Shown here: positions 1-64,000 of the stretch, in pieces
Layout of the letters: every line of letters begins with the position of its first letter
Numbering within the stretch: the first letter of the stretch is position 1
NCBI RefSeq assembly: GCF_002355595.1
Contig: NZ_AP017422.1
Span: 992,001 to 1,056,000, forward strand
Direction: 5' to 3'
DNA: 64,000 nucleotides
Source: Filimonas lacunae
GTDB taxonomy: Bacteria; Bacteroidota; Bacteroidia; Chitinophagales; Chitinophagaceae
Translations under genes and position numbers: made by a program
The notes under the pieces: model-generated
What the model was told of the DNA's origin: nothing
Databases searched by the model: none
The model's input: the letters and a program-made list of their open reading frames with translations, nothing else

Positions 1-677
1 GGATCGCCAATCTGGCTACCGGGTATGTCTTCTTTATGTTTGCGTTTTTCTTCTGCAAGGGCGGTGTAGGCTGCTATAGGATTAGCAGGCACAGCCATAG
101 AACCGCTGCTTAAGAAGTTGGTGCGTACATACCCAGGCTCTATGATGGTTACTTTTATACCAAAGGGAGCTACTTCCTGTGCCAGCGCTTCTGATAGGCC
201 TTCTACGGCAAATTTGGTAGCACAATAGATACCCCAGCCGGCACCGGATATTAAGCCAAATACGGAAGATAGGTTGAATATATGCCCACTGTTAGCTGCA
301 CGCATATGCGGTAATACAGCACGGGTAACATGCAGCAGGCCAAATACGTTTACATCAAAACTGGTCATTACTTCCTGGTGTGAGGTTTCTTCAATGCCGC
401 CTATTAAGCCAAAGCCAGCGTTGTTTACTAAAAAGTCGATAGCAGAAAACTGTGCTATAGCGGCGTTAACGCCCGCCTGTACACTGGCTTCACTGGTTAA
501 ATCCACCTGTAAGGGTAAAAACTGTGCAGATGCAGGGCCAGCAGCTTGTATCAATGTTTGCAGGCTGCGTGCAGTGGCTGCTACGTTAAATCCAGCTGCC
601 AGTAATTGTTGGGTTAATACCAGTCCTATGCCTTGCGATGCGCCTGTGATAAACCATGTTTTTCTTTGCTTTTCCAT
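1..677 (-). CDS. SDR-family oxidoreductase, C-terminal part cut by window edge
   Basis: Reading the reverse strand from the ATG at 677 gives an open frame to the window edge (about 225 residues). It begins MEKQRKTWFITGASQGIG, the glycine-rich NAD(P)-binding motif of classical short-chain dehydrogenases. NNAGF follows near residue 85 and YCATK (catalytic Tyr/Lys) near residue 150. The family reduces or oxidises a carbonyl/hydroxyl group in the cytosol; the substrate cannot be told. It lies 79 bp downstream of an AraC regulator on the same strand, a common pairing, so it may be that regulator's target. Only the last residues are missing. Confidence 0.9.
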   Translation of the reverse strand, partial: MEKQRKTWFITGASQGIGLVLTQQLLAAGFNVAATARSLQTLIQAAGPASAQFLPLQVDLTSEASVQAGVNAAIAQFSAIDFLVNNAGFGLIGGIEETSHQEVMTSFDVNVFGLLHVTRAVLPHMRAANSGHIFNLSSVFGLISGAGWGIYCATKFAVEGLSEALAQEVAPFGIKVTIIEPGYVRTNFLSSGSMAVPANPIAAYTALAEEKRKHKEDIPGSQIGD

Positions 678-756
678 TTGTCAGTATTTTATACTGCAAA
701 GAAAGAAACAGGTGGGCGGAAGGCATTTATGCGGATAACAGGGATACTTGTGAGTT

Positions 757-1698
757 TCAAAGATGTGCCTGTAAAGCATGCTTTTCGCGAAAAACGGAAG
801 GAGGCATCTGTTCTTTTTTATGAAAGAAAGCCGTAAAGGCCGCTTGTTCGGAAAAGCCCAGTACATAACTGATATTGCGTATGTCCCAGTCTGTTTGTGT
901 TAACAATACCTTGGCTTCATATAACAACCTGTCTTGTATATGCACTCGCAGAGTTTTACCTGTCTGGTTTTTTACCAGCGCGTTCAGGTAGTTAGGGTGT
1001 ACATGCAGTTGATCGGCAAACTCCTGGGCGGTTTTTACTTTCACTATATCATTGGGGCTTTGTACCTGGAAGGTGGATTCCAGCAGGGATAAAAAGCCGT
1101 GTATATAACGGTAGCTTTCGGGCACAGCCACATCGGGCAGGTTTTTGCCGGCGCGTTGTGCTTCCAGCAATATCATCTGCAAATGCAATAGTATAGCCTG
1201 TTTTTTATCATCGTGGTGGCTCTCTTCTTCTGCCAGTATGTTTTGAAACAACTGATGAATGGTGGCAGATGTTGCTGCTGTTAACTGAACTACTGCTTTA
1301 GATGGCTGAAAGTAAGGGTATTGTTTAAACAGCTGTAACAGGTGTGCCTGTTGTTCAAAATAACGGGGATGTATCAGGCAAAAATGTCCTTCTGTGTCGG
1401 TAGAAGTGTTTTGCCACGACATAATTTCGTCCGGGTGCAGAAAAGAGATATCACCAGGGTTCGTGTGATACTGATGCAAGCCTACAGTAAGAATGCCTGT
1501 GCCGGATGTAATATGGAAAATTTTATAGAACTGCCTGCGGTTGGGAGATATATAATCGTTCACAGGCGTATGCTTCCGGTCTTTGATGGTAAAAAGGCTG
1601 GCATTTACAGGATACTGTTCTACGTTTAAAAATGGCACTTTAAAATGTTCCTGTGTAAATGCTTCTAATGCCAAACGCGGGATAGCTGCTTTTTCCAT
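757..1698 (-). CDS. AraC-family transcriptional regulator
   Basis: A 313-residue protein. The N-terminal half is a cupin-like ligand pocket (ITSGTGILTVG ... GDISFLHPDE), and the last ~95 residues hold the double helix-turn-helix of AraC proteins (AQEFADQLHVHPNYLNALVK, then ISYVLGFSEQAAFTAFFHK). It is cytosolic and probably activates neighbouring genes in response to a small molecule. The short gap to the downstream SDR gene on the same strand suggests a functional pair. The ATG at 1698 is the only good start ahead of the cupin domain. Ligand unknown. Confidence 0.9.
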   Translation of the reverse strand: MEKAAIPRLALEAFTQEHFKVPFLNVEQYPVNASLFTIKDRKHTPVNDYISPNRRQFYKIFHITSGTGILTVGLHQYHTNPGDISFLHPDEIMSWQNTSTDTEGHFCLIHPRYFEQQAHLLQLFKQYPYFQPSKAVVQLTAATSATIHQLFQNILAEEESHHDDKKQAILLHLQMILLEAQRAGKNLPDVAVPESYRYIHGFLSLLESTFQVQSPNDIVKVKTAQEFADQLHVHPNYLNALVKNQTGKTLRVHIQDRLLYEAKVLLTQTDWDIRNISYVLGFSEQAAFTAFFHKKEQMPPSVFREKHALQAHL

Positions 1699-1730
1699 GT
1701 GATAACGATATGGGTAAAGTTAAAGTATAC

Positions 1731-2078
1731 TTACGCAATGCGCATTTTTTCGAGGTGTGGCTGATACATACGACCCCATTTTTCCATCATCAACACCACA
1801 GGCAATAGTTCCTGTCCAAATGCAGTCAACTGATATTCAGTACGCAAAGGCACTTCAGCGTATACTGTTTTGGTAATGATGGCATGGTCTTCCAGCTCTT
1901 TCATTTGCTGTGCCAGCACCCGTTTGCTAATCCCCGACACCATTTTTTGTAACTCTGTTGGACGTTTGGGGCCGTTTTGCAGGTAACATATAATGAAGGG
2001 TTTCCATTTGCCTCCCATCACCTCTACGGTTACCTCCAGTGAGCAGTTGTATAAGCGGGGAATTTTTCTGATATACAT
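1731..2078 (-). CDS. HxlR-family winged-helix regulator
   Basis: A 115-residue protein with the standard HxlR layout. C12 sits in YNCSLEVTVEVMGGKWKPFII, followed by LQKMVSGISKRVLAQQMKELEDHAIITK (recognition helix) and the wing and C-terminal dimer helix (ELLPVVLMMEKWG). Members are small, often thiol- or quinone-responsive, repressors of a divergent oxidoreductase gene. Here the divergent neighbour is exactly that, a quinone-oxidoreductase-like gene starting at 2179, with a perfect palindrome in the 100-bp gap. The effector is not visible. Confidence 0.93.
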   Translation of the reverse strand: MYIRKIPRLYNCSLEVTVEVMGGKWKPFIICYLQNGPKRPTELQKMVSGISKRVLAQQMKELEDHAIITKTVYAEVPLRTEYQLTAFGQELLPVVLMMEKWGRMYQPHLEKMRIA

Positions 2079-2091
2079 AATCCATGTTTTA

Positions 2092-2109
2092 GGTGATTAA
2101 ATTATCACC
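2092..2109. promoter_or_regulatory. Palindromic operator between HxlR and quinone oxidoreductase genes
   Basis: GGTGAT-TAAATT-ATCACC is a perfect inverted repeat (6-bp arms, 6-bp spacer) starting 14 bp upstream of the HxlR start codon. A weaker related copy (GGTGTTTAATTTACC) lies at 2111-2125. Position and symmetry fit binding of a dimeric HxlR repressor controlling both divergent genes. The binding protein is inferred. Confidence 0.6.
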
Positions 2110-2178
2110 AGGTGTTTAATTTACCAGTACTTGACTTTGCCTGTATACTGGTTCAATTTTGCTCTCAAAATTACAGAT

Positions 2179-3195
2179 ATGCAAAACAGAATGGTGCAGT
2201 TATTACAAACAGGAGTAGATGCGTTAACAGTAACGGAGGGCAAAGTGCCACAGCCAGCGGCCCGTGAAGTGCTGGTGAACATAAAAGCAGTATCGTTGAA
2301 TTTTTTGGATCTGATGGTGGTAAAGGGCGATTTTCCTACCGGACTGGGGTTTCCTTATACGCCGGGTTGTGATGGGGCAGGTGTGGTGGTAGCAACAGGC
2401 AGCGAGGTAACTGACTGGAAATCCGGCGATAGGGTGGCTTTGCAATATGTGCAAAACTGGATTACCGGAAGGGGAATACCCTTGAGCAAAGCCGTGCGTA
2501 TAGGATGGCAAACGCAAGGGGTAATGGCTGATTATGTGTGCGTGCCGGACTATGGTTTGGTAAAACTACCTGATAGTATATCACTGGAAGAAGCCGCCAC
2601 TTTGCCGGTGGCAGGCGTTACCGCCTGGGAGGGATTGATGAATATTGCACAACTGCAAATGGGGCAAACAGTGTTGGTACAGGGCACGGGGGGCGTTAGC
2701 ATGTTTGCTTTACAGCTGGCATTAGCAGCGGGGGCAAAAGTAATTGCTACTACCGGATCGGCAGCCAAAGAACAACGATTGCTGGAAATGGGCGTGCATG
2801 CGGTGATCAATTATAAAACACATCCCGAATGGCAGAAGGAAGTATTGCGTTTAACCAATGGGGAAGGGGTGGATGTAACAATGGATATTGCTGGTAAAGA
2901 CACCATTGTGCGTTCGTTACAAAGTGTAAAGGTAAATGGGTTGGTATGTACTGCCGGTGGTGTTTCCGGATCGGAAATTACATTGGATATCTATGGTGAT
3001 ATGAACCTTAATTTTAAACGTCTGGCCGGTTTTGCTGTGGGGAGTGCGGAATCCTTTAATGCATTATTACAGGCAATGGATATCAATCACATACATCCTG
3101 TTATTGATAAAGTATATCCTGTTGGAAAGGTGCAGGAAGCTTTTCGTCAGCTGGAAAGCGGATCGCATTTTGGTAAACTGATGATCGCCTTATAG
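2179..3195 (+). CDS. Zinc-independent alcohol dehydrogenase / quinone oxidoreductase family protein
   Basis: A 338-residue medium-chain dehydrogenase (MDR). The N-terminal GroES-like part includes FPYTPGCDGAGVVVATGSEV. A Rossmann domain follows with VLVQGTGGVSMFALQLALAAGAKVIATTGS for NADPH binding. Catalytic zinc ligands are not evident, which places it with quinone/enoyl reductase-like members. The ATG at 2179 was chosen because it directly precedes the conserved start; upstream in-frame codons run into the regulatory gap. It is divergent from an HxlR gene and probably repressed by it. The likely role is NADPH-dependent reduction of quinones or reactive alkenes; substrate unknown. Confidence 0.92.
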   Translation: MQNRMVQLLQTGVDALTVTEGKVPQPAAREVLVNIKAVSLNFLDLMVVKGDFPTGLGFPYTPGCDGAGVVVATGSEVTDWKSGDRVALQYVQNWITGRGIPLSKAVRIGWQTQGVMADYVCVPDYGLVKLPDSISLEEAATLPVAGVTAWEGLMNIAQLQMGQTVLVQGTGGVSMFALQLALAAGAKVIATTGSAAKEQRLLEMGVHAVINYKTHPEWQKEVLRLTNGEGVDVTMDIAGKDTIVRSLQSVKVNGLVCTAGGVSGSEITLDIYGDMNLNFKRLAGFAVGSAESFNALLQAMDINHIHPVIDKVYPVGKVQEAFRQLESGSHFGKLMIAL

Positions 3196-3218
3196 TAGGG
3201 GGAAACGTGCAGGTGCGG

Positions 3219-3806
3219 TATAGCGCTGCCTTTGTTATGCAAAACGCGGAGCGGGTGGCGTAAAATGTTGTATATCTATAGCATAACATTGTATATCTGC
3301 GGTACAATCCTACATATCTGTAGTGCAACGCTGCACATTTGCAGGATTGCTTGTGCAATGCACCCGAAGAAATTGCACATCTTATGCTGCATTTTGTACT
3401 AGTGCAAACTTCTGCGTGCAATGTAACGGATGATGTGTGCAATGTTACGCGTCCTCCGTTACATTGCACGCGTGAATAAGAACATCTGCAATATCATGTG
3501 TAACATGTTGCGCGAAATATTGCAGATGTTACCGGAAATATTGTAGATGTGTCACAACATTCAGCACTAGTACAAAATGCCGTGTAATACGTAACAAAAG
3601 ACGCGTAAGATGTTACGTACGATATTGCAGATGTACAGTGCTACACTGTAGATGTACATTGTAGTGCGTGCAATGTACCCGGAGAAATTGCAGAAGTGTC
3701 GCGCTATTTTGCACCATTACAGAATGACGCGGCACTTATTATATATCATGCTGTGTTTATACTCCGGTACCCGCCACTTGTGTAAGGCTCAGCATATTAC
3801 AGGTGT
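3219..3806. repeat. Degenerate 21-bp tandem array, about 28 units
   Basis: From just after the oxidoreductase gene the sequence keeps a strict 21-bp period. Each unit carries an 11-bp block at unit positions 7-17 resembling ATTGCAGATGT or GCGTGCAATGT, flanked by variable bases. Well-preserved units start at 3282, 3366, 3513, 3534, 3618 and 3681, all separated by exact multiples of 21. The period equals seven codons and two DNA helical turns. Short open frames on both strands across the array (heptad-like, Cys/Thr/His/Tyr-rich) have no recognisable domain, so I treat the stretch as non-coding repeats rather than genes. Confidence 0.8.
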
Positions 3807-3953
3807 AAAAACGTTACGGCCTCCGTCCATTCCGGCATCAGTTTCTGTAGTGCTGTAAAATCAGGAGAATGTTTTCAGCCAGGTAGCTGGTCTATGATGT
3901 GCCGAATAATTCCATTTCCTGTAATTTGTTGACATGAAACTGGCAGCAATAGG

Positions 3954-4217
3954 TTGTCCCTGGCCTACCTGTTACAAAAAATTCATATTGCGGTAACATA
4001 CCTCAGTGAGTACTTCAAAAGAAACACCGGCGAAGGCTTTCAGTATTTTGTATTGCAGTCCAGGCTTAGGATTGCGGCGGGCCGTGCCCTAAATACCGCT
4101 GCTCCCATGCAACAGATTGCAGCTGAGCGGGGCTTTACTAAGAGTAGTGATTTAAACAGGATGCTGAAAAAACATTACGGTAAAAGCAGGAGTGTGCTAA
4201 GAAAAAACGGTCATTGA
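3954..4217 (+). pseudogene. Truncated AraC-type DNA-binding domain
   Basis: The frame encodes about 87 residues resembling only the C-terminal AraC helix-turn-helix region (TYLSEYFKRNTGEGFQYFVLQ, then APMQQIAAERGFTKSSDLNRMLKKHYG). No N-terminal sensor domain precedes it and the first possible start is a TTG; an upstream ATG at 3934 is in another frame. It follows the repeat array directly and its end overlaps the next reading frame. It is most likely the remnant of a regulator gene. A small functional HTH protein cannot be excluded. Confidence 0.6.
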
Positions 4218-4255
4218 ACAGGGTTGTATGTAAATTGGGCAAATTTCTCTCTCAC

Positions 4256-4726
4256 ATGAAAGCAGCCCCTAAACTTAGCGAACTACCACTGGTAGATTTG
4301 CGTTATTCCCTCGAAAAAGTCTCGTTACCGGGTCATTTGTATGAGTTTATCAGCTACCACTGCTATGCAGAGGTTACTTATGTGCGGGAGGCATGGTACA
4401 ATCCTTTTACAGTACAATGCCGGGTACCTAAGTTGCTGATAACAAACCCCGAAGCTTATGAACCGGATGAAACCGGTGAGTACGTGATGTTACGCACGGA
4501 AATTACCGGAGAAATCAAACAGCAGGAAACTATACAGATTCTCCCCTTTTCTGTGCGCATTACTGGTGACAATGTGGATGCAGTAATAGCAGAAGCCATT
4601 ACCCTTTTTATTGCTACTGAAAACGCCCGCCATGAAACCGACTTTGTAATAGGACACACTTTTGTTATAAAATCTTCCCACGCGGCATCCGGTGTTCGTT
4701 TGCGCGAAGTGTTATTTAACAGGTAG
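4256..4726 (+). CDS. Hypothetical protein
   Basis: A 156-residue protein when started at the ATG at 4256; a TTG at 4214 would add 14 residues and overlap the AraC remnant. There is no signal peptide or membrane segment. The sequence looks like a mixed alpha/beta cytosolic protein (LPLVDLRYSLEKVSLPGHLYEF, ITGDNVDAVIAEAITLFIATENARH) and I do not recognise a family. It ends a few bases into the convergent deacetylase gene. A real gene is likely from steady codon use and length, but the function is unknown. Confidence 0.55.
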   Translation: MKAAPKLSELPLVDLRYSLEKVSLPGHLYEFISYHCYAEVTYVREAWYNPFTVQCRVPKLLITNPEAYEPDETGEYVMLRTEITGEIKQQETIQILPFSVRITGDNVDAVIAEAITLFIATENARHETDFVIGHTFVIKSSHAASGVRLREVLFNR

Positions 4727-5534
4727 TTGTTTCGGCTGGTGCGTGTTGTAAAATCACTTGTTGTATAGCCGGCAAATTGCAGGTAGTAATAAACTCTCCA
4801 TGCGGTAACAGGTCTTTGATCAGGCGCAGTAATCTTTCGCATAAAATATCGCCGCTCCAGCGTTTGGCATAACCGGGAATGCGATATGGACTAATGTCGG
4901 TAAACTCCCAGGGATGCACGTACAGGTTTATATATCCATCGTGCCTGAGTGTTTGCAGCGTTAGATTTTTAAACAGGCTGTAAGGCATGTTTTTAAACGC
5001 CAGCCAGAATAATGGAATGCGTAACCGGGGCGATACACTGGCGGGTAAACGTAATACGCCTTCCTGTGTATACACTGTGCGGGATAAATGGAGGTTGTTA
5101 TAACGTCCAGGTATCCAGGTGGGATTGATAGAAGAATCGTACAGGTAGCCTGCCGCTTTAATATCTCTCATTTCCACCGGGCGCATGCGGGGCATACGTA
5201 AGCCGTATACCGGTTGGCCGGTGATACTTTCCAGTGTCTCCTTGCTTTGGCGCAGGTGGGCTACTTCAAAATCGGTGTGATAATAAGTATGAGAAGCTAT
5301 TTCGTGTTTTTGAGATAATGCTTTTATCTCGGCCGGATACTGATTGGCAAAGTTTGCAGTTGTATAAAATGTGGCAGCCACCCGCGCTGCATTCATCAGC
5401 TGCGTAGTAATCTGTAACCCTTTATAGCCTATTTCCATTTGTTCCTGCACCGGTATGTTGTGCGCATACTCCAGGGGCATATCAAACTCTTCCGCATCAA
5501 AACTTAACAGAATGAAGTTGTTTGGCTTCTTCAT
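4716..5534 (-). CDS. Polysaccharide deacetylase (NodB-type) family protein
   Basis: About 272 residues from the ATG at 5534 (an ATG at 5558 is also possible). The N-terminus LLSFDAEEFDMP carries the first NodB-motif aspartate, and HEIASHTYYHTDF supplies the metal-binding His-x3-His motif. The domain removes N-acetyl groups from glycans using a divalent metal. There is no signal peptide, so it may act on a cytoplasmic lipid-linked sugar. It is last of a three-gene operon and overlaps the GT2 gene by about 38 bp. This context suggests modification of a polyprenyl-linked sugar, as in ArnD-like systems; that is inference. Confidence 0.85.
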   Translation of the reverse strand: MKKPNNFILLSFDAEEFDMPLEYAHNIPVQEQMEIGYKGLQITTQLMNAARVAATFYTTANFANQYPAEIKALSQKHEIASHTYYHTDFEVAHLRQSKETLESITGQPVYGLRMPRMRPVEMRDIKAAGYLYDSSINPTWIPGRYNNLHLSRTVYTQEGVLRLPASVSPRLRIPLFWLAFKNMPYSLFKNLTLQTLRHDGYINLYVHPWEFTDISPYRIPGYAKRWSGDILCERLLRLIKDLLPHGEFITTCNLPAIQQVILQHAPAETTTC

Positions 5535-6462
5535 GTAGTATATTGGATTCTTTAACAAGATAAACAGGCCTGTTCTTTATTTGAGTAAACAGTTTGCCCA
5601 GATATAATCCTATCACACCCAGTATCATTAACTGTATACCTCCAAAAAAGGCAATAGTTACTATAATAGAGGCCCATCCTGGGGTAACATGGCCGCTGTA
5701 ATAGCTATAAATAGCGTAAGGCACATATAGTACAGACAGTAAGGATATAATCAGTCCCGGGTAAATAGCTACGTATAATGGTTTCACCGAAAAAGAGGTG
5801 ATGCCTTGTAAGGCAAAGCGAACCATTTTTTTGAGAGTATATTTAGATGCTCCGGAAAAGCGGCGTTCAGGCACGTATTCCACAGCGGTTTGATTAAACC
5901 CCGCCCATTTTACCAGCCCGCGAAAAAACAGATCGGCTTCGGTAAACTCACGCAGCACTTTTACTACCTTTTTACTTACCAGCCTGAAGTCGGCACTGCC
6001 ACTTTCTATTTTTACTTCTGAAAGAGAGTTGATCACCCGGTAAAACATGCCGGAGCTAAGCCTTTTAAAGCTGCTTAAAGTAGGATCTTCCTGGCGAAGG
6101 GTGTATACCACATCATAGCCTTCTTCCCACTTGTTAAGCAACACGGGGATTAAATCCGGTGGATGCTGCATATCGCCGTCCATAGAGATAACACAATCTC
6201 CATACGCTGCATCCAGCCCGGCTTTCAAGGCTGCCTGGTGACCAAAATTGCGGGAAAATGAAATGAAACGGATGTTGTCGTTTAGCAGGCATTGCATTTT
6301 AATGACGGCAACCGTATCATCTGTGCTGCCATCATCTACAAACAACAGGTTGTAGTCGTATGGCAGATCGGAAAACTGCTTATCAATGGCGGCAATTAAT
6401 ACCGGCACGTTATTCTGTTCGTTATGAACAGGTACTACAATGGAAACTAAAGGAGTTGTCAT
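5497..6462 (-). CDS. Family 2 glycosyltransferase, polyprenyl-phosphate sugar transferase type
   Basis: A 321-residue protein. The GT-A domain begins VSIVVPVHNEQNNVPVL and has LLFVDDGSTDDT and the metal-binding CVISMDGDMQHPPDL. Two C-terminal membrane helices follow (around residues 233-257 and 266-290). This is the GtrB/ArnC/DPM1 layout, which moves a sugar from a nucleotide donor to undecaprenyl phosphate at the inner membrane. Its start overlaps the stop of the upstream GT87-like gene by 4 bp (ATGA), showing translational coupling. The sugar is unknown. Confidence 0.93.
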   Translation of the reverse strand: MTTPLVSIVVPVHNEQNNVPVLIAAIDKQFSDLPYDYNLLFVDDGSTDDTVAVIKMQCLLNDNIRFISFSRNFGHQAALKAGLDAAYGDCVISMDGDMQHPPDLIPVLLNKWEEGYDVVYTLRQEDPTLSSFKRLSSGMFYRVINSLSEVKIESGSADFRLVSKKVVKVLREFTEADLFFRGLVKWAGFNQTAVEYVPERRFSGASKYTLKKMVRFALQGITSFSVKPLYVAIYPGLIISLLSVLYVPYAIYSYYSGHVTPGWASIIVTIAFFGGIQLMILGVIGLYLGKLFTQIKNRPVYLVKESNILHEEAKQLHSVKF

Positions 6463-7640
6463 TTAGCAAGAGTTTCAGTTGTATACTTTTTAAAGCCCAC
6501 TTCATATAGCAAAATCAGCCACACCATAAAACAGGGTAGTGCTTTTAAAGCATAAGCACGTATAAAGTGTTGTATGGGAGGGGGCATCAGATCAGTGGGA
6601 GATAAGATGCTCATAAAGAAAACCAGTACCAGCATGGCCACCAGCCATTTACTTTTTTGTTCCTGGATCACATACCAGAACAATACACCGGAAATGGCAA
6701 TGATATAAGTGGTGGATTCGGCCGAGGAACTGAATATGACTATGGAAATCAGCGCCAATGCCAGGTAACGTATTCTAAAGCCTTCAAATTTATATTGCGA
6801 AAAGCGTAGTAGTGGCAGGCCATACAGTATTGCAGCAGGCGCCAGTATCATAATATCTGTGATGCTTTCTTTTTGCAGCACACGCCTTAATATACCAATC
6901 ACAGATATATCCTGCTGGCCAAAAAGAACCGACTGGTGGGCATTTATGCTGTCTTTTGCCATCAGGCTGTGCAGCCAGTCAAAATGACTTTGTACAATAA
7001 ACGATGGTGAGGAAATAAGCATAGGCAGGCAAAATAGTACCACCAGCCACATCAGGAAGTATAAGATGAACTTTACTTTATCGCGACTGAACAGGAAGAA
7101 GGTAAGCCCTGCAATGCCATACAATTTACACAGAAAGCCAAGTGCAATAAAAAAGGTAGCCCACAGGGTTTTATTCCTTTCTACCATTACATAGGAAAGG
7201 ATAAGCCATCCTGCTACCATGGGATTGAATTGCACCTGGTGCGTGGACGACATCAGCTCAATAGCACCTACCAAAAATATAAAAAGCAGGTTTTTTTCAT
7301 TAAACTGTAACATGCGAATGGCTATGTACAACACGGTTGCATTGGTCATTGCCCATAGTATTGCGCCTAACCAGTTAGGTAGCACTGCAAAAGGAGCAAT
7401 CACTAAACTGAACACCGGCCCGTAGTGGTTGCTATCAATATAAGAGTCGGGGTATTCCAGGTAAAGGTTTTGCTGTTGTAGGGTATGAACAAATACATAT
7501 TTAAAGATGATGTAGTTGTTAAAAGAGTTTCTGGATAGTTCCAGTATCACGGCCAGTAAGGCCAGGAAAAACCATAACAAAACAGGAAAAGGCAGTTTAT
7601 ACTTTTTGCCTATAGGCACATCAGCAAACAAAAAATTCAT
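6459..7640 (-). CDS. GT87-like (DUF2029) polytopic membrane glycosyltransferase
   Basis: A 393-residue hydrophobic protein with roughly nine or ten membrane segments. After the first helix (LPFPVLLWFFLALLAVIL) a periplasmic loop carries the acidic stretch YLEYPDSYIDSNHYGPVFSLVIAPF, typical of the GT-C/GT87 fold, where an early acidic residue is catalytic. These enzymes transfer sugars from polyprenyl-phosphate donors on the outer face of the membrane. It heads the operon and is coupled to the GT2 gene that could make its lipid-linked donor. The family assignment rests on topology and motif. Confidence 0.75.
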   Translation of the reverse strand: MNFLFADVPIGKKYKLPFPVLLWFFLALLAVILELSRNSFNNYIIFKYVFVHTLQQQNLYLEYPDSYIDSNHYGPVFSLVIAPFAVLPNWLGAILWAMTNATVLYIAIRMLQFNEKNLLFIFLVGAIELMSSTHQVQFNPMVAGWLILSYVMVERNKTLWATFFIALGFLCKLYGIAGLTFFLFSRDKVKFILYFLMWLVVLFCLPMLISSPSFIVQSHFDWLHSLMAKDSINAHQSVLFGQQDISVIGILRRVLQKESITDIMILAPAAILYGLPLLRFSQYKFEGFRIRYLALALISIVIFSSSAESTTYIIAISGVLFWYVIQEQKSKWLVAMLVLVFFMSILSPTDLMPPPIQHFIRAYALKALPCFMVWLILLYEVGFKKYTTETLAK

Positions 7641-8124
7641 ACTATCGGGGGTTAAATGAAGGGGATTACTTTTCGGTACTCAGAAGTATTTCGTCGGTAA
7701 TCTTTACGCAGTTAAGGTAGAAAAAAGCCTACATGTAACATTGTTTTAAGATAAGCTTAGCAATTTCTTAAGCCATTTTTAATTTTCAGTATTGGTTATA
7801 AGTATGTAACATATACTTTTAAATATTTATGTAAAGGTTTAATCGGTTGATTTTGAAATGTTTTTCTGGCAGGCAGCAACTTGTCCGGAGAGGGAATAGC
7901 CTTATTGATGCTATTCGTCCATGTGTTTGTTTATTTAAAACTTGTTTTCTCTTCTTTGGTCGTGAAATTAAATAAAATGGAAATGTGATTGGCCGAAATC
8001 TGGATGAGCGGGGCGAAATATGCAATAATTTGTACGTTGCCATCCCGCTGGTTACTATCATGGCCAGGGAGATAATGGCTACTATTCATTAAGATATTAC
8101 AGACAGATCAATTACCGGAAACGT
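7641..8124. other. Divergent intergenic region, 484 bp
   Basis: AT-rich gap between the divergent glycan operon and the dipeptidase gene, which must hold both promoters. An imperfect palindrome (AAGTAT ... ATACTT) lies at 7800-7818. A reverse-strand open frame at 7819-8061 has no family signal and a Lys/Arg/Pro-rich composition, so I do not call it a gene. Nothing else is recognised. Confidence 0.5.
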
Positions 8125-9417
8125 ATGAAGAAAACACAACCTACCTGGTCACGGCGCAACTTTCTTTCCGTGATGACAGGGGCAGGCGCAGCACTGGCAT
8201 TAAGTCCGCTGGCATCATGGACTTTAGAAGAAGCAGATCCTAAAGTGGCGGCGATAGTGGCCAAAACAATGGGTATTGATACACATAATCATGTGGATGT
8301 GCCCCTTACCACGGCAGAATTACCAGGCCCTGCAGTGGATCTGGCAGGTGAAATGAAGAAATCGGGCCTATCGGCTATTTGTATGACATTTGCGGTGGAC
8401 TATCAAAAACTGGTGAACCCCGGTGATGGTTACGAGCGTTTTTTAAATGGCCTTACCGCTATGGATAAGGTACTGGAAAGCAACAGGATGAAGCGTGCAT
8501 TGAATATGGCTGATCTGCGCAATGCGCATCAAAAACATCAGCCTGTCGTTATTCAATCAGTAGAAGGCGGGCATTTTCTGGAAGGACATATTGAACGCCT
8601 GGAAGTAGCTTATCAACGTGGGTTAAGACATTTAACGTTGCTGCATGATAATGACGCATCTGTGCCATTGGGCGATGTGTACACCAATAAACCACAATGG
8701 GGTGGACTTACTGCTTTTGGTGCAGAGGTGATAAAGGAATGTAACCGCATGGGGATATTGGTGGATATGGCGCATGCTAATTTGGAAACTGTTGCGGCGG
8801 CAGTGAAAATTGCGCAATACCCGGTACTGGTATCGCACACCGGTTTGGATACCCAATTGGGAAAAAATGAGATGATGGCTAAGATGATGAAGCCAAGGCT
8901 CATTAGTAAAGAACAAGCTAAAATTATAGCCGATGCAGGTGGGGTAATAGGTGTGTGGACACACCTGGCAGATACACCACTGGAGTTTGCACAAAATGTT
9001 CGCGCATTGGTTGATGTAATAGGAGTAGATCATGTGAGCATTGGTACGGATACTAAAATGACTCCATCTTACAGGCCTGCCGGCGGTTTTGGGCAAAAGC
9101 CTGGTGGTGCAGGGCCACAGCAAAACGGAGGAGCACAGCCTGGTGGCATTCCACCCGGTGGCGATTCTGCTAAACGGCATGATGGTCCTCCACGGGACAA
9201 TGGGCATGGTGGTCCGGGTGCAGGTGGGCCTGGAGGTGGCAATCGTCGCAGAGCAGGAGAGCGCACCAACGAAGCATGGGAAGGGCAGCAGGTAGGATTT
9301 TATTATGCGGTGGTAGATGCGATGTTGAAAGTAGGCTTTAACGAAGCGGAGATAGGTAAAATAGGTGGCGGTAATTTTTGCCGTTTATTTGAAGCAGCTA
9401 CCAAAGGGCATCAGTAA
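8125..9417 (+). CDS. Membrane dipeptidase (peptidase family M19), Tat-exported
   Basis: A 430-residue protein with an N-terminal twin-arginine signal (SRRNFLSVMTGAGAALALSPLA). The M19 amidohydrolase barrel has MGIDTHNHVDVP (His-x-His/Asp metal ligands), QSVEGGHFLEG (bridging Glu), VSHTGL (His) and SIGTDTKM (Asp). The family cleaves dipeptides, often with a D-residue at the second position, using two zinc ions in the periplasm. A Gly/Pro/Gln/Asn-rich stretch of about 60 residues near residues 318-378 is inserted between the late catalytic Asp and the C-terminal helices. A perfect hairpin terminator follows. Confidence 0.93.
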   Translation: MKKTQPTWSRRNFLSVMTGAGAALALSPLASWTLEEADPKVAAIVAKTMGIDTHNHVDVPLTTAELPGPAVDLAGEMKKSGLSAICMTFAVDYQKLVNPGDGYERFLNGLTAMDKVLESNRMKRALNMADLRNAHQKHQPVVIQSVEGGHFLEGHIERLEVAYQRGLRHLTLLHDNDASVPLGDVYTNKPQWGGLTAFGAEVIKECNRMGILVDMAHANLETVAAAVKIAQYPVLVSHTGLDTQLGKNEMMAKMMKPRLISKEQAKIIADAGGVIGVWTHLADTPLEFAQNVRALVDVIGVDHVSIGTDTKMTPSYRPAGGFGQKPGGAGPQQNGGAQPGGIPPGGDSAKRHDGPPRDNGHGGPGAGGPGGGNRRRAGERTNEAWEGQQVGFYYAVVDAMLKVGFNEAEIGKIGGGNFCRLFEAATKGHQ

Positions 9418-9440
9418 TAGTTATTGTTATACATTTTATT

Positions 9441-9486
9441 AAGGCAAGTGGGCGCTTCATTGGAGAACGAAGCGCCCACTTGCCTT
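9441..9486. terminator. Bidirectional stem-loop terminator
   Basis: A perfect 18-bp inverted repeat: AAGGCAAGTGGGCGCTTC at 9441-9458 pairs with 9469-9486 across a 10-nt loop. It sits between the convergent dipeptidase and AraC genes, where it can terminate both. Confidence 0.85.
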
Positions 9487-9548
9487 ATCACGCTCTTTTA
9501 TTTGCCACTGGCTGTGACATTCGTTGCTCAATATTAGTATCCATACCG

Positions 9549-10451
9549 CTAATTTTTATTCCTGTAATCCCTGGGCGAAAGGCCGGTGCCGGATTTAAAG
9601 AGTTTGGTGAAGTGGGAGGGGTGCAGGAAACCCAGTTCATATGCAATTTCACTTACTGGCTTGCTGGTGCTTAATAATAACGACTTTGCTTTTTCTGTTA
9701 GTTGCAGGTGAATATGCTCTTGGGTAGTTTTTCCGGTATATTTTTTCAGCAGGTCCGACAGGTAGTTGGGTGAGATGTTTAACTGGTTGGCAATATGTTT
9801 TACTTCGGGTTGCCCGGTTTCTACCAGCGTATCCTGTGCAAAGTAGTCCCGTAACAGCTTTTCAAAACGTTGTACCAGGTCGTTGTTTACATTGCGGCGG
9901 GTAAGGAATTGCCTGTCATAAAAACGATCGCAATAGCTCAGTAACAACTCTATGTTTTTGACAATAAGGCCGTGGGTATGTTTGTCGATGTTTTGGGAGT
10001 ATTCTTTTTTAATCTTCTCTATACAATCCTGCAATACCTGTTTTTCTTCGTCCGATATATGCAAAGCTTCGTTTACATCGTAGAGAAAGAACGAATACTG
10101 GTGTATTACTCTACCCAGATCGGTGCCATTGATCAGGTCGGGATGAAAGAACAGGCCCCAGCCTTTTTCTACCTGTACTTCTGGCCCGGGACGTAATACC
10201 TGCCCGGGGGCGGCAAACATCAACGACCCTTCTGCAAAATCGTAAGGCTGGCGTCCGTAGCTGAACCATCCTTTAAACTGTTTGCAGGAAATGATATACA
10301 GGTCCATCTGCAAAGTAACATCATGCCCAAAGGGGAGGGGATAGAGGGCAGACAGGTCTATCAAAGATATGAGCGGATGCTGTGGTTTGCCACAGGCATA
10401 CACTTCATGTAATTTGTTGATGTTGTTTATTTTGATAATACTGTCTGCCAT
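9549..10451 (-). CDS. AraC-family transcriptional regulator
   Basis: A 300-residue protein with an N-terminal cupin-like region (GSLMFAAPGQVLRPGPEV) and a C-terminal double HTH (VKHIANQLNISPNYLSDLLKKYTGKTTQEHIHLQLTEKAKSLL, then VSEIAYELGFLHPSHFTKLFKSGTGLSPRDYR). This AraC subfamily, common in Bacteroidota, usually sits beside an SDR oxidoreductase. Here the SDR gene lies 38 bp upstream on the same strand, so the two are probably co-transcribed and the regulator may control the pair. Effector unknown. Confidence 0.92.
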   Translation of the reverse strand: MADSIIKINNINKLHEVYACGKPQHPLISLIDLSALYPLPFGHDVTLQMDLYIISCKQFKGWFSYGRQPYDFAEGSLMFAAPGQVLRPGPEVQVEKGWGLFFHPDLINGTDLGRVIHQYSFFLYDVNEALHISDEEKQVLQDCIEKIKKEYSQNIDKHTHGLIVKNIELLLSYCDRFYDRQFLTRRNVNNDLVQRFEKLLRDYFAQDTLVETGQPEVKHIANQLNISPNYLSDLLKKYTGKTTQEHIHLQLTEKAKSLLLSTSKPVSEIAYELGFLHPSHFTKLFKSGTGLSPRDYRNKN

Positions 10452-10489
10452 CTTTTAAAGATACTATGTGTACAAAGGTATTAAACCGT

Positions 10490-11311
10490 TTACAGGTTAT
10501 GGCCAAAAAACAACTGGTCAAAATGTTTGCGAAAATCTTCTGATCCCATGGTCAGTCGGGTTTCATACAGCTGTTTGCCATCTTCGCCGGAAACATACCT
10601 GATTTGGTCTTTACCATCCGTGGCTGCTTCATATATGGTTGCGGCAATTACTTCGGGTGGTGTCAGGTTTTCCGGCTGCATGAGTTGTTGCATGATCTTA
10701 TTGGCTTTATCTGTGATGGCGTCGTACGCTGTTACAGGTATTGCGCCAAAAGCCATAGAGCGGCCCACATAGTCTGTTCTTACCCCGCCTGGTAAAATGG
10801 TTTTAATACCAATATTCAGCTTTGATAATTCAAAATACATGCTTTCGCTAAAGCCTTCCAATGCCCATTTAGAAGCGTGGTACATAGCGCTGAAAGGGAA
10901 GGCCGAAATACCGCCCACAGAGGAGGTGGCAATAAACAAGCCTTCGCCCTGCTGCCTGAAATAAGGAATAAAGGCTTTGGTAATTCTGATAACGCTTAAC
11001 AGGTTGGTGTTGAGTAAACCGGTGATCTGTTCATCAGAATAAGTTTCCAGCGGGCCGGACAGGCCATGGCCGGCGTTGTTAAATACTACGTCAATTTTAG
11101 CCAGTGCAGTGGCACGGGCCACGCAGCTGGCTATTTGGTCGGGGCTGGTTACATCCAGTGGCAGCAGGGTGATATGGGGTAACAGGGATAATTCCTGCTC
11201 CTTTTCCGGCGACCGCATGGTGGCAATCACCTGCCAGCCTTGTTGATGAAAATACAGTGCGGTTGCTTTGCCTATTCCGGAGGATGCGCCGGTGATGAAT
11301 ATTGTTTTCAT
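10490..11311 (-). CDS. SDR-family oxidoreductase
   Basis: 273 residues from the ATG at 11311, chosen because MKTIFITGASSGIG immediately begins the Rossmann motif; an ATG at 11344 would add 11 unconserved residues. VVFNNAGHG (NNAG), the serine of SSVGG and YHASK (catalytic Tyr/Lys) are all present, so the enzyme should be active as an NAD(P)H-dependent reductase or dehydrogenase. It is probably transcribed together with the downstream AraC gene. The substrate cannot be inferred. Confidence 0.92.
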   Translation of the reverse strand: MKTIFITGASSGIGKATALYFHQQGWQVIATMRSPEKEQELSLLPHITLLPLDVTSPDQIASCVARATALAKIDVVFNNAGHGLSGPLETYSDEQITGLLNTNLLSVIRITKAFIPYFRQQGEGLFIATSSVGGISAFPFSAMYHASKWALEGFSESMYFELSKLNIGIKTILPGGVRTDYVGRSMAFGAIPVTAYDAITDKANKIMQQLMQPENLTPPEVIAATIYEAATDGKDQIRYVSGEDGKQLYETRLTMGSEDFRKHFDQLFFGHNL

Positions 11312-11398
11312 TTGATGCTTGTTTTGATACCTCAAAATTGGCATGCACCGGCGGGCAGAAATTATATCTATCTACGGAATACTTATACGTTTTCCGGA

Positions 11399-12640
11399 TT
11401 ACTGAATACTTATTCTATAAGTTTGTTTTTTATGGCCTGTTACCACTGTATAGGAGACCGGACCTTTAGTAAAATCCTGCGGGCCTGCAGGTGTAATGGT
11501 TACGCCTGCATATGCTGTAAACTGTGGGTTAAAAGCGCTGAGGTTTGTGCCGGGTGTTACCCGGTAGGTAAGTTGTTGGGCCACAGTATCTAAAACGGTA
11601 CTGAATTTTTGTATCGCCGGGTGTTGGGCCGAGGTGATCACCTCAGCGGGTAACAACCAGTGCGCTGCCAAACGTCGGGCTTCTGCTGTTGTAACAGGCA
11701 TTACGGTACCATGGCGTGGATGGAAGTTCATAAACACCTTATGGTCCATAATGGTAAACGTTTCAAAATCGGTGGTTCTGGTAAACTGGTAGCGACCGCT
11801 GGTATACATATCGTACATGAGAATGTAGCCGCTGCCATCGTTCAATATAAAGGTGCCGGCACCTTCTACCGGGTTTTTGGTTTGCTGCACATAATGCGGG
11901 TTTTGCAAAGTATAACCATAGGTAAGATGATGGGATACGGCAATTTTAATACCGGGAGAACTGCCTTCTGTTTTAAAGAACAGGTAGTATTTGTCGCCTT
12001 TGTGTACAATGTCGCCATCAATACAGGCGATGTTGTCCGGCGGATAAAACAATTGCTTAGGTTCACCTTCCAGGTCAGTAAAATCTTTATTCGCATAGGC
12101 ATAGCATATCTTATCCGGCTCGTTGCCATATTGCAGCGAAAAGTAAACCAGGTACTTTTTAGCAGAGTCGTCGTAAATGGTTTGAGGAGCCCATACCCGC
12201 TTCAATTGCTCCTGCCCATGATATTTGCGCTGGATATTTACTCTGGAGGAGGTCCAGTGAATAAGGTCGGTAGATTTTAATAATACCAACCCTCTGTTGC
12301 TGCTCCAGCCATTAGCGCTCACCATATCCGTTGCTACCATATAAAAGGCTTTTCCATCTGCACTGCGTATAACGTGCGGATCGCGCACGCCACCTGTTTC
12401 GCTGATAGCGGCAGACGACAGCACAGGTTGCCCATTGTTTAAAGCCTGGTAATGATAGCCGTCTTTGCTTAGGGCAAAACAAATCTGTTCCTCGCTTTTA
12501 TCATTGCCGGTAAAATACGCAAACAGGTAGGCGGAGTATGGCGGTTGCTTTACCGGCGGCGCGGCGTATGCACCTGACAGGTGCCATACGACCATCGCCA
12601 ACAGTAGTAAGGGTTGTATAAAAGTGTTTGATTTATTCAT
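11399..12640 (-). CDS. Glycoside hydrolase family 43-like enzyme, secreted
   Basis: A 413-residue protein with a Sec signal peptide (FIQPLLLLAMVVWHLSGAYA). The five-bladed propeller carries the GH43 acidic residues: GGVRDPHVI (Asp base), CIDGDIVHKG (Asp) and NPVEGAGTFI (Glu acid). GH43 members release arabinose or xylose from plant polysaccharides in the periplasm or at the cell surface. The last ~90 residues (TYRVTPGTNLSAF ... GKKQTYRISIQ) look like a small beta domain. The gene ends a susC/susD-led operon, so it is the enzyme of that utilisation locus. The exact linkage cleaved is unknown. Confidence 0.88.
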   Translation of the reverse strand: MNKSNTFIQPLLLLAMVVWHLSGAYAAPPVKQPPYSAYLFAYFTGNDKSEEQICFALSKDGYHYQALNNGQPVLSSAAISETGGVRDPHVIRSADGKAFYMVATDMVSANGWSSNRGLVLLKSTDLIHWTSSRVNIQRKYHGQEQLKRVWAPQTIYDDSAKKYLVYFSLQYGNEPDKICYAYANKDFTDLEGEPKQLFYPPDNIACIDGDIVHKGDKYYLFFKTEGSSPGIKIAVSHHLTYGYTLQNPHYVQQTKNPVEGAGTFILNDGSGYILMYDMYTSGRYQFTRTTDFETFTIMDHKVFMNFHPRHGTVMPVTTAEARRLAAHWLLPAEVITSAQHPAIQKFSTVLDTVAQQLTYRVTPGTNLSAFNPQFTAYAGVTITPAGPQDFTKGPVSYTVVTGHKKQTYRISIQ

Positions 12641-12658
12641 ACTACAGTATACTGCGTT

Positions 12659-13891
12659 TTAATTACTATACAATTGGATTTTCTTTACCTGGAAATAACT
12701 GCCCGGATTACCACTGCCTACTATGTTGCCGAGGAAGCCGAGAGATACATACTGGGGCGCGGAGATGGTAAAAGAAAAACTACGTGTATCTGATTGGCTG
12801 GGCGATGTAGCACCAATGGTGGCTCCGTTATACAAGGCCACAGAACCAAGCGCTGTGGTTAAATTGGCCAATACAGGAATGCCATTGCTGCCGGCAGCCG
12901 CAACGCAGTACACAGATGAGTTGGCCTGAATTTCGGAGTATTCTGTAAAGGAAACGGTGTATGTGCCTGCAGGTAAAGGGGCAGACGTTACCTGGTATAC
13001 AATACCATCAATAACAGGGGAATTGTTCCAGGTTTCCCAGTTAATGACACCGCCTTCATCAGCGGAATAGCCTCCATAACCACTTTTGTTTTTAGCTGCC
13101 GCATTGGTATTCCAGGGTGTACCCAGGGTGCCCCATCTGTTGCCATCGTAAGTGCCCCGCTGAAAGCCGGGGCCGGTGTTTGACAGGTACAGGCTGGTTA
13201 CATCCGATTTTACCGGAATGGTTTGGGCAGCGGCGTAAAAAGTATCTATGCACGTAGAGGTGGGTAAATAGAGCGTTCGTTCTGTTAACAAGGTGCCCAG
13301 TTTTAAATTGGGGATAGTTGTGGTGCCTGTAGTGCGGATGGGCACATATACCGAATCGGCTTTGTTGCCGGTAGTGGTATATATCAGCCAGGCGCCTTTA
13401 GCACCGGAAGTGGAGTCGAAACTATCCCACACTACTTCTGTAGTGCCGTTAGGCAATAGCTCGGCGCGTGTAATGGGGCGGTTGGTAAGCCCGCTTTCAT
13501 ATTTAGATCCATAGGATGTGCCGGAAACCGTCTCGGTCATGGATCTGTTTCCTTCTGCATCGTAGTTGACAATGTTAAAGCTTACAACGCCTTCTGTTAT
13601 GTTGATGATCTGCTTAAAAGTGTCTGCCCCTGATCCTTTACTAATGGGAAAAACAACAGAGTCGTTGCCAAAATTCCAGGTGATCTTTGTTTTGGTAATG
13701 CGTGGGTCGGCAGGCAACAGCGCCGTCATTTTAATGCGCAGGCGACCTGAAAAAGTTTCTACAAGGTCCATTTTGCCCACATAGCGGGTTTCTCCATTTT
13801 CCGTGTATTGCTTGTATTCATCCCACTTGCTGCAGGATGCTACGGCTACTGTCAGCAGCAATAGAAAAAATATAATAATATTCCTGTTCAT
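12659..13891 (-). CDS. Surface lipoprotein of a Sus-type locus (DUF4998-like)
   Basis: A 410-residue protein with a lipoprotein signal (IIIFFLLLLTVAVASC, Cys about 20). The N-terminal part, beginning WDEYKQYTENGETRYVGKMD, matches the opening of the DUF4998 lipoproteins found beside SusD genes. The C-terminal ~170 residues form a beta-rich, carbohydrate-binding-like domain (INWETWNNSPVIDGIVYQVT ... SYFQVKKIQLYS). It probably sits on the outer membrane and binds glycan for the SusC importer. It lies between another lipoprotein and the GH43 gene on the same strand. Family assignment is from motif memory; the ligand is unknown. Confidence 0.75.
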   Translation of the reverse strand: MNRNIIIFFLLLLTVAVASCSKWDEYKQYTENGETRYVGKMDLVETFSGRLRIKMTALLPADPRITKTKITWNFGNDSVVFPISKGSGADTFKQIINITEGVVSFNIVNYDAEGNRSMTETVSGTSYGSKYESGLTNRPITRAELLPNGTTEVVWDSFDSTSGAKGAWLIYTTTGNKADSVYVPIRTTGTTTIPNLKLGTLLTERTLYLPTSTCIDTFYAAAQTIPVKSDVTSLYLSNTGPGFQRGTYDGNRWGTLGTPWNTNAAAKNKSGYGGYSADEGGVINWETWNNSPVIDGIVYQVTSAPLPAGTYTVSFTEYSEIQANSSVYCVAAAGSNGIPVLANLTTALGSVALYNGATIGATSPSQSDTRSFSFTISAPQYVSLGFLGNIVGSGNPGSYFQVKKIQLYSN

Positions 13892-13941
13892 TTTTTACTT
13901 TTTTGATGTCAGCGTTTACTGTGCAGCTGTGGCGGTTCGTT

Positions 13942-15150
13942 TTAACGCGGATCGCCATACACTGCCAGCTCATTAATGCTTTGGTTGGTACCACCCGCAA
14001 AGTTTTCCAGGCAGCGAATGCGGATATACTTCACCTTGGGGGCGGTAACATCCACTTCCCAGTTAAAACCGGCCGAAGCTGTGGCCTGGTCGTTGCTGTC
14101 GTCTGTGCCATAAGCAAGCCCCGAAGGTTTGGTAACCGTGTAAGTGCCTAATAGTACCCAGCTGTTATCCAGCGCACCACTTAATGAGGGTGAAGCCGAG
14201 CCGTATATCTCAAAGCGCTTCATCGTACTGAGGTAATAGTAGCGAACACCTTCGGGGAAAGGCCTGATATATACACGGCTTATTTTAGCCAAAGCACCTG
14301 TGTTGAAAGTGATCATATGGGGGCCGCTGCCGCCGGCTGTTTGATCGGTAAAGCTGGTGTAGGGCCAGCCCAGCTTACCATCCCAGGCATATTGCAACGC
14401 AGCGCCATTGGTTACCTGTGGCGCATCGCCCGGCAATATAAAAGTGCTGAAATTGGCCTTGGGCAGTTCTGTTTCATACAGGGGTTTTATATTCAGGTAC
14501 ATAGTGTCGGTTCGGTTGCCCCAGCGGTCTTTTACAAAAAAGCCATACCTGTAATCAATGGTGTCCATTCCACGCACTTTACTTAATATACTGTCGGTGT
14601 TAGTGTATACGCTTTGGTTAATATCGGCTTCGTATTCATTGAGTACATTTTTTTTGGTTACGATAATGGATAGGTTGCCGCGTTCCGGATTAACAGCAGT
14701 GAGGTTATAGCCACCAAAAGCGTTCACCAGTTGTATACTTTTATATACCTGCCAGATAGGCGCTATAAGCGGTTTTACCTTCACAGGAACGGGTTGAGAA
14801 ACCACACCGGAATGACTTACCGAATAGAGTTTTACTTCGTGTTCCAGGGTGTCGGCAAAACCTTCTACCATGATAACGTTGTTAAAAGCCGAAGACTGTG
14901 CCTCGTATTGTTGCCCGTTGGTGATGGTGTACACTGCTTTTACATACAGCAGGTGCTTGTCGTCGGGCAGGGAATATTCCAACAGGGCATAACCGTTACC
15001 GTTGGTAACCTTCACTTTGCTTATCTGTGCAGGCACGGTAGGGTCGTCTGTTATGGGTTTGTGCGTTTCCAGGGCTTTGTTGCAGCCTGCTGTTAACAGC
15101 AGGGCGGCGGCAAGCATTGTATAGGAAAATATATGTTTAATGAATTGCAT
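13942..15150 (-). CDS. Surface glycan-binding lipoprotein (DUF4959/DUF5126/DUF5000-type)
   Basis: A 402-residue protein with a lipoprotein signal (MLAAALLLTAGC, Cys about 23). It has an N-terminal fibronectin-like repeat (AQISKVKVTNGNGYALLEYSLPDD), a middle beta domain and a C-terminal discoidin-like domain (RFEIYGSAS ... VKYIRIRCLENFAGGTNQSINELAVYG) typical of F5/8-type carbohydrate binding. Such proteins follow SusD in Bacteroidota loci and bind polysaccharide at the cell surface. It lies 29 bp downstream of susD and 50 bp upstream of the next lipoprotein gene. Confidence 0.8.
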   Translation of the reverse strand: MQFIKHIFSYTMLAAALLLTAGCNKALETHKPITDDPTVPAQISKVKVTNGNGYALLEYSLPDDKHLLYVKAVYTITNGQQYEAQSSAFNNVIMVEGFADTLEHEVKLYSVSHSGVVSQPVPVKVKPLIAPIWQVYKSIQLVNAFGGYNLTAVNPERGNLSIIVTKKNVLNEYEADINQSVYTNTDSILSKVRGMDTIDYRYGFFVKDRWGNRTDTMYLNIKPLYETELPKANFSTFILPGDAPQVTNGAALQYAWDGKLGWPYTSFTDQTAGGSGPHMITFNTGALAKISRVYIRPFPEGVRYYYLSTMKRFEIYGSASPSLSGALDNSWVLLGTYTVTKPSGLAYGTDDSNDQATASAGFNWEVDVTAPKVKYIRIRCLENFAGGTNQSINELAVYGDPR

Positions 15151-15179
15151 TGTTCTGCTTTTATAAGAGTGAATAATGA

Positions 15180-17141
15180 TTACCAGCCCGGGTTTTCTAC
15201 CAGGTTAGGGTTGCGCCGGGTATCGTAGTTGCCAATAGGCCAGAAATAATCCCGGGGCGCTATAAAACGCTGGCTGAATATGTAGCGTTCTTTATAAAAA
15301 GTGGCATCTGTTTTACCCTGAATGCTCCAGCCGGTAATGTCTTTGCTTAGTTCGTCCGCGGCTTCTTTCCAGCGGCACAGATCCCAACGGCGCTGGCCTT
15401 CAAACATCATTTCAATGGTGCGCTCGCGGTGAATAATAGCCCTTAAACCTGCCTGGGTGGTATACTTGGTGGGGTTGTTAGAATATGTGCTCCACGATGC
15501 TGCCACACCTTTTAATCCGGCGCGGGTTCTTATTTTATCCAGGTAGGTGATAGCAGTGGCCGAGCCGCCATTCACTTCATTTTCTGCTTCTGCATACAGC
15601 AGATACAAATCGGCTAATCGTACTTCGGGCCAGGGATACTGACGCCATACAGGGCTGGATTGCCCATTGGTGGTAGATTCCCAGCTTACCAGTTTTTTAA
15701 TAAAGTAGCCGGTTTCGTTCCAGTTCTGATAGTGGCCAAAGCCTGCTTTTTCCGAGTTCTTGGTTTTAAGGTAAAAGGTGCCTACATCGCTGCCCGTGCT
15801 GTTGCCGTCACGCATATACCAGATACCACCATCAAAGCCCAAATCGGCATAAAAGCGGGGCTCCCGGTCAAAATTAATACGGGCAGTAACAAAGCCGGGT
15901 TCTATATTGTACTTATCAGCGCTGGTGGCGGTACGCAGCTGGTCATAGCTGTTAAAGCTGAGGGTTTTGTCTTCTTCTATAGGCACTCCGTTAGCGGTAT
16001 AAAAAAGCTTTGCAATTTTAATAGGGGCAGCCCACACTCCCTGTAGTTGAAAGCGACTGGCATTAGAGCCACGCTCCGTTGGCGGCATACATAAGGCTTC
16101 ATTGACAAAATACGATTGTGAATTACCCCACACACATTCCTGTCCCCAGCGCTGGGTAACGGCATTGCGAATGTTCAGTTGTGTTTTAGTGGCATCGCTT
16201 AAACCATACACATCGTTGGTGTAGGTGTATAATGAAAAGTTATTGGCTTCGGCCGATTCTATGGCGGCTTTCACAGCATCTCTTGCTTTTACCCATTTAC
16301 TGGCATCGAATGTAGGGTTAAACAGGGCTTTCCCTTCTTTGTCTTTAAAGCCGGCATAATCGGCGTTGCCATTGAACAGCGGGCTGGCAGCCATGATCAG
16401 TAATCTTGCTTTTACCGACAGGGCAATGGTTTTGGTAATGCGGCCCAGTTCGGTGTTCTGGTTTACAATACGTTCGGGCAACCGGGCAGTGGCGCTATCC
16501 AGCCAGGCCGAAATGCTGCTAACGCATTCGTCTACCGGGGCTCTTTTCACGTAAGAGGTAGTAAGATCGGCATCTACCGGCACGTTATCATTGATCAATG
16601 GAACAGGGCCATACATGCGCATCATATAAAAATGATAAAAGGCTTTCAGAAACAATCCTTCGCCTATCCAGCGCGAACGTTCGGCAGCAGATATGTCGGG
16701 TACTTTCGCCGGGTTTTGCATGTTCTCTAAAAAGATATTGCAGTTACGTACCGCTGTCCATATCCTTAAATAGTTATAGCGTCCGTCGCCCCCTTTTAAA
16801 TCGCCCCGCCATTCGTTGAAGAGCGGATTGGCTACATTCTGTATTCCTTCGGCTATCATAAAAGCAGGATGCCAGTTGGTTTGATCGTTTTGTGCATACC
16901 ATATTTCATCTGCACTGGTAAGGCTCGCGTTAAACCAGCCATCGCCGTTTTTGGGCAAATAAGAATAACAGGTAAATAAATATTTCTCAGCTTCTACCCG
17001 AAGCTTAAAAGCGTTGTCTATGGTGGATATATCATCCGGCACCACATCCAGGTATTTTTTACACGAGCTGCCTAAAAGGCTGCTGATAACCACAGCAATG
17101 CCTATAACAACTGTACCTGGTTTCCATTGATTCTTTTTCAT
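15180..17141 (-). CDS. SusD/RagB-family nutrient-binding outer-membrane lipoprotein
   Basis: 653 residues from the ATG at 17141. That start is chosen because MKKNQWKPGTVVIGIAVVISSLLGSSC is a proper lipoprotein signal; the longer frame overlaps susC and lacks one. The protein has the TPR-like SusD fold, with typical KKYLDVVPDD at the mature N-terminus and a C-terminal ending in IAPRDYFWPI ... NPNLVENPGW. SusD caps the SusC pore and delivers glycan into it. It lies 35 bp downstream of the susC gene in the same operon. Confidence 0.95.
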   Translation of the reverse strand: MKKNQWKPGTVVIGIAVVISSLLGSSCKKYLDVVPDDISTIDNAFKLRVEAEKYLFTCYSYLPKNGDGWFNASLTSADEIWYAQNDQTNWHPAFMIAEGIQNVANPLFNEWRGDLKGGDGRYNYLRIWTAVRNCNIFLENMQNPAKVPDISAAERSRWIGEGLFLKAFYHFYMMRMYGPVPLINDNVPVDADLTTSYVKRAPVDECVSSISAWLDSATARLPERIVNQNTELGRITKTIALSVKARLLIMAASPLFNGNADYAGFKDKEGKALFNPTFDASKWVKARDAVKAAIESAEANNFSLYTYTNDVYGLSDATKTQLNIRNAVTQRWGQECVWGNSQSYFVNEALCMPPTERGSNASRFQLQGVWAAPIKIAKLFYTANGVPIEEDKTLSFNSYDQLRTATSADKYNIEPGFVTARINFDREPRFYADLGFDGGIWYMRDGNSTGSDVGTFYLKTKNSEKAGFGHYQNWNETGYFIKKLVSWESTTNGQSSPVWRQYPWPEVRLADLYLLYAEAENEVNGGSATAITYLDKIRTRAGLKGVAASWSTYSNNPTKYTTQAGLRAIIHRERTIEMMFEGQRRWDLCRWKEAADELSKDITGWSIQGKTDATFYKERYIFSQRFIAPRDYFWPIGNYDTRRNPNLVENPGW

Positions 17142-17176
17142 ATAAAAAGCTTTCGCAAAAAGTTGATGTAAATAGT

Positions 17177-20100
17177 TTAGAAGTTCAATTGAGCGCCCAG
17201 GCTGTAAACAGATTGAACAGGATAACCTAACCCTTTGCCACCCATTTCCACATCCCATAATTTAAAGCTGCTGATCACAAACAGGTTGGTGGCCGACATA
17301 TACACACGCACTCCTTTCATTTTCACTGCTTTCATCTCTGGAATGGTGTAGCCAATGTCCACACTTTTCAGTCGTAGAAAATCGCCGCTCCGCATCCACC
17401 AGGTAGAGCTTTTGTTGTTGGCGTCTATCTGGTAAGTACCGCTAAGGCGTGGATAAAAAGCATAGGGGTTTTGATTGGTTTCTGACCAATGATCATCTGC
17501 AATCACTTTTAGCAGGTTGTTCTGATAGCGTCCATTGAGATAAAAGGGTTGAATATTGGCTGGGTTGATAAAGAAAGTAGAACGGGCGGATCCCTGGAAA
17601 TAAAAGCTGATGTCAAAGCGTTTATAACCTGTAGATGCGCCAAAACCATAAATGATCTCGGGATCTTGCGGATAGCCGATCGGCACCATATCGTCATCGT
17701 TAACAACACCATCGCCATTCACATCCTTGTATTTAATATCACCCCCTAAAAGGTTGGAATAACCATACTGAATGGGGGAGTTTTGCACTTCTTTGGTATC
17801 TATAAACAAGCGTTCAGCCACCAGTCCCCAGCCCTGGCTGATAGAACGGTTTACTTTACTCAGGTAAGCAATGTTTTTGGGGTATTGAATTTCATCGGCC
17901 ACTTTTACTTTGCTGGTAGCATACGTGAAGGTGCCGCGCACACTTACCCACCAGTTGCGGTTAATAGAGTGCTGGTAGTTAGCTGCTAAATCAATGCCTT
18001 GTGTTTCGGCTTTGCCGTAATTGGCATACGGAGTGGCAGAGAATCCGGCTGCGCTTTCGGCTGATGATTTCGGCTGCAAAATGTTCGAACGCCATTGTTT
18101 ATATACGTCTACAGTAAGGGTAAGGTCTACAAACATTTTCAGGTCCATGCCCAGGTTAAGCGAGCGGGACTTTTCCCAGGTAATATCGTTGTTGGCATAA
18201 CGGGATATGGAAATGCCTTGCCGGAAATAAGGGGTAGCCCCATCATTGCGTCCAAAAGAGGCGCCAAAATTATTATCGTTAAGGTTTACCTTAGAAAGGT
18301 AAAAGAACCGGTCGTCAATATCACCAATCTGGTCATTACCCACCAACCCGTAAGTGGCCCGTAATTTTAAATCGTTGACCACGCTTTTTAAAGGTTCAAA
18401 AAAGCGCTCGTTAGAAATGCGATAGCCTATGCCTGCAGAAGGGAAGAAGCCGAAACGGTTGTTTCTGGCAAAGCGTTCCGAGCCATTGTAACCAAAGTTG
18501 AATTCTGCCAGGTAACGGTTATCATAACCATAGGTAAAACGGCCCGAAAAGGTTTGGTTACGCTGGGGAAGGGATGCGGTAACACTGCCAGAGTTGCCGG
18601 TTTCGTAATTGGAGATAACGCCAATTAATGACCCGCCTACAGTATGCCTGTTAAAAGTATGGTTATAGTTAACAGAACCTTCCAGCCAGAAACGGGAGTC
18701 TACAATTTTATTACCCTCCTTGTAATTCAGGTATTCTGTTCCTACGGTATCAATAGAAGTGGTACCGCCATCATTCAATGCTACCAGGTTGTAATCTTTG
18801 GTATTAGGATCTATGAGGGCAGAGTAATAAAAAGGATAATAATTTCTGTTTACGGCATAGTAAGAATATCTTCTCAGGTAGCCCATGGTGCGAAAGCTAA
18901 GTCCTGGTGTAATAAAGTTCAGGTTCTGTTTCAGCTCCAGCTGGGGTTGTATATTGGAGGTTTTATAAACAGTATATCCTTTTACCATTTCGGCGTAGGG
19001 GTTCAGGTACAGCAGGGGGGCCACCGCTGCGCCATTGGTTACCTGTGCCGATCCAAACAGCGGATGTTCTATATAGGGCAGTTTGGATTGTGGGTACACA
19101 GCAGGGAACATTACGGGGTTCGACCATATGGCATTGTTAAATGTTGTTGCACCGCCGTTAATAGGGCCACTGTAATCATCAAACTGACCATAGGTTCTTA
19201 ATATTAACTCTGTGGTATTGGTAAGGTTTAGGTTGATGTTGATGCGCAGGGAATAGTTCTTCAGTTTAATATTGCTGTTGAAATTATTGATAGGGTCTAC
19301 TTTCAACACGCCGTTATCCTGGTTGTAGGTGCCGGCTACATAATAGCGGGCACGGGTGCTGCCGCCGCTAACATTCATGTTATAGCTTTGGTTAATAGTA
19401 TGCTTTTTGATTAACTGTTCTATCCAGTTGTTGTTGGGGTACAGGATAGGGTCGTCGCCGGCCCTGGTATGCTCAATTTTATTCTGGCTATAAGGTTGAA
19501 TAGCTAAAGCCGAGCGGGTAAGCGCTGCTTCATTAGCCAGTTCCATATAGGTAACATTATCGGCAAACTTAAAGTTTTTGGTGTTGCTGGATAGCCGGTT
19601 TTCCAGGCGGAAAAAGAATTTAGCAGTGCCTTCCTTACCCGTTTTGGTATTGATCAGTACCACCCCATTGGCGCCACGGGCTCCGTATACCGAAGCGGCG
19701 GCAGCATCTTTTAAAACAGAAAAATCGGAAATGTCGTCTGGTTGTAAACGGGCCATATCAATACTGGACGATTCTACGCCGTCTATCAGTATCAAGGGGT
19801 CTTGCTTACCGGTGCCAAAGGTGGATAAGCCCCGGATGTAAAAGGAAGAGTTATCGCTGCCCCTGCCTGGTTCGCCGCTTCGCTGAAACGATATCATGCC
19901 GGGTATGCGCCCGGCCAGCGTGTTGGTAAGGTTGCCGGTAGGTCCTTTCAGGTCTTTTACATCTACCGTGGTAATAGCACTTACGGCACTGGCTTTTTTC
20001 TGGGTGCCACCAAAACCGGTGATCACTATATCGTTCAGGTTGTTACTCATGTGTTTCATCAACACATCAATAGTGCCGCGGCCGGCTATATTCATTTCCT

Positions 20101-20365
20101 GTGTTTCAAATCCTACTATCGAAAATAATAGAGTGCCGTTGGCAGGTACTTTAATCAGGAAGTTGCCTTTGGCGTCGGTTTGGGTAACCCGTTTCATGTT
20201 CGATTTTAATTGAACAGTAACGTTTTCCAGCAAGGCAGAATCGGACGACACTTTGCCCTGTACAGTAATTTCATTGTTCTGCGAAAAGGCAATGGTACAC
20301 AAAGGGGTAAGTAAGAGGAATAAAACGCATCGTTTTATTCCGCTCCATAATAATTTCTCAGTCAT
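17177..20365 (-). CDS. SusC/RagA-family TonB-linked outer-membrane transporter
   Basis: About 1,062 residues with a signal peptide (CVLFLLLTPLCTIAFS). A carboxypeptidase-regulatory-like domain (around residues 36-110) is followed by the plug (NTLAGRIPGMISFQRSGEPG, FYIRGLSTF, DPLILIDGVE, ISDFSVLKDAAAASVYGARGANGVVLI) and a 22-strand barrel. It imports glycan oligomers across the outer membrane using TonB energy and pairs with the adjacent SusD. There is no anti-sigma-binding N-terminal extension, which fits control by the neighbouring hybrid two-component regulator rather than by a sigma/anti-sigma pair. Confidence 0.96.
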   Translation of the reverse strand: MTEKLLWSGIKRCVLFLLLTPLCTIAFSQNNEITVQGKVSSDSALLENVTVQLKSNMKRVTQTDAKGNFLIKVPANGTLLFSIVGFETQEMNIAGRGTIDVLMKHMSNNLNDIVITGFGGTQKKASAVSAITTVDVKDLKGPTGNLTNTLAGRIPGMISFQRSGEPGRGSDNSSFYIRGLSTFGTGKQDPLILIDGVESSSIDMARLQPDDISDFSVLKDAAAASVYGARGANGVVLINTKTGKEGTAKFFFRLENRLSSNTKNFKFADNVTYMELANEAALTRSALAIQPYSQNKIEHTRAGDDPILYPNNNWIEQLIKKHTINQSYNMNVSGGSTRARYYVAGTYNQDNGVLKVDPINNFNSNIKLKNYSLRININLNLTNTTELILRTYGQFDDYSGPINGGATTFNNAIWSNPVMFPAVYPQSKLPYIEHPLFGSAQVTNGAAVAPLLYLNPYAEMVKGYTVYKTSNIQPQLELKQNLNFITPGLSFRTMGYLRRYSYYAVNRNYYPFYYSALIDPNTKDYNLVALNDGGTTSIDTVGTEYLNYKEGNKIVDSRFWLEGSVNYNHTFNRHTVGGSLIGVISNYETGNSGSVTASLPQRNQTFSGRFTYGYDNRYLAEFNFGYNGSERFARNNRFGFFPSAGIGYRISNERFFEPLKSVVNDLKLRATYGLVGNDQIGDIDDRFFYLSKVNLNDNNFGASFGRNDGATPYFRQGISISRYANNDITWEKSRSLNLGMDLKMFVDLTLTVDVYKQWRSNILQPKSSAESAAGFSATPYANYGKAETQGIDLAANYQHSINRNWWVSVRGTFTYATSKVKVADEIQYPKNIAYLSKVNRSISQGWGLVAERLFIDTKEVQNSPIQYGYSNLLGGDIKYKDVNGDGVVNDDDMVPIGYPQDPEIIYGFGASTGYKRFDISFYFQGSARSTFFINPANIQPFYLNGRYQNNLLKVIADDHWSETNQNPYAFYPRLSGTYQIDANNKSSTWWMRSGDFLRLKSVDIGYTIPEMKAVKMKGVRVYMSATNLFVISSFKLWDVEMGGKGLGYPVQSVYSLGAQLNF

Positions 20366-20722
20366 GAGCAATCGTTAAATGATTCAGTTAATAGGGATAA
20401 TGGCTGCAAATATTACAGGCAGCTGTATGTGTATGGTTGACACATAATTGTCAGGTGATGTAATGGATGATGGCTATTTCATTTTTACAATGTTTAAACA
20501 GATGTTTACGGGCGCGTTTGTTTTGGTATAAAGCAACGAATTGGTGACGTTGCCGCAGTTTCTGGATACTCATAATGGCGTAAGCTAATTACCTGCTAAA
20601 CTAGAGCAGACCGCCTGAAACGGAGGAAAATCATCGTTCAAATAGGGGGGAGAAATCAGTCAATTACAGGTTTGTAGCCTGTTTACAGGCAGTAATTGCT
20701 CATTTTCTCCCCCTATGGAGTA
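20366..20722. other. Intergenic region upstream of susC, 357 bp
   Basis: The gap between the hybrid-regulator gene and susC on the same strand. It must contain the susC promoter and the binding site of the hybrid regulator, but I cannot point to a specific motif with confidence. No open frame or RNA gene is evident. Confidence 0.5.
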
Positions 20723-23700
20723 TCACTCTTCCGGGTTTTGCTTTCGATGTTGAACGTTTGAGGTAGGGGTAAAGGCAGGCTTATACTTTTTAATATACTC
20801 CGAAGGCGGCATGCCAAAAAGGGCGCTGAACTGCTTGCGGAAGTACTTTACATCTTTCATCCCCACCAGGGCGGCAATTTCGTACACGGTAAGGTGGGAG
20901 GTGATCATTTGTTCGGCCGCCTTACGCAAACGGATAAACCGGATAAAGCCTGCGATGGATTGGCCGGAAATAGATTTCACTTTCCGGTACAATACCGAAT
21001 GGCTCATACCCATTTCCTGGGATAACTTTTTGATAGAAAAATCATCATCGTCCAGGTGTTGCTCAATAATGGCGATGCAATTGTCGAGGAAAGTTTTGTA
21101 TTCCGGCGAAATTTTGTAGTCGCTTTTTTTCAGGGTTACCTCATCCAGGAAATACTGTTGCAGTTTGTTCCGGTTTTTGAGCAGGGTATGTACTTTGGCT
21201 ACCAGCAGCTCTTTATCAAAAGGTTTGGCTATATAATCGTCGGCGCCGCTTTCTGTTCCTTTTAATATAATATCGTTGTCCGATACGGCGGTTAACAGTA
21301 TTACCGGTATATGGCCCAGGGCGGGATCATTTTTAATGGTGTGGCATAGCTCAATGCCATTTCCGTTTTCCATCATAATATCACTGATGATGATGTCCGG
21401 TAAATATTTTTGCGCCAATGCTATGCCTTCATTACCACCTGCTGCCTGGTACACTGTAAAGTCGCTGGTGAAAATGCTGCTGATGTATTCCCGTATTTCG
21501 GTGTTGTCTTCTACTATTACAATAACTTTTTGATCACTTACCAGTTCTTCCAGCCCTGTTTTGCCTGTTTCTACAGCGGCCACAGTGGATGGTATGGTGG
21601 TGTCAGGTAGTTGAGACATGGGTTCGGCATCGTCATATATCTTCAATCCATTAAAATGCTGCTTTCCTTTTTTAAACAGCAGGCAAAAAGTGGTGCCAGT
21701 GCCCGGCTTGCTTTCATAAGTGATTTCGCCACCGTGTTTTTCTACAAAATGTTTTACCAGGTAAAGTCCTATTCCAAAGCCCGATTTGGTGTAGGTACTG
21801 TTTTCCTGAACACGATAAAAGCGGTCGAATAATTTGTTGCCAATGTCAGGAGGTATGCCCATGCCATTATCGGCAAGTTTTACTTCAATGTGGTTTTCTT
21901 TTGCCCGTATGCTCATGGTTATTTCACCGCCTTCGGGTGTAAACTTTAACGCATTGGACAACAGGTTGTATAATATAACTTCCATCTTTTGCCTGTCGGC
22001 ATATAATTCCAGGTTTTCATCGCTGCAACTAAACTGGTAATGTAATTGCTTTAACTGGGCGGCCTTGCCAAAGCTGGCATATACTTCGCGGCACAGCCTG
22101 CTAAAGTTTAGTTGCACCAGGCGCAACTGATCCGAATGGGCTTCGGCTTTTCTAAAAAGCAATAGCTGATCTACCAACGATAGCAGCCGGCGTGCATTGT
22201 GATATACTACATGTAAGTCTTCTTTGTTCTGTGTGTTATTGTGTAAATAATCTTTGAGTGGATTGATGATAAGCGTTAACGGCGTGCGAAACTCGTGCGA
22301 TACATCTGTAAAAAAAGTCAGCTTCTTTTCATTCAGCTCTTTCTCTTTCTGAATTTCCAGTTGTGCCAGTTCTTTTTCTTTTTCGCTGCGTAAACTGGCC
22401 AGCTTTACGGCATACTCCAGGTTGGCCTTACGCACCCGGTAACGGTTATAACGATACAGTAGAAACAGAGCCAGGCCTGCATACACGAAATAAGCCCACC
22501 AGCTGCGGTACCAGGGCGGCAGCACTTCCAGTTGCAGCTGTATTTCCTGTGGGTTCCATACGCCTGCGGCATTGGTGGCTTTAATGTGCAGGGTGTAACT
22601 GCCTGCATTTACATTGGTGTAGTAAGCGTTGCGTATGTTATTGGTGTAGTTCCAGCTTTTATCCCATCCTTCCAGGTAATAGGCATAGTTAATTTTGCCG
22701 GGGGCAGTATACTCCAGGGCAGCAAAGTGGAACGAGAACACGGCTTTGTGATAAGGCACTACCAGCTTGCGTATAAAAGTGCCTGCTGTATGGGCTACGT
22801 AAGAACTGTTTTCGGTAATGGGCTGGTTGTTTACGAATATGCCGGTAAGTAATACCGGTGGCATATTCGTTTTAATTACAAAGCTGTCAGGCTTGAACAG
22901 GGTAAAGCCTCCTATGCCCCCAAACACCATTTCATCAGTAGGCAGGTGTAATGCAGCGTTGTATTCAAACTGGTTGCTTTGCAAGCCATCTTCCTGGAAA
23001 AAGTTACTGAATTTTTTATGTACCGGGTCAAACCGGGCAAGGCCGTTAAAGGTGCTTAACCACAGGTTGCCCTGGTCGTCGCCCAATATATTCAATACAG
23101 AGTTATTGCATAAGCCATTGCTTTCGTTATAGCTTTCCACTACCTGTTCTTTTTCCCGGTCAAACAACAACAGGCCCATCCCTTCTGTACCCAGCCAAAG
23201 CCTGCCTTGTGCATCTTCAAACAAAGCCCTGACGGGTTTGGAAATATCATAATGCTGAAAGTTTTTATGTTGCTTATCTAATTTGCGTAACCCGTAAGTG
23301 CCACCCCATAGGGTGCCGTTACGGTCTTCCAGCAGGCAAAACAGGTCGGCAAAGTCCGGACTGAACATCTCAAAACGGTTCGCCTGCCGGTTCCATGCGT
23401 ACAACCTACCCTGGTTGTATGTACTGGCCCATAATTGATGTTCCCGGTCTTCATATATCTTCCATACATAGTTATTTTCTTCGCCGGTTTGGCTATTAAT
23501 GCACCGGTAATGTTCAAACGTTTGAGTGTTTTTGTTAAACCGGTTAATGCCACCCCCAAACGTGGCTATCCAGATATTGCCTGTGTGGTCTTCCGTAATG
23601 CTGGGTACTGAGTTGTTGCTGAGCGAAGCCGGGTTGCCGGGTTGGTGCCGGTAATTGGTAAACTGGTTGGTTTGCCGGTTCCATACACTAATGCCGCCGC

Positions 23701-24832
23701 CATCGCTGCCAATCCATAGATGGTTATTCTTGTCGTTGTAAAAAGAAGAAATAAAATTACTGGCAAGGCTATTGGCGTGCAGCGGATCGTGCGCTACGGT
23801 TTGAAATATCTTCTTTTGCGGGTCAATGATATTGATACCGCCTTTATGCGTGCCAATCCATTTGCGGTTTTCATTATCCTGGTAAATATCATATACGGTT
23901 TCGCTGGATAAATCGTGCCTGCCATCTCCGGGTAAAAGATACTCGAACACACCGGTAGCTACGTTTAGTATATCAATGCCACCACCTTCTGTGCCTATCC
24001 ATAGGTGGTGCTCCTGGTCCAATGCCAGGCTGTACACAGAAGGGGCGGTAAGCTTGCCGGCTTGTTGTGTGGCAACAGTAACCAGCGTGTGGGTGCTGGT
24101 TTGGTATTGGAATAATCCGTTATGTGTGCCTATCCATAAGCGGCCGGTGTTATCCATTTCCATACAGCGCACGGCCAGGGGCTGGCTATGCACCATGGTT
24201 TGTGTTTGCGTAACAGGGTTAAACACAAACAGGCCGGCATCTTTTACGTAGTACCATACCTGTTGCTGGTTATCAATGGTCATGGCCTGTACTTCCGTTC
24301 TGCAAACGCCCTGGGCGTCTTTGGTGCAGGGCAGTTGTATGGCGGCATCGGCGTTTTCCTTTTTTATCATTAACCCGCCACCGGTAGTGCCTATGTATAC
24401 TGTGCCCCGGGCATCTGCCTGAATGGCGGCTACGTTAAAAGGAATACGCTCGGAAGGCCGGTTGCTGAAAGGGATGTACAAGGCGGGGGTAAACTGCGAT
24501 TGTAAAGGATTGTATATACAAAGGCCCTGGCCAGTGCCAACAAACAGGTTGCCGCGGTGGTCTTCGCCAATGGCGTTGATGTAATTATGTGGCAGGGAAG
24601 TGGAATCGTCTATTTTATTACGGAAAATAGAAAAATGGTAACCATCGTAGCGGTTAAGCCCGTTGTAGGTGCCCAGCCATATAAAACCATGGTGATCCTG
24701 GTAAATACAACGTACCGAGTTGTTAGAAAGCCCCTGTTCTATGGTCAGATGACGGGTAATAACAGGAGCGCCTAGTACACGTATAACAAGGCACTGTAGC
24801 AAAAGCACACATAAGCAGGTCGTTTTTGGCAT
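20723..24832 (-). CDS. Hybrid two-component system sensor/regulator (HTCS)
   Basis: About 1,369 residues from the ATG at 24832 (signal-like LCVLLLQCLVIRVLG); an ATG at 24853 is an alternative. Domains in order: two seven-bladed propellers in the periplasm with repeats such as LWIGTEGGGI and a Y_Y_Y module; a membrane helix near residue 785; histidine kinase with FFTDVSHEFRTPL (His near 850) and HATPase; receiver with IIISDIMM (Asp near 1155); and a C-terminal AraC-type HTH. It senses a glycan breakdown product and activates the downstream susC/susD operon. All phospho-relay residues are present. Confidence 0.95.
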   Translation of the reverse strand: MPKTTCLCVLLLQCLVIRVLGAPVITRHLTIEQGLSNNSVRCIYQDHHGFIWLGTYNGLNRYDGYHFSIFRNKIDDSTSLPHNYINAIGEDHRGNLFVGTGQGLCIYNPLQSQFTPALYIPFSNRPSERIPFNVAAIQADARGTVYIGTTGGGLMIKKENADAAIQLPCTKDAQGVCRTEVQAMTIDNQQQVWYYVKDAGLFVFNPVTQTQTMVHSQPLAVRCMEMDNTGRLWIGTHNGLFQYQTSTHTLVTVATQQAGKLTAPSVYSLALDQEHHLWIGTEGGGIDILNVATGVFEYLLPGDGRHDLSSETVYDIYQDNENRKWIGTHKGGINIIDPQKKIFQTVAHDPLHANSLASNFISSFYNDKNNHLWIGSDGGGISVWNRQTNQFTNYRHQPGNPASLSNNSVPSITEDHTGNIWIATFGGGINRFNKNTQTFEHYRCINSQTGEENNYVWKIYEDREHQLWASTYNQGRLYAWNRQANRFEMFSPDFADLFCLLEDRNGTLWGGTYGLRKLDKQHKNFQHYDISKPVRALFEDAQGRLWLGTEGMGLLLFDREKEQVVESYNESNGLCNNSVLNILGDDQGNLWLSTFNGLARFDPVHKKFSNFFQEDGLQSNQFEYNAALHLPTDEMVFGGIGGFTLFKPDSFVIKTNMPPVLLTGIFVNNQPITENSSYVAHTAGTFIRKLVVPYHKAVFSFHFAALEYTAPGKINYAYYLEGWDKSWNYTNNIRNAYYTNVNAGSYTLHIKATNAAGVWNPQEIQLQLEVLPPWYRSWWAYFVYAGLALFLLYRYNRYRVRKANLEYAVKLASLRSEKEKELAQLEIQKEKELNEKKLTFFTDVSHEFRTPLTLIINPLKDYLHNNTQNKEDLHVVYHNARRLLSLVDQLLLFRKAEAHSDQLRLVQLNFSRLCREVYASFGKAAQLKQLHYQFSCSDENLELYADRQKMEVILYNLLSNALKFTPEGGEITMSIRAKENHIEVKLADNGMGIPPDIGNKLFDRFYRVQENSTYTKSGFGIGLYLVKHFVEKHGGEITYESKPGTGTTFCLLFKKGKQHFNGLKIYDDAEPMSQLPDTTIPSTVAAVETGKTGLEELVSDQKVIVIVEDNTEIREYISSIFTSDFTVYQAAGGNEGIALAQKYLPDIIISDIMMENGNGIELCHTIKNDPALGHIPVILLTAVSDNDIILKGTESGADDYIAKPFDKELLVAKVHTLLKNRNKLQQYFLDEVTLKKSDYKISPEYKTFLDNCIAIIEQHLDDDDFSIKKLSQEMGMSHSVLYRKVKSISGQSIAGFIRFIRLRKAAEQMITSHLTVYEIAALVGMKDVKYFRKQFSALFGMPPSEYIKKYKPAFTPTSNVQHRKQNPEE

Positions 24833-24983
24833 GGCAATAACAGGGAGATTCAAACTTAAGATAGTGATTTTTGCTGATGCGCCTGGGGAAAATATTCACG
24901 TAAGCTTTACCGGATGGGCTTATTCTGTATATTGGCGGGCTGTAAAAAGAGTATGTAGTCTTTTTGTATTATTATTCAACGTT

Positions 24984-25868
24984 ATGCCCCGATTATTACT
25001 ATTGTTTGTACCGCTGGCTTTTCTTTTTGGCTTTTTTATAGCCATTATGGCTGAGCAGCGGAAGGGAATAGCCCGTCTACTGGTAGCGGTTACCATTATT
25101 TTCCTGTTTCTGGCTATGACGCTGGCATTGATGCCTGAAATTAAAACGTTTGTATGGCTGAGTAATTTTGTGTTGATAGTATCCTGGCTTGCCTGCTTTG
25201 CTACTATTATCAAATATTACCGTGCTAACAGTTCAGAGCCGCTTAAAGCGTGGCTGGTGGTGATTGCATTAATAGCAGTAGTGAGCACTTTTACGCTGGC
25301 CAATGACAATGTGCAAAAAAACATCAAGTGGATGTTCTGTTCTTATGTGGAGTGTAATGATGAAGTAGCCAGGTTAGTGGATGTGAATATTGAACTGGTG
25401 AATGCGAATAAAGATTCCACCAGTGTGTTGCAAAAGGGGGAAAAGTACAACCTGGTAATGTCTGATTCTTTTTATTATGAAACCGGCAGACTAATGAAAG
25501 TAATGCCCACCAGCAGGGCATTGGAAAAAGATTCGGTAGCGCGCATCACACTGGCGGTATGGAGAAATAATAAAAAGATAAGATCGCTGAATGAATATAT
25601 TACCCGGGCCGACCGGGAACTGGATGAATACAAACAGTTTGAAAGTTTGAACGATATCCGGTACGATTCACTGGGCGATTGGAAACGGGTGTATAACAAG
25701 GCTATTGACGATGAATTTCAGGGGGATGAATTGGGTAGGGATGGTTTGAAGTTTGAGCTGACATTGCCACAGGATAGCCCCCTTTCGGGAGCATACGATA
25801 TGCGGTTGGATATTGTTTTTAGTAGTAAAAAAAGGCTATCCAGCGTAAGGCAAATACATATAAAATAA
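24984..25868 (+). CDS. Hypothetical inner-membrane protein
   Basis: 294 residues from the ATG at 24984; an open frame extends 5' but would overlap the divergent regulator gene. Three N-terminal membrane helices (LLLLFVPLAFLFGFFIAIM, LLVAVTIIFLFLAMTLALM, FVLIVSWLACFATII) and a fourth near residue 82 precede a soluble, charged C-terminal domain of about 190 residues (VARLVDVNIELVNANKDST ... SSVRQIHIK). I do not recognise the family. It is divergent from the PUL regulator, with no operon partner. Confidence 0.7.
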   Translation: MPRLLLLFVPLAFLFGFFIAIMAEQRKGIARLLVAVTIIFLFLAMTLALMPEIKTFVWLSNFVLIVSWLACFATIIKYYRANSSEPLKAWLVVIALIAVVSTFTLANDNVQKNIKWMFCSYVECNDEVARLVDVNIELVNANKDSTSVLQKGEKYNLVMSDSFYYETGRLMKVMPTSRALEKDSVARITLAVWRNNKKIRSLNEYITRADRELDEYKQFESLNDIRYDSLGDWKRVYNKAIDDEFQGDELGRDGLKFELTLPQDSPLSGAYDMRLDIVFSSKKRLSSVRQIHIK

Positions 25869-26115
25869 GTGTTTACACCCGGCTAACCCTTTTGCAGCTT
25901 CCTGCTTGAACGGGTGAATGATAACGGGAAACGATCTTGACGAGTGGTAATAATTAACAGGTAAGCGGTGTCACCGCTTTTGAGAATTAATAATAAATAA
26001 AATTTAATAAGTAATCTGTTACAGGGGTGATGGTAAAATCGCTCCTGCGCTTTATACTGCGCCTATGCCAACCGATTGCGCCTAGCACACCTGGTTATTC
26101 TAAAAACGAGTTCAT

Positions 26116-26925
26116 ATGAATGCTGTACCAATCTATTATTCTGTTCCGGTTTCCAAATCACCATGTATGACTACACCTTCTAAACATTATTCTCTGTTGG
26201 TTGTGAATGCCGTTTTGGATTTAAAAAAGTATATAGATGAAAATCCTCTTAAGCGGGAAGCTGTTCCGGAACTGCTTTTAAAAACTTTTGTGGGGCAGAA
26301 TATGGTGCGTAATGCCTTTAAAGATATTGTAGGCTGCACGATTGTGCATTACCAGTTGCAAAAACGGTTTGAAATGGCCGCGGCAGTGCTGGGAGAGGGC
26401 AGGCAATCTATTAAGCAAGTGGCTATTCTGTGTGGATATCGTAATAAAATACCGGCTTTCAGCACCGATTTTAAAAAGGTACATAAAATGTCGCCCAGGG
26501 AATGGTTGCGGATAGAATCGTTAAAAAAACGAAACAACGGGGTAGATTCCCTGGTTACTTATAATCCATTGATCATTTATTCACCGGCAGCCAGTCCTAT
26601 GCCTAATACCTTATACGACTTTGCGAAATGGTCAAAAAGAGGAACGGTGTTTTCTGCGCCGGAAGATGGCTCGGAAGAGAAGCTGAGGGTGAATTTTAAT
26701 ACCGCTGCTAAAATTGGGGACGAAGCCAAAAAGAAAAGCTTTAGCCCGGTTGTTCAAACTGGTTATGATAAGCGGGCAGAAGGCGATCGCAACAATGCCT
26801 TTACCAGCAAGTTTGTATTCTTTAAAACTCCGGAAGGAACGTATGGGGTATTGTTGTTTAATGTAGCTAAAAAAGAAAGCTATGGCAAGATGTATGTAAA
26901 CGTATCATGGAGTGCGCAACAGTAA
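26116..26925 (+). CDS. AraC-type HTH protein with an unknown C-terminal domain
   Basis: A 269-residue protein with reversed domain order for an AraC-like protein. Residues ~30-135 hold an AraC-type HTH (VPELLLKTFVGQNMVRNAFKDIVG, then SIKQVAILCGYRNKIPAFSTDFKKVHKMSPREW). The remaining ~130 residues form an unrecognised domain (TLYDFAKWSKRGTVFSAPEDGSEEKLRVNF ... SYGKMYVNVSWS). It is probably a DNA-binding regulator, with the C-terminal part perhaps sensing a signal. The gene stands alone and ends in a hairpin terminator. Confidence 0.75.
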   Translation: MNAVPIYYSVPVSKSPCMTTPSKHYSLLVVNAVLDLKKYIDENPLKREAVPELLLKTFVGQNMVRNAFKDIVGCTIVHYQLQKRFEMAAAVLGEGRQSIKQVAILCGYRNKIPAFSTDFKKVHKMSPREWLRIESLKKRNNGVDSLVTYNPLIIYSPAASPMPNTLYDFAKWSKRGTVFSAPEDGSEEKLRVNFNTAAKIGDEAKKKSFSPVVQTGYDKRAEGDRNNAFTSKFVFFKTPEGTYGVLLFNVAKKESYGKMYVNVSWSAQQ

Positions 26926-26951
26926 AGTGGCCAGGCTGATAGTGTAATAAT

Positions 26952-26984
26952 GAAAGAGGGGAGCCAACGTTGTTCCCCTCTTTC
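26952..26984. terminator. Stem-loop terminator
   Basis: GAAAGAGGGG (26952-26961) pairs perfectly with CCCCTCTTTC (26975-26984) across a 13-nt loop, between the convergent AraC-like and DUF6624-like genes. It can serve both. Confidence 0.75.
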
Positions 26985-26992
26985 TATAACAG

Positions 26993-27679
26993 CTATTTTT
27001 TTCCTTCCATTTTGTGAACGTCTTCTATGGTCAGTGGAATGTAAGTGATGCCCAGTCGCTTTGCATTCTCTTCAATACTTTGGCTAAAGCCCGCGGCTTT
27101 TCGTCGTTCGTTTACCAAAGCGGCATCCTGTACCGGCCAGATAATCAATTTAAACGTTTTTTTGCCGGTAGCAGGGTCTAGTGCCTGTAAACCTTTGCCC
27201 TGTGTGCCGTATACTTGCGGTTTGCCCTGGTACATGAGCGAGCGGTCCAGCATCATTGCGTATAAATGAAAGGGGACTTCCTTTTTTTCTGCTGCTGTTT
27301 TTATCACTGGTAAATACTTGTCAATGACAGTGGAGTGTTGTATTACCATCAATGCCGATTCATTGGCAGGGCTATCTACCAGTGTTTTACCCGGATAACC
27401 ATATTGTTGAATAATAGCTTCTATTCTTAGAAGGTTGCTGGAATCTGCCTGTTCCTGCAGGTGCCATATGTAGGTGAACAGCTCGTCTTTGGAAACCTTA
27501 TACAGGGCCGACAGGGAATCTTCCATTTGTGGTGTGTGATTGGATAGTATTTCCCGGTAGTGCTGGTCAAGCCTTAGTATGCTGTCCAGTTCTTTTTGTA
27601 AAGGAATGTTCAGCGATTGTTGTGCCTGGTTCGTAAAGGGAAGTAGTAGTAAAGCGGGAGCGAGAATAAGCAGTCTCAT
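26993..27679 (-). CDS. Secreted protein, DUF6624-like
   Basis: A 228-residue protein with a signal peptide (LLILAPALLLLPFTNQAQ). The helical body includes YGYPGKTLVDSPANESALMVIQHS, KEVPFHLYAMMLDRSLMYQGKPQVYGTQ and a C-terminal RRKAAGFSQSIEENAKRLG. This pattern is common in Bacteroidota secreted proteins of the DUF6624 type, whose function is unknown. It is convergent with the upstream AraC-like gene. Confidence 0.7.
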   Translation of the reverse strand: MRLLILAPALLLLPFTNQAQQSLNIPLQKELDSILRLDQHYREILSNHTPQMEDSLSALYKVSKDELFTYIWHLQEQADSSNLLRIEAIIQQYGYPGKTLVDSPANESALMVIQHSTVIDKYLPVIKTAAEKKEVPFHLYAMMLDRSLMYQGKPQVYGTQGKGLQALDPATGKKTFKLIIWPVQDAALVNERRKAAGFSQSIEENAKRLGITYIPLTIEDVHKMEGKK

Positions 27680-27749
27680 GTTATATAAGTTTATTTAAAT
27701 ATACAAAACATTTGTAACTGCATCTCAGGGGAAGCCGGGCATGGCTGGT

Positions 27750-28154
27750 TTAGACCATAAAAACCCAATCGCTATCTGCATGCCAATCGTCTTCCATGTC
27801 GCTTATGCCGCAGCAGGCAGAGCTTAGGCCAATCCCCCAATCCCAATGGCAAACAGCAAAAACACTGGGAAGGTTATCACTATCTGGTATGGGCTGCATA
27901 GCTATCACCAATGTTTCTTCATACGGCTGGTCCATATACTGCAGGCGTAGCTGAAGTCCGGTTTCAGCTGGACAAAGCCGTAAGCCTGCATTTTCAGCAG
28001 CGGCAAAAATTTCTTTGTAGCTCAGTAGTATGGGGGGATCAGGTTGGGGTAGTTGTGGTATTTTTGAGCTGTTGAACGGCTGATGTTTATTACCTTCGTT
28101 ACCATACAAGAATAACTCACATGAAAGTAGTTGCCTTATTATTGGCGGTGTCAT
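27750..28154 (-). CDS. Hypothetical protein, start uncertain
   Basis: Up to 134 residues. The ATG at 28154 lies inside the divergent gene that starts at 28121; a TTG at 28109 would avoid the overlap and give about 119 residues. The conserved-looking part (ILLSYKEIFAAAENAGLRLCPAE, VFAVCHWDWGIGLSSACCGISDMEDDWHADSDWVFMV) is acidic and has several Cys and Trp residues near its end. There is no signal peptide. I do not recognise a family. Confidence 0.5.
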   Translation of the reverse strand: MTPPIIRQLLSCELFLYGNEGNKHQPFNSSKIPQLPQPDPPILLSYKEIFAAAENAGLRLCPAETGLQLRLQYMDQPYEETLVIAMQPIPDSDNLPSVFAVCHWDWGIGLSSACCGISDMEDDWHADSDWVFMV

Positions 28155-28855
28155 TATGCGTTACGGCCCGTTCTCAAAATACCATCAATGCTTACAAGTA
28201 TGTTTTAGTACCTAAGCGTTTCGATTTCCTGAAAGCAGATAATCAGTATGGGTTAAATACTTATTCGAAGGCTTTGCTGGCAGACGTAGGTTTTACTGCG
28301 TTCTTAACTGACGAAATGTTACCTGCAGAACTGGCGGGCAATAAGTGTAATGCGCTTAAAATGGAGCTGGAAGAGAAAAATAGCATGTTTGCCACTGGTT
28401 TAACCCTGGTGTTGAAAGATTGCCTGGGTAATGTTGTTTATAGAGGAAAGGAAGGAAAGAGCAGGGAAAAAGATTGGGCGGCTTCCTACTCAGAAGCTTT
28501 AAGAAATGCGTTTGCTTCGCTGAGTGCGGCGCAATATAAATACGATAGTGCGTTAGCGGCTCCGGCTACACCCGCTGCAGTGAATGTAGCGCCCGTAGTG
28601 GTGGCAGCGGCAACACCTGCTATCTCCACTGAAAACAAGGATGTGTTATATGCACAACCTACCGCTACCGGTTACCAGTTGATTGATACCTCTCCTAAAA
28701 AAGTAATGACATTGCTGAAAACCTCGCAACAGGATACTTTTATTGCGGATGACGGTGATGTAAAAGGTATTGTGTTCAAAAGAAACGGGGAATGGTTCTT
28801 TGAATATTATAAAGAAGACAAGCATGCTTCCCGGAAGCTGAATATTAAGTTCTGA
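28121..28855 (+). CDS. Secreted hypothetical protein
   Basis: A 244-residue protein with a Sec signal (MKVVALLLAVSLCVTARSQ). The N-terminal domain (INAYKYVLVPKRFDFLKADNQYGLNTYSKALLADVGFTAFL ... AASYSEALRNAFASL) is separated by an Ala/Pro/Val linker (near residues 145-170) from a small C-terminal domain (YQLIDTSPKKVMTLLKTSQQDTFIADDGDVKGIVFKRNGEWFFEYY). It resembles periplasmic Bacteroidota proteins of unknown role. A strong terminator follows. Confidence 0.7.
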   Translation: MKVVALLLAVSLCVTARSQNTINAYKYVLVPKRFDFLKADNQYGLNTYSKALLADVGFTAFLTDEMLPAELAGNKCNALKMELEEKNSMFATGLTLVLKDCLGNVVYRGKEGKSREKDWAASYSEALRNAFASLSAAQYKYDSALAAPATPAAVNVAPVVVAAATPAISTENKDVLYAQPTATGYQLIDTSPKKVMTLLKTSQQDTFIADDGDVKGIVFKRNGEWFFEYYKEDKHASRKLNIKF

Positions 28856-28906
28856 TAAATTGTTTTCTTCTCCGCTAAAATTTACGGAAACCTGGAATAA
28901 GCTTTG

Positions 28907-28934
28907 AGCCGCCTTTTTAAGGCGGCTTTTTTTT
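28907..28934 (+). terminator. Rho-independent terminator
   Basis: AGCCGCCTT (28907-28915) and AAGGCGGCT (28919-28927) form a 9-bp stem with a 3-nt loop, followed by a run of T to 28934. It closes the preceding gene and isolates the RiPP cluster from it. Confidence 0.9.
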
Positions 28935-29020
28935 AAAAAAAGGCTGAACGGGGAGGCCTGGAGTTATTTTTGAATGGAAAAACAATACTGCAATAACCTG
29001 CTTTGAGCGGTTAAAAAACC

Positions 29021-29052
29021 TCTTTGTCGAACGAAACCCCTTCTCCATCGAA
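29021..29052 (+). promoter_or_regulatory. Paired 11-bp direct repeat, likely LytTR operator (RiPP operon)
   Basis: TCTTTGTCGAA (29021-29031) and TCTCCATCGAA (29042-29052) are direct repeats spaced 21 bp start to start, about 98 bp upstream of the first RiPP-cluster gene. The same pair with the same 21-bp spacing occurs at 44321-44352. LytTR regulators such as AgrA bind short direct repeats about two helical turns apart, and a LytTR gene lies in this cluster. Binding itself is inferred. Confidence 0.65.
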
Positions 29053-29149
29053 GAGTCGCCTGTAATCAGCGAACTCATTTTTCAGTAGGAAAAAAGTTTT
29101 CAAAATTTATATCAGAAAGCACAACGAGCTAACTGAAAACCTGATTACC

Positions 29150-31537
29150 ATGAAACTAGCTATCCTACTTATCTTATACAGCCTGCTTTTGGTGCAAGGG
29201 ACAGCGCAAGTGGTAGCTGTGGAAGGGAAAATTGCTGATGAAAAGGCAACGCCTGTGCCCTTTGCTACCGTGGCTGTGTTAAGTAACAATAAAGTAATAG
29301 CTGAAAAAATTTCAGCAGAAGATGGTAGTTTTTTATTGCAGGTAACTGATAATCAGCCATACCAGATACGTATCACGCATACCGCTTACCAGCAGGTTTC
29401 TCTGCCTATACAACTCAATGGCGCTTTAAAGTTGGCTACCATTGTTTTACAAAAACAGGATAACCAGCTGGCAGGAGTAACCGTAGCTACAAAAAGAGCC
29501 TTTATTACGCGTAAAACAGATCGTTTGGTAATGGATGTCAGTAACAATGCACTCACAGCGGGAAGGTCTTCTTTAGAGTTGTTTCAGCTGGCGCCTGGCG
29601 TATTTGTGAGTAATGGAAAAATTACTATCAACGGTAATCCGGGAACAAGGGTAATGGTCAATGGAAAGATGTTACAGTTAAGTGGTGATGACCTTATCGC
29701 TTATTTAAGCAGTTTACGGGCAGATAATATCCAGTCTATTGAAATTATAGCACATCCGCCGGCAGAGTACGATGCAGAAGGTAGCGGTGGCTACATAAAC
29801 ATAGTTCTGAAAGTACAAAAGACAGCAGGTTTAAATGGCAGTGTTAACCTGGGGTATACACAAGGACGCTACCCCGGTACCAATGAAGGCATGCAACTTA
29901 ATTTTAAGCAAAATAAAGTATCGCTTTTTGCAAGCTATAATTACGATAATACCAGGGATTTTGAAGAATCGCGTTTCTTCAGGAATATTACCGACAGTAT
30001 TACTTATCTGTCCATTACCAAACGGGTAACCACTGCTACAGCGCATAGGGTACGTGCCGGTGGAGTATATGACATCGATAAAAAGCAATACGTTTCTATA
30101 GATTATACAGGCTCGTTCAGGAACAGTGGGTTTTCTTATAACTCAGATATTGTTATAGCAGCTCCGCAGCCTGAGAATAATCAAAAAGTGCTGGGTAGTT
30201 ATCCTGTAACCAGTTCCAGGAATTATCATAATCTGGGAGTTAACTACCATCTTACCCTTGATACATTGGGTACGGCCTTTATACTGCTTTCCGATTATAC
30301 CAGCAACCGATCTGCCACCGTTAGTGCAGCACATAGTTTGTTTTACGATGGCGGCAATGCCTTTATAGGTGATACCTCGTTCAGAAACCGTACACCCAGT
30401 ACCGCTACAGTTTTTACAGCTGATGCCAGGTATACTAAAGTGTGGAAACGAAATGCGGTATTGAATATAGGGGCTAAAATCACCAACACCGGTATTGAAA
30501 ACAGCGGTACTTATGAAGGGTATACCAATGACAAGTGGCTGGGTAAAAATGAACTGGACTATGTGTATAATTACCATGAAGATATTGTGGCCGGGTATGT
30601 AAGTTATAGTGGTAAGATTTTACAAACTACCCTGCAGTTGGGTATAAGGGGGGAGCATACACATACAGAAGGTAAGCTGGAAACAACCGGCCTGGTAAAT
30701 GCAAGAAACTATTTCAACCTTTTTCCTACAGTATACCTGAAACGAAATACTAATAAAAAATACAATGATTATATCAGCTTTTATTATGGTAAAAGGGTGT
30801 CCAGGCCTTCGTACAGCGATTTAAATCCCTATGAAAGTTACGCCGATAATTACACCATTGGCAGAGGTAATCCCTATCTCAATCCTTCTTTTATTCATTC
30901 GTTTGAGTTAGGATATACTTTTCGTAACAAGTACACCGTATCCGTTTCGTACGATCGTCAGAAAGATATGATTGCACAATATGCCATGCAATCGCCCATC
31001 GATTCGCTGATTACCATTTATACACGTGCAAACTTTGGGAAAAGAACAAATGCAGGAATTACTCTATACGCACCTGTTGCCATTACCAAATGGTGGAACT
31101 GGAACAACAATGTGATGCTAAGAAGGGAAACGGTAGCCATGCAGCATATTGATATCAGAAAAACCATTGTCACCATCCAGGCTAACCAGCAATTTATTTT
31201 GCCCGCTAATTTTAGCATTAGTCTCAATACCTCTTACTATTCCAACTTCATATTCGGCAATTTCCTGGTAAACCCTTTTGTGGTGGTAGATATAGGAGTG
31301 CAAAAGAAACTGATGCAAAACAAACTGGTATTGAAAGCTTCTATTAGTGATATAGGGTATGGATACAGGTTAAATGGGAAAATATACTACAGCAATAGCA
31401 ATATAGGCAGTATGGAGCAGAAAAGACAAACACGCACCTTTAACCTGGCAGCTATTTACAACTTCGATTTAGGAAAGTCTTTTAAAGCCAGGAAAATAGA
31501 AAGCAGTAATGCTGATGAACAAAACAGATTAAAATAA
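29150..31537 (+). CDS. Outer-membrane beta-barrel protein (TonB-receptor-like) of the RiPP cluster
   Basis: A 795-residue protein with a signal peptide (LAILLILYSLLLVQGTAQ). A carboxypeptidase-like beta domain (around 22-100, VEGKIADEKATPVPFATVAVL) is followed by a plug-like part (RTSSLELFQLAPGVFV-type region, ITINGNPGTRVMVNGKMLQL, IQSIEIIAHPPAEYDAEGSGGYINIVLK) and a long barrel. This is the outer-membrane beta-barrel family related to TonB receptors. It leads the operon with the direct-repeat operator upstream and could be the outer-membrane path or uptake receptor for the peptide product; that role is inference. Confidence 0.88.
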   Translation: MKLAILLILYSLLLVQGTAQVVAVEGKIADEKATPVPFATVAVLSNNKVIAEKISAEDGSFLLQVTDNQPYQIRITHTAYQQVSLPIQLNGALKLATIVLQKQDNQLAGVTVATKRAFITRKTDRLVMDVSNNALTAGRSSLELFQLAPGVFVSNGKITINGNPGTRVMVNGKMLQLSGDDLIAYLSSLRADNIQSIEIIAHPPAEYDAEGSGGYINIVLKVQKTAGLNGSVNLGYTQGRYPGTNEGMQLNFKQNKVSLFASYNYDNTRDFEESRFFRNITDSITYLSITKRVTTATAHRVRAGGVYDIDKKQYVSIDYTGSFRNSGFSYNSDIVIAAPQPENNQKVLGSYPVTSSRNYHNLGVNYHLTLDTLGTAFILLSDYTSNRSATVSAAHSLFYDGGNAFIGDTSFRNRTPSTATVFTADARYTKVWKRNAVLNIGAKITNTGIENSGTYEGYTNDKWLGKNELDYVYNYHEDIVAGYVSYSGKILQTTLQLGIRGEHTHTEGKLETTGLVNARNYFNLFPTVYLKRNTNKKYNDYISFYYGKRVSRPSYSDLNPYESYADNYTIGRGNPYLNPSFIHSFELGYTFRNKYTVSVSYDRQKDMIAQYAMQSPIDSLITIYTRANFGKRTNAGITLYAPVAITKWWNWNNNVMLRRETVAMQHIDIRKTIVTIQANQQFILPANFSISLNTSYYSNFIFGNFLVNPFVVVDIGVQKKLMQNKLVLKASISDIGYGYRLNGKIYYSNSNIGSMEQKRQTRTFNLAAIYNFDLGKSFKARKIESSNADEQNRLK

Positions 31538-31615
31538 AGATAGTCGTTGCAACAAATGGGAAACGCCGAAAACCAGTTAAAAGAGTAGGCAAAAACACTT
31601 TTAAACTTAACTACA

Positions 31616-31816
31616 ATGTCAACACAGCCAAACAATCAGAAGACCATCCAGGATCTGGAAAGTGCAAAAACAAGACTGACCAACCTGATCACTGTTTTAA
31701 AAGAAAACCCAGCTCTTTTGTCTGAAGATGAATTAAAGCAATTAAGCGGTGGTTTTTCTGAAGTAGCAGGTGAAGATGCTTCCGTAATTCTGGATATTAA
31801 CCTGATCGCTTGCTAA
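31616..31816 (+). CDS. RiPP precursor peptide, double-glycine leader, C-terminal cysteine
   Basis: A 66-residue peptide. Residues 1-46 form a charged, helical leader ending LSEDELKQLSGG, the classic site cut by C39 peptidases. The predicted core is the last 20 residues, FSEVAGEDASVILDINLIAC, with Ser at core positions 2 and 10 and a single Cys as the very last residue. A C-terminal Cys is what EpiD-type decarboxylases act on, and such an enzyme is encoded 1.2 kb downstream. Only 7 bp separate it from the SagB-type gene. The processing steps are inferred, but its identity as a precursor is well supported. Confidence 0.85.
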   Translation: MSTQPNNQKTIQDLESAKTRLTNLITVLKENPALLSEDELKQLSGGFSEVAGEDASVILDINLIAC

Positions 31817-31823
31817 CCACAGC

Positions 31824-33011
31824 ATGCTTATGAAAGAAAGGATTTATCAACCGTTGATAAATCCTTTCTTAAAACGATTGGTCGTTGCTAATCTATTACC
31901 TCTTTGTCCTAAACTATTGATTATGAAATTCAGAAGAGCCCGCTCCCTTTTCTTTACTATACAAAAAGGAGAGATATACGTCCAGAATTTCCTGCAAAAC
32001 AAAACCATTAAAGTTTCACTGGAGGAATTAAGCCTGATTACCGGCATGGATGAATGGGTGGGGGAAGAATTTCTACTCCATAATTTTATTGAAAGCGCTA
32101 CGGCAGACGACCGTTACGACCGGCTAACCAAATTGATAATATGCGGCGTTATTGTAACGGAAGACTCTAAAGAAGAGCAGGAAGATGCCGAATATAAAAA
32201 GCGATGGGAATGGGGTGAAAAAGTGGGGGCTTTTCATTTTACCCTGAAGCATACACATTTTTACCCGGTGCAGTCGGAAAAGATGAAAGCGTTGTATGAG
32301 CATATAACCTATAAAACAGAACATGATCCAAGCCCTGAATTGTATGCAGTAAACAAGAATCACTATAGCCAGGTATACGAGTATACACCGCCTGCCGACG
32401 ATGAAGGTATATTTAAAACCATCACGCGTCGAAGAACGGTAAGACTTTTTGATGAGCACCAGCCTGTTACACAGCAGCAATTGGTTAATTGTTTATACGC
32501 GGGTGTAGGTATTATTAAATTCAGGGAAGTGCCTCCTATGGGTAAAATGCCTTTGAAAACTACCCCTTCGGGTGGTGCCCGTAATCCTTTTGAGGCCTAC
32601 GTTTTATGCAGAAATGTGGACGGGTTGCCTAATGGATTATATCATTATTCTGCTACAGAGCATTCGCTGGGGTTGGTGAACAGCGGACAGGTTCATACAC
32701 CAGCCGCCATCCTGGGCGATCAATTGTGGATTAACGAAGCAGCCGTGGTGGTTTTTCTGGTAGCGAATTTTGAAAGAACGATGTGGAAATACTCGCACCC
32801 GGTAGGCTATAAAGCGGTGATGCTGGAAGCAGGCCATATAGCACAGAACATGATTCTGGCTGCCAATGAATATGGTTTTTATGGCTCCCCTACAGCTGCG
32901 GTTATCAGCACCCGGTTTGAAGAACTGATGGAGGAAAAGAATTTTACCAAAGCTTGTGTGTATGCTATTGCTATGGGGCATGCACATGCTGAAGCAGTAG
33001 AATTACAATAA
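31824..33011 (+). CDS. SagB-type FMN-dependent dehydrogenase
   Basis: A 395-residue protein (an ATG at 31830 is nearly as good). The N-terminal ~170 residues match the SagB-type leader domain (RRARSLFFTIQKGEIYVQNF, KRWEWGEKVGAFHFTLKHTHFYP). The C-terminal nitroreductase fold begins TITRRRTVRLFDEHQPVTQQQLVNCLYAGVG and includes TPSGGARNPFEAYVL, GLYHY and EAGHIAQNMILAANEYGF for FMN binding. In azole peptides SagB oxidises azolines, but no YcaO partner is present here. It may instead reduce dehydro-residues or oxidise another bond in the precursor. It is cytosolic and inside the operon. Confidence 0.88.
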   Translation: MLMKERIYQPLINPFLKRLVVANLLPLCPKLLIMKFRRARSLFFTIQKGEIYVQNFLQNKTIKVSLEELSLITGMDEWVGEEFLLHNFIESATADDRYDRLTKLIICGVIVTEDSKEEQEDAEYKKRWEWGEKVGAFHFTLKHTHFYPVQSEKMKALYEHITYKTEHDPSPELYAVNKNHYSQVYEYTPPADDEGIFKTITRRRTVRLFDEHQPVTQQQLVNCLYAGVGIIKFREVPPMGKMPLKTTPSGGARNPFEAYVLCRNVDGLPNGLYHYSATEHSLGLVNSGQVHTPAAILGDQLWINEAAVVVFLVANFERTMWKYSHPVGYKAVMLEAGHIAQNMILAANEYGFYGSPTAAVISTRFEELMEEKNFTKACVYAIAMGHAHAEAVELQ

Positions 33012-33020
33012 ATATATACT

Positions 33021-33560
33021 ATGAGAAATATTGCGTTGGGTATTACAGGTGCTGTTTCTGCTGCAGCAATGCCTTCTTTTATTATGCATCTTCGCAAAGA
33101 GCTGAATTGTAATATAACGGTAATGGTATCTAAAAATGCCACCCAGTTTGTTACACCTTATGCCTTGAGAATATATTCAGGTAATGAAGTGTTTACCGAT
33201 ACTTATGCTATTAGCGAGCATGCACTGGTGCCGCACGTTAAATTATCGCAACAGGTAGATCTGATGGCTATTATGCCCGCTTCCAGTAACATTATTGCCA
33301 AGGCGGCCAATGGAATCAGCGATGATATTATTTCTACTGCTATTACCGCTTCTTCTTCTCCTGTGCTTTTTGTGCCTTCTATGAACGAGCATATGTGGCG
33401 TAAGCCCAGCGTACAAGCCAATGTGGATAGGCTAAAACAATATGGCTATCATGTGCTGGAGCCCGAGCGTGGGTTAAAAGTAGAAGGTCTGAATGAAGTG
33501 TATGGCGCAATGGCGTCTTTAAAAAGCGTGCTGTTATTGTTGAAGCAGTTTTTACCATAA
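33021..33560 (+). CDS. EpiD/LanD-type flavoprotein decarboxylase
   Basis: A 179-residue protein of the homo-oligomeric flavin-containing Cys decarboxylase family. GITGAVSAAA binds the FMN phosphate. PHVKLS carries the catalytic His at residue 72. PASSN (86-90) is the PASANT-like motif, and PSMNEHMW (119-126) matches the PxMNxxMW substrate-recognition motif exactly. The size fits EpiD (181 aa) and not the larger Dfp/CoaBC. It should oxidatively decarboxylate a peptide C-terminal cysteine to an enethiol, and the nearby precursor ends in Cys. Confidence 0.93.
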   Translation: MRNIALGITGAVSAAAMPSFIMHLRKELNCNITVMVSKNATQFVTPYALRIYSGNEVFTDTYAISEHALVPHVKLSQQVDLMAIMPASSNIIAKAANGISDDIISTAITASSSPVLFVPSMNEHMWRKPSVQANVDRLKQYGYHVLEPERGLKVEGLNEVYGAMASLKSVLLLLKQFLP

Positions 33561-33596
33561 CCGGCATTGCCATTCTTTCAATATCAATTCAATAAT

Positions 33597-34919
33597 ATGA
33601 AACTCAGTCAATTTAATAATGCCATTGCATTAAAAGATAAGTTCCTTCTGTATAATGCATTGAGCAACCGCTACCTGGTTGTAGAACCATTGTTGAACGA
33701 ATTGGTAGAGTCGGCCAGGCTCAATGGCAATATTGACGAGTTGTTAGATTATCATCCCGGGTTTTACCAGTCGTTACATAAGAATGGTTTTATAGTAGAA
33801 AATGAAACCGATGAAATTGAGGTGGTAAAGCAAATGCGTCAGCAGGTGGATATAGAAGATGACACACAATACCAGTTGGTGATAAACCCAACTATGAATT
33901 GCAATTTTAAATGCTGGTATTGCTACGAATCACATGAGAAAGGTTCTAAAATGGATACACCTACCATTGAGAACGTAAAAAAACATATTACACATGTAGT
34001 AGAAAGTATGCCCCGGCTTAAAAATTTTCATATATCCTGGTTTGGTGGCGAGCCGCTGCTTTATTTTGAACAGGTGATTGTACCGGTAATGGAGTATGTA
34101 AAAACCTTGTTTGCTCATCGCACTGTTTCTTTTAGCACGGGCTTTACTACCAATGGTTTTTTAATTAACCCATCCATGTTCGATGCCTTCCAGTCGTACC
34201 ATATTACCAATTTCCAGATTACACTGGATGGCAATAAAAAACTGCACGATGCAGTACGTTTTGTCAGCGCCCGTCGTGGTTCATACGATGATATTATAGA
34301 AAACGTATTGTCGCTTTGCCGAAACCAGCTAAGCGTGAGCATACGTATTAATTATACAGCTACTAATTTAAAAGAACTGGAAGAAATTGTGCATGACCTG
34401 CTTCCGCTGGAAGATGATTTTCGCCCTTACCTGCGTATTTCTTTTCATAAAGTATGGCAGGAAAAAGATGTAACCCTCATTGGCAGGGTAAGGGAGTTGC
34501 ACCGCTTTTTCAGAAGCCAGGGTTTTAATACCACATTTGGAGATGTGGATTTGCCGGATACGGTGCGTAATTCCTGCTATGCCGATAAAAAGAATCATGC
34601 TACTATTAACTATAATGGCGAAGTGTTTAAATGCACTGCCCGTAACTTTTCGTCCGGGTCAAAAGAAGGGGAATTGAACACAGATGGCTCTATCACCTGG
34701 AATGAAAAGTATTATAACAGGCTGGATGTGAAATTCAAAAATAAGCCCTGTTTATCTTGTTCTATCCTGCCTATATGCAATGGTGGTTGTTCGCAGGAAG
34801 CCATTGAACACCTGCATGAAGATTATTGCATGTACGATTTTGATGAGCAGCGTAAAAAAGGAGTCATCTTAAACAAGTTTTTGAACATGGCTAATACCCG
34901 TGTCACCGCTAACAGCTAA
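33597..34919 (+). CDS. Radical SAM/SPASM peptide maturase
   Basis: 440 residues from the ATG at 33597; an upstream TTG gives a non-conserved extension. The N-terminal ~85 residues look like a peptide-binding domain. The radical SAM motif is C102-x3-C106-x2-C109 (CNFKCWYC), followed by WFGGEPLL. The C-terminal SPASM domain has many cysteines (FKCTARNF, CLSCSILPICNGGC, DYCMY) for auxiliary iron-sulfur clusters. Such enzymes make thioether, C-C or other radical crosslinks in peptides. The reaction here is unknown. It overlaps no neighbour and continues the operon. Confidence 0.93.
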   Translation: MKLSQFNNAIALKDKFLLYNALSNRYLVVEPLLNELVESARLNGNIDELLDYHPGFYQSLHKNGFIVENETDEIEVVKQMRQQVDIEDDTQYQLVINPTMNCNFKCWYCYESHEKGSKMDTPTIENVKKHITHVVESMPRLKNFHISWFGGEPLLYFEQVIVPVMEYVKTLFAHRTVSFSTGFTTNGFLINPSMFDAFQSYHITNFQITLDGNKKLHDAVRFVSARRGSYDDIIENVLSLCRNQLSVSIRINYTATNLKELEEIVHDLLPLEDDFRPYLRISFHKVWQEKDVTLIGRVRELHRFFRSQGFNTTFGDVDLPDTVRNSCYADKKNHATINYNGEVFKCTARNFSSGSKEGELNTDGSITWNEKYYNRLDVKFKNKPCLSCSILPICNGGCSQEAIEHLHEDYCMYDFDEQRKKGVILNKFLNMANTRVTANS

Positions 34920-34938
34920 TCTCAAAAACGGCACTATT

Positions 34939-35829
34939 ATGAACACACTACAGGAAATAGGAAGAATGCCGGGTAAAGAAGGCCCCTATACCATTTACCT
35001 GAATTATATATTGGATACTGTATTTACACCACAGCAAAAACAGGATTTTAACAGGTTGTCACAAGCATATGATAACTGTTTTGCCCTGGCTAAAGAGAAT
35101 AAGGAAACAGAAATGGATAGGGCCTACGCCTATTGCTGTCAGCTAACAGAAAGTGTAGATGCCGGCATTATGCCGTGGATTGAAGCGCTTTGTGCACCAC
35201 GGTTGTCTTATTGCCAGTATAAGAAAAAAGATTTTGTGGGTGCGCTTGATTTCACCTACGAGATCATAGCAGCTAATCAATACCTGCAACAACAGGGATA
35301 CCAATACCTGTTCTTTTCCGAAATACAGCAGTGGCATAATGTAAGCAGGATTTATTTTTCGCAGGGCGATACCAAAGAAGCGATTGCCGTTTGTGTGCGG
35401 TGCGTGGATGACATGGCTAAGCAGTCGGGTAAATGGGAGTCGTTTGTGTTGCTGAACGGAATAAGTGAGGGGACGTTAATTGCAGAATCGCAATATGGCA
35501 TGCTGATACAGGTGTTAACTGAAACCTTTATCAGGATTCTAAAACTATACAAAAAAGAGACAGTGTTGTTGCGCTACTGGTTGCAGCAGTTTATGAATCC
35601 GCTGGATAGCATTGAATTTTCACGGTTATCGGAGGATATACGCTACCGGCACCTGGATGCATTGATGGCTCTGCTGCGTGAAATGATGCTGGAAAATGGA
35701 GAAGTAAATGCGGCTAACCTGTTGTTTACAGATAAGGAGAATGTAAGCAAAGAGTTGCTGGAAGTAATGCATGCCTATTTGCGGGCATATATATCCGGCA
35801 ATGCTGCTGCATTGGCAAAAGCAGGATAA
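34939..35829 (+). CDS. Helical protein of unknown function in the RiPP operon
   Basis: 296 residues from the ATG at 34939; the frame extends 13 codons into the radical SAM gene. The protein is all-helical and Tyr/Gln/Leu-rich (CAPRLSYCQYKKKDFVGALDFTYEIIAANQYLQQQGYQYLF, WHNVSRIYFSQGDTKEAIAVCVRCVDDMAKQ), suggesting TPR-like repeats. There is no signal peptide or catalytic motif. Position in the operon between the maturase and two small GG peptides suggests a scaffold, chaperone or immunity role; none of these is proven. Confidence 0.75.
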   Translation: MNTLQEIGRMPGKEGPYTIYLNYILDTVFTPQQKQDFNRLSQAYDNCFALAKENKETEMDRAYAYCCQLTESVDAGIMPWIEALCAPRLSYCQYKKKDFVGALDFTYEIIAANQYLQQQGYQYLFFSEIQQWHNVSRIYFSQGDTKEAIAVCVRCVDDMAKQSGKWESFVLLNGISEGTLIAESQYGMLIQVLTETFIRILKLYKKETVLLRYWLQQFMNPLDSIEFSRLSEDIRYRHLDALMALLREMMLENGEVNAANLLFTDKENVSKELLEVMHAYLRAYISGNAAALAKAG

Positions 35830-35857
35830 CCTATATGTAATCACAAATTGTATGATC

Positions 35858-36061
35858 ATGAAAAAGTTAAAGGATTTTTTTACCAGGCAGTCTGCCCTCA
35901 AACTCGAAAATTGCACTTCTTTCCAAATAGAAAAAGAAGAATCTGACAAGCTGTATGGTGGGTTTAAAGAGTATAAGCCACCCATATATGAGCAGGAAGG
36001 GCAGGGCAACACCACCTTTAAAACAACCGAGTTATTCATTCATATCACTGATACTAAATAA
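35858..36061 (+). CDS. Second candidate RiPP precursor, GG motif
   Basis: 67 residues from the ATG at 35858 (an ATG at 35852 adds two). A basic and acidic leader ends IEKEESDKLYGG, followed by F as in the first precursor (SGGF). The remaining 32 residues have no Ser or Cys but six Thr, in NTTFKTTELFIHITDTK at the end. Size, charge and GGF junction match a precursor for C39 export, and Thr are LanB substrates. It lies 22-28 bp after the helical-protein gene and 7 bp before the third small peptide. Confidence 0.65.
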   Translation: MKKLKDFFTRQSALKLENCTSFQIEKEESDKLYGGFKEYKPPIYEQEGQGNTTFKTTELFIHITDTK

Positions 36062-36068
36062 CACTGTT

Positions 36069-36275
36069 ATGTCACAAAAGAAAAATAACAAGAAAGACAA
36101 ACCTAAAGACAAGAAAAACCGCATAGTGGATGTGGAAAAGCTAAAAGCCGATGGCATTATTAAGGGCGAGCCTAAAGATGACATCGAACGAATTGATGGC
36201 GATCATATTCACGGTGGCAGAATGGATGATGAAACCACTGTAGATACGCATTGGCCTACTACCCAGGGAAAATAG
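36069..36275 (+). CDS. Third small GG-containing peptide
   Basis: 68 residues starting at the ATG at 36069, chosen over upstream in-frame codons that overlap the preceding peptide gene. A very Lys-rich N-terminus (KKNNKKDKPKDKKNR) is followed by GEPKDDIERIDGDHIHGG and a tail RMDDETTVDTHWPTTQGK with five Thr and no Cys. The GG could be a C39 cleavage site as in the other two peptides, but the leader is unlike theirs. It may be a precursor or an accessory peptide. Confidence 0.5.
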   Translation: MSQKKNNKKDKPKDKKNRIVDVEKLKADGIIKGEPKDDIERIDGDHIHGGRMDDETTVDTHWPTTQGK

Positions 36276-36322
36276 CTGACATCAGCTTTTATCAGCACTA
36301 ACGTCGAATAAAAATCAAGTCA

Positions 36323-38623
36323 ATGGGCTTATTTAGCAAAAAATATAAATTCTATAAACAGTTAGACTACATGGATTGTGGGCCTACCTGTTTACGCATG
36401 ATTGCTGCGTATTATGGGGAAGAGTACTCGTTGGATTACCTGCGGGCTAACTCCTATATTACCAAAAACGGCGTTAGTTTGCTGGGGCTGAGTGAAGCTG
36501 CTGAAAAGATTGGACTAAAAACGCTTTCTGCCAAATTAACGTACGATCAACTAACCGGGCAAATACCGTTGCCCTGTGTGCTGCACTGGAACCAGGAACA
36601 TTATGTAGTATTATATGCAGTAGAAAAAAAGAGCCTGCTGCGTCCTGTAGAACGCCTGGTCATTGCCGATCCGGGTCATACGCTGGTGCGGGTAGAAAGG
36701 GATGTGTTTGAAAAATGCTGGATTAGCTCGGCAGACAAAAAAGGAGTGGCGCTGTTAATGGATCCAACAGTTGATTTTTACCGGGATGAAGATGAGGTGA
36801 AAAAGGAGAGAACGGGTTTTGGTTTTTTGATGGGATACTTACGCCCTTATAAAAGATATTTCATTCAGCTGGTATTAGGTATGCTACTAGGCAGCCTTAT
36901 CAGTATGTGTTTTCCTTTTCTAACGCAAAGCCTGGTAGATTTTGGCGTAAGTCGTAAAAAGGTCAGCTTTATTTACCTGATCTTATTGTCGCAATTATTG
37001 CTTTTTTTGGGTGGTATAGCAGTAGATCTTATACGCAACTGGATTCTGTTGCATATAAGCACGCGCATTAGTATTAGTATCATTTCCAATTTTCTTATTA
37101 AACTCATGAAGCTGCCCATCAGCTTCTTTGAATCAAAGAATGTGGGCGATATCACGCAGCGTATCAACGATCATAAAAGGATAGAAGCATTTCTTACCGG
37201 CTCTACTTTAAATACTTTATTCTCTATCATTAACCTTTTTGTATTCTCCTTTGTGCTATCGCTGTACAATACCCGTTTATTACTGGTATTTGTTATAGGT
37301 AGTGCCTTGTCAATAGGATGGATACTGATTTTTCTCGAAAAGCGAAAGCATATTGATTATAACCGTTTTCAGCGATCCCGCGAAAACCAGAACAGCCTGT
37401 TTGAAATTATAACAGGCATGCAGGAAATAAAGCTGTATAACAGCCAGAAGGCAAGACGATGGGAGTGGGAACGTATACAGTCTAAACTGTTTAAGGTGAA
37501 TATTAAAAGCCTGGCTTTAGAGCAATATCAGGGCATAGGTGCTTCTTTTTTTACACAGCTAAAAAATATCATCATCAGCTATCTGGCCGCTAAACTGGTA
37601 ATAGAGCAACAGATAAGCCTTGGGGTGATGTTGAGTATTTCTTATATAGTAGGACAAATGAATAGCCCGCTTGATCAGATTATTCTGTTTATTAAAAGTA
37701 TACAGGATGCCAAAATAAGCCTTGACCGGTTAAATGAAATACATAGCAAACCGGAAGAAGAAAATAGCGAAGACTTAATTGGTTATAATGAAAACAGCTG
37801 GCCGCGTGAGCCTGAAAACGGTTCAGATTCTCTATACTTAAGTCATGAACTGTTTACAAAAAGCATTCGGAAAAACAGTGGGGAAGGCATTGTTATTCAA
37901 AACCTGTCGTTCAAATATGGATCGCCTAAAAGTCCGTTGGTGTTAAAGAACATTAATATGCATATTCCGAAAGGGAAAATTACGGCCATAGTGGGTGCCA
38001 GTGGCAGTGGCAAAACCACATTGCTGAAATTATTGCTGAAATTTTATCCACCTGTGGAGGGCCAGATACTGGTGGATGAAGTAAACCTGCAAAATATATC
38101 AGCGCAACTGTGGCGGAACAATGTAGGAACCGTGATGCAGGATGGCTTTGTGTTTTCCGATTCTATTGCCCGTAATATAGCGGTAGATGGTGAACGGATA
38201 CGGGAAGATAAATTATATGATGCAGTGCGCATAGCCAATTTGCATGAGTTTATATCTAAACTGCCTTTAGGGTTTACCACGCGTATAGGTAACTCGGGTT
38301 CAGGATTAAGCGGCGGTCAAAAGCAACGTTTGTTTATTGCGCGTGCGGTATACAAAGACCCGAAATATCTGTTTTTTGATGAAGCTACCAGTGCCCTGGA
38401 TGCCAATAATGAAAAAGTGATTATGGAAAACCTGCAACAGTTTTACAAGGGTAGAACGGTGGTGGTGATTGCGCACCGGCTAAGTACTGTAAAAAATGCC
38501 GACCAGATTATTGTAATGAAAGATGGAGAAATTGTAGAGGAAGGCCATCATGAAACCCTTACCAAATCAAGAGGATATTATTTTGAACTGGTAAAGAATC
38601 AGTTAGAATTAGATGTCGCTTAA
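36323..38623 (+). CDS. Peptidase-containing ABC exporter (C39/LanT type)
   Basis: A 766-residue protein. The N-terminal C39 peptidase has C19 (DYMDCGPTC), H93 (QEHYVVLY) and D116 (IADPGH), a complete Cys-His-Asp set. Six membrane helices lie around residues 175-460. The ATPase has Walker A (VGASGSGKTT, about 556), LSGGQKQR and FFDEATSALD. It cuts leaders after GG and exports the core peptide through the inner membrane. It follows three GG peptides and precedes a membrane-fusion-like gene by 11 bp. All catalytic residues are present. Confidence 0.96.
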   Translation: MGLFSKKYKFYKQLDYMDCGPTCLRMIAAYYGEEYSLDYLRANSYITKNGVSLLGLSEAAEKIGLKTLSAKLTYDQLTGQIPLPCVLHWNQEHYVVLYAVEKKSLLRPVERLVIADPGHTLVRVERDVFEKCWISSADKKGVALLMDPTVDFYRDEDEVKKERTGFGFLMGYLRPYKRYFIQLVLGMLLGSLISMCFPFLTQSLVDFGVSRKKVSFIYLILLSQLLLFLGGIAVDLIRNWILLHISTRISISIISNFLIKLMKLPISFFESKNVGDITQRINDHKRIEAFLTGSTLNTLFSIINLFVFSFVLSLYNTRLLLVFVIGSALSIGWILIFLEKRKHIDYNRFQRSRENQNSLFEIITGMQEIKLYNSQKARRWEWERIQSKLFKVNIKSLALEQYQGIGASFFTQLKNIIISYLAAKLVIEQQISLGVMLSISYIVGQMNSPLDQIILFIKSIQDAKISLDRLNEIHSKPEEENSEDLIGYNENSWPREPENGSDSLYLSHELFTKSIRKNSGEGIVIQNLSFKYGSPKSPLVLKNINMHIPKGKITAIVGASGSGKTTLLKLLLKFYPPVEGQILVDEVNLQNISAQLWRNNVGTVMQDGFVFSDSIARNIAVDGERIREDKLYDAVRIANLHEFISKLPLGFTTRIGNSGSGLSGGQKQRLFIARAVYKDPKYLFFDEATSALDANNEKVIMENLQQFYKGRTVVVIAHRLSTVKNADQIIVMKDGEIVEEGHHETLTKSRGYYFELVKNQLELDVA

Positions 38624-38634
38624 ATATTGCCAAT

Positions 38635-39372
38635 ATGCCAGATACAAGTCAAATAGTAGAAATCAGGAGCAATGAAATGGATGAAATTGTGGGCAACATC
38701 CCTCCCTGGGTAATTCGCTGGGGCATTACTGTGTTGTTTACAGTAGCGGTGTTAGGGCTGGTTATTTCTAATATCATCCGTTATCCCGATACATTACGTG
38801 CCACAGTGTTGATGCAGGCTGAAAACCAGCCAGGTAAGGTAACTATCCGCAGAACAGATGAAAATGCCAATTTTAAATTTCATTTCCTGGTGAGGAATGG
38901 CGACGAGGTGTTACCGGGCGATACGCTGTTAACACGGTTCGATCCTAAAGAGAAGAAGAGTTATTATACTATTACACCTATGTCGGGGAAAATATATGTT
39001 TCGAAAGGGATTGATGAAAAAAATACGCTTGACCAGATTATTTGGGTGGTGCCTAAATCGTCCAAAGCAGAAGTTAAAATCAGGTATAGCAATAAAGGAG
39101 CAGGCAATGTAAAAGTGGGGCAGCTGGTAAAAATTGAATTGTCTGATTTTCCTGTTAATGAATACGGTTACCTGGAAGGTACTATTGCTTCTATTATGCC
39201 TGTACAGATAGAAGGGGATCACCAGGCATATGTGCAATTGAAAGACCAGAAGATTGTTACTTCTGATAGAAAGGAAATTCCTATTTTACCTGTAATGGAA
39301 GGAAGTGCAGAGATTTTATTGAGCGACAGAAGTATTTTTCAGCGCATTTTCGGAAGCATGTTTAGCAGGTGA
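38635..39372 (+). CDS. Short HlyD-like membrane-fusion protein
   Basis: A 245-residue protein with one N-terminal membrane helix (WGITVLFTVAVLGLVISNII). A lipoyl/barrel-sandwich half (LVRNGDEVLPGDTLLTRFD ... PMSGKIYVSKGI) and a beta-barrel half (NVKVGQLVKIELSDFPVNEYGYLEGTIASIMP) follow. The long coiled-coil hairpin of standard HlyD adaptors is missing, so it is about 150 residues shorter than usual. It probably links the ABC exporter to an outer-membrane component. No TolC gene is in the cluster; the outer-membrane partner may be elsewhere. Confidence 0.85.
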   Translation: MPDTSQIVEIRSNEMDEIVGNIPPWVIRWGITVLFTVAVLGLVISNIIRYPDTLRATVLMQAENQPGKVTIRRTDENANFKFHFLVRNGDEVLPGDTLLTRFDPKEKKSYYTITPMSGKIYVSKGIDEKNTLDQIIWVVPKSSKAEVKIRYSNKGAGNVKVGQLVKIELSDFPVNEYGYLEGTIASIMPVQIEGDHQAYVQLKDQKIVTSDRKEIPILPVMEGSAEILLSDRSIFQRIFGSMFSR

Positions 39373-39414
39373 TAATTTATTTGCCTATATTGCTTATACC
39401 CAGCTAACAAACTT

Positions 39415-42400
39415 ATGCCGCATCAAACCTTTAAACACTATAGTAAGGTTGTTACCAGAACACCCCTTTATTCTTATTCCCGTTTACACGACCAAAACTG
39501 TACTACGCTGTCATTGGAAACAGTAGTGCAGCAATTGCTACGCGATCCTGTTTTTATAGAGGGTTTGTATTGGAGTTCTCCCCAGTTATGGGAAACGGTA
39601 TTGCAATATAATGCCGGTCATTTGGCTGTTGCAAAACAGGATAAATTATTGCATACATTAAAGAAGTATGCTATTCGCGCCAGTACGCGCGCCACCCCTT
39701 TTGGCATTTATGCTGGTTGTGCCCTGGAAGCAGAAGGTAAACCGGTTGAAAATGAGGATATGCCGCGCAGAAGTGTGCGTATAGATATGGGATTGTTACA
39801 GCAAATAGTAAAGAAGATTGAATCTCACCCTGTATTGTGGCGCCATTTGCATTACCAGGTAAATAACTCGTGTTATTGTGTAGCGGATCAGTTGAGGTTT
39901 ACAGAAGTAATAACAGATGAAGAAGGGAAGCAGCAATACCAGGTGAGTGCTATTGAGCAAACAGCATTATTGAAAAAAATGGTGGCCTGGTTGCAGCAAA
40001 ACGGCAAAGCTACTATTACACAGCTTTATACACTTTCGCCGGAAGATGTCAGTTATCAGGCATTTGAAGCTTTCGTGCAGGAATTGATAGAGGCGCAATT
40101 GCTGGTAAGTGAGTTGCAGCCTGGTGTTACTATGGAGCACGAAACTTTGCCTGTACAAACTGTTTTATCTTCATTCGTTCACCAGCAAATTACAGGTGCA
40201 GCAGGCTTTCTTACATTATTGCATAAGCTGGATAATACGTTGACACAATTAAATGCATTGCCATTGGGTACTTTGCCTGTGGCGGCGTTGTGTGAAGTAG
40301 AAGCTTTGCTGGAAGAATTGGATATTATACCGGAGCAGCGTCATATTTTTCATGCCGATTTGTATTTCCCTCCACCAGTTTCTTTTCCCTGGCAGCATGT
40401 TTCGCTGCAGGAGCTTACAAAGGCGATGGCTTTTTTTAGTAAGCTGTCTATCACTACCTCACCATTGGAAGCCTTGCTCGACCGTTTTAAAAAACGCTTT
40501 GCTGAAAGATATGAAACGATGGAAATGCCTTTGTTAGAAGTGTTAGATCCCGAGTTTGGTATAGGATTTCCGGTGGCGGAGGGTATGGGTAATATGGCGC
40601 ATAATGCTTTGTTGGAAAAATGGCAGTTGCCGGGAAGTAAAGAAATGGGCAAAAGAGCTGCGGAAGGAAACGCCTGGCTGCAGGATAAAATGGAGTTGCT
40701 GAACAGGGAAAGCCTGTTTAAAGGTATTCACCTGGAAGATAACGACATGCAGGAGGTGGATGACAGGTTGCATAAGCTGTCTAATCATTTTGCCATTATG
40801 GGAGCATATTTGCCTTCGGGTAAAATAATACTGCATAATGCAGGTGGGGCGCATGCGAATATTTTACTGGGCAGATTTGCCTACCTGGATACAGCGATAG
40901 ATGAATTTTGCAAACAACTTGCTATGGAAGAGCAGGATGCGAATGAGCAGGTGCTGTTTGCTGAGCTTATTCATATGCCACCCGGACGGATCAGTAATAT
41001 AGCAAGGAGGGAACGCTTTTCAGGATATGAAATACCTTTTCTGGCTGCCAGTGCAGCAGAAGCCGGACAACAGCTTATGGCAGAGGATATCATGGTTTCT
41101 GTACAGCAGGAGGAGATAGTGTTACGCTCGCGAAAACATAACAAACGCATTATACCGCGCTTGTCTAATGCCCATAACTACATGGGCAGTTCTATTACCG
41201 CTTATAAGTTTCTGGCGGCGATACAATACCAGGGTACATCGGGTTTTGAAATCAACTGGGGAGCAATGGGGCAATACAAACGTTTTTTACCTCGCATTGC
41301 TTACAGGCAGTTTATCCTGCATCGTGCTTCCTGGTTGTTAAGGGAATCGGATATACGGGCTATTCAAGCAGCGGATAGCCCCATGCAGGCACTCCGGATT
41401 TTTTGTAAGGAGTGGCAGGTGCCGCAACGGGTTTGCTTTTGCGAGGGTGATCATGAGTTGTTTATTGATACCACCAATGATGAATATCTGCAGGTATTGC
41501 TGAAAGAAATGAAAGGGTGTTCTGTGGTAAAGTTGGTGGAATGGCTGTATGATACACCGATTGATGAAGGTAGGGGCGCACATGCATATGCACAACAATT
41601 TATATTGCCGCTCGCCAGACTAAATCCTTTACCTGTACCGGCTTTACTGTCCAAAGCGCTGAACGGGGTACAGCGTTATTTTGAACCGGGCAGCGAATGG
41701 TTGTATGTGAAAGTATTTTGCGGAGCAAAGGTGACTGATCAAATATTAAAGCATCTGAAACCTGTATTGGATAACCTGCTATCGGCTGGTATTATTGAAA
41801 AATTCTTTTTTATCCGCTATGCCGATCCGCATTGTCATATCCGCTTACGGCTGCAGTTGTCTGATACCAGACAGTACCAGGCTGTAGTGCAGCAGCTTTA
41901 TCCTGTATGGCACCCTTACCTGGAAAGCAGGCTTATCTGGAAAGTGCAACAGGATACTTACCAGCGCGAAATTGAAAGATATGGTGAGAAGGATATTCTT
42001 GCGGCAGAAGCTATTTTCTTTTACGACAGTCAGGCGGTGCTTGCCTGTTTGCAGGAGGATGATTTTGAAGAAGACGAGCAGGTAAGGTTATTTACAGCAG
42101 TTTGTAATATGGAGCATTGGTTAAATGCATATCACTTTTCGTTACAGGATAAAATAACGTACTGCGAAGAGATGTCGGAAGCCTTTTCCGGTGAGTTTGG
42201 TCGTGAGGTAAAGCGAAAGCTGAATAAGCAATATCCGGAGTGGAAAACGGGTTTGGCACAATTTCAGGTGAAGGCAGCCTGGGAGGAGGCTTTTGCCGCA
42301 AGAACTGCCCGGTTACAAAATATGGAATTATCTTTAGAGAATATATCCAGTTACATACATATGAGTATGAACCGGTGGTTTACTGCCGAACAGCGTTTGA

Positions 42401-42471
42401 TGGAATATATCACTTATCACTTTTGTGTGAAGTTTTTCAACCAAATGGTTCACTTGAAAAATGAAGCGTAA
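39415..42471 (+). CDS. Full-length LanB-type lantibiotic dehydratase
   Basis: A 1,018-residue protein. The N-terminal glutamylation domain carries the hallmark IRASTRATPFGIYAG near residues 90-104. The C-terminal SpaB_C elimination domain (from about residue 758) has FFIRYADPHCHIRLRL. LanB uses Glu-tRNA to glutamylate Ser/Thr and then eliminates glutamate to give dehydroalanine or dehydrobutyrine. Both halves are fused in one chain, unlike the split enzymes of thiopeptides. No LanC follows. Its stop overlaps the kinase gene by 11 bp. Confidence 0.95.
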   Translation: MPHQTFKHYSKVVTRTPLYSYSRLHDQNCTTLSLETVVQQLLRDPVFIEGLYWSSPQLWETVLQYNAGHLAVAKQDKLLHTLKKYAIRASTRATPFGIYAGCALEAEGKPVENEDMPRRSVRIDMGLLQQIVKKIESHPVLWRHLHYQVNNSCYCVADQLRFTEVITDEEGKQQYQVSAIEQTALLKKMVAWLQQNGKATITQLYTLSPEDVSYQAFEAFVQELIEAQLLVSELQPGVTMEHETLPVQTVLSSFVHQQITGAAGFLTLLHKLDNTLTQLNALPLGTLPVAALCEVEALLEELDIIPEQRHIFHADLYFPPPVSFPWQHVSLQELTKAMAFFSKLSITTSPLEALLDRFKKRFAERYETMEMPLLEVLDPEFGIGFPVAEGMGNMAHNALLEKWQLPGSKEMGKRAAEGNAWLQDKMELLNRESLFKGIHLEDNDMQEVDDRLHKLSNHFAIMGAYLPSGKIILHNAGGAHANILLGRFAYLDTAIDEFCKQLAMEEQDANEQVLFAELIHMPPGRISNIARRERFSGYEIPFLAASAAEAGQQLMAEDIMVSVQQEEIVLRSRKHNKRIIPRLSNAHNYMGSSITAYKFLAAIQYQGTSGFEINWGAMGQYKRFLPRIAYRQFILHRASWLLRESDIRAIQAADSPMQALRIFCKEWQVPQRVCFCEGDHELFIDTTNDEYLQVLLKEMKGCSVVKLVEWLYDTPIDEGRGAHAYAQQFILPLARLNPLPVPALLSKALNGVQRYFEPGSEWLYVKVFCGAKVTDQILKHLKPVLDNLLSAGIIEKFFFIRYADPHCHIRLRLQLSDTRQYQAVVQQLYPVWHPYLESRLIWKVQQDTYQREIERYGEKDILAAEAIFFYDSQAVLACLQEDDFEEDEQVRLFTAVCNMEHWLNAYHFSLQDKITYCEEMSEAFSGEFGREVKRKLNKQYPEWKTGLAQFQVKAAWEEAFAARTARLQNMELSLENISSYIHMSMNRWFTAEQRLMEYITYHFCVKFFNQMVHLKNEA

Positions 42472-43564
42472 TAACGAATTTTCTATTTATCCTAATCAGG
42501 CAGTACGGCCTTTATGGCATATGCTCTATTGGCTCGTGATGTTTTTTTTTATCCTGTTTGTCACATCCTATTCTTTAAAAACGAATGTGCTGAACATGGT
42601 AAATGTGATTTTTTCGGCTTGCGTATTGGCAAACGCAATACTGCTGCATTACTTCATCAGCTGTTTTATTTTTCAGCACGTGCACAAAAAAAAATGGTTT
42701 TTGCTGCCTGTAGACATGGTAATGATATATGTGCTGGCCTTGTGTGTCCTTAGCTCTTCTTTGGTTTTATTACATTATTTGTACCCGCAAAATACTTTTG
42801 TGCTCAGGCTTTACCAGCAATTTGCCATGCAAAGCCTCGCAAGGCCCTTTCACAGTGAATTGATTATCTGGATCTGTTCATTTATTATCTGGTTTAATCC
42901 GCTGGGTGTTATTATAAAAATTGCCAAAGATTTTCATGAAAGCTCGGTAGAAAAGCTGGCGATAGCCCAGGAAAAGAAGTCAATGGAAATCAGTTTTTTG
43001 CGTGCCCAGATACAACCTCATTTTTTGTTTAATTCTTTAAATAGTATTTATGGGTTGGTCATTGATAATGAAGAGGCCAGTAAGGTGGTGATTCAATTAT
43101 CTAACCTGTTGCGTTTTTCTTTATATGATAGTGCTAAGGAACATATTACACTCCAGGAGGAAATTGCGTTTCTAAGCAATTATCTTCTGCTGGAAAAAAT
43201 GAGGTATAAAGAAAGCCGGGTGCAGATTGAGTATGATTTTGAGGAAATAGAAAGCAAAGAAAAAATTATAAAACCCCTTATTTTAATTAGCTTTATTGAA
43301 AATGCCTTTAAACACGGCATTAACGCCAGCATTAACAATGCCTGGATAAGATTGGCACTCAAGGAGAAAGATGGGATATTGACTTTTCATGCTGCTAATA
43401 ACAAACCAGTTGCTGCCCTGGGTAAAAAAAATACGGAATCAGGTGGAGGGGTTGGTTTGAAAAATGTGCGCAGGAGACTGGAGCTGGAATATCAGATGCG
43501 CTACAGTCTTGATATCAAGGAAACAGACGATGTATATGAGGTGGCGTTAGTGTTAAAGCTTTAA
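42461..43564 (+). CDS. LytS/YehU-type sensor histidine kinase
   Basis: A 367-residue protein with four N-terminal membrane helices (roughly residues 17-157) and a short linker. The His_kinase domain has SFLRAQIQPHFLFNSLNSIYG (phospho-His near 187) and an ATP-binding part with SFIENAFKHGI and GVGLKNVRRRLEL. It autophosphorylates and passes phosphate to the adjacent LytTR regulator. Overlap with the lanB stop and 17 bp to the regulator gene indicate one transcript. The signal may be the peptide itself or envelope stress; unknown. Confidence 0.93.
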   Translation: MKRNNEFSIYPNQAVRPLWHMLYWLVMFFFILFVTSYSLKTNVLNMVNVIFSACVLANAILLHYFISCFIFQHVHKKKWFLLPVDMVMIYVLALCVLSSSLVLLHYLYPQNTFVLRLYQQFAMQSLARPFHSELIIWICSFIIWFNPLGVIIKIAKDFHESSVEKLAIAQEKKSMEISFLRAQIQPHFLFNSLNSIYGLVIDNEEASKVVIQLSNLLRFSLYDSAKEHITLQEEIAFLSNYLLLEKMRYKESRVQIEYDFEEIESKEKIIKPLILISFIENAFKHGINASINNAWIRLALKEKDGILTFHAANNKPVAALGKKNTESGGGVGLKNVRRRLELEYQMRYSLDIKETDDVYEVALVLKL

Positions 43565-43581
43565 CCTATACCTGTTAACAC

Positions 43582-44313
43582 ATGAAAGTACTGATTGTAG
43601 ATGACGAACCCATAGCCCAGCAAATACTGGAAAAACTATCTGAAAAAGTAAATTACCTAACTGTTGAGGGCGTGTACGATAACGCCATTACTGCATTGGA
43701 AGCCATACAGGAATCTCAGCCCGATCTCATCTTTCTTGATATACAAATGCCGGAAATGACAGGGTTGGAAATGCTCCGCATTTTTCGTCAAAAAGATATA
43801 CTGGTAATACTTACAACTGCTTATCACGAATATGCATTAGAAAGCTATGAGCTGGACGTGGTGGATTATTTACTGAAACCCATTGCTTTTGAACGCTTTT
43901 TAAAAGCGGTGACAAAGGCTAATGAGTTGTATAAGCTGAAGCGTGCGTCGCACCCCGCGTCTGTAGCCACCTTTACCGGTAATGATGCCAAAACTTATGT
44001 ATGGGCCAAAGAAGGACGTAAAAGGGTGCAGATTTGCCTGGAAGATATTATACTGGTGCAGGCATTAAAAGATTATATGGAGCTGCAAATGCCCGCCGGA
44101 AAGGTAATTTTGAACGTTACCATGAACAAGATCGAAGAATTGCTGCCACCTCCTTTCTTTCTTCGCGTTAACCGTTCCTGTATTGTACGTAAAAGCGCTA
44201 TTAAGCATATTCAGGATATGCATATTGAAATTATACTGCCTTCAATAAAGAGAATTCCTATTGGTCCCACTTACTGGGAAGATGTAAAAAAACACATTGT
44301 AGAACTGTTTTAA
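43582..44313 (+). CDS. LytTR-family response regulator
   Basis: A 243-residue protein. The receiver domain has VDDEP near the N-terminus, LIFLDIQMPEMTG (phospho-Asp near residue 53), a Thr in ILTTAYHEYAL and the Lys of LLKPIAF. The C-terminal LytTR domain includes YVWAKEGRKRVQICLEDIILVQALKDYMEL and FFLRVNRSCIVRKSAIKHI. LytTR domains bind short direct repeats about two helical turns apart. Such repeats flank this cluster at 29021-29052 and 44321-44352, so it is the likely regulator of the whole locus. Confidence 0.95.
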   Translation: MKVLIVDDEPIAQQILEKLSEKVNYLTVEGVYDNAITALEAIQESQPDLIFLDIQMPEMTGLEMLRIFRQKDILVILTTAYHEYALESYELDVVDYLLKPIAFERFLKAVTKANELYKLKRASHPASVATFTGNDAKTYVWAKEGRKRVQICLEDIILVQALKDYMELQMPAGKVILNVTMNKIEELLPPPFFLRVNRSCIVRKSAIKHIQDMHIEIILPSIKRIPIGPTYWEDVKKHIVELF

Positions 44314-44320
44314 TCTCCTG

Positions 44321-44352
44321 TCTCCATCGAAGAACAGCTATGCTTGGTCGAA
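44321..44352 (+). promoter_or_regulatory. Second paired direct repeat, likely LytTR operator (small peptide)
   Basis: TCTCCATCGAA (44321-44331) and GCTTGGTCGAA (44342-44352) share TCGAA and the CT at positions 2-3, spaced 21 bp as at 29021-29052; CTCCATCGAAGA is identical in both places. The site begins 8 bp after the LytTR regulator gene and lies 73 bp upstream of the small peptide gene, suggesting that this peptide has its own LytTR-controlled promoter. Confidence 0.65.
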
Positions 44353-44424
44353 TTAATTATGATTTTGACAGGCAAAAAGCAAACTTAGGTGAAAGTATAT
44401 TACCTCAACGCTAAAACTAAGTCT

Positions 44425-44577
44425 ATGGCAACCAAAACACTCCAGATTAAAAAACGTATCGTATGTAAATGTAAAGTACTGGCACTGCCAGTGACACACA
44501 ATGTCATTACTACCAACCCTTCCAAAGAAAATTCCCGTTCTTCCATTACCGTACCTACTTATACGATTGGACATTGA
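44425..44577 (+). CDS. Candidate fourth precursor or signal peptide, 50 aa
   Basis: A 50-residue peptide from the ATG at 44425 (an in-frame alternative at 44389 lies in the likely promoter). The basic N-terminus KTLQIKKRIVCKCK loosely resembles the L-x-L-K-K-x-T-I leader motif of Bacteroidota class I lanthipeptide precursors. The second half is rich in Ser, Thr and Asn (SKENSRSSITVPTYTIGH). It has no GG site. The two Cys are in the N-terminal part. Evidence that it is real comes from its position after the regulator and from the shared direct repeats upstream. The role as LanB substrate is inference. Confidence 0.5.
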   Translation: MATKTLQIKKRIVCKCKVLALPVTHNVITTNPSKENSRSSITVPTYTIGH

Positions 44578-44940
44578 TTTTGGTCAGGTGATGGTTAATT
44601 GTATTTATTTCATTGAAAAAGATATGCCTTTTTAATACCATAACCTGCCGCGTGAATAATGGTAGGTTATGGAGGCGTGGCAGGCAAGGAAGCTGCTTTT
44701 GTGTGTTATGCCCGTACTACATAACTATTATTATGAAAGAAGGTGTCGGGAAGTTTTTTGTAGTTTTTGAGGCCGGAATAAGTATTTTCTTTTTGCCCTC
44801 AGAACCAATGAAGCCTTCGAGCGTATGGCGCTCCACGCGCGGGTTCTGGCGAAAAATGAAAACGGGAACAACACATTTGATTGCATTGTTCCCATTTCTG
44901 TGGAGGGAAGCGGGGAGGTACATGGAACCCTCCATGCTAT
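44578..44940. other. Intergenic region, 363 bp
   Basis: No convincing gene. It holds an inverted repeat at 44638-44672 (CCATAACCT ... AGGTTATGG, extended by three inner pairs with one G-T), which may terminate the small-peptide transcript. It also holds the first copy of the hairpin plus TGTGGAGGGAAGCGGGGA element (44864-44916). Confidence 0.55.
44864..44916. repeat. Hairpin plus conserved 18-mer element, copy 1
   Basis: GGGAACAA (44864-44871) pairs with TTGTTCCC (44886-44893), and TGTGGAGGGAAGCGGGGA follows at 44899-44916. The same 18-mer after a hairpin occurs at 52640-52657 and 54108-54125. In reverse, the 18-mer and following bases read like the 3' end of a tRNA or tmRNA (GTTCGA ... TCCCTCCA) followed by its terminator, which would fit a recombination attachment site; this reading is tentative. 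Confidence 0.5.
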
Positions 44941-45564
44941 CTATCCTCCATACACCGCCGATACAATATCACTCGGCTGCCCTATATCTTCTCTTCCGTT
45001 AAAATAAAACGCCATATACTCGCGTATCTCTGCCTGCTGGGGCACAGCAAGTGGGCGGGTATCCTGGTAAGGTGATTCATAATCGTTACCCAGTTTTTCC
45101 CAACCGTAGGTACCCTTAATACGGCTGTAAATGGTAATACATTTCATCACCTGCAGGTTAAAGGTAATATCCACCCTGCCGGAATAAGCTGTGGCCTTAA
45201 TGATTGGTTTTATCTCCTTTAGGTCGAAGATTCGGGTGCTGCCTACAATTCCGAGCGCACTGCCCAGCGAATCCTGGTAGTTTTCATTGGATTTCATTTG
45301 TGCTGCCAGCCTGATGATTACCTGTATGGAATCCTGCACTGTTTTGTTCCTGGCCTTTACGGACTCTTCAAAGTCTTTACGCTTTACCTCGGTACCGGTT
45401 ATGGCTGTTACCAGGGTATCTGAGGCCGTTTCCAGCTCTGTTACCTGCTGAGTGCTCAGGCCCAGTTGGGGGCCTATCACGCTGGCCTTTTCTTTTAAAT
45501 TACTGCCCCATACTATTTTTTTTGCATCGGCTTTAGGAACAAAATGGATATACTGTTTTTTCAT
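44941..45564 (-). CDS. Hypothetical protein
   Basis: A 207-residue cytosolic protein starting MKKQYIHFVPKADAKKIVWG. The N-terminal ~115 residues are helical with many charged residues (QQVTELETASDTLVTAITGTEVKRKDFEESVKARNKTVQDSI). The C-terminal ~90 residues look beta-rich and fibronectin-like (IKPIIKATAYSGRVDITFNLQVMKCITIYSRIKGTYGWEKLGND). I recall no named family. It stands alone between repeat elements. Confidence 0.65.
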   Translation of the reverse strand: MKKQYIHFVPKADAKKIVWGSNLKEKASVIGPQLGLSTQQVTELETASDTLVTAITGTEVKRKDFEESVKARNKTVQDSIQVIIRLAAQMKSNENYQDSLGSALGIVGSTRIFDLKEIKPIIKATAYSGRVDITFNLQVMKCITIYSRIKGTYGWEKLGNDYESPYQDTRPLAVPQQAEIREYMAFYFNGREDIGQPSDIVSAVYGG

Positions 45565-45978
45565 AAAATGTGTTTTTGTTTATTAACTAATAATTGTTGT
45601 TGCCGCTCTTTTTTATTGATCCCCTCTACTGTTCTGGCTCCTGCGCAGTTACCGGTGAACGAAACGTAGTGGAGGGTGAGCTGCGATGTAAAATTGCAAA
45701 AGGGGGTGAAGAGCATAAAACCTGTGTCACAGGTGTGTTGGGCTCAAACGCAGTGGGGACGCGGAAAAAAAACTTTTTATTTTGTGGAAACGAAAACGGT
45801 AAAAAACTTTAGAAACTGCGCAATTGGCTCATATACAGCTGGTTGTGATGTTGTGTCTGGCTAACGAAACACAGGTGTAACACAGGTTTTGCCCCGCAAA
45901 TGCAGTGGTAGTAAGGGTTTTTGTTTCAAAAACCGTTTTTTAGTGTGCCTGCTTGCTTATAAAAAAAGGAGCTTTCCA

Positions 45979-46104
45979 ATGCCTCGTCCTACAGGATGGG
46001 CGTCTTGCTCTATAGGACGAGCTGCTCGTCTGTTGTGCCGGGCAACTCGCCCTATAGCGCAAGCAGCTCGTCCTAACGGATAAGTTGCTCGTCCGTTAGG
46101 ATAT
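45979..46104. repeat. Palindromic 21-bp tandem repeat, block A (6 units)
   Basis: Six units of exactly 21 bp starting at 45979, 46000, 46021, 46042, 46063 and 46084. Consensus is roughly GCNGCTCGTCCTATAGGACR plus one base, and the core CTCGTCCTATAGGACGAG is an 18-bp palindrome. Units differ mainly in the right half. No stop codons break the frame on either strand, giving Ala-Arg-Pro heptads. Confidence 0.8.
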
Positions 46105-46188
46105 GTGTTTGGCTTGCAGGAATCAGTGGCCTGGCAGATGGTAGGGGCACAAAAAAAGCACGCCCCGGATGCCCGGAAGTGCTTTCCC

Positions 46189-46251
46189 ATGCCTCGTCCT
46201 AACGAGCGAGCAGCTCGTACGTTAGGACGAAGCGCTCATCCGTTAGTATAT
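46189..46251. repeat. Palindromic 21-bp tandem repeat, block B (3 units)
   Basis: Three 21-bp units at 46189, 46210 and 46231 of the same family as block A. Block B starts exactly 210 bp (10 x 21) after block A. Both blocks are preceded by GCTTTCC and open with ATGCCTCGTCCTA, and both end in a TATG-like sequence, so one block looks like a partial duplicate of the other. Confidence 0.8.
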
Positions 46252-46265
46252 GGGGGCGTAAAGTG

Positions 46266-47486
46266 TTATTCTTCCGTATGCAGATCGTCCGGAAACCTGC
46301 CGCCGTTGCGTTTTATTTTTCGTAGTATCAGCCCACATTCGTCTAATAACGCCTCCAGCTTACGGATGGTAGTTGCAGAAACCCGGTTGCTGGCCATCGT
46401 TACCAGGTTTTCTGCACTGGGCATTTCGGCACGCGGAAAAGAAACCACCTTGCTTAAAATGCGTAATACAGGGGCAAATTTTCTCAGTTTGGTAAAGCCA
46501 GCCACTACCAGCATGCGTACAAAAACGCTGAAAAATATACCGTTCTCCCGCATCTCGGCTCGGTCCAGCTCTTCCCGGTCGGCTTTTATTTCTTCACTGG
46601 TCAGATTGGCCTGGCGATTCAACCATTCTTCTATATGTATAGCCACAGCATCGGTTTCCTGGCTATAGCCGCCGCAGGTAGCTGGTTGCCACCTGGTAGT
46701 GGTTAAGGCCTGCAGGTATTGTTTACGCAACCGGCCTATACAGGCAAGTTTGTTTGCCCCGCTTTGCGCTGCATGAATTTGCATGCCGGCTTCAGTGGCC
46801 ATGTAATGCAGTAATCGTCTGCAATTGAGGTTCATGGCAATGGCAATTTCAAACAGCTGTTCATGCGCGCCCTTTGCACGGTTCCATAATTTAAGATTAT
46901 GAAGCAATGTATTAATATAGTCAACCCGCTCCTTACTACGTTGTTCGGGTACACTGTGATGCACGAATGTATGTACCGCCCGTAATATGGCACGCAACAG
47001 CTTATTGCCAGGATACTGTTGCAGTAGCCGCTGGTATTGCATACGGGCATTGCTTACTTCCATTTTTACATAACTTTCCGGCAGCTGATAATCGGCCGCA
47101 AAAAAACGGTATAACAGCCGGTGAAAAGTTAAACAGAGAAATTCTATCCTTTCCGTAATCGCGTGATATACTACCTCCGGATAGTATTTTAACTGCGGAG
47201 AAAGCTTTACCATAGCTGCCAGCTTGGCTACTATATGGCACCGGCTGGTATGTAGGGCTCTTGTTTCAGGAGTAATATCTTTATGCGACACCTGGATGCT
47301 ATCAATACATTCTGTAACAAGTGTGGTAATGCGTTGTGCCAAAGCCTCCGGATTGTATAGCAAGGGGGCATGTGTATATTTACCAAGGTCGTAAAACACC
47401 TGTGTAAGTTCTGTAAGCGGGCCCGGATGAAGGTGGTGCAACTGAGATGCTTCCTGCCCTAAAATTGCATTCGTCATAGTTGGCAA
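46266..47486 (-). CDS. Hypothetical helical protein
   Basis: A 406-residue, largely helical, His/Arg/Leu-rich protein without signal peptide or membrane segments. Its C-terminus contains VSATTIRKLEALLDECGLILRKIKRNGG. I do not recognise a family. It lies 36 bp downstream of another unknown gene on the same strand, so the two are probably an operon. The 21-bp repeat block ends just beyond its stop codon. Confidence 0.65.
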   Translation of the reverse strand: MPTMTNAILGQEASQLHHLHPGPLTELTQVFYDLGKYTHAPLLYNPEALAQRITTLVTECIDSIQVSHKDITPETRALHTSRCHIVAKLAAMVKLSPQLKYYPEVVYHAITERIEFLCLTFHRLLYRFFAADYQLPESYVKMEVSNARMQYQRLLQQYPGNKLLRAILRAVHTFVHHSVPEQRSKERVDYINTLLHNLKLWNRAKGAHEQLFEIAIAMNLNCRRLLHYMATEAGMQIHAAQSGANKLACIGRLRKQYLQALTTTRWQPATCGGYSQETDAVAIHIEEWLNRQANLTSEEIKADREELDRAEMRENGIFFSVFVRMLVVAGFTKLRKFAPVLRILSKVVSFPRAEMPSAENLVTMASNRVSATTIRKLEALLDECGLILRKIKRNGGRFPDDLHTEE

Positions 47487-47522
47487 GTGAATACTGTTAA
47501 TGGTTGACGGTACGGTATAACA

Positions 47523-48074
47523 TTAAATAGCCATAAAAGCCCCTTTATGAATATTATCGGCAAGCACAATTTCACAAAGGTCATTATCGTGAGGCTTTAT
47601 GCGTTCTGTAAGCTTATGCATAAACGCTTCTGCCCATAGCTGGGTAATGGGGTGGGGCTGTTTGGTATCCGGAGAAAAAACAATGCCAGCCGCGTGCCTG
47701 GTAGCCTGGGCTACCAGGAAGTCTTTTCTTTTATGCCGCGCGCTTCTTATCGACTTTTCATTAAATAGCGTGTCGGAAGGTTGTCCGTTCTGTTTCAGAT
47801 CCTGAAAGTCTTTATAGGATTGATAGCGGATCTGCAACCATTCTTCCAATACAGCAGCAATAGTGTCTATATCCGGTAAAGTAATACCGGCGGCCTTTTC
47901 TTCTTCCGTAAGTAGGGGAGCGGGGCCTGTAATGGCCGCTTTATAGGTGAGTAGCACCAGTGCCAGAAAATCTTCCGGCGACTCCTTCCAGGGAAACCGT
48001 ACCTGTAATACAGAATGCAGCAGCTCCTGATAGGCTTTTATGTACTCTTTAAACTCCTCCGTTTCCTCATACAT
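47523..48074 (-). CDS. Hypothetical protein
   Basis: A 183-residue acidic N-terminal, basic C-terminal cytosolic protein (MYEETEEFKEYIKAYQELLHSVLQVRFPWKESPEDFLALVLL). The middle segment (SARHKRKDFLVAQATRHAAGIVF) is basic. No known domain is recognised. It is upstream partner of the 46266-47486 gene with a 36-bp gap. Confidence 0.65.
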   Translation of the reverse strand: MYEETEEFKEYIKAYQELLHSVLQVRFPWKESPEDFLALVLLTYKAAITGPAPLLTEEEKAAGITLPDIDTIAAVLEEWLQIRYQSYKDFQDLKQNGQPSDTLFNEKSIRSARHKRKDFLVAQATRHAAGIVFSPDTKQPHPITQLWAEAFMHKLTERIKPHDNDLCEIVLADNIHKGAFMAI

Positions 48075-48274
48075 AGATAAAAAACTTATTTATTCGTTTA
48101 ACTATTGGGTGAACGGCCGTTCAAAAGGATAATGGAATACAACGAATATAATGAGTAATCGTATATAATTATTCTGTAGCGCTACTTTTCAAAAAAACAA
48201 TATGTACGGGCTGTATGATTCATTAATTTCATAGTAGTGGTATTTCCTTTTGAGTCATTTTGGGGATTACGATT

Positions 48275-49033
48275 TTAAAAGCCGTACATACCACCTGATA
48301 CGGAAATTTGCTCACCAGTGATCCATGCTGCATCATCGGATGCCAGAAATACTGCTGCTTTTGCAATATCGGCAGGCTGACCTCTACGGCCCAGCGGTGT
48401 TTTTTCGACAAACATCTTTTCGTACTCACTGCCTACAGTGACGCCCGCGCTGACTGCACCTTCCGTTTCCGTTGCGCCCGGTAAAATAGAATTTATACGA
48501 ACGTTTTTAATACCTAACTCCTTAGATAAAGCAATTGTGAAGGCATCCAGTGCCGCTTTAGTTGAAGAGTATAATGAGGCATTTTGAAGAGGGTATTTAC
48601 TTGCACCTGAACTGATATTTATGATGTTTCCACCCTTATCGCCGAAAAGTTTCAAAGCTGACTGGATAGTCAGTATTGGCCCTAACACGTTAACATTGAA
48701 ACTTTGATGAAAGTCTTCTTCCGAAATGAGTTCAATCGGTGCATATCCCTGAGATACTGCATTATTTACCAAAATGTCCAGTGCTCCGAAAGCGCTCTCT
48801 GTTTCTTTAAACAACCTGGCCACATCGGCTGCCTTCGATATATCGGCCTGTACCGCAATGGCCGTACCACCATTGTCGGTTATCACTTTAACCACTTTTT
48901 CCGCTCCTTCTTTACTGGAAGCATAATTTACAACAACCTTTGCACCTGCGGCAGCAAAGTGTTTGGCGATAGCTGCACCTATTCCTTTGGAAGCACCAGT
49001 AACTACCGCTACCTTGTTTTCTAATCTACTCAT
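48275..49033 (-). CDS. SDR-family oxidoreductase (glucose dehydrogenase/FabG-like)
   Basis: A 252-residue classical SDR. VVTGASKGIGAAIAKHFAAAGAKVVVNYA binds NADP(H). LVNNAVSQG replaces the usual NNAG with NNAV. The SSGAS serine, YSSTK (catalytic Tyr/Lys) and the C-terminal ASDDAAWITGEQISVSGGMYGF are all present. It should be an active NAD(P)-dependent reductase. It stands alone in front of a 450-bp gap. Substrate unknown. Confidence 0.92.
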   Translation of the reverse strand: MSRLENKVAVVTGASKGIGAAIAKHFAAAGAKVVVNYASSKEGAEKVVKVITDNGGTAIAVQADISKAADVARLFKETESAFGALDILVNNAVSQGYAPIELISEEDFHQSFNVNVLGPILTIQSALKLFGDKGGNIINISSGASKYPLQNASLYSSTKAALDAFTIALSKELGIKNVRINSILPGATETEGAVSAGVTVGSEYEKMFVEKTPLGRRGQPADIAKAAVFLASDDAAWITGEQISVSGGMYGF

Positions 49034-49483
49034 GATTTCTATTATTAATTATGTTCAAGCTCTACGGTTTTTTCCGCTCTGAATTACACTTCAAAATTGG
49101 TGCATGTTAACGAACTGCATGGTGACACGGATCATCAAATACACACGATAAATGTCAGGTCGAAGTGGTGACTTAAATCAAGACAATTCGGTAGCTCATT
49201 ATAATACAGCTAATTAATAAAGCGGTTAAAAGTCAAGATGTAGAATTCCAGAACAACCGCAACGGCATATATTCCATTGCTGACTACTTTTTCTCATCCG
49301 GGGGAAGTGTAAAATTGGCAAGTAACAATAGGAGTATAGGTAGAAGTAGGAGACAGCTACCTTTGTCAATCCAAATACCAATCAATCGGATGCCATTTTA
49401 TCAGGGAGAGAGAATATCTTCCAGGCGATTCATTTTAGCAGGCCCATTTGTAATGATAGCGAAGCCTTAAATTGCCAAAGGGG
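49034..49483. other. Intergenic region, 450 bp
   Basis: No open frame, RNA gene or clear repeat is seen. The stretch is AT-rich and separates an SDR gene from a Crp-type regulator on the same strand; it probably contains the SDR promoter and possibly decayed sequence. Confidence 0.5.
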
Positions 49484-50068
49484 TTATTTTAAAGCGTTTT
49501 TCTTTATCCTGCTCAAAGTTTCAGAGGATAAACCAAGATATGAAGCAATCATATTTTGCGGGAACCGCTGTAGGAAATGAGGATAATTACTGACGAATTC
49601 CTCGTAGCGCTCTTCAGCTGAATAGTTAATAGCCTGCATTCTTTTTTGGGTTGCAATGGTGTTGTTTTGACTGATTACATTCGACATCGCAGAAAAAGCA
49701 GGTATCTTCTTAAGATACTCTTCAATTTCCGCGTTGGTTGATTGCAGTATCTCCAATTCTTCCAGCGCTTCAATATTAAAGCGGCTAGGCGTTAATAGGT
49801 AAAAGCTTTCAAAATCTGTCAGCCACCAATTTTCCACAGACAATTTTAGTATGCGTTCATGTCCTTTTTCATCTACTGTAAAGGTTCTGGCCGACCCTTT
49901 TACAATGAACCCGATATATTTGCACACGTCTCCTTCCTGTAGAAAGTATTGCCGTTTTCGGAGTTTTCTGGGTTTGAAATGTGCGGTCAATAAATGCTTA
50001 TCATCGTCTGATAGAAATTTGCCTGATATTTTTTGAATATAATCGAAAAACGCTTCAAAATTGGACAT
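49484..50068 (-). CDS. Crp/Fnr-family transcriptional regulator
   Basis: A 194-residue protein with a cNMP-binding-like beta-roll (LRKRQYFLQEGDVCKYIGFIVKGSARTFTVDEKG). It ends in a winged HTH (PQNMIASYLGLSSETLSRIKKN). Bacteroidota members of this type often lack the residues for cAMP binding and regulate a nearby oxidoreductase. Here the neighbours on the same strand include NADPH-dependent reductases and SDRs. Effector unknown. Confidence 0.92.
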   Translation of the reverse strand: MSNFEAFFDYIQKISGKFLSDDDKHLLTAHFKPRKLRKRQYFLQEGDVCKYIGFIVKGSARTFTVDEKGHERILKLSVENWWLTDFESFYLLTPSRFNIEALEELEILQSTNAEIEEYLKKIPAFSAMSNVISQNNTIATQKRMQAINYSAEERYEEFVSNYPHFLQRFPQNMIASYLGLSSETLSRIKKNALK

Positions 50069-50166
50069 CGTTCAAGTATCTAATTATGCGCAATTTACTC
50101 AAGCTGCTGCTAAATGACTAATGTATATTTAGTCGTATTGCCTGTGTGATATTTGCCTATTAATAA

Positions 50167-50203
50167 AATAATCCGCTAAAAATCATTGTTTTAGCGGATT
50201 ATT
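50167..50203. terminator. Stem-loop terminator
   Basis: AATAATCCGCTAAAA (50167-50181) pairs perfectly over 15 bp with 50189-50203 across a 7-nt loop. It lies between the Crp-type gene and the upstream reductase gene on the same strand and should end the reductase transcript. Confidence 0.8.
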
Positions 50204-50265
50204 GGTTTTGTTACAGTTAGCAGTTTACAACTTTTGAACGAGTCTACATTTGCGATCAAAATTCG

Positions 50266-50889
50266 TTAGTCGAACTTGACCAAATCCTTAAAGATCAGTT
50301 GACCCCAAGTGTTTCCGCGTGCCTGCACAAGCAGTCCACCTTCCGAAAGGCCACCAAGTTTGATTGGTGAAAAGCCGAGATTTTCCGCCAACACACCAAT
50401 CTCCGCTGCTGCGCCTTCATCATCGCTCGCCAAGAATACGACTCTTCTGCCACCATTTACGGCCGGATTCTGGTCAAGAATGGCTGCGCCCAAATGATTG
50501 AAGCCTTTAACCAGTTTCCCTCCAGTGAATGCCTGCGCGACGAATTTGGAAGAAGGCTGTCCGCCCAGCTCCTCAGGAGGTACGCCGTAAGCATTGGTTA
50601 CATCGACTATGGTTTTTCCCTGCCATGTGGACAGCATCTTTGCGACATCCGGGTGCGATTCAAAACGCACCGCCAAAAAGATGACGTCCGCTTTGACGGC
50701 CTCTGCAAGTGTTGTGGGAATGATCTCAGTGCCTATCGTGGCTGCATCGGGTGCAAAGCTTTCCGGGTTGCGTGTGGTTGCGATTGATACTTTAATACCG
50801 TTGCGGGCAAACGCTTTTGCAAGTGCTCGGCCAATTTTGCCGAAGCCGATAATCGCGTAGCTTGCTATATTGTTTTCTGATTTACTCAT
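50266..50889 (-). CDS. NADPH-dependent F420 reductase-like protein
   Basis: A 207-residue protein with a single Rossmann domain: YAIIGFGKIGRALAKAFARNGIKVSIATTR, the NADP-binding motif of the F420:NADPH oxidoreductase/YdaL-like family. VIFLAVRFESHPDVAKML and TIVDVTNAYG follow, and a short helical end (LVQARGNTWGQLIFKDL). Bacteroidota do not make F420, so the actual substrate is likely different. GC content is visibly higher than the flanking genes, a hint of transfer. It probably belongs with the neighbouring SDR/HxlR genes. Confidence 0.85.
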   Translation of the reverse strand: MSKSENNIASYAIIGFGKIGRALAKAFARNGIKVSIATTRNPESFAPDAATIGTEIIPTTLAEAVKADVIFLAVRFESHPDVAKMLSTWQGKTIVDVTNAYGVPPEELGGQPSSKFVAQAFTGGKLVKGFNHLGAAILDQNPAVNGGRRVVFLASDDEGAAAEIGVLAENLGFSPIKLGGLSEGGLLVQARGNTWGQLIFKDLVKFD

Positions 50890-50951
50890 TTTGAAAATAT
50901 TTTAATGATTAATATGACGTGGTTTATAAACCAGCGCCATGGTAAGATGGA

Positions 50952-51704
50952 TTATTTAGCTAAATAGGTCATACCGCCATCAACAAGGAGTTCGGCACCA
51001 AGCATGAAAGAAGAGTCGTCAGAAGCAAGGAAAACCGCTGTTTTACCAATGTCAGATGGTTGCCCGATCCGGCCTATCGGCATTTCACTTGCAAAGTGTT
51101 TTTTTATGCCTTCAATTTGTTCTAATGGAACAAACTTTTCAAATGCAGGTGTATCTGTTGTGCCCGGTGTAATCACATTTACCCTGATCTTTCGATGCAA
51201 AAGATCGCTTGAAAATGCTTTTGCAAAAAAAATCACAGCCGCTTTAGCAGCACCGTACAGCGTAAAATTCGGGTATGCACGGTGCGCTGCATTTGACCCG
51301 ATAAGGATAATAGAACTGCCATCATTTATATAAGGCAGCGCTTTATTAACAGTGAAGTAAACACTTTTTAGGTTTAGATCAATTGTCTTGTCAAAGTCTG
51401 CTTCGCCCAAAGTTGCCACAGTTCCTACGGTTCCACCACCCGCGTTAGCTACGATCACATCTATCTGACCAAACCTTTCAGTGGTTTCCTTAAACACTCT
51501 TTCCAGATCAGCGACTTTAGTAATATCGGCATTTATGGCTATAAAATTATCTCCAAGCTGAGCCACAGCACTATTTAAAGTTTCCTGATTTCTGCCGACA
51601 ATAACTCCTTTAGCACCCTCACTTTTAAATTCCTGCGCAATGCCAAATCCAATGCCACTATTACCACCTGTGATAACTGCTACTTTGTTTTTTAATCTGC
51701 TCAT
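50952..51704 (-). CDS. SDR-family oxidoreductase
   Basis: A 250-residue classical SDR: VITGGNSGIGFGIAQEF, VIVANAGGG, a Ser in IILIGSNAA and YGAAK (catalytic Tyr/Lys), ending LASDDSSFMLGAELLVDGGMTY. It is divergent from an HxlR regulator with repeated GTAAC elements between them, so it is probably repressed by that regulator. It may form an operon with the downstream F420-reductase-like gene, 62 bp away. Confidence 0.93.
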   Translation of the reverse strand: MSRLKNKVAVITGGNSGIGFGIAQEFKSEGAKGVIVGRNQETLNSAVAQLGDNFIAINADITKVADLERVFKETTERFGQIDVIVANAGGGTVGTVATLGEADFDKTIDLNLKSVYFTVNKALPYINDGSSIILIGSNAAHRAYPNFTLYGAAKAAVIFFAKAFSSDLLHRKIRVNVITPGTTDTPAFEKFVPLEQIEGIKKHFASEMPIGRIGQPSDIGKTAVFLASDDSSFMLGAELLVDGGMTYLAK

Positions 51705-51745
51705 TATTCCTTTTTTAATGATTGAATGACAAAGCTAGATTGGTG

Positions 51746-51764
51746 AAGTTACTTTTAGTAACTT
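51746..51764. promoter_or_regulatory. Palindromic operator between SDR and HxlR genes
   Basis: AAGTTAC-TTTTA-GTAACTT is a perfect inverted repeat (7-bp arms). Further GTAAC half-sites occur at 51782-51786, 51793-51797 and 51801-51805, the last just before the HxlR start codon at 51809. This fits HxlR binding and autoregulation; binding is inferred. Confidence 0.6.
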
Positions 51765-51808
51765 TGTGCTGAAAAATAACAGTAACACAAGTGTAACTAA
51801 GTAACATT

Positions 51809-52186
51809 ATGGGGTGTAAGATAGAAGAGTTCCAAAAGGACCAAAAGCAAAGAATGAGGGCCGTACAGGATTCAATGGACGCATTAAATGGGAAATGGAA
51901 GATTGCTATTATCTCGTCTATTTGCTGTTATGGTAAAAGGCGATTTTCAGACATACTGAATGATATAGAAGGAGTTTCCAACAGAATGTTGAGCAAAGAA
52001 TTGAAGGAATTAGAAATAAACCAATTGATCAAACGAACCGTTTTAGACACGCAACCTATAACGGTTCAATATGAACTTACGGAGCACGGCAATACACTGC
52101 AAACCATTATCAGCAATCTTGCAGATTGGGGAATTGTACATCGAGAGAAAATTGTCGGGAAAAAATGTCCAATCTCGGTTGAGTGA
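51809..52186 (+). CDS. HxlR-family winged-helix regulator
   Basis: A 125-residue protein with the HxlR layout: VQDSMDALNGKWKIAIISSICCYGKRRFSDIL, then IEGVSNRMLSKELKELEINQLIKRTV and a wing and dimer helix (LQTIISNLADWGIVHREKI). Unlike the first HxlR in this window it has a Cys pair in the first HTH helix (ICCYG), possible redox sensors. Divergent from an SDR gene with operator-like palindromes between. Effector unknown. Confidence 0.93.
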   Translation: MGCKIEEFQKDQKQRMRAVQDSMDALNGKWKIAIISSICCYGKRRFSDILNDIEGVSNRMLSKELKELEINQLIKRTVLDTQPITVQYELTEHGNTLQTIISNLADWGIVHREKIVGKKCPISVE

Positions 52187-52284
52187 CGTTCTTTGTTAAC
52201 ACGAAGCGAGCAAAGGAAGTATTGAACAAGAGCCACTGTTAAAAGCACATTTACCTTATTGAAAATATTTGTCAGCGGGTTGTA

Positions 52285-52333
52285 CTTTTTATGTTATCAA
52301 TTGGTGGATGGAATCAACTGATAACATAAAAAG
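52285..52333. repeat. Perfect 15-bp inverted repeat, 19-bp loop
   Basis: CTTTTTATGTTATCA (52285-52299) is repeated in reverse at 52319-52333. The run of A after the right arm's complement and the position 99 bp after HxlR suit a terminator, but the long loop is also compatible with a recombinase or regulator site. Confidence 0.5.
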
Positions 52334-52608
52334 CTAATTGCTTTAACCTATTTTAATCTGTTTTTACACTCAATACTTTGGTTAATTCTACCTTTATAAT
52401 GATAGCCCTTTCAATTCCGTTTTGACGTTCAAATGTGGTTTGGCACTGGTTTGTTTGCTAATTGTTTGCGAATCGGCGTGATGTTGATTAGCTGTAATTT
52501 TTAAATCTCTCATGATTTGAAAATTCAGACAGTCTGAAATTTTAAACTATGGTCGAATTCTAATGTGGATGTCAAATGATTATAGAGGTGGGATATTTTA
52601 AAATCAGA

Positions 52609-52685
52609 AAAGCCCCAACATTTCTGTTGAGGCTTTATCTGTGGAGGGAAGCGGGGAAAAATCGAACTTTTTGGAGGATTTTGAG
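52609..52685. repeat. Flanking direct repeat, copy 2 (left border of 1.4-kb insert)
   Basis: A hairpin (AAAGCCCCAACA with TGTTGAGGCTTT, one mismatch) is followed by TGTGGAGGGAAGCGGGGA (52640-52657) and ATCGAACTTTTTGGAGGATT. Copy 3 at 54080-54153 matches over about 75 bp. Together they bracket two AT-rich genes. Confidence 0.75.
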
Positions 52686-52899
52686 GCGATCTGTAATCTG
52701 TTAAATTTTAAAGGGTAGGAGTGTTGGGAGGCCATAATTGTCTTCTTGGATATGATGGACTTCTATTTTTTTACGTTCAAATAAGTTGGGGAAGTGTTGT
52801 TTTGGCTGAGTATAGGATTTTATCTGCGTCCAAAATAGGGGTAAAAGTGCTGGTTTTGGCTGGAGATAAAAACGATGGATTTTATAGTCAGAGTGTTGG

Positions 52900-53334
52900 T
52901 TAAGTGTCTATTGAAAGGTCTATTACTTTATTGTCTTTTATATAGAGATTAAAATGTGCAAAGCTATCTTGATGATCTTCAAAAGTAATGCTCCAGCTAA
53001 CTTTTTCTTTAATAATGACTTCCACCGCAACAGCTGTTAAAGTAAACCGTTGATGCCAATGCGTAAATTCTGCAGTAAGATTACTTTCGGTAAAAAGCTC
53101 AATAAATTTAGCTGTGATAGCTGCATCGAGTTTTTTCAACTCGTTATCCAGCTGTTTAATAAAGCTTAATTGGTCAGGTGCCGGTTCTGTTAATGTGCCA
53201 TGAACGGATAGAAGTCTGTTTTCCTTTAGCGTAGACCAGATCGGTTGTGTTTTGTTATTTAACAGTGTAAATATCCCTAAGTCTGTTGTTACCTGAATTC
53301 GGCTTTTAGGTTTGAATAGGTTGAATAATTTCAT
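52900..53334 (-). CDS. Hypothetical protein in repeat-flanked insert
   Basis: 144 residues from the internal ATG at 53334 (MKLFNLFKPKSRIQVTTDLG); an ATG at 53382 is possible. It is a soluble alpha/beta protein (PIWSTLKENRLLSVHGTL, WHQRFTLTAVAVEVIIKEKVSWSITFEDHQ). I do not recognise a family. It follows the kinase-like gene on the same strand (63-bp gap from this start) inside the direct repeats. A small partner or immunity-type role is possible but unproven. Confidence 0.6.
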   Translation of the reverse strand: MKLFNLFKPKSRIQVTTDLGIFTLLNNKTQPIWSTLKENRLLSVHGTLTEPAPDQLSFIKQLDNELKKLDAAITAKFIELFTESNLTAEFTHWHQRFTLTAVAVEVIIKEKVSWSITFEDHQDSFAHFNLYIKDNKVIDLSIDT

Positions 53335-53396
53335 TATTAAAATATAATCTTGTTTAATCCTGAGTAAGCTATTGATAAGCAATAGTGGTAAAACTA

Positions 53397-54053
53397 CTAT
53401 TGCACTTCTAAAATATAGAAAATGGTATCTATAAAGAACAGGGTTTCATCTTTTGCAACGACATTTTCATCATGCATATCTTCCAAAGCAATGCCTAATG
53501 TTTGATTATAATAGTCTTGCTTTTTTGTTTTAAAAAAGTCATTGTAATTCAATAAAGATTCAATGTCGGCAAGGTTGGCATGCCCGCCTCTTATATAGGG
53601 CTGTTGAAGAATAGCAACTAGTCCTTTGGCGTTTTCAGAAAAGCCTAACAATGAATATTCTGTTTGAGGGAAAAATAAATTATGAAGAACCAGACTATTA
53701 AAATACTCAGTCCATCTTTGGTAGTATCCGGCGTCATTCACTTTGATAACGTGCTTTCTGTCCTCGGCGAAGTAGACTTTTGATTCGCCGCCTTCTGCGA
53801 GATATAGGCTGCCTTCTGGTAGCGTTGGATACCAGAGGCCAGAACTTGTAGCCCACTCTCTTAGGAATTTATCTTCCCTTTCTTTGATGATTGAGTTACT
53901 TGCGAAGTTGCTTTTAATAGTTGGACTTGTGCCAAAGCTTCCGCATAGGAGGTTTCTGGTTGTTGAGCAAGTATTTCTTTCCCCTTCCTGGATAAATCCT
54001 CGAACGATATTTTGTATTTCTCTTCTGACTTCATTTGAAATCATTTTTAACAA
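53397..54053 (-). CDS. Kinase-like polyvalent-protein domain protein
   Basis: A 218-residue AT-rich gene product (an ATG nine bases further in is also possible). The sequence has protein-kinase-like elements: LAEGGESKVYFAEDRKHVIKVN (glycine-rich loop and Lys), a hinge-like VAILQQPYIRGG, and the catalytic-type GIALEDMHDENVVAKDETLFFIDTI (D-x-H/D-N and FxD). This pattern is known from the polyvalent-protein kinase-like domain found in mobile elements and phages of Bacteroidota. The N-terminal ~70 residues are unknown. It may phosphorylate host targets; activity is inferred. Confidence 0.65.
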   Translation of the reverse strand: MLKMISNEVRREIQNIVRGFIQEGERNTCSTTRNLLCGSFGTSPTIKSNFASNSIIKEREDKFLREWATSSGLWYPTLPEGSLYLAEGGESKVYFAEDRKHVIKVNDAGYYQRWTEYFNSLVLHNLFFPQTEYSLLGFSENAKGLVAILQQPYIRGGHANLADIESLLNYNDFFKTKKQDYYNQTLGIALEDMHDENVVAKDETLFFIDTIFYILEVQ

Positions 54054-54393
54054 AAATAATGAAATGGCAGAAAATAAAGAAGCCTCAACTTTCGTTGAGG
54101 CTTTGTTTGTGGAGGGAAGCGGGGAAATATCGAACTTTTTGGAGGATTTTGAGCTGATTTGTTCAAAATTGAATCTTTTTTCATGCTTATTACTATTTTG
54201 GTCCTTTGGATTATAAAAAGGCGATGAAGGTGTTATTTACAATAAAACATAGGCTATAATGGGCTTTTTAATGTAAAAGAAAGCGGTTATTCCATTTTTG
54301 GTTCTGAATGAGCCCTAACTGCTGTATTAGCTGCAATGCTTTTGTTGAATCTAATGGTGACAGAAATTACTATTTCTGAAATTTTCTACTTTT
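54054..54393. other. Intergenic region, 340 bp
   Basis: Holds the third hairpin plus 18-mer repeat (54080-54153) and about 240 bp of AT-rich sequence leading to the AraC gene. No gene is seen. Confidence 0.55.
54080..54153. repeat. Flanking direct repeat, copy 3 (right border of 1.4-kb insert)
   Basis: AAGCCTCAAC (54080-54089) and GTTGAGGCTT (54094-54103) form a perfect hairpin with a TTTC loop. TGTGGAGGGAAGCGGGGA (54108-54125) and ATCGAACTTTTTGGAGGATT follow, almost identical to copy 2 and in the same orientation. The repeat distance is 1,471 bp. Confidence 0.75.
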
Positions 54394-55269
54394 GTGAAAA
54401 TGCCGTTAGGATTGAGTGCTCCTCTTAATATATTTAGGGAATCTACCATTAATAATTCGTTTTCGATAGAGCGATTGGATAATCGTGCAATGAACAGCGA
54501 CTTTCCGGGCCGGTTAAGTTATCATCGCATATTGTTAGTAGAGAAGGGAAGAGGTTCCATAACTGTGGATGGCGGTACTTTTGAAGTTCATGGTGAAGAA
54601 GTATTCCTGTTAGCTAAAGGACAGATTTATATATTTAAAGCTTCTTCTGTTGTTACGGGCTATGTAATTTGTTTTGGTGATTGTTTTTGGGAAAAAGCGC
54701 CTGCCAGTGCTAGCAATTGTAAGGCGGTGCTCTTCAATAATGCTGCTGTGAACCAGTGCCTGCAACCAGAGGAGAATGAGTTACAGGAGTTGCAGTTGTT
54801 ATTCCAGGCCTTGCTGAGAGAATATGAAGCTCCTGCTTACAACAACCAGGTGGACGCCATGGCGGCATACCTGAAGATCATTATGATCAAATTGGCCAAC
54901 GTAAGGATGACGGAAGAAGCGACCTTCGACAGCCAAGATTACGTGTTATACAGGAAGTTCCTGGATCTGCTCAGCGCCCAATATAAACAACTCCATGAGG
55001 TCAGCGATTATGCTGAAATGCTAGGTGTCGCACCACGGCGGTTGAGCGATCTGTGCAGACGTTGTTGTCGTAACAGCGCTAAAGAACTCATCACCGGACA
55101 AATTGTAGCGGAGGCGAAGCGGGCACTGCAGTTTAGTGCTAGTCCAGTCAAAGAAATCGCCTATCTCCTGAACTTTAGCTCCCCAGAACAGTTTAGTCAC
55201 TTCTTCAAAAAGAACACCCATTTTTCTCCGGCCAGCTACCGCAGCCAATTCATCAGTATCGGCCAATAA
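54394..55269 (+). CDS. AraC-family transcriptional regulator, mosaic composition
   Basis: A 291-residue protein with an N-terminal cupin (SYHRILLVEKGRGSITVDGGTFEVHGEEVFLLAKGQIYIF) and a C-terminal AraC HTH (VSDYAEMLGVAPRRLSDLCRRCCRNSAKELITGQIVAEAKRAL, VKEIAYLLNFSSPEQFSHFFKKNTHFSPASYRS). The 5' ~400 bases are AT-rich with A/T-ending codons, while the 3' half uses ATC, AAG, CTG and CTC codons and is clearly GC-richer, like the genes to its right. It ends 90 bp before the HD-domain gene and may regulate it. Confidence 0.88.
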   Translation: MKMPLGLSAPLNIFRESTINNSFSIERLDNRAMNSDFPGRLSYHRILLVEKGRGSITVDGGTFEVHGEEVFLLAKGQIYIFKASSVVTGYVICFGDCFWEKAPASASNCKAVLFNNAAVNQCLQPEENELQELQLLFQALLREYEAPAYNNQVDAMAAYLKIIMIKLANVRMTEEATFDSQDYVLYRKFLDLLSAQYKQLHEVSDYAEMLGVAPRRLSDLCRRCCRNSAKELITGQIVAEAKRALQFSASPVKEIAYLLNFSSPEQFSHFFKKNTHFSPASYRSQFISIGQ

Positions 55270-55359
55270 TAGCCGCACGTCAATTCTGACATGTCAAACG
55301 TATGTATTGCTATTCCCCGGGGCATCACACCTAGCTAGCTTTGACAAAAATTATCAGAT

Positions 55360-56010
55360 ATGTCAGTGAATCACAGGAAGAAAGTAGCGGGTATTACCAT
55401 CCCCGATAGCGCTATTGCCACGCAAGCCACAGAGCTGCTGCTGGAACATGGTACAGAGTTTATCTATAACCACTCCCTCCGGGTATTCCTTTTTTCGTCT
55501 CTGAATGCACAGCGGAAACAACTGGCTCATGATACGGAGTTATTATATGTGGCATCGGTCTTTCATGACCTGGGGCTCGTACCGCATTACAGCAGCCCCG
55601 ATCTTCGTTTTGAAGTGGATGGTGCTAATGCAGCGCGGGATTTCCTGAAAACCCATGGCGTCCCGCAAGACAAATTGCAGCTGGTATGGGATACGATTGC
55701 CCTGCATACTACGATAGGTATTGCCGAGCACAAGGAGAACGAGGTTGCGCTGATGTATAGCGGGGTAGGCCTGGATGTGATGGGAGAAGGGTATGAACAT
55801 TTGAGTACTGTACATAGAGAGGAGATCGTAGAAGCTTTTCCGAGGAATGACTTTAAGAACCGGATCATTCCAACGTTTTTTGGCGGCTTTGCGCATAAAA
55901 CAGAAACGACCTTCGGCAATATCAAAGCGGATGTCTGTGCGTTTATGCTGCCGAACTTCCAGCGCAAAAACTTCTGTGATTGCATCCTGCATTCGCCGTG
56001 GTCTGAATAA
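55360..56010 (+). CDS. HD-domain phosphohydrolase/hydratase, cyanamide hydratase-like
   Basis: A 216-residue protein. HSLRVFLFSSLNAQ supplies the first His, VASVFHDLGLVPHYSS the metal-binding HD pair, and IALHTTIGIAEHKENEVALMYSGVGLDVMGEGYEHL the later His and Asp ligands. The pattern matches the cyanamide hydratase-like group of HD enzymes, which use a divalent metal. Substrate unknown. It follows the AraC gene on the same strand and ends in a hairpin terminator. Confidence 0.85.
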   Translation: MSVNHRKKVAGITIPDSAIATQATELLLEHGTEFIYNHSLRVFLFSSLNAQRKQLAHDTELLYVASVFHDLGLVPHYSSPDLRFEVDGANAARDFLKTHGVPQDKLQLVWDTIALHTTIGIAEHKENEVALMYSGVGLDVMGEGYEHLSTVHREEIVEAFPRNDFKNRIIPTFFGGFAHKTETTFGNIKADVCAFMLPNFQRKNFCDCILHSPWSE

Positions 56011-56065
56011 GTATAACGGATGACAGTGACATGTAGGATTGCAGGCCCGGTGTTTCCGGATCATC

Positions 56066-56095
56066 AGAAAAAGCTGCCTGTAGGTAGCTTTTTCT
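56066..56095 (+). terminator. Rho-independent terminator
   Basis: AGAAAAAGCT (56066-56075) pairs with AGCTTTTTCT (56086-56095), extended inside by GCC/GGT. It follows the HD-domain gene and precedes the oxyR start by 16 bp, so it may also affect oxyR expression. Confidence 0.75.
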
Positions 56096-56110
56096 TTAAA
56101 TTGAGCAGGT

Positions 56111-57028
56111 ATGACCATTACACAATTAGAATACATTATAGCGGTGGATACGCACCGCAACTTCAATGTGGCTGCTAAAAACTGTTTTGTATCCCAGCCT
56201 ACACTGAGTATGCAGATACAAAAGCTGGAAGAAGAGTTGGGGATAAAATTGTTTGAGCGTGCCAAACAGCCCATTGTACCTACACCTATGGGAGTAGTAT
56301 TGCTGGAACAGGCCAGGATTACGCTTGGTGAGTTTCATAAAATAAAAGAGTTGGTAGAGGAACAGGAACAGGCATTACAGGGAGAACTGCGGGTGGGTAT
56401 TATTCCCACGGTCTCTCCTTATATTCTGCCACGTATCCTGTCCCCTTTTAAACAATACTATCCGCAGGTAAAGCTGGTGATCTGGGAACAAACTACGGAT
56501 GCTATACTGCAACAGGTAAAAACAGGGCAGCTGGATTGTGGTATTGTATCTGCACCTATCGATGATGCACAGCTGGTGTTGCAGGAACTGTTCTCTGAAC
56601 GGTTTATCGCGTATATAGGCGATCCGGGGAAACGAGAGCAGGACGAACGTATCGATCCTAAGGATATCAACGTTGAAGATCTTTGGTTGCTGGACGAAGG
56701 GCATTGTATGCGTGACCAGGTGCTGAATTTCTGCCAGTTGCGGGACAGGCATCGGCAACCATCACACTATGAGTATAAAACCGGCAGCATAGAAACGTTG
56801 AAAAAGATGGTAGAAGAAAACGATGGAATCACGATCCTGCCGGAACTGGCGATCCTCGATCTCACGCCAGCACAACAAGACCGGGTTCGTCCTTTCACAG
56901 CACCAGAACCCAGGAGGAGTATCTGTCTTGTCACGCAACGTTCTTTCCTTAAACGTATGCTGATTGGGGCGTTGAAGGAGCAGGTGCTGGCAGCGGTGGA
57001 AGGTCGCCTGCCGGCGGATGCAGAATAA
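56111..57028 (+). CDS. oxyR: Hydrogen-peroxide-sensing LysR regulator OxyR
   Basis: A 305-residue LysR protein. The N-terminal HTH (TITQLEYIIAVDTHRNFNVAAKNCFVSQPTLSMQIQKLEEELG) is followed by a periplasmic-binding-like sensor. Cys199 and Cys208 (DEGHCMRDQVLNFCQ) match the number and spacing of the two redox-active cysteines of E. coli OxyR, which form a disulfide with peroxide. It is encoded near a catalase with OxyR-like ATAG-N7-CTAT sites in the promoter, strong support for the assignment. Confidence 0.95.
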   Translation: MTITQLEYIIAVDTHRNFNVAAKNCFVSQPTLSMQIQKLEEELGIKLFERAKQPIVPTPMGVVLLEQARITLGEFHKIKELVEEQEQALQGELRVGIIPTVSPYILPRILSPFKQYYPQVKLVIWEQTTDAILQQVKTGQLDCGIVSAPIDDAQLVLQELFSERFIAYIGDPGKREQDERIDPKDINVEDLWLLDEGHCMRDQVLNFCQLRDRHRQPSHYEYKTGSIETLKKMVEENDGITILPELAILDLTPAQQDRVRPFTAPEPRRSICLVTQRSFLKRMLIGALKEQVLAAVEGRLPADAE

Positions 57029-57071
57029 GCCGTTCCAGCCAGCCTGTATTAGCTGGTTTTAGCCGGGCGTG

Positions 57072-57557
57072 CTATTGTGGGATGCCTATCCGCTCATTGG
57101 CTGCCCGTGCCAGCATTTCATAACCGGCCGCATTGCCCTGAAGTAAGGCATAGTCCACCGGGTTCTTTCCAAAATGATCCCGGTGGAGGGGATTAGCTCC
57201 TTTATGCAGGAGTAACCGGATGATCTCATTCTGCCCGAATGTAGCGGCGAATGTCAGTGCGGTTGCGCCATTGCCATTGGGATGGTCTATCACTGCTCCC
57301 TGTTCACACAATGCTGCCGCTACTGCGAGATAGCCTTTGAAACAAACACCCATCAGGGCGGTATTTCCCATGCTGTCTTTTATTTCTGTATCTGCACCAT
57401 ATTGTAATAAACAATTTACGGCTTCCAGGTGACCATAATAACCTGCTATGATCAGTGGCGATGAACCACGGGCGTCTATGCTGTTGATCTGTCCTGCATC
57501 GATGAAGGAACGTAATGCGGTCACTTCATTTGACCTTGCAGCGTCGAAAATATCCAT
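57072..57557 (-). CDS. Ankyrin-repeat protein, catalase-associated
   Basis: A 161-residue protein made almost wholly of ankyrin repeats (GSSPLIIAGYYGHLEAVNCLLQYGADTEIKDSMGNTALMGVCFKGYLAVAAALCEQGA, then NGATALTFAATFGQNEIIRLLLHKGANPLH). There is no signal peptide. A near-identical paralogue of the same length lies 27 bp upstream on the same strand, ahead of a divergent catalase. Ankyrin proteins beside catalases (AnkB with KatB in Pseudomonas) support peroxide resistance; the mechanism is not settled. Confidence 0.93.
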   Translation of the reverse strand: MDIFDAARSNEVTALRSFIDAGQINSIDARGSSPLIIAGYYGHLEAVNCLLQYGADTEIKDSMGNTALMGVCFKGYLAVAAALCEQGAVIDHPNGNGATALTFAATFGQNEIIRLLLHKGANPLHRDHFGKNPVDYALLQGNAAGYEMLARAANERIGIPQ

Positions 57558-57584
57558 ACGATTGATGATTTTGAAATTGAAAGA

Positions 57585-58070
57585 TTATTGTGCTGTAGGG
57601 GTATGCCTGCTACGTGGGAAAACGTGTTTGATGGTTTCCTTGATGCCCGTGTTCACAAAAGTACCGATCAGCCTGATGCGATCACTGATCCCTTTCTTGC
57701 CGGATGCGGCTCCGTAATGAAGTAATAACTGTGCAATAGCATCACGGCCAAAGGTAGCAGCGTAGGTCAATGCCGTAGCGCCGCTTTTATTTTCGGTATG
57801 CATCGATGCACCATGGAACAACAGGAGTTCTACGATTTCCAGGTATCCTTTAAAGGCGGCTCCCATCAGGGCTGTATTGCCATAGGTGTCTTTCAGCTCC
57901 ATCGCTGCATGTGCCTGTAAGAGTAATGATACTGCTGCGGCCTGGTTGTAATAGCTGGCCAGGATCAATGCGGTAGAGCCGCGTTCGTCCTGCCTGTTGA
58001 TATCGCCGGCTGCTATGAATGTTTGTAAAGCGGATAAATCCCCGCTGCGTGCTGCTTCAAAAATAGTCAT
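57585..58070 (-). CDS. Ankyrin-repeat protein, catalase-associated paralogue
   Basis: 161 residues from the ATG at 58070, chosen because MTIFEAARSGDLSALQ aligns with the MDIFDAARSNEVTALR start of its neighbour; a longer frame to 58151 is unsupported. Repeats such as GSTALILASYYNQAAAVSLLLQAHAAMELKDTYGNTALMGAAFKGYLEIVELLLFHGA closely resemble the paralogue, so the pair arose by tandem duplication. It is divergent from the catalase gene and shares its peroxide-controlled promoter region. Confidence 0.93.
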   Translation of the reverse strand: MTIFEAARSGDLSALQTFIAAGDINRQDERGSTALILASYYNQAAAVSLLLQAHAAMELKDTYGNTALMGAAFKGYLEIVELLLFHGASMHTENKSGATALTYAATFGRDAIAQLLLHYGAASGKKGISDRIRLIGTFVNTGIKETIKHVFPRSRHTPTAQ

Positions 58071-58150
58071 CGTGTTTGTTTTGAATGTAACGGGACAAAA
58101 GTAGTATCCTGCCAGGGGGATGGTAACGATATAGAATAATAACATGGGCA

Positions 58151-58200
58151 ATAGGATTTGTCTATCGCATGGCGGATGGTGACCGATAGGTAAAACCTAT
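58151..58200. promoter_or_regulatory. Two OxyR-like ATAG-N7-CTAT elements
   Basis: ATAG (58151-58154) plus 7 bases plus CTAT (58162-58165), and ATAG (58186-58189) plus 7 bases plus CTAT (58197-58200). ATAG-N7-CTAT is the OxyR half-operator of E. coli. The second lies within a perfect palindrome, CGATAGGT-AAA-ACCTATCG (58184-58202). The pair spacing (35 bp) is longer than the 22 bp in E. coli. The site sits between the divergent ankyrin and catalase genes, and OxyR is encoded 1.2 kb away. Confidence 0.6.
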
Positions 58201-58287
58201 CGCTGATCTTATTTACTTATTCTGTTTGTGCGGGGTAACCACCCTTTTAGTTTTGTCCCATCGAATCATTACATAAAATACATACAT

Positions 58288-59808
58288 ATGAACCAGGAGA
58301 AGGAGCAGAAGACATTGGCAGGTACACAGGCATCAGGAGCGGTATTAACTACCCGGCAGGGCCACCCGGTACATAATAACCAGAGTATGCGTACGTTGGG
58401 CAACCGGGGACCGGCGGTACTGGAAAACTACCAGTTCCTGGAAAAGATCGCCCACTTCGACCGGGAACGTGTACCGGAGCGTGTGGTGCATGCACGTGGA
58501 GCAGGGGCCCATGGTTATTTTGAAGCGTATGGTACGGTTGGCAATGAACCGATCAGTAAGTATACGCGGGCGAAGTTGTTCCAGCAACCGGGGAAACAGA
58601 CGCCTTTGTTTGTACGATTCTCTACGGTGATACATGGTGGCCACTCACCGGAGACACTGCGTGATCCAAGGGGCTTTGCCGTAAAGTTTTATACGGAAGA
58701 TGGCGTGTGGGACCTGGTAGGGAATAACCTGAAAGTGTTTTTTATACGGGATGCTATTAAGTTCCCTGATTTTATTCATGCACTCAAACCAGACCCGGTA
58801 CACAACCGCCAGGATGGCGGCAGGGTGATGGATTTTTTCAGCAACTCTCCCGAAGTGTTGCATATGATCACCTGGCTGTTTTCGCCCTGGGGTATCCCTG
58901 CGAACTACCGGCAGATGCAGGGCTCCGGTGTGAATACATACAAGTGGGTGAATGCCGAAGGCGAAGCAGTACTGGTCAAGTACCATTGGGAGCCGCTGGC
59001 AGGTGTGAAGAACCTGACACAAGCCGAAGCCAATGCCATACAGGCCACGAATTTTAACCATGCGACACAGGACTTATACGATGCGATAGCGGCAGGGAAT
59101 TACCCGCAGTGGGAGTTATGTGTACAGATCATGAGTGATGATGCACATCCCGAGCTGGACTTTGATCCACTGGATGATACAAAGATCTGGCCACGGGATC
59201 TTTTCCCCTGGTATCCCATTGGTAAGATGACACTGGATCGCAACCCGGCCAATTATTTCGCAGAGGTGGAACAATCCGCTTTCGGTCCTGGTGTGCTGGT
59301 GGACGGGCTTGATTTTTCAGATGATAAGATGCTGATCGGCCGTACTTTTTCCTATTCCGATACCCAGCGCTACCGTGTAGGGCCTAATTACCTGCAGTTA
59401 CCGATCAACGCTGCGCGGAACCACGTTGCCACGAACCAGCGCGATGGCAGTATGACCTTCCGGGTAGACCAGGCCGTAGGTGCCAACCCGCATGTCAACT
59501 ACGAGCCCTCCAGTTTAAACGGGCTGGTGGAAGCACCGCGAACACATGTGCCTTATGAGCCGTCCTATGCTGCGGCCAAAGTGGTACAGCAATCCATAGA
59601 CAGGACAAACAATTTTCAGCAGGCCGGAGAACGCTATCGCAGTTTCGAGGAATGGGAGCGTGTGGAACTGGTGAACAACCTGGCTGCTACGTTAATAGAG
59701 GCGCGGGAAGATATCCAGCAGAAAATGCTTGGTTATTTCTATGAAGCCGATGCGGATTATGGCAGGCGTGTGGAAGCTGCCCTTGCGGTGAAGAAGCAAG
59801 GTGCCTGA
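58288..59808 (+). CDS. katA: Monofunctional haem catalase
   Basis: 506 residues from the ATG at 58288 ([12 protein letters not shown]), a normal length for a small-subunit catalase. [21 protein letters not shown] holds the active-site His68. [42 protein letters not shown] carries the distal Asn. [23 protein letters not shown] has the haem-binding Tyr. It breaks down hydrogen peroxide in the cytosol. Divergent from two ankyrin genes, with OxyR-like sites in the 217-bp gap and oxyR close by. The symbol is by similarity; katE-type enzymes are much longer. Confidence 0.93.
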
Positions 59809-60006
59809 TAGTATAGGGAGATAGCGACTCCTGGAATGCGTGGACTGCTGACAATGGTATGAGACTGTTGCCGGTGGTCCCTGTTTCTTTTATTGTCACC
59901 GGATAAGCGCGAAGCTGCGCGACCAATGGTTATGCAGGTGATCAGTATATAGGGTTTATCATAGGACGGGTGATTTCCTTCCACATACAGACCAACGATG
60001 TATTGT

Positions 60007-60612
60007 TTACCGTTTTTTGATCCCTTTCAATAGCTGTTCCACTGTTTGCAGGATTTTGTCCAGGCTGGTGGCGCTATGGGTAATCTTATAAATCATCACT
60101 CCGCCTTCTATCAATGCAATCATAGACAAGGCGAGTTGGGCGGGATCAATGTCAGCAGTAAACTCACCGGCCTGGATACCCGCTTCGACTAAGTCTGTGA
60201 TTTGCTTTTTCCATTGTTGTATGGTTCTGGCAGCACGTTGTTTCAGTGCAGGATTGGTATCATCTGCATCTACACAGGTATTGAGAATAGGACAACCGCC
60301 ATCCGGGAATACCTTACCTGCTACCTGGTCATATATTTTCGTATACACGAGTAGCTTATCGTAATACTTTGTTTCTGCTGCGATCCGCTGGCCGATATGC
60401 CGGAGTATTTTGTCCGTGTTATAATCATACACGGCGATGGCGATCTCTTCCTTGTTGGCAAAGTTCCCGTAGATACTGCCTTTGGTCAGGCCGGTTGCTT
60501 CCGTGATATCAGACATGGAAGTGCCTTCATATCCTTTCTTATTAAAAAGGGGAGAAGCGGTTTCTATAATGAATTGCCGGGTGCGTTCTGCTTTAGAGAG
60601 GGACTTGTCCAT
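60007..60612 (-). CDS. TetR-family transcriptional regulator
   Basis: 201 residues from the ATG at 60612 (MDKSLSKAERTRQFIIETASPLFNKKGYEGTSMSDITEATGLTKGSIYGNFANKEEIAIAVYDY), a classic TetR HTH; a second ATG six bases upstream is possible. The C-terminal helical domain (VFPDGGCPILNTCVDADDTNPALKQRAARTIQQWKKQI) is the ligand-binding part. It is divergent from an NmrA-like gene with two palindromes between and probably represses both. Ligand unknown. Confidence 0.94.
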   Translation of the reverse strand: MDKSLSKAERTRQFIIETASPLFNKKGYEGTSMSDITEATGLTKGSIYGNFANKEEIAIAVYDYNTDKILRHIGQRIAAETKYYDKLLVYTKIYDQVAGKVFPDGGCPILNTCVDADDTNPALKQRAARTIQQWKKQITDLVEAGIQAGEFTADIDPAQLALSMIALIEGGVMIYKITHSATSLDKILQTVEQLLKGIKKR

Positions 60613-60685
60613 CTGCAAATATACGGCATGGCTTTATTGGAAAAGTATTGCGGAGCTTTTCTAAAATAAAAATAAAATTAAAAAT

Positions 60686-60699
60686 ATACCAAAAGGTAT
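60686..60699. promoter_or_regulatory. Second TetR-type operator half
   Basis: ATACC-AAAA-GGTAT (60686-60699) is an inverted repeat sharing the ATACC/GGTAT ends of the perfect palindrome at 60827-60846. It lies about 75 bp upstream of the TetR start and would suit autoregulation. Confidence 0.55.
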
Positions 60700-60826
60700 T
60701 TAAAATATATTTGTTGTTCAGTTGTAACGAAAGAACTATGGAAGCGTGTTATAGTGTGTTGGTAAAAGATAGTACACAGATCGTGTTGCCATGCCGGGTA
60801 CAGGGAGCCCTTTTTTTATGTCTTAG

Positions 60827-60846
60827 AATATACCGATCGGTATATT
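60827..60846. promoter_or_regulatory. Perfect 20-bp palindrome, TetR operator
   Basis: AATATACCGATCGGTATATT is a perfect 20-bp palindrome 39 bp upstream of the NmrA-like start codon. This TACCGATCGGTA-type site is typical for TetR/AcrR repressors. The TetR gene lies directly divergent; binding is inferred. Confidence 0.75.
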
Positions 60847-60884
60847 GTTGGTCGCTTTTTATTCATTCATTATAATTACGTTTT

Positions 60885-61760
60885 ATGGAGTATCAGGGAA
60901 AAGTGCTGGTAACGGGAGCGACTGGTTACACAGCGAGCCAGGTGATTCCGGGTTTGCGGGAAAGAGGTGTTGCGGTAAGAGCATTGGTGCATAAGATCGA
61001 TGAGCGTTCCGCGAAACTGGAGCAGCTGGGTGTGGAAGTGGTGCAGGGGGATCTGCTGGATTTCCATGCGGTGAGCCGTGCGTTACAGGGGATCAGGAGT
61101 GTGTACTATATCTACCCGATCCTGACGCCGGGTATATTGACCGGAACAGCGTACTTTATCCAGGCAGCACGGGAAGCGGGTGTACGAAATGTGGTGAACA
61201 TGTCGCAGATCTCTGCACGGAGAGACGCTAAAAGCAATGCGGCGCAGGATCACTGGATGGCAGAGCGGATGCTGGATTTATCCGGCCTGGAGGTGACACA
61301 TATCCGTCCGACATTCTTTGCGGAGTGGCTGATCTACAGTGATTCGATCAAGGCCCAGGATAAAGTGGTATTACCATTCGGGGAAGGCCGATATGCGCCG
61401 ATTGCTGCGGAAGATCAGGGACGTGTGATTGTCTCTTTATTACTGGATTCCGCAAAGCATGCCAGTAAGATATACCCGCTGTTCGGGCCTGTGGAGTACA
61501 AAGTGCAGGAGCTGGCGGATATTCTTTCTGAAGAACTGGGGCGTCCCATTGTCTACGATGCGATCAGTATCGAGACCTACCAGCAACAGGCAGCGGCGCT
61601 GGGTTATCATCCGCATTTTATCCAGCACATCTCGAATGTGGCGCAGGATTGCCGGGATGGTTTGTTTGCGGGGACCAATACAGCGGTACAGGATATTACC
61701 GGCCGGGAGCCGATGGGTATCCGAGAGTTTATCCGGAAGAACCGGTCTTACTTTGAATAA
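60885..61760 (+). CDS. NmrA/SDR-like NAD(P)-binding protein
   Basis: A 291-residue atypical SDR: KVLVTGATGYTASQVIPGLRERGVAVRALVHKIDE binds the dinucleotide, LEVTHIRPTFFAEWL and LPFGEGRYAPIAAEDQGRVIVSLL match the NmrA group. The catalytic Tyr-x3-Lys is not evident, so it may be a redox sensor or an NAD(P)H-dependent reductase. Divergent from the TetR gene, with a perfect palindrome as shared control site, so probably induced when TetR is released. Confidence 0.9.
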   Translation: MEYQGKVLVTGATGYTASQVIPGLRERGVAVRALVHKIDERSAKLEQLGVEVVQGDLLDFHAVSRALQGIRSVYYIYPILTPGILTGTAYFIQAAREAGVRNVVNMSQISARRDAKSNAAQDHWMAERMLDLSGLEVTHIRPTFFAEWLIYSDSIKAQDKVVLPFGEGRYAPIAAEDQGRVIVSLLLDSAKHASKIYPLFGPVEYKVQELADILSEELGRPIVYDAISIETYQQQAAALGYHPHFIQHISNVAQDCRDGLFAGTNTAVQDITGREPMGIREFIRKNRSYFE

Positions 61761-61778
61761 GACTAGCAGAAGGATATA

Positions 61779-61814
61779 CACTAAAAAAGCTGCGCAATGG
61801 CAGCTTTTTTAGTG
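61779..61814. terminator. Bidirectional stem-loop terminator
   Basis: CACTAAAAAAGCTGC (61779-61793) pairs perfectly over 15 bp with 61800-61814 across a 6-nt loop; A- and T-runs serve both directions. It sits between the convergent NmrA-like and metallo-hydrolase genes. Confidence 0.9.
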
Positions 61815-61851
61815 TCGGGCCGGTAGATAGAACCCACCGGTTTTATATCGT

Positions 61852-62532
61852 TTAGAAAGTGATGGATTCCCCGATCCCAGGTAGGTGAAGTGCTATACCG
61901 GCTGCTTCAAAACTGGCAGTGGCTTCTCCTTTGTCGATCCGGATAAAGCCAAAGGTGTCGTAGTGAACGCCCACGACCTGCGTGGTCTGCACGAGTTCTG
62001 CGGCTATCATAGCATCTGTATAGCCCATGGTCAATGCGCCACCGATAGGGAGTACCGCAAAGTCGATAGCAGTCCAGTCGGCCACCAGTGACATATCTTT
62101 AGACAAGGCGGTGTCACCGCTGTAATAGAAGTTGCCTTCGCCTGACTTTACCACGAATCCTGCAGCCATCCCGGCATAGGTACCATCCGGCAGGCTGCTG
62201 GAATGCCAGGCGGGAAAGGCTTTTACGATACCAAAAGGCAGCGATAGTTCCCCTCCGGGATTCAGTGGTTGCAGGTGTGCCACACCCTGCTTACTGAAGT
62301 ATTGATAGAGTTCCCACCCGGCGATCACGGTAGCCCCCGTCAACCGTGCCAGTTCCACCACATCCTGCATATGATCATAGTGACCATGAGATACGAGGAT
62401 ATAGTCGGCTTGTACAGTCGCCAGGGAAATATGTTGTGCCAGTTCATTGCCGGAAATAAAAGGGTCAAATAACAACGTCTGTTTGCCGATGGTTACCGAA
62501 AAACAGGAATGCCCATAATAGTGTAATTGCAT
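61852..62532 (-). CDS. Metal-dependent hydrolase, UPF0173/beta-lactamase fold
   Basis: 226 residues from the ATG at 62532, chosen because MQLHYYGHSCFSVTIGKQTLLFDPFISGN is the conserved family start. LVSHGHYDHMQDVVEL is the H-x-H-x-D-H metal site, with FYYSGDTALSKDM and a late His (VGVHYDTFGFIRID) completing the two-metal centre. The family is cytosolic; the physiological substrate is unknown. It lies 4 bp downstream of an alpha/beta-hydrolase gene on the same strand, hence one operon. Confidence 0.93.
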   Translation of the reverse strand: MQLHYYGHSCFSVTIGKQTLLFDPFISGNELAQHISLATVQADYILVSHGHYDHMQDVVELARLTGATVIAGWELYQYFSKQGVAHLQPLNPGGELSLPFGIVKAFPAWHSSSLPDGTYAGMAAGFVVKSGEGNFYYSGDTALSKDMSLVADWTAIDFAVLPIGGALTMGYTDAMIAAELVQTTQVVGVHYDTFGFIRIDKGEATASFEAAGIALHLPGIGESITF

Positions 62533-62536
62533 GGTA

Positions 62537-63403
62537 TTAGTTTTCCGGGTGCAGGCCATGGTTCAGAAACAGCTTCACCTGTGTTACAAAATGCGTGTGG
62601 AACTGGTAATGTGAACCGTGGTTGGAATCAGGATACAACAATAATTGCGCATCTGGCAGGTTCTGTTGCAGCAGGTAGGAATTGACGGTTGGGAAGATGA
62701 TGTCTTCTTTACCGGTTACTACCAATACCGGATGTGTAATCTTTTCCAGGTATTGGAAAGAGCCTTCCTGCTTTTTACCCCATTCCCCGATGGCTGCCAG
62801 CTGTGCGGGTATCACTTTGTCACTGATAGGTGCGTCGCGGTCTTCGCGGGCGCGGATGCGATCTAGGAACAGGCGGCCCGCTGCCTGGCTACTGTCTGTC
62901 GGTGCAAAGAAGGTATCAAGCAACAGTTCGTCAGGCTGCGCATAGGGCTTATCGAACAAAGCCCATACGGCAGGAGAGAAGGTTTCGAGATCCACACCAC
63001 CACGGGGTCCTGAACCTACCAGGATGATCTTACGCACCAGATTGGGGCGGTTCACAGCCACCTGTTGCGCTACAAAGCTGCCCATAGAAAAACCGAAGAG
63101 ATCTATTTGTTTCAAACCCAAAGCATCGATAAAAGCAATGGCATCATGCGCAATCTCCGCAATGGTATGCGGTGGCTCTCCATCTGTACTGGCGATGCCT
63201 TTATTGTTGAAGATGATTACTTCCCTTTCTTCTGATAAGAGATCCAGCACCGCCGGGTCCCAGTTGTCGAGTGTTCCGGTAAAATGCTGAAAGAACACCA
63301 GGGGAAGATGTTGACCGGTCTTTCCGAACCGGCGGTAAGCATAGCGGGTATTACCTGCCTGGATAAACTGCGTAGGAACGGTATTATGCGTATATGGTTG
63401 CAT
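62537..63403 (-). CDS. Alpha/beta hydrolase
   Basis: A 288-residue protein with the alpha/beta-hydrolase fold. The nucleophile elbow is GFSMGSFVAQQ (G-x-S-x-G, Ser near 107). The acid is probably in VVTGKEDIIFPTVNSYLL, and the His in YPDSNHGSHYQ. Candidate roles are esterase or haloperoxidase-like hydrolysis of a small ester. It is tandem with a close paralogue (partial gene to the right) and continues into the metallo-hydrolase gene. Confidence 0.93.
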   Translation of the reverse strand: MQPYTHNTVPTQFIQAGNTRYAYRRFGKTGQHLPLVFFQHFTGTLDNWDPAVLDLLSEEREVIIFNNKGIASTDGEPPHTIAEIAHDAIAFIDALGLKQIDLFGFSMGSFVAQQVAVNRPNLVRKIILVGSGPRGGVDLETFSPAVWALFDKPYAQPDELLLDTFFAPTDSSQAAGRLFLDRIRAREDRDAPISDKVIPAQLAAIGEWGKKQEGSFQYLEKITHPVLVVTGKEDIIFPTVNSYLLQQNLPDAQLLLYPDSNHGSHYQFHTHFVTQVKLFLNHGLHPEN

Positions 63404-63421
63404 GACGTATATTTTTAAGAA

Positions 63422-64000
63422 TTAACTATTTAAAAAATGAAGGGCCTGTTGTAAGAACAAGGCCGGGTATTGGTAATGCGGCGCATGGTTGGCATCGGGG
63501 TACACAATCAACGAAGCGTTGGGTAACTGTTCCTTCAGGATCACCCCATTCACAGTAGGACAGATGATATCCTGGTCCCCGTGTACTATGAGCACCGGCA
63601 GCTGCATCTGTTGAAGATATTCAAAACTACCTGGTTTCTTTTTGCCCCATCCAAAGATGGCCGCCAGTTGCGCGGGAACTACCTTGTCTGTCAGCGATGG
63701 TTCCTTCTGTGACCGTGCTCGTATACGTTTGAGATAAGCCCAACCAGCCTGCTGGCTTTCTTTGGTCGGTGTGAAAAACGTATCGAGCAGCAACTCATCC
63801 GGCTGCGGGTATTGCTTTTTAAACAAGGCCCATACTTCCGGCGAATAATCCTCCATCCGCTCTCCACCACGCGGACCGGTACCAATCAGTATGAGTTTCT
63901 TCACCAGGTCGGGCCTGTCCACCGTGATTTGCTGCGCGACCATGCCGCCGATAGAAAATCCCAGCAGGTGAATCTCTTTCAGCCCCAGGGCATCGATAAA
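63422..64000 (-). CDS. Alpha/beta hydrolase, N-terminal part beyond window
   Basis: About 193 residues are visible, entering from the right edge at FIDALGLKEIHLLGFSIGGMVAQQ, which includes the nucleophile elbow G-F-S-I-G. LIVHGDQDIICPTVNGVIL and YPDANHAPHYQ carry the acid and His. It is closely similar to the downstream paralogue (shared IGTGPRGG, PQPDELLLDTFF and DKVVPAQLAAI segments), so the pair arose by tandem duplication. The start lies outside the window. Confidence 0.93.
   Translation of the reverse strand, partial: FIDALGLKEIHLLGFSIGGMVAQQITVDRPDLVKKLILIGTGPRGGERMEDYSPEVWALFKKQYPQPDELLLDTFFTPTKESQQAGWAYLKRIRARSQKEPSLTDKVVPAQLAAIFGWGKKKPGSFEYLQQMQLPVLIVHGDQDIICPTVNGVILKEQLPNASLIVYPDANHAPHYQYPALFLQQALHFLNS

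Follow-up and report, generated by a model that had tools for sequence, protein, structure and literature searches.

Several described peptide systems resemble parts of the locus reported here. Many class I lanthipeptide (LanB/LanC) clusters of the Bacteroidetes carry GG leaders and a C39 exporter, according to PMC7268733. The Filimonas locus shares both, and its LanB is of full length and keeps the catalytic residues given below, but it has no nearby LanC match and no internal-Cys core, so lanthionine is not expected. Avi(Me)Cys RiPPs (linaridins, class Va lanthipeptides and thioamitides) likewise have a PF02441 flavoprotein and a Cys-terminated precursor, and class Va clusters are also described as lacking LanC (PMC12291118); unlike them, the present locus is in a Bacteroidota host, has a full LanB plus an extra radical SAM enzyme and SagB, and offers no Ser/Thr near the Cys. 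With the radical SAM thioether peptides (ranthipeptides, NxxcA) it has in common a SPASM-type enzyme whose relatives lie beside Cys- and Asn-containing precursors, although the Cys of its precursor A1 is single, C-terminal and presumably a LanD substrate too. SagB-type dehydrogenases outside azole clusters, by NRPS genes, belong to the same family as the one found here, which is however accompanied by LanD and a radical SAM enzyme. Agr-type quorum systems bring together a peptide gene, a maturase, a kinase and a LytTR regulator. A similar set closes the Filimonas locus, where LanB would be the maturase, but no Pfam match of the AgrB/AgrD kind was obtained among the cluster proteins scanned. 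Among the matches listed in a literature search of titles and abstracts, with most subscription journals outside its coverage, neither the gene set nor LanC-less LanB-LytTR cassettes were described.

The window, that is, the whole stretch of DNA analysed, comprises 64,000 nucleotides of Filimonas lacunae (GCF_002355595.1, contig NZ_AP017422.1, 992,001 to 1,056,000 of the forward strand). By ORF and domain reading, the cluster (29150-44577) consists of 14 ORFs on one strand, as follows.

29150..31537, +, outer-membrane beta-barrel protein with carboxypeptidase-regulatory-like domain, assigned to module 1 (PF14905, 6.5e-91)
31616..31816, +, precursor A1, GG leader, core FSEVAGEDASVILDINLIAC with its only Cys at the end (F. 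zeae ortholog)
31824..33011, +, SagB-type FMN dehydrogenase, N-terminal domain, start possibly about 31923 (TIGR03605)
33021..33560, +, LanD-type HFCD flavoprotein, stand-alone (PF02441)
33597..34919, +, radical SAM/SPASM maturase (PF04055)
34900..35829, +, weakly TPR-like 309-aa protein, likely start 34942 (no Pfam match at 0.001; weak TPR match, E 0.006)
35858..36061, +, small peptide A2 (F. zeae ortholog)
36069..36275, +, small peptide A3 (F. zeae ortholog)
36323..38623, +, C39 peptidase-ABC exporter (PF03412, PF00664, PF00005)
38635..39372, +, short HlyD-like membrane-fusion protein (TIGR01843, 4.4e-15, below cut-off)
39415..42471, +, full-length LanB dehydratase, assigned to module 2 (PF04738 + PF14028)
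42461..43564, +, LytS-type histidine kinase (PF06580)
43582..44313, +, LytTR response regulator (PF00072 + PF04397)
44425..44577, +, small peptide A4 (F. zeae ortholog; same position in locus L054)

The fourteen co-directional genes of the original prediction are all present, the last being that of A4, and its GG precursor and LytS/LytTR pair were recovered. So were its four modification enzymes, SagB, radical SAM and LanB by Pfam/NCBIfam profile matches and the LanD-type protein by context and residues. The exporter, described there as complete, is so in part: the C39 ABC exporter and a short HlyD-like adaptor are encoded, but it may be incomplete, because no TolC-type gene was recognised. 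A homolog of the weakly TPR-like protein adjoins radical SAM precursors in locus L084; a role for this protein as a kinase-fold AviCys cyclase was discarded, as its sequence yields weak TPR matches only.

The cluster had also been predicted to lack LanC and YcaO, and this holds genome-wide for YcaO and zinc-type LanC. The profile search gave no YcaO match across the whole genome, so the YcaO and SagB pair of linear azol(in)e peptides is not present. Four rows for PF05147 (LanC-like), three of them above the cut-off, all lie more than 1 Mb from the cluster, and the LanC-like ORFs at these distant matches (three rows above cut-off) have no CHG zinc motif; the zinc-dependent LanC of class I lanthipeptides is missing from cluster and genome alike. 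A LanC acting in trans is unlikely for the same reason. Nor was a LanC gene found just outside the homologous locus, one of the outcomes that the prediction had named as damaging to it: in F. zeae, the LanC-like matches sit on contigs other than that of the cluster. LanC may be absent because Cys-poor precursors leave little to cyclise; a zinc-free or unrelated cyclase is conceivable.

All 14 genes have an ortholog in F. zeae, in identical order and with 47-90% amino-acid identity. This order and the low pN/pS values indicate that the cluster is more than a chance assembly. Little change was seen in A1 (83%), LanD (84%) and the radical SAM enzyme (78%), whereas LanB (51%) and A4 (47% over 45 residues) had changed greatly, and such co-divergence of LanB and A4 points to two modules. 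LytS and LytTR are less diverged than LanB; the outer-membrane protein, SagB, the HlyD-like protein and the C39 exporter are 64%, 68%, 75% and 90% identical, respectively. The pN/pS values were 0.18 for A1, 0.31 for A2 and A3, and 0.48 for A4, the last from 45 codons only; for most genes pS approaches saturation. The F. zeae A4 ortholog likewise follows LytTR (tblastn 2e-5). Invariant between the species are INLIAC in A1, FKEYKPPIYEQ in A2 and TTVDTHWPTT in A3.

Module 1, as delimited from the sequence, would comprise the outer-membrane protein, A1, the radical SAM/SPASM enzyme and the C39 exporter, to which Filimonas adds SagB and LanD. The A1 gene lies between those of the outer-membrane protein and the radical SAM enzyme, with the SagB and LanD genes intervening, and its core has a single, C-terminal Cys (...INLIAC). 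A1 is a likely candidate substrate of both LanD and the radical SAM enzyme. Indeed, according to PMC11162475, LanD substrates are recognised where a PF02441 flavoprotein accompanies a precursor whose last residue is Cys, a rule that A1 and its neighbour fit. The same source describes a T-x4-C motif for the Thr preceding the AviCys-forming Cys; both Filimonas species have DINLIAC, with neither Ser nor Thr shortly ahead of the Cys.

SagB scored 96.3 bits with TIGR03605 (cut-off 78.4). The LanD label rests on context and residues, since the best NCBIfam match, CoaBC, is below cut-off, as is CypD; the best PDB relatives are 7cfu and 6jls, followed by CoaBC, MrsD and EpiD. His72, and Asn122 of the PSMN motif, are kept, and we take them to have their usual LanD roles. 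Several Cys-peptide maturases are among the best NCBIfam models of the radical SAM enzyme, all below cut-off. Its CxxxCxxC and seven further Cys, in the usual SPASM spacing, are invariant in both species, so that the elements of a thioether-forming system are present, with one Cys only in the core. The combination of LanD, a radical SAM enzyme and SagB with a precursor whose only Cys is C-terminal is still unusual.

Eleven other radical SAM loci were compared, and in all of them a small ORF of the GG type that contains Cys lies near the enzyme gene. A C39 match and a similar outer-membrane protein gene each occur in 10 of the 11, and in 9 the precursor lies between the latter gene and the radical SAM gene; none has a LanB, LanD or SagB match in the stretch examined. 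Asn stands at -4 of 57 of the 138 Cys in precursors of such loci (0/500 shuffles). With one precursor per locus (10 loci), the count was 10/42 (29/1000 shuffles), position -3 behaved as -4 and -1 nearly so, which weakens Asn at -4 as a strong signature of these enzymes. In L029, the nearest radical SAM relative, Asn stands at -3 relative to the last Cys.

Module 2 would consist of LanB, LytS, LytTR and the short Ser/Thr-rich peptide A4. Of the nine MadB residues quoted in PMC12241602, eight have aligned counterparts in LanB (R88, R92, T94, D124, D315, R487, R812 and R855), and residues given as essential for MadB/NisB are thereby retained. H982, outside the MadB alignment, is the invariant His of an HM stretch in those LanBs that reach that far. 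By these residues, LanB is equipped for glutamylation and elimination. A4, with the leader KTLQIKKRIV and a Ser/Thr-rich, Cys-free tail (SSITVPTYTIGH), is its likely candidate substrate. A2 (LYGG, then FKEYKPPIYEQ...FKTT) and A3 (C-terminal DETTVDTHWPTT) have no Cys after GG, and none of the four peptides combines Ser/Thr with an internal Cys in the core, as a lanthionine would require.

The same arrangement was observed in L054, where LanB, LytS, LytTR and a Thr-rich peptide follow in identical order, and 20 kb of sequence gave no match to radical SAM, LanD, SagB or C39. The L054 LanB forms a group with those of the two Filimonas species (SH-aLRT 100). Zinc-type LanC is missing in 21 of the 51 LanB loci sampled, and LanB without it is thus not rare in the samples studied. 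LytS lies within 2 kb in 14 of the 21 LanC-less loci versus 3 of the 30 with LanC. A small ORF that is rich in Thr and has no more than one Cys in the tail occurs in all 14 LanC-less loci with LytS nearby, versus 10/30 LanC loci and 3/13 non-LanB controls, a criterion set post hoc from examples and applied to related loci. F. lacunae shows all features of the cassette: a LanB with LytS no more than 2 kb away, a small Thr-rich ORF and the lack of a zinc-type LanC; A4 of F. zeae, with 4 Thr, falls below the criterion and that locus was counted via A3. Several LanC-less loci carry peptides with Cys at or near the C-terminus. Leader similarity was abandoned for assigning substrates: the mean z of A1 and A2 is slightly higher with ten leaders of LanB loci (1.99 and 1.81) than with ten of radical SAM loci (1.28 and 1.20), and that of A4 is low for both (0.82 and -0.36, respectively).

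Taken from the sequence, the somewhat probable reading is a composite RiPP locus, in which two modules with separate substrates stand beside one LytS/LytTR pair. LanB and the radical SAM enzyme probably have different substrates, because each module occurs alone elsewhere (L054; the 11 radical SAM loci). We infer the following reactions, pairings and order of steps, and likewise a regulatory role for LytS/LytTR. LanB would glutamylate and eliminate Ser/Thr in the A4 tail, and perhaps in A3. The product would be a linear dehydro-peptide and, as this tail lacks Cys, nothing would be left for LanC to close. On A1, LanD would convert the C-terminal Cys to an enethiol by oxidative decarboxylation, the radical SAM enzyme would form a thioether from the same sulfur, perhaps with the Asn at -4 (NLIAC) as partner, and SagB would carry out a dehydrogenation or other redox change; the C39 transporter would cleave A1 after GG and export it. 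A radical Asn-Cys thioether has a precedent in NxxcA (PMC8326336).

The original prediction had all four chemistries acting together on one peptide. All the enzymes are indeed co-located, and joint action is possible in a single co-directional run, kept in two species; with each half found alone elsewhere, LanB diverged far more than A1, and orthologs for A2, A3 and A4 as well, it is nevertheless improbable that A1 receives all four and that the other peptides are accessory. An AviCys-type product is also unlikely, if a little less so. Here LanB would dehydrate Ser2 of A1 (or Ser5/Ser10) and LanD would make the Cys20 enethiol, the two being joined without LanC as in class Va lanthipeptides, with decoration by the radical SAM enzyme and SagB. 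The LanD and the terminal Cys of A1 agree with this, as does a leader at least as near to those of LanB loci as to those of radical SAM loci, and in rosin A1 an enethiol is described to add non-enzymatically to a distant Dha, e.g., Cys25 to Dha15 (PMC12291118). However, the LanB of L054 has its own Thr-rich partner, only Ser2 is conserved, and in both species the nine residues preceding the Cys contain neither Ser nor Thr, hence the absence of T-x4-C. Spacings shorter than T-x4-C occur before the AviCys-forming Cys.

For the PF02441 protein, a CoaC-like function without a role in peptide chemistry is very improbable: CoaBC is its best, sub-threshold NCBIfam match, but a separate CoaBC-length match exists elsewhere in the genome, and the protein is stand-alone and encoded next to a precursor whose C-terminal Cys is conserved. 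Compatible with two modules, and tentatively possible, is that the LanB-LytS-LytTR-peptide cassette is a putative signalling system, LytS sensing the dehydrated peptide and module 1 being the regulated output. The enrichment of LytS near LanC-less LanBs speaks for it, as do several cassettes without a C39 match and peptide genes often divergent from lytS; against it, the independent-pairs comparison of LanC absence with LytS has 4 pairs only and hence no power, and LytS/LytTR pairs are common in Bacteroidota. A bolder extension of the two-module reading, doubtful as a whole, is that the radical SAM enzyme ties the A1 Cys sulfur to Asn16 and LanD takes its carboxylate, so that an aminovinyl thioether ring would arise by radical chemistry rather than by dehydration and addition, and that the cassettes serve Agr-like signalling by lanthionine-free dehydropeptides.

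If LanD and the radical SAM enzyme do share one Cys, this would be a dehydration-free route to AviCys-like rings involving three genes. The locus also shows a LanD-type enzyme in the Bacteroidota, together with a precursor whose C-terminal Cys is conserved; the AviCys mining study covered Actinobacteria and Firmicutes only (PMC11162475), and a BAGEL4 survey of Bacteroidales gave two LanD areas among 1,340 (PMC10352776). In the Chitinophagaceae, LanB loci without zinc-type LanC appear as a recurrent kind, in which the missing enzyme would be explained by the precursors and not by loss.

Neither LanD nor SagB proved useful as a marker of related clusters. At E 1e-31, LanD matched 3 of the 395 phylum-level genomes, F. 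lacunae and two with CoaBC-length frames. A LanD-like protein of genome G036 lies among PKS-like genes (read by eye), with no radical SAM, SagB or LanB match. In four genomes of the family SagB matched weakly, with no cluster gene there but an ABC match in one. SagB matches were found in 86 plasmid records, of which four were inspected, two being by NRPS genes and two in other settings; on rhizobial plasmids, SagB-type proteins adjoin NRPS genes, and the annotation there, itself incomplete, shows no YcaO within 10 kb. Of the five loci from the SagB contig scan, only that of F. zeae carries the cluster, and the other four, one spanning only 4.4 kb (L027), gave no match to the other biosynthetic genes. 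In one of them (L028) a weak LytTR match (E 0.004) was observed.

The window lies on a single contig of 7.81 Mb, and 14 genes, all co-directional, occupy positions 29150–44577 in the following order:

Genes 1–7: outer-membrane beta-barrel protein, precursor A1, SagB-type dehydrogenase, PF02441 flavoprotein (LanD type), radical SAM/SPASM enzyme (rSAM), 309-aa protein, small peptide A2
Genes 8–14: small peptide A3, C39 ABC exporter, HlyD-like adaptor, LanB, LytS, LytTR, Ser/Thr-rich peptide A4

All 14 genes were found in Filimonas zeae in identical order, with identities ranging from 90% (C39) to 47% (A4), so the predicted gene set is real and conserved. A third Filimonas genome (G015) gave no SagB, LanB or rSAM match, and its sole LanD match is of CoaBC length. 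Genes at 28121–28855 and 46266–48074, on either side of the cluster, had no Pfam match at 0.001.

The original prediction read this set as the source of one peptide, modified jointly by LanB, LanD, rSAM and SagB. Such a single product appears less likely than two modules, whose reactions are likewise predicted: one with the outer-membrane protein, A1, rSAM and the C39 exporter, and the other a LanB cassette (LanB-LytS-LytTR with A4). Between the two species, LanB (51% identity, pN/pS 0.40) and A4 (a short gene; pN/pS 0.48) diverge fast and A1, LanD and rSAM slowly (83%, 84% and 78%; pN/pS 0.18, 0.15 and 0.22), with pS near saturation for most genes, a pattern that fits substrate pairing of LanB with A4 and of A1 with LanD and rSAM. 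The 309-aa protein, weakly TPR-like, however evolves as fast as LanB and A4 (pN/pS 0.43). A comparison of leaders placed A1 and A2 with neither enzyme; both leaned slightly to the LanB-locus set over the rSAM-locus set, and the A4 leader scored low against both.

Two overlapping samples, of 298 order-level and 294 family-level genomes, were searched for rSAM and LanB. Including F. lacunae, rSAM matched in four of the former (cut-off 1e-45) and 12 of the latter (1e-60), giving 11 loci besides the two of Filimonas. In every one of these, a small ORF of GG type that contains Cys lies no more than 4 kb from rSAM; 10 had a C39 match and 10 an outer-membrane protein match (the exception being L088), and the fetched stretches gave no match to LanB, LanD or SagB. 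In nine, the outer-membrane gene and rSAM flank a precursor, and A1 occupies the same interval with SagB and LanD intervening. As rSAM occurs elsewhere without LanB, LanD and SagB, the latter two appear to have been added to an rSAM cluster that was itself joined to the LanB cassette. The rSAM carries CxxxCxxC and seven further Cys spaced as in SPASM domains. In loci L084–L087, five or six related GG precursors in a row, many of them bearing CTNxxxC-type motifs, precede a SPASM-type rSAM and a C39 exporter; a homolog of the 309-aa protein stands beside six precursors in L084.

The flavoprotein is assigned to LanD by context; among protein families it matches CoaBC best, below the cut-off, though the genome holds a separate CoaBC-length match. 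A LanD-like HFCD protein, 45% identical to it, was seen in L049 (G036; 9909–10463) among genes that by eye are PKS-like, with no rSAM, SagB or LanB match in that locus. In L028 (9632–11065), a SagB-type dehydrogenase adjoins a small ORF in which RIVFSTGSASAAQ units recur.

The A1 C-terminus, INLIAC, is identical in both Filimonas species and carries the only Cys of the core. AviCys peptides, by the rule in PMC11162475 (mining of Actinobacteria and Firmicutes only), combine PF02441 with a C-terminal Cys; the A1 cluster has both, but the usual nearby Ser/Thr is absent from A1. The rSAM relatives appear, by context, to act on Cys-containing peptides, and if this rSAM does so, the one Cys of A1 would serve both LanD and rSAM. 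NxxcA provides an example of an Asn-Cys radical thioether (PMC8326336). Among 30 precursors from rSAM loci, chosen because two or more Cys follow the GG, Asn stood four residues before Cys in 57/138 cases (0/500 shuffles as high), the spacing of NLIAC in A1, and −1 was also enriched. Because the count with one precursor per locus (10 loci, L091 being omitted as a near copy of L090) was 10/42 (29/1000 shuffles) and no better than at −3, the enrichment would support an Asn-Cys link in A1 weakly.

LanB matched in 18/298 order-level and 32/294 family-level genomes; for most genomes no more than two candidates received a score, so the total of loci may exceed those counted. All matched loci, the window and F. 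zeae included, formed a set of 51, of which at least L075 and L083 are cut by contig ends beside LanB. Zinc-type LanC, called by the CHG motif and a profile built on 26 LanC proteins drawn from the set itself, was present in the fetched stretch of 30 loci and absent from 21, among them L038 and L060, whose LanC-like protein is without CHG. LytS lay within 2 kb in 14/21 LanC-less loci compared with 3/30 LanC loci; the 14, including the window and F. zeae, are related to each other. A Thr-rich small ORF (at least five Thr in the last 30 residues, a limit set after the first examples were seen) occurred in all 14, never with more than one Cys in those residues, compared with 10/30 LanC loci (6/30 with at most one Cys), 6/7 remaining LanC-less loci (five with at most one Cys) and 3/13 control stretches without LanB. 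With the limit raised to six Thr, the respective counts were 11/14, 4/30, 1/7 and 1/13. The F. zeae locus passes the five-Thr limit through A3, its A4 having four Thr.

By eye, P-T-x-[ST] is common to many Thr-rich peptides of these LanC-less loci, and in some the sole Cys is C-terminal or nearly so, which means that lanthionine might possibly form in those relatives. L036, L038, L052–L055, L074, L075, L077 and L080–L082 combine LanB, LytS/LytTR and small ORFs rich in Thr, zinc-type LanC being absent; several of them have the peptide gene transcribed away from lytS, and LanB and lytTR pointing towards each other. Both L042 and L046 encode a zinc-type LanC, a further LanC-like protein lacking the CHG motif, and several GG precursors whose tails are of the SCCxKSC type.

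Outside Filimonas, the nearest LanB belongs to L054 (39.7% identity), where LanB, LytS, LytTR and a Thr-rich peptide follow the order of the window, ahead of a 119-aa protein matching the LytTR regulator; its 20 kb gave no rSAM, SagB, LanD or C39 match. In a tree of 46 LanBs (quick search, no bootstrap; L043, L059, L075, L076 and L083 were too short), this LanB groups with the two of Filimonas (SH-aLRT 100), ten other LanC-less LanBs form a second group, and L036, L038, L060 and the pair L058/L073 fall outside both groups. These scattered positions indicate that LanC-less LanBs do not make up a single lineage and are not peculiar to Filimonas. The A4 leader has LxIxK, a variant of the LxLxKx5L described for Bacteroidetes LanA in PMC7268733, with Cys replacing the expected last Leu in both Filimonas species; the L054 leader fits LxIxKx5L. 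Eight of the nine LanB residues listed as essential in PMC12241602 align in the window's LanB, and the ninth, His982, falls outside that alignment and inside a conserved stretch, so the enzyme looks catalytically competent. The shared Cys is the bolder idea, and the LanC-less LanB cassette the more general finding; a search of the open-access literature found no description of either, which leaves their absence from it unproven.

The predicted lack of LanC and YcaO extends to the whole F. lacunae genome, in which YcaO had no match and PF05147 (LanC-like) had four, three above the cut-off, all more than 1 Mb from the window and with no CHG motif in the ORFs there. From these searches, the cluster seems to lack access, even in trans, to YcaO and to any recognisable zinc-type LanC. 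In F. zeae (G114), the cluster is on contig C1 and LanC-like matches are on C2 and C3, that on C3 with a 411-aa frame. At about 2.31 Mb in F. lacunae, L014 (4622–10181) brings together a LytS/LytTR pair, a LanC-like protein without CHG and two proteins of no assigned family, and is possibly a second peptide locus.
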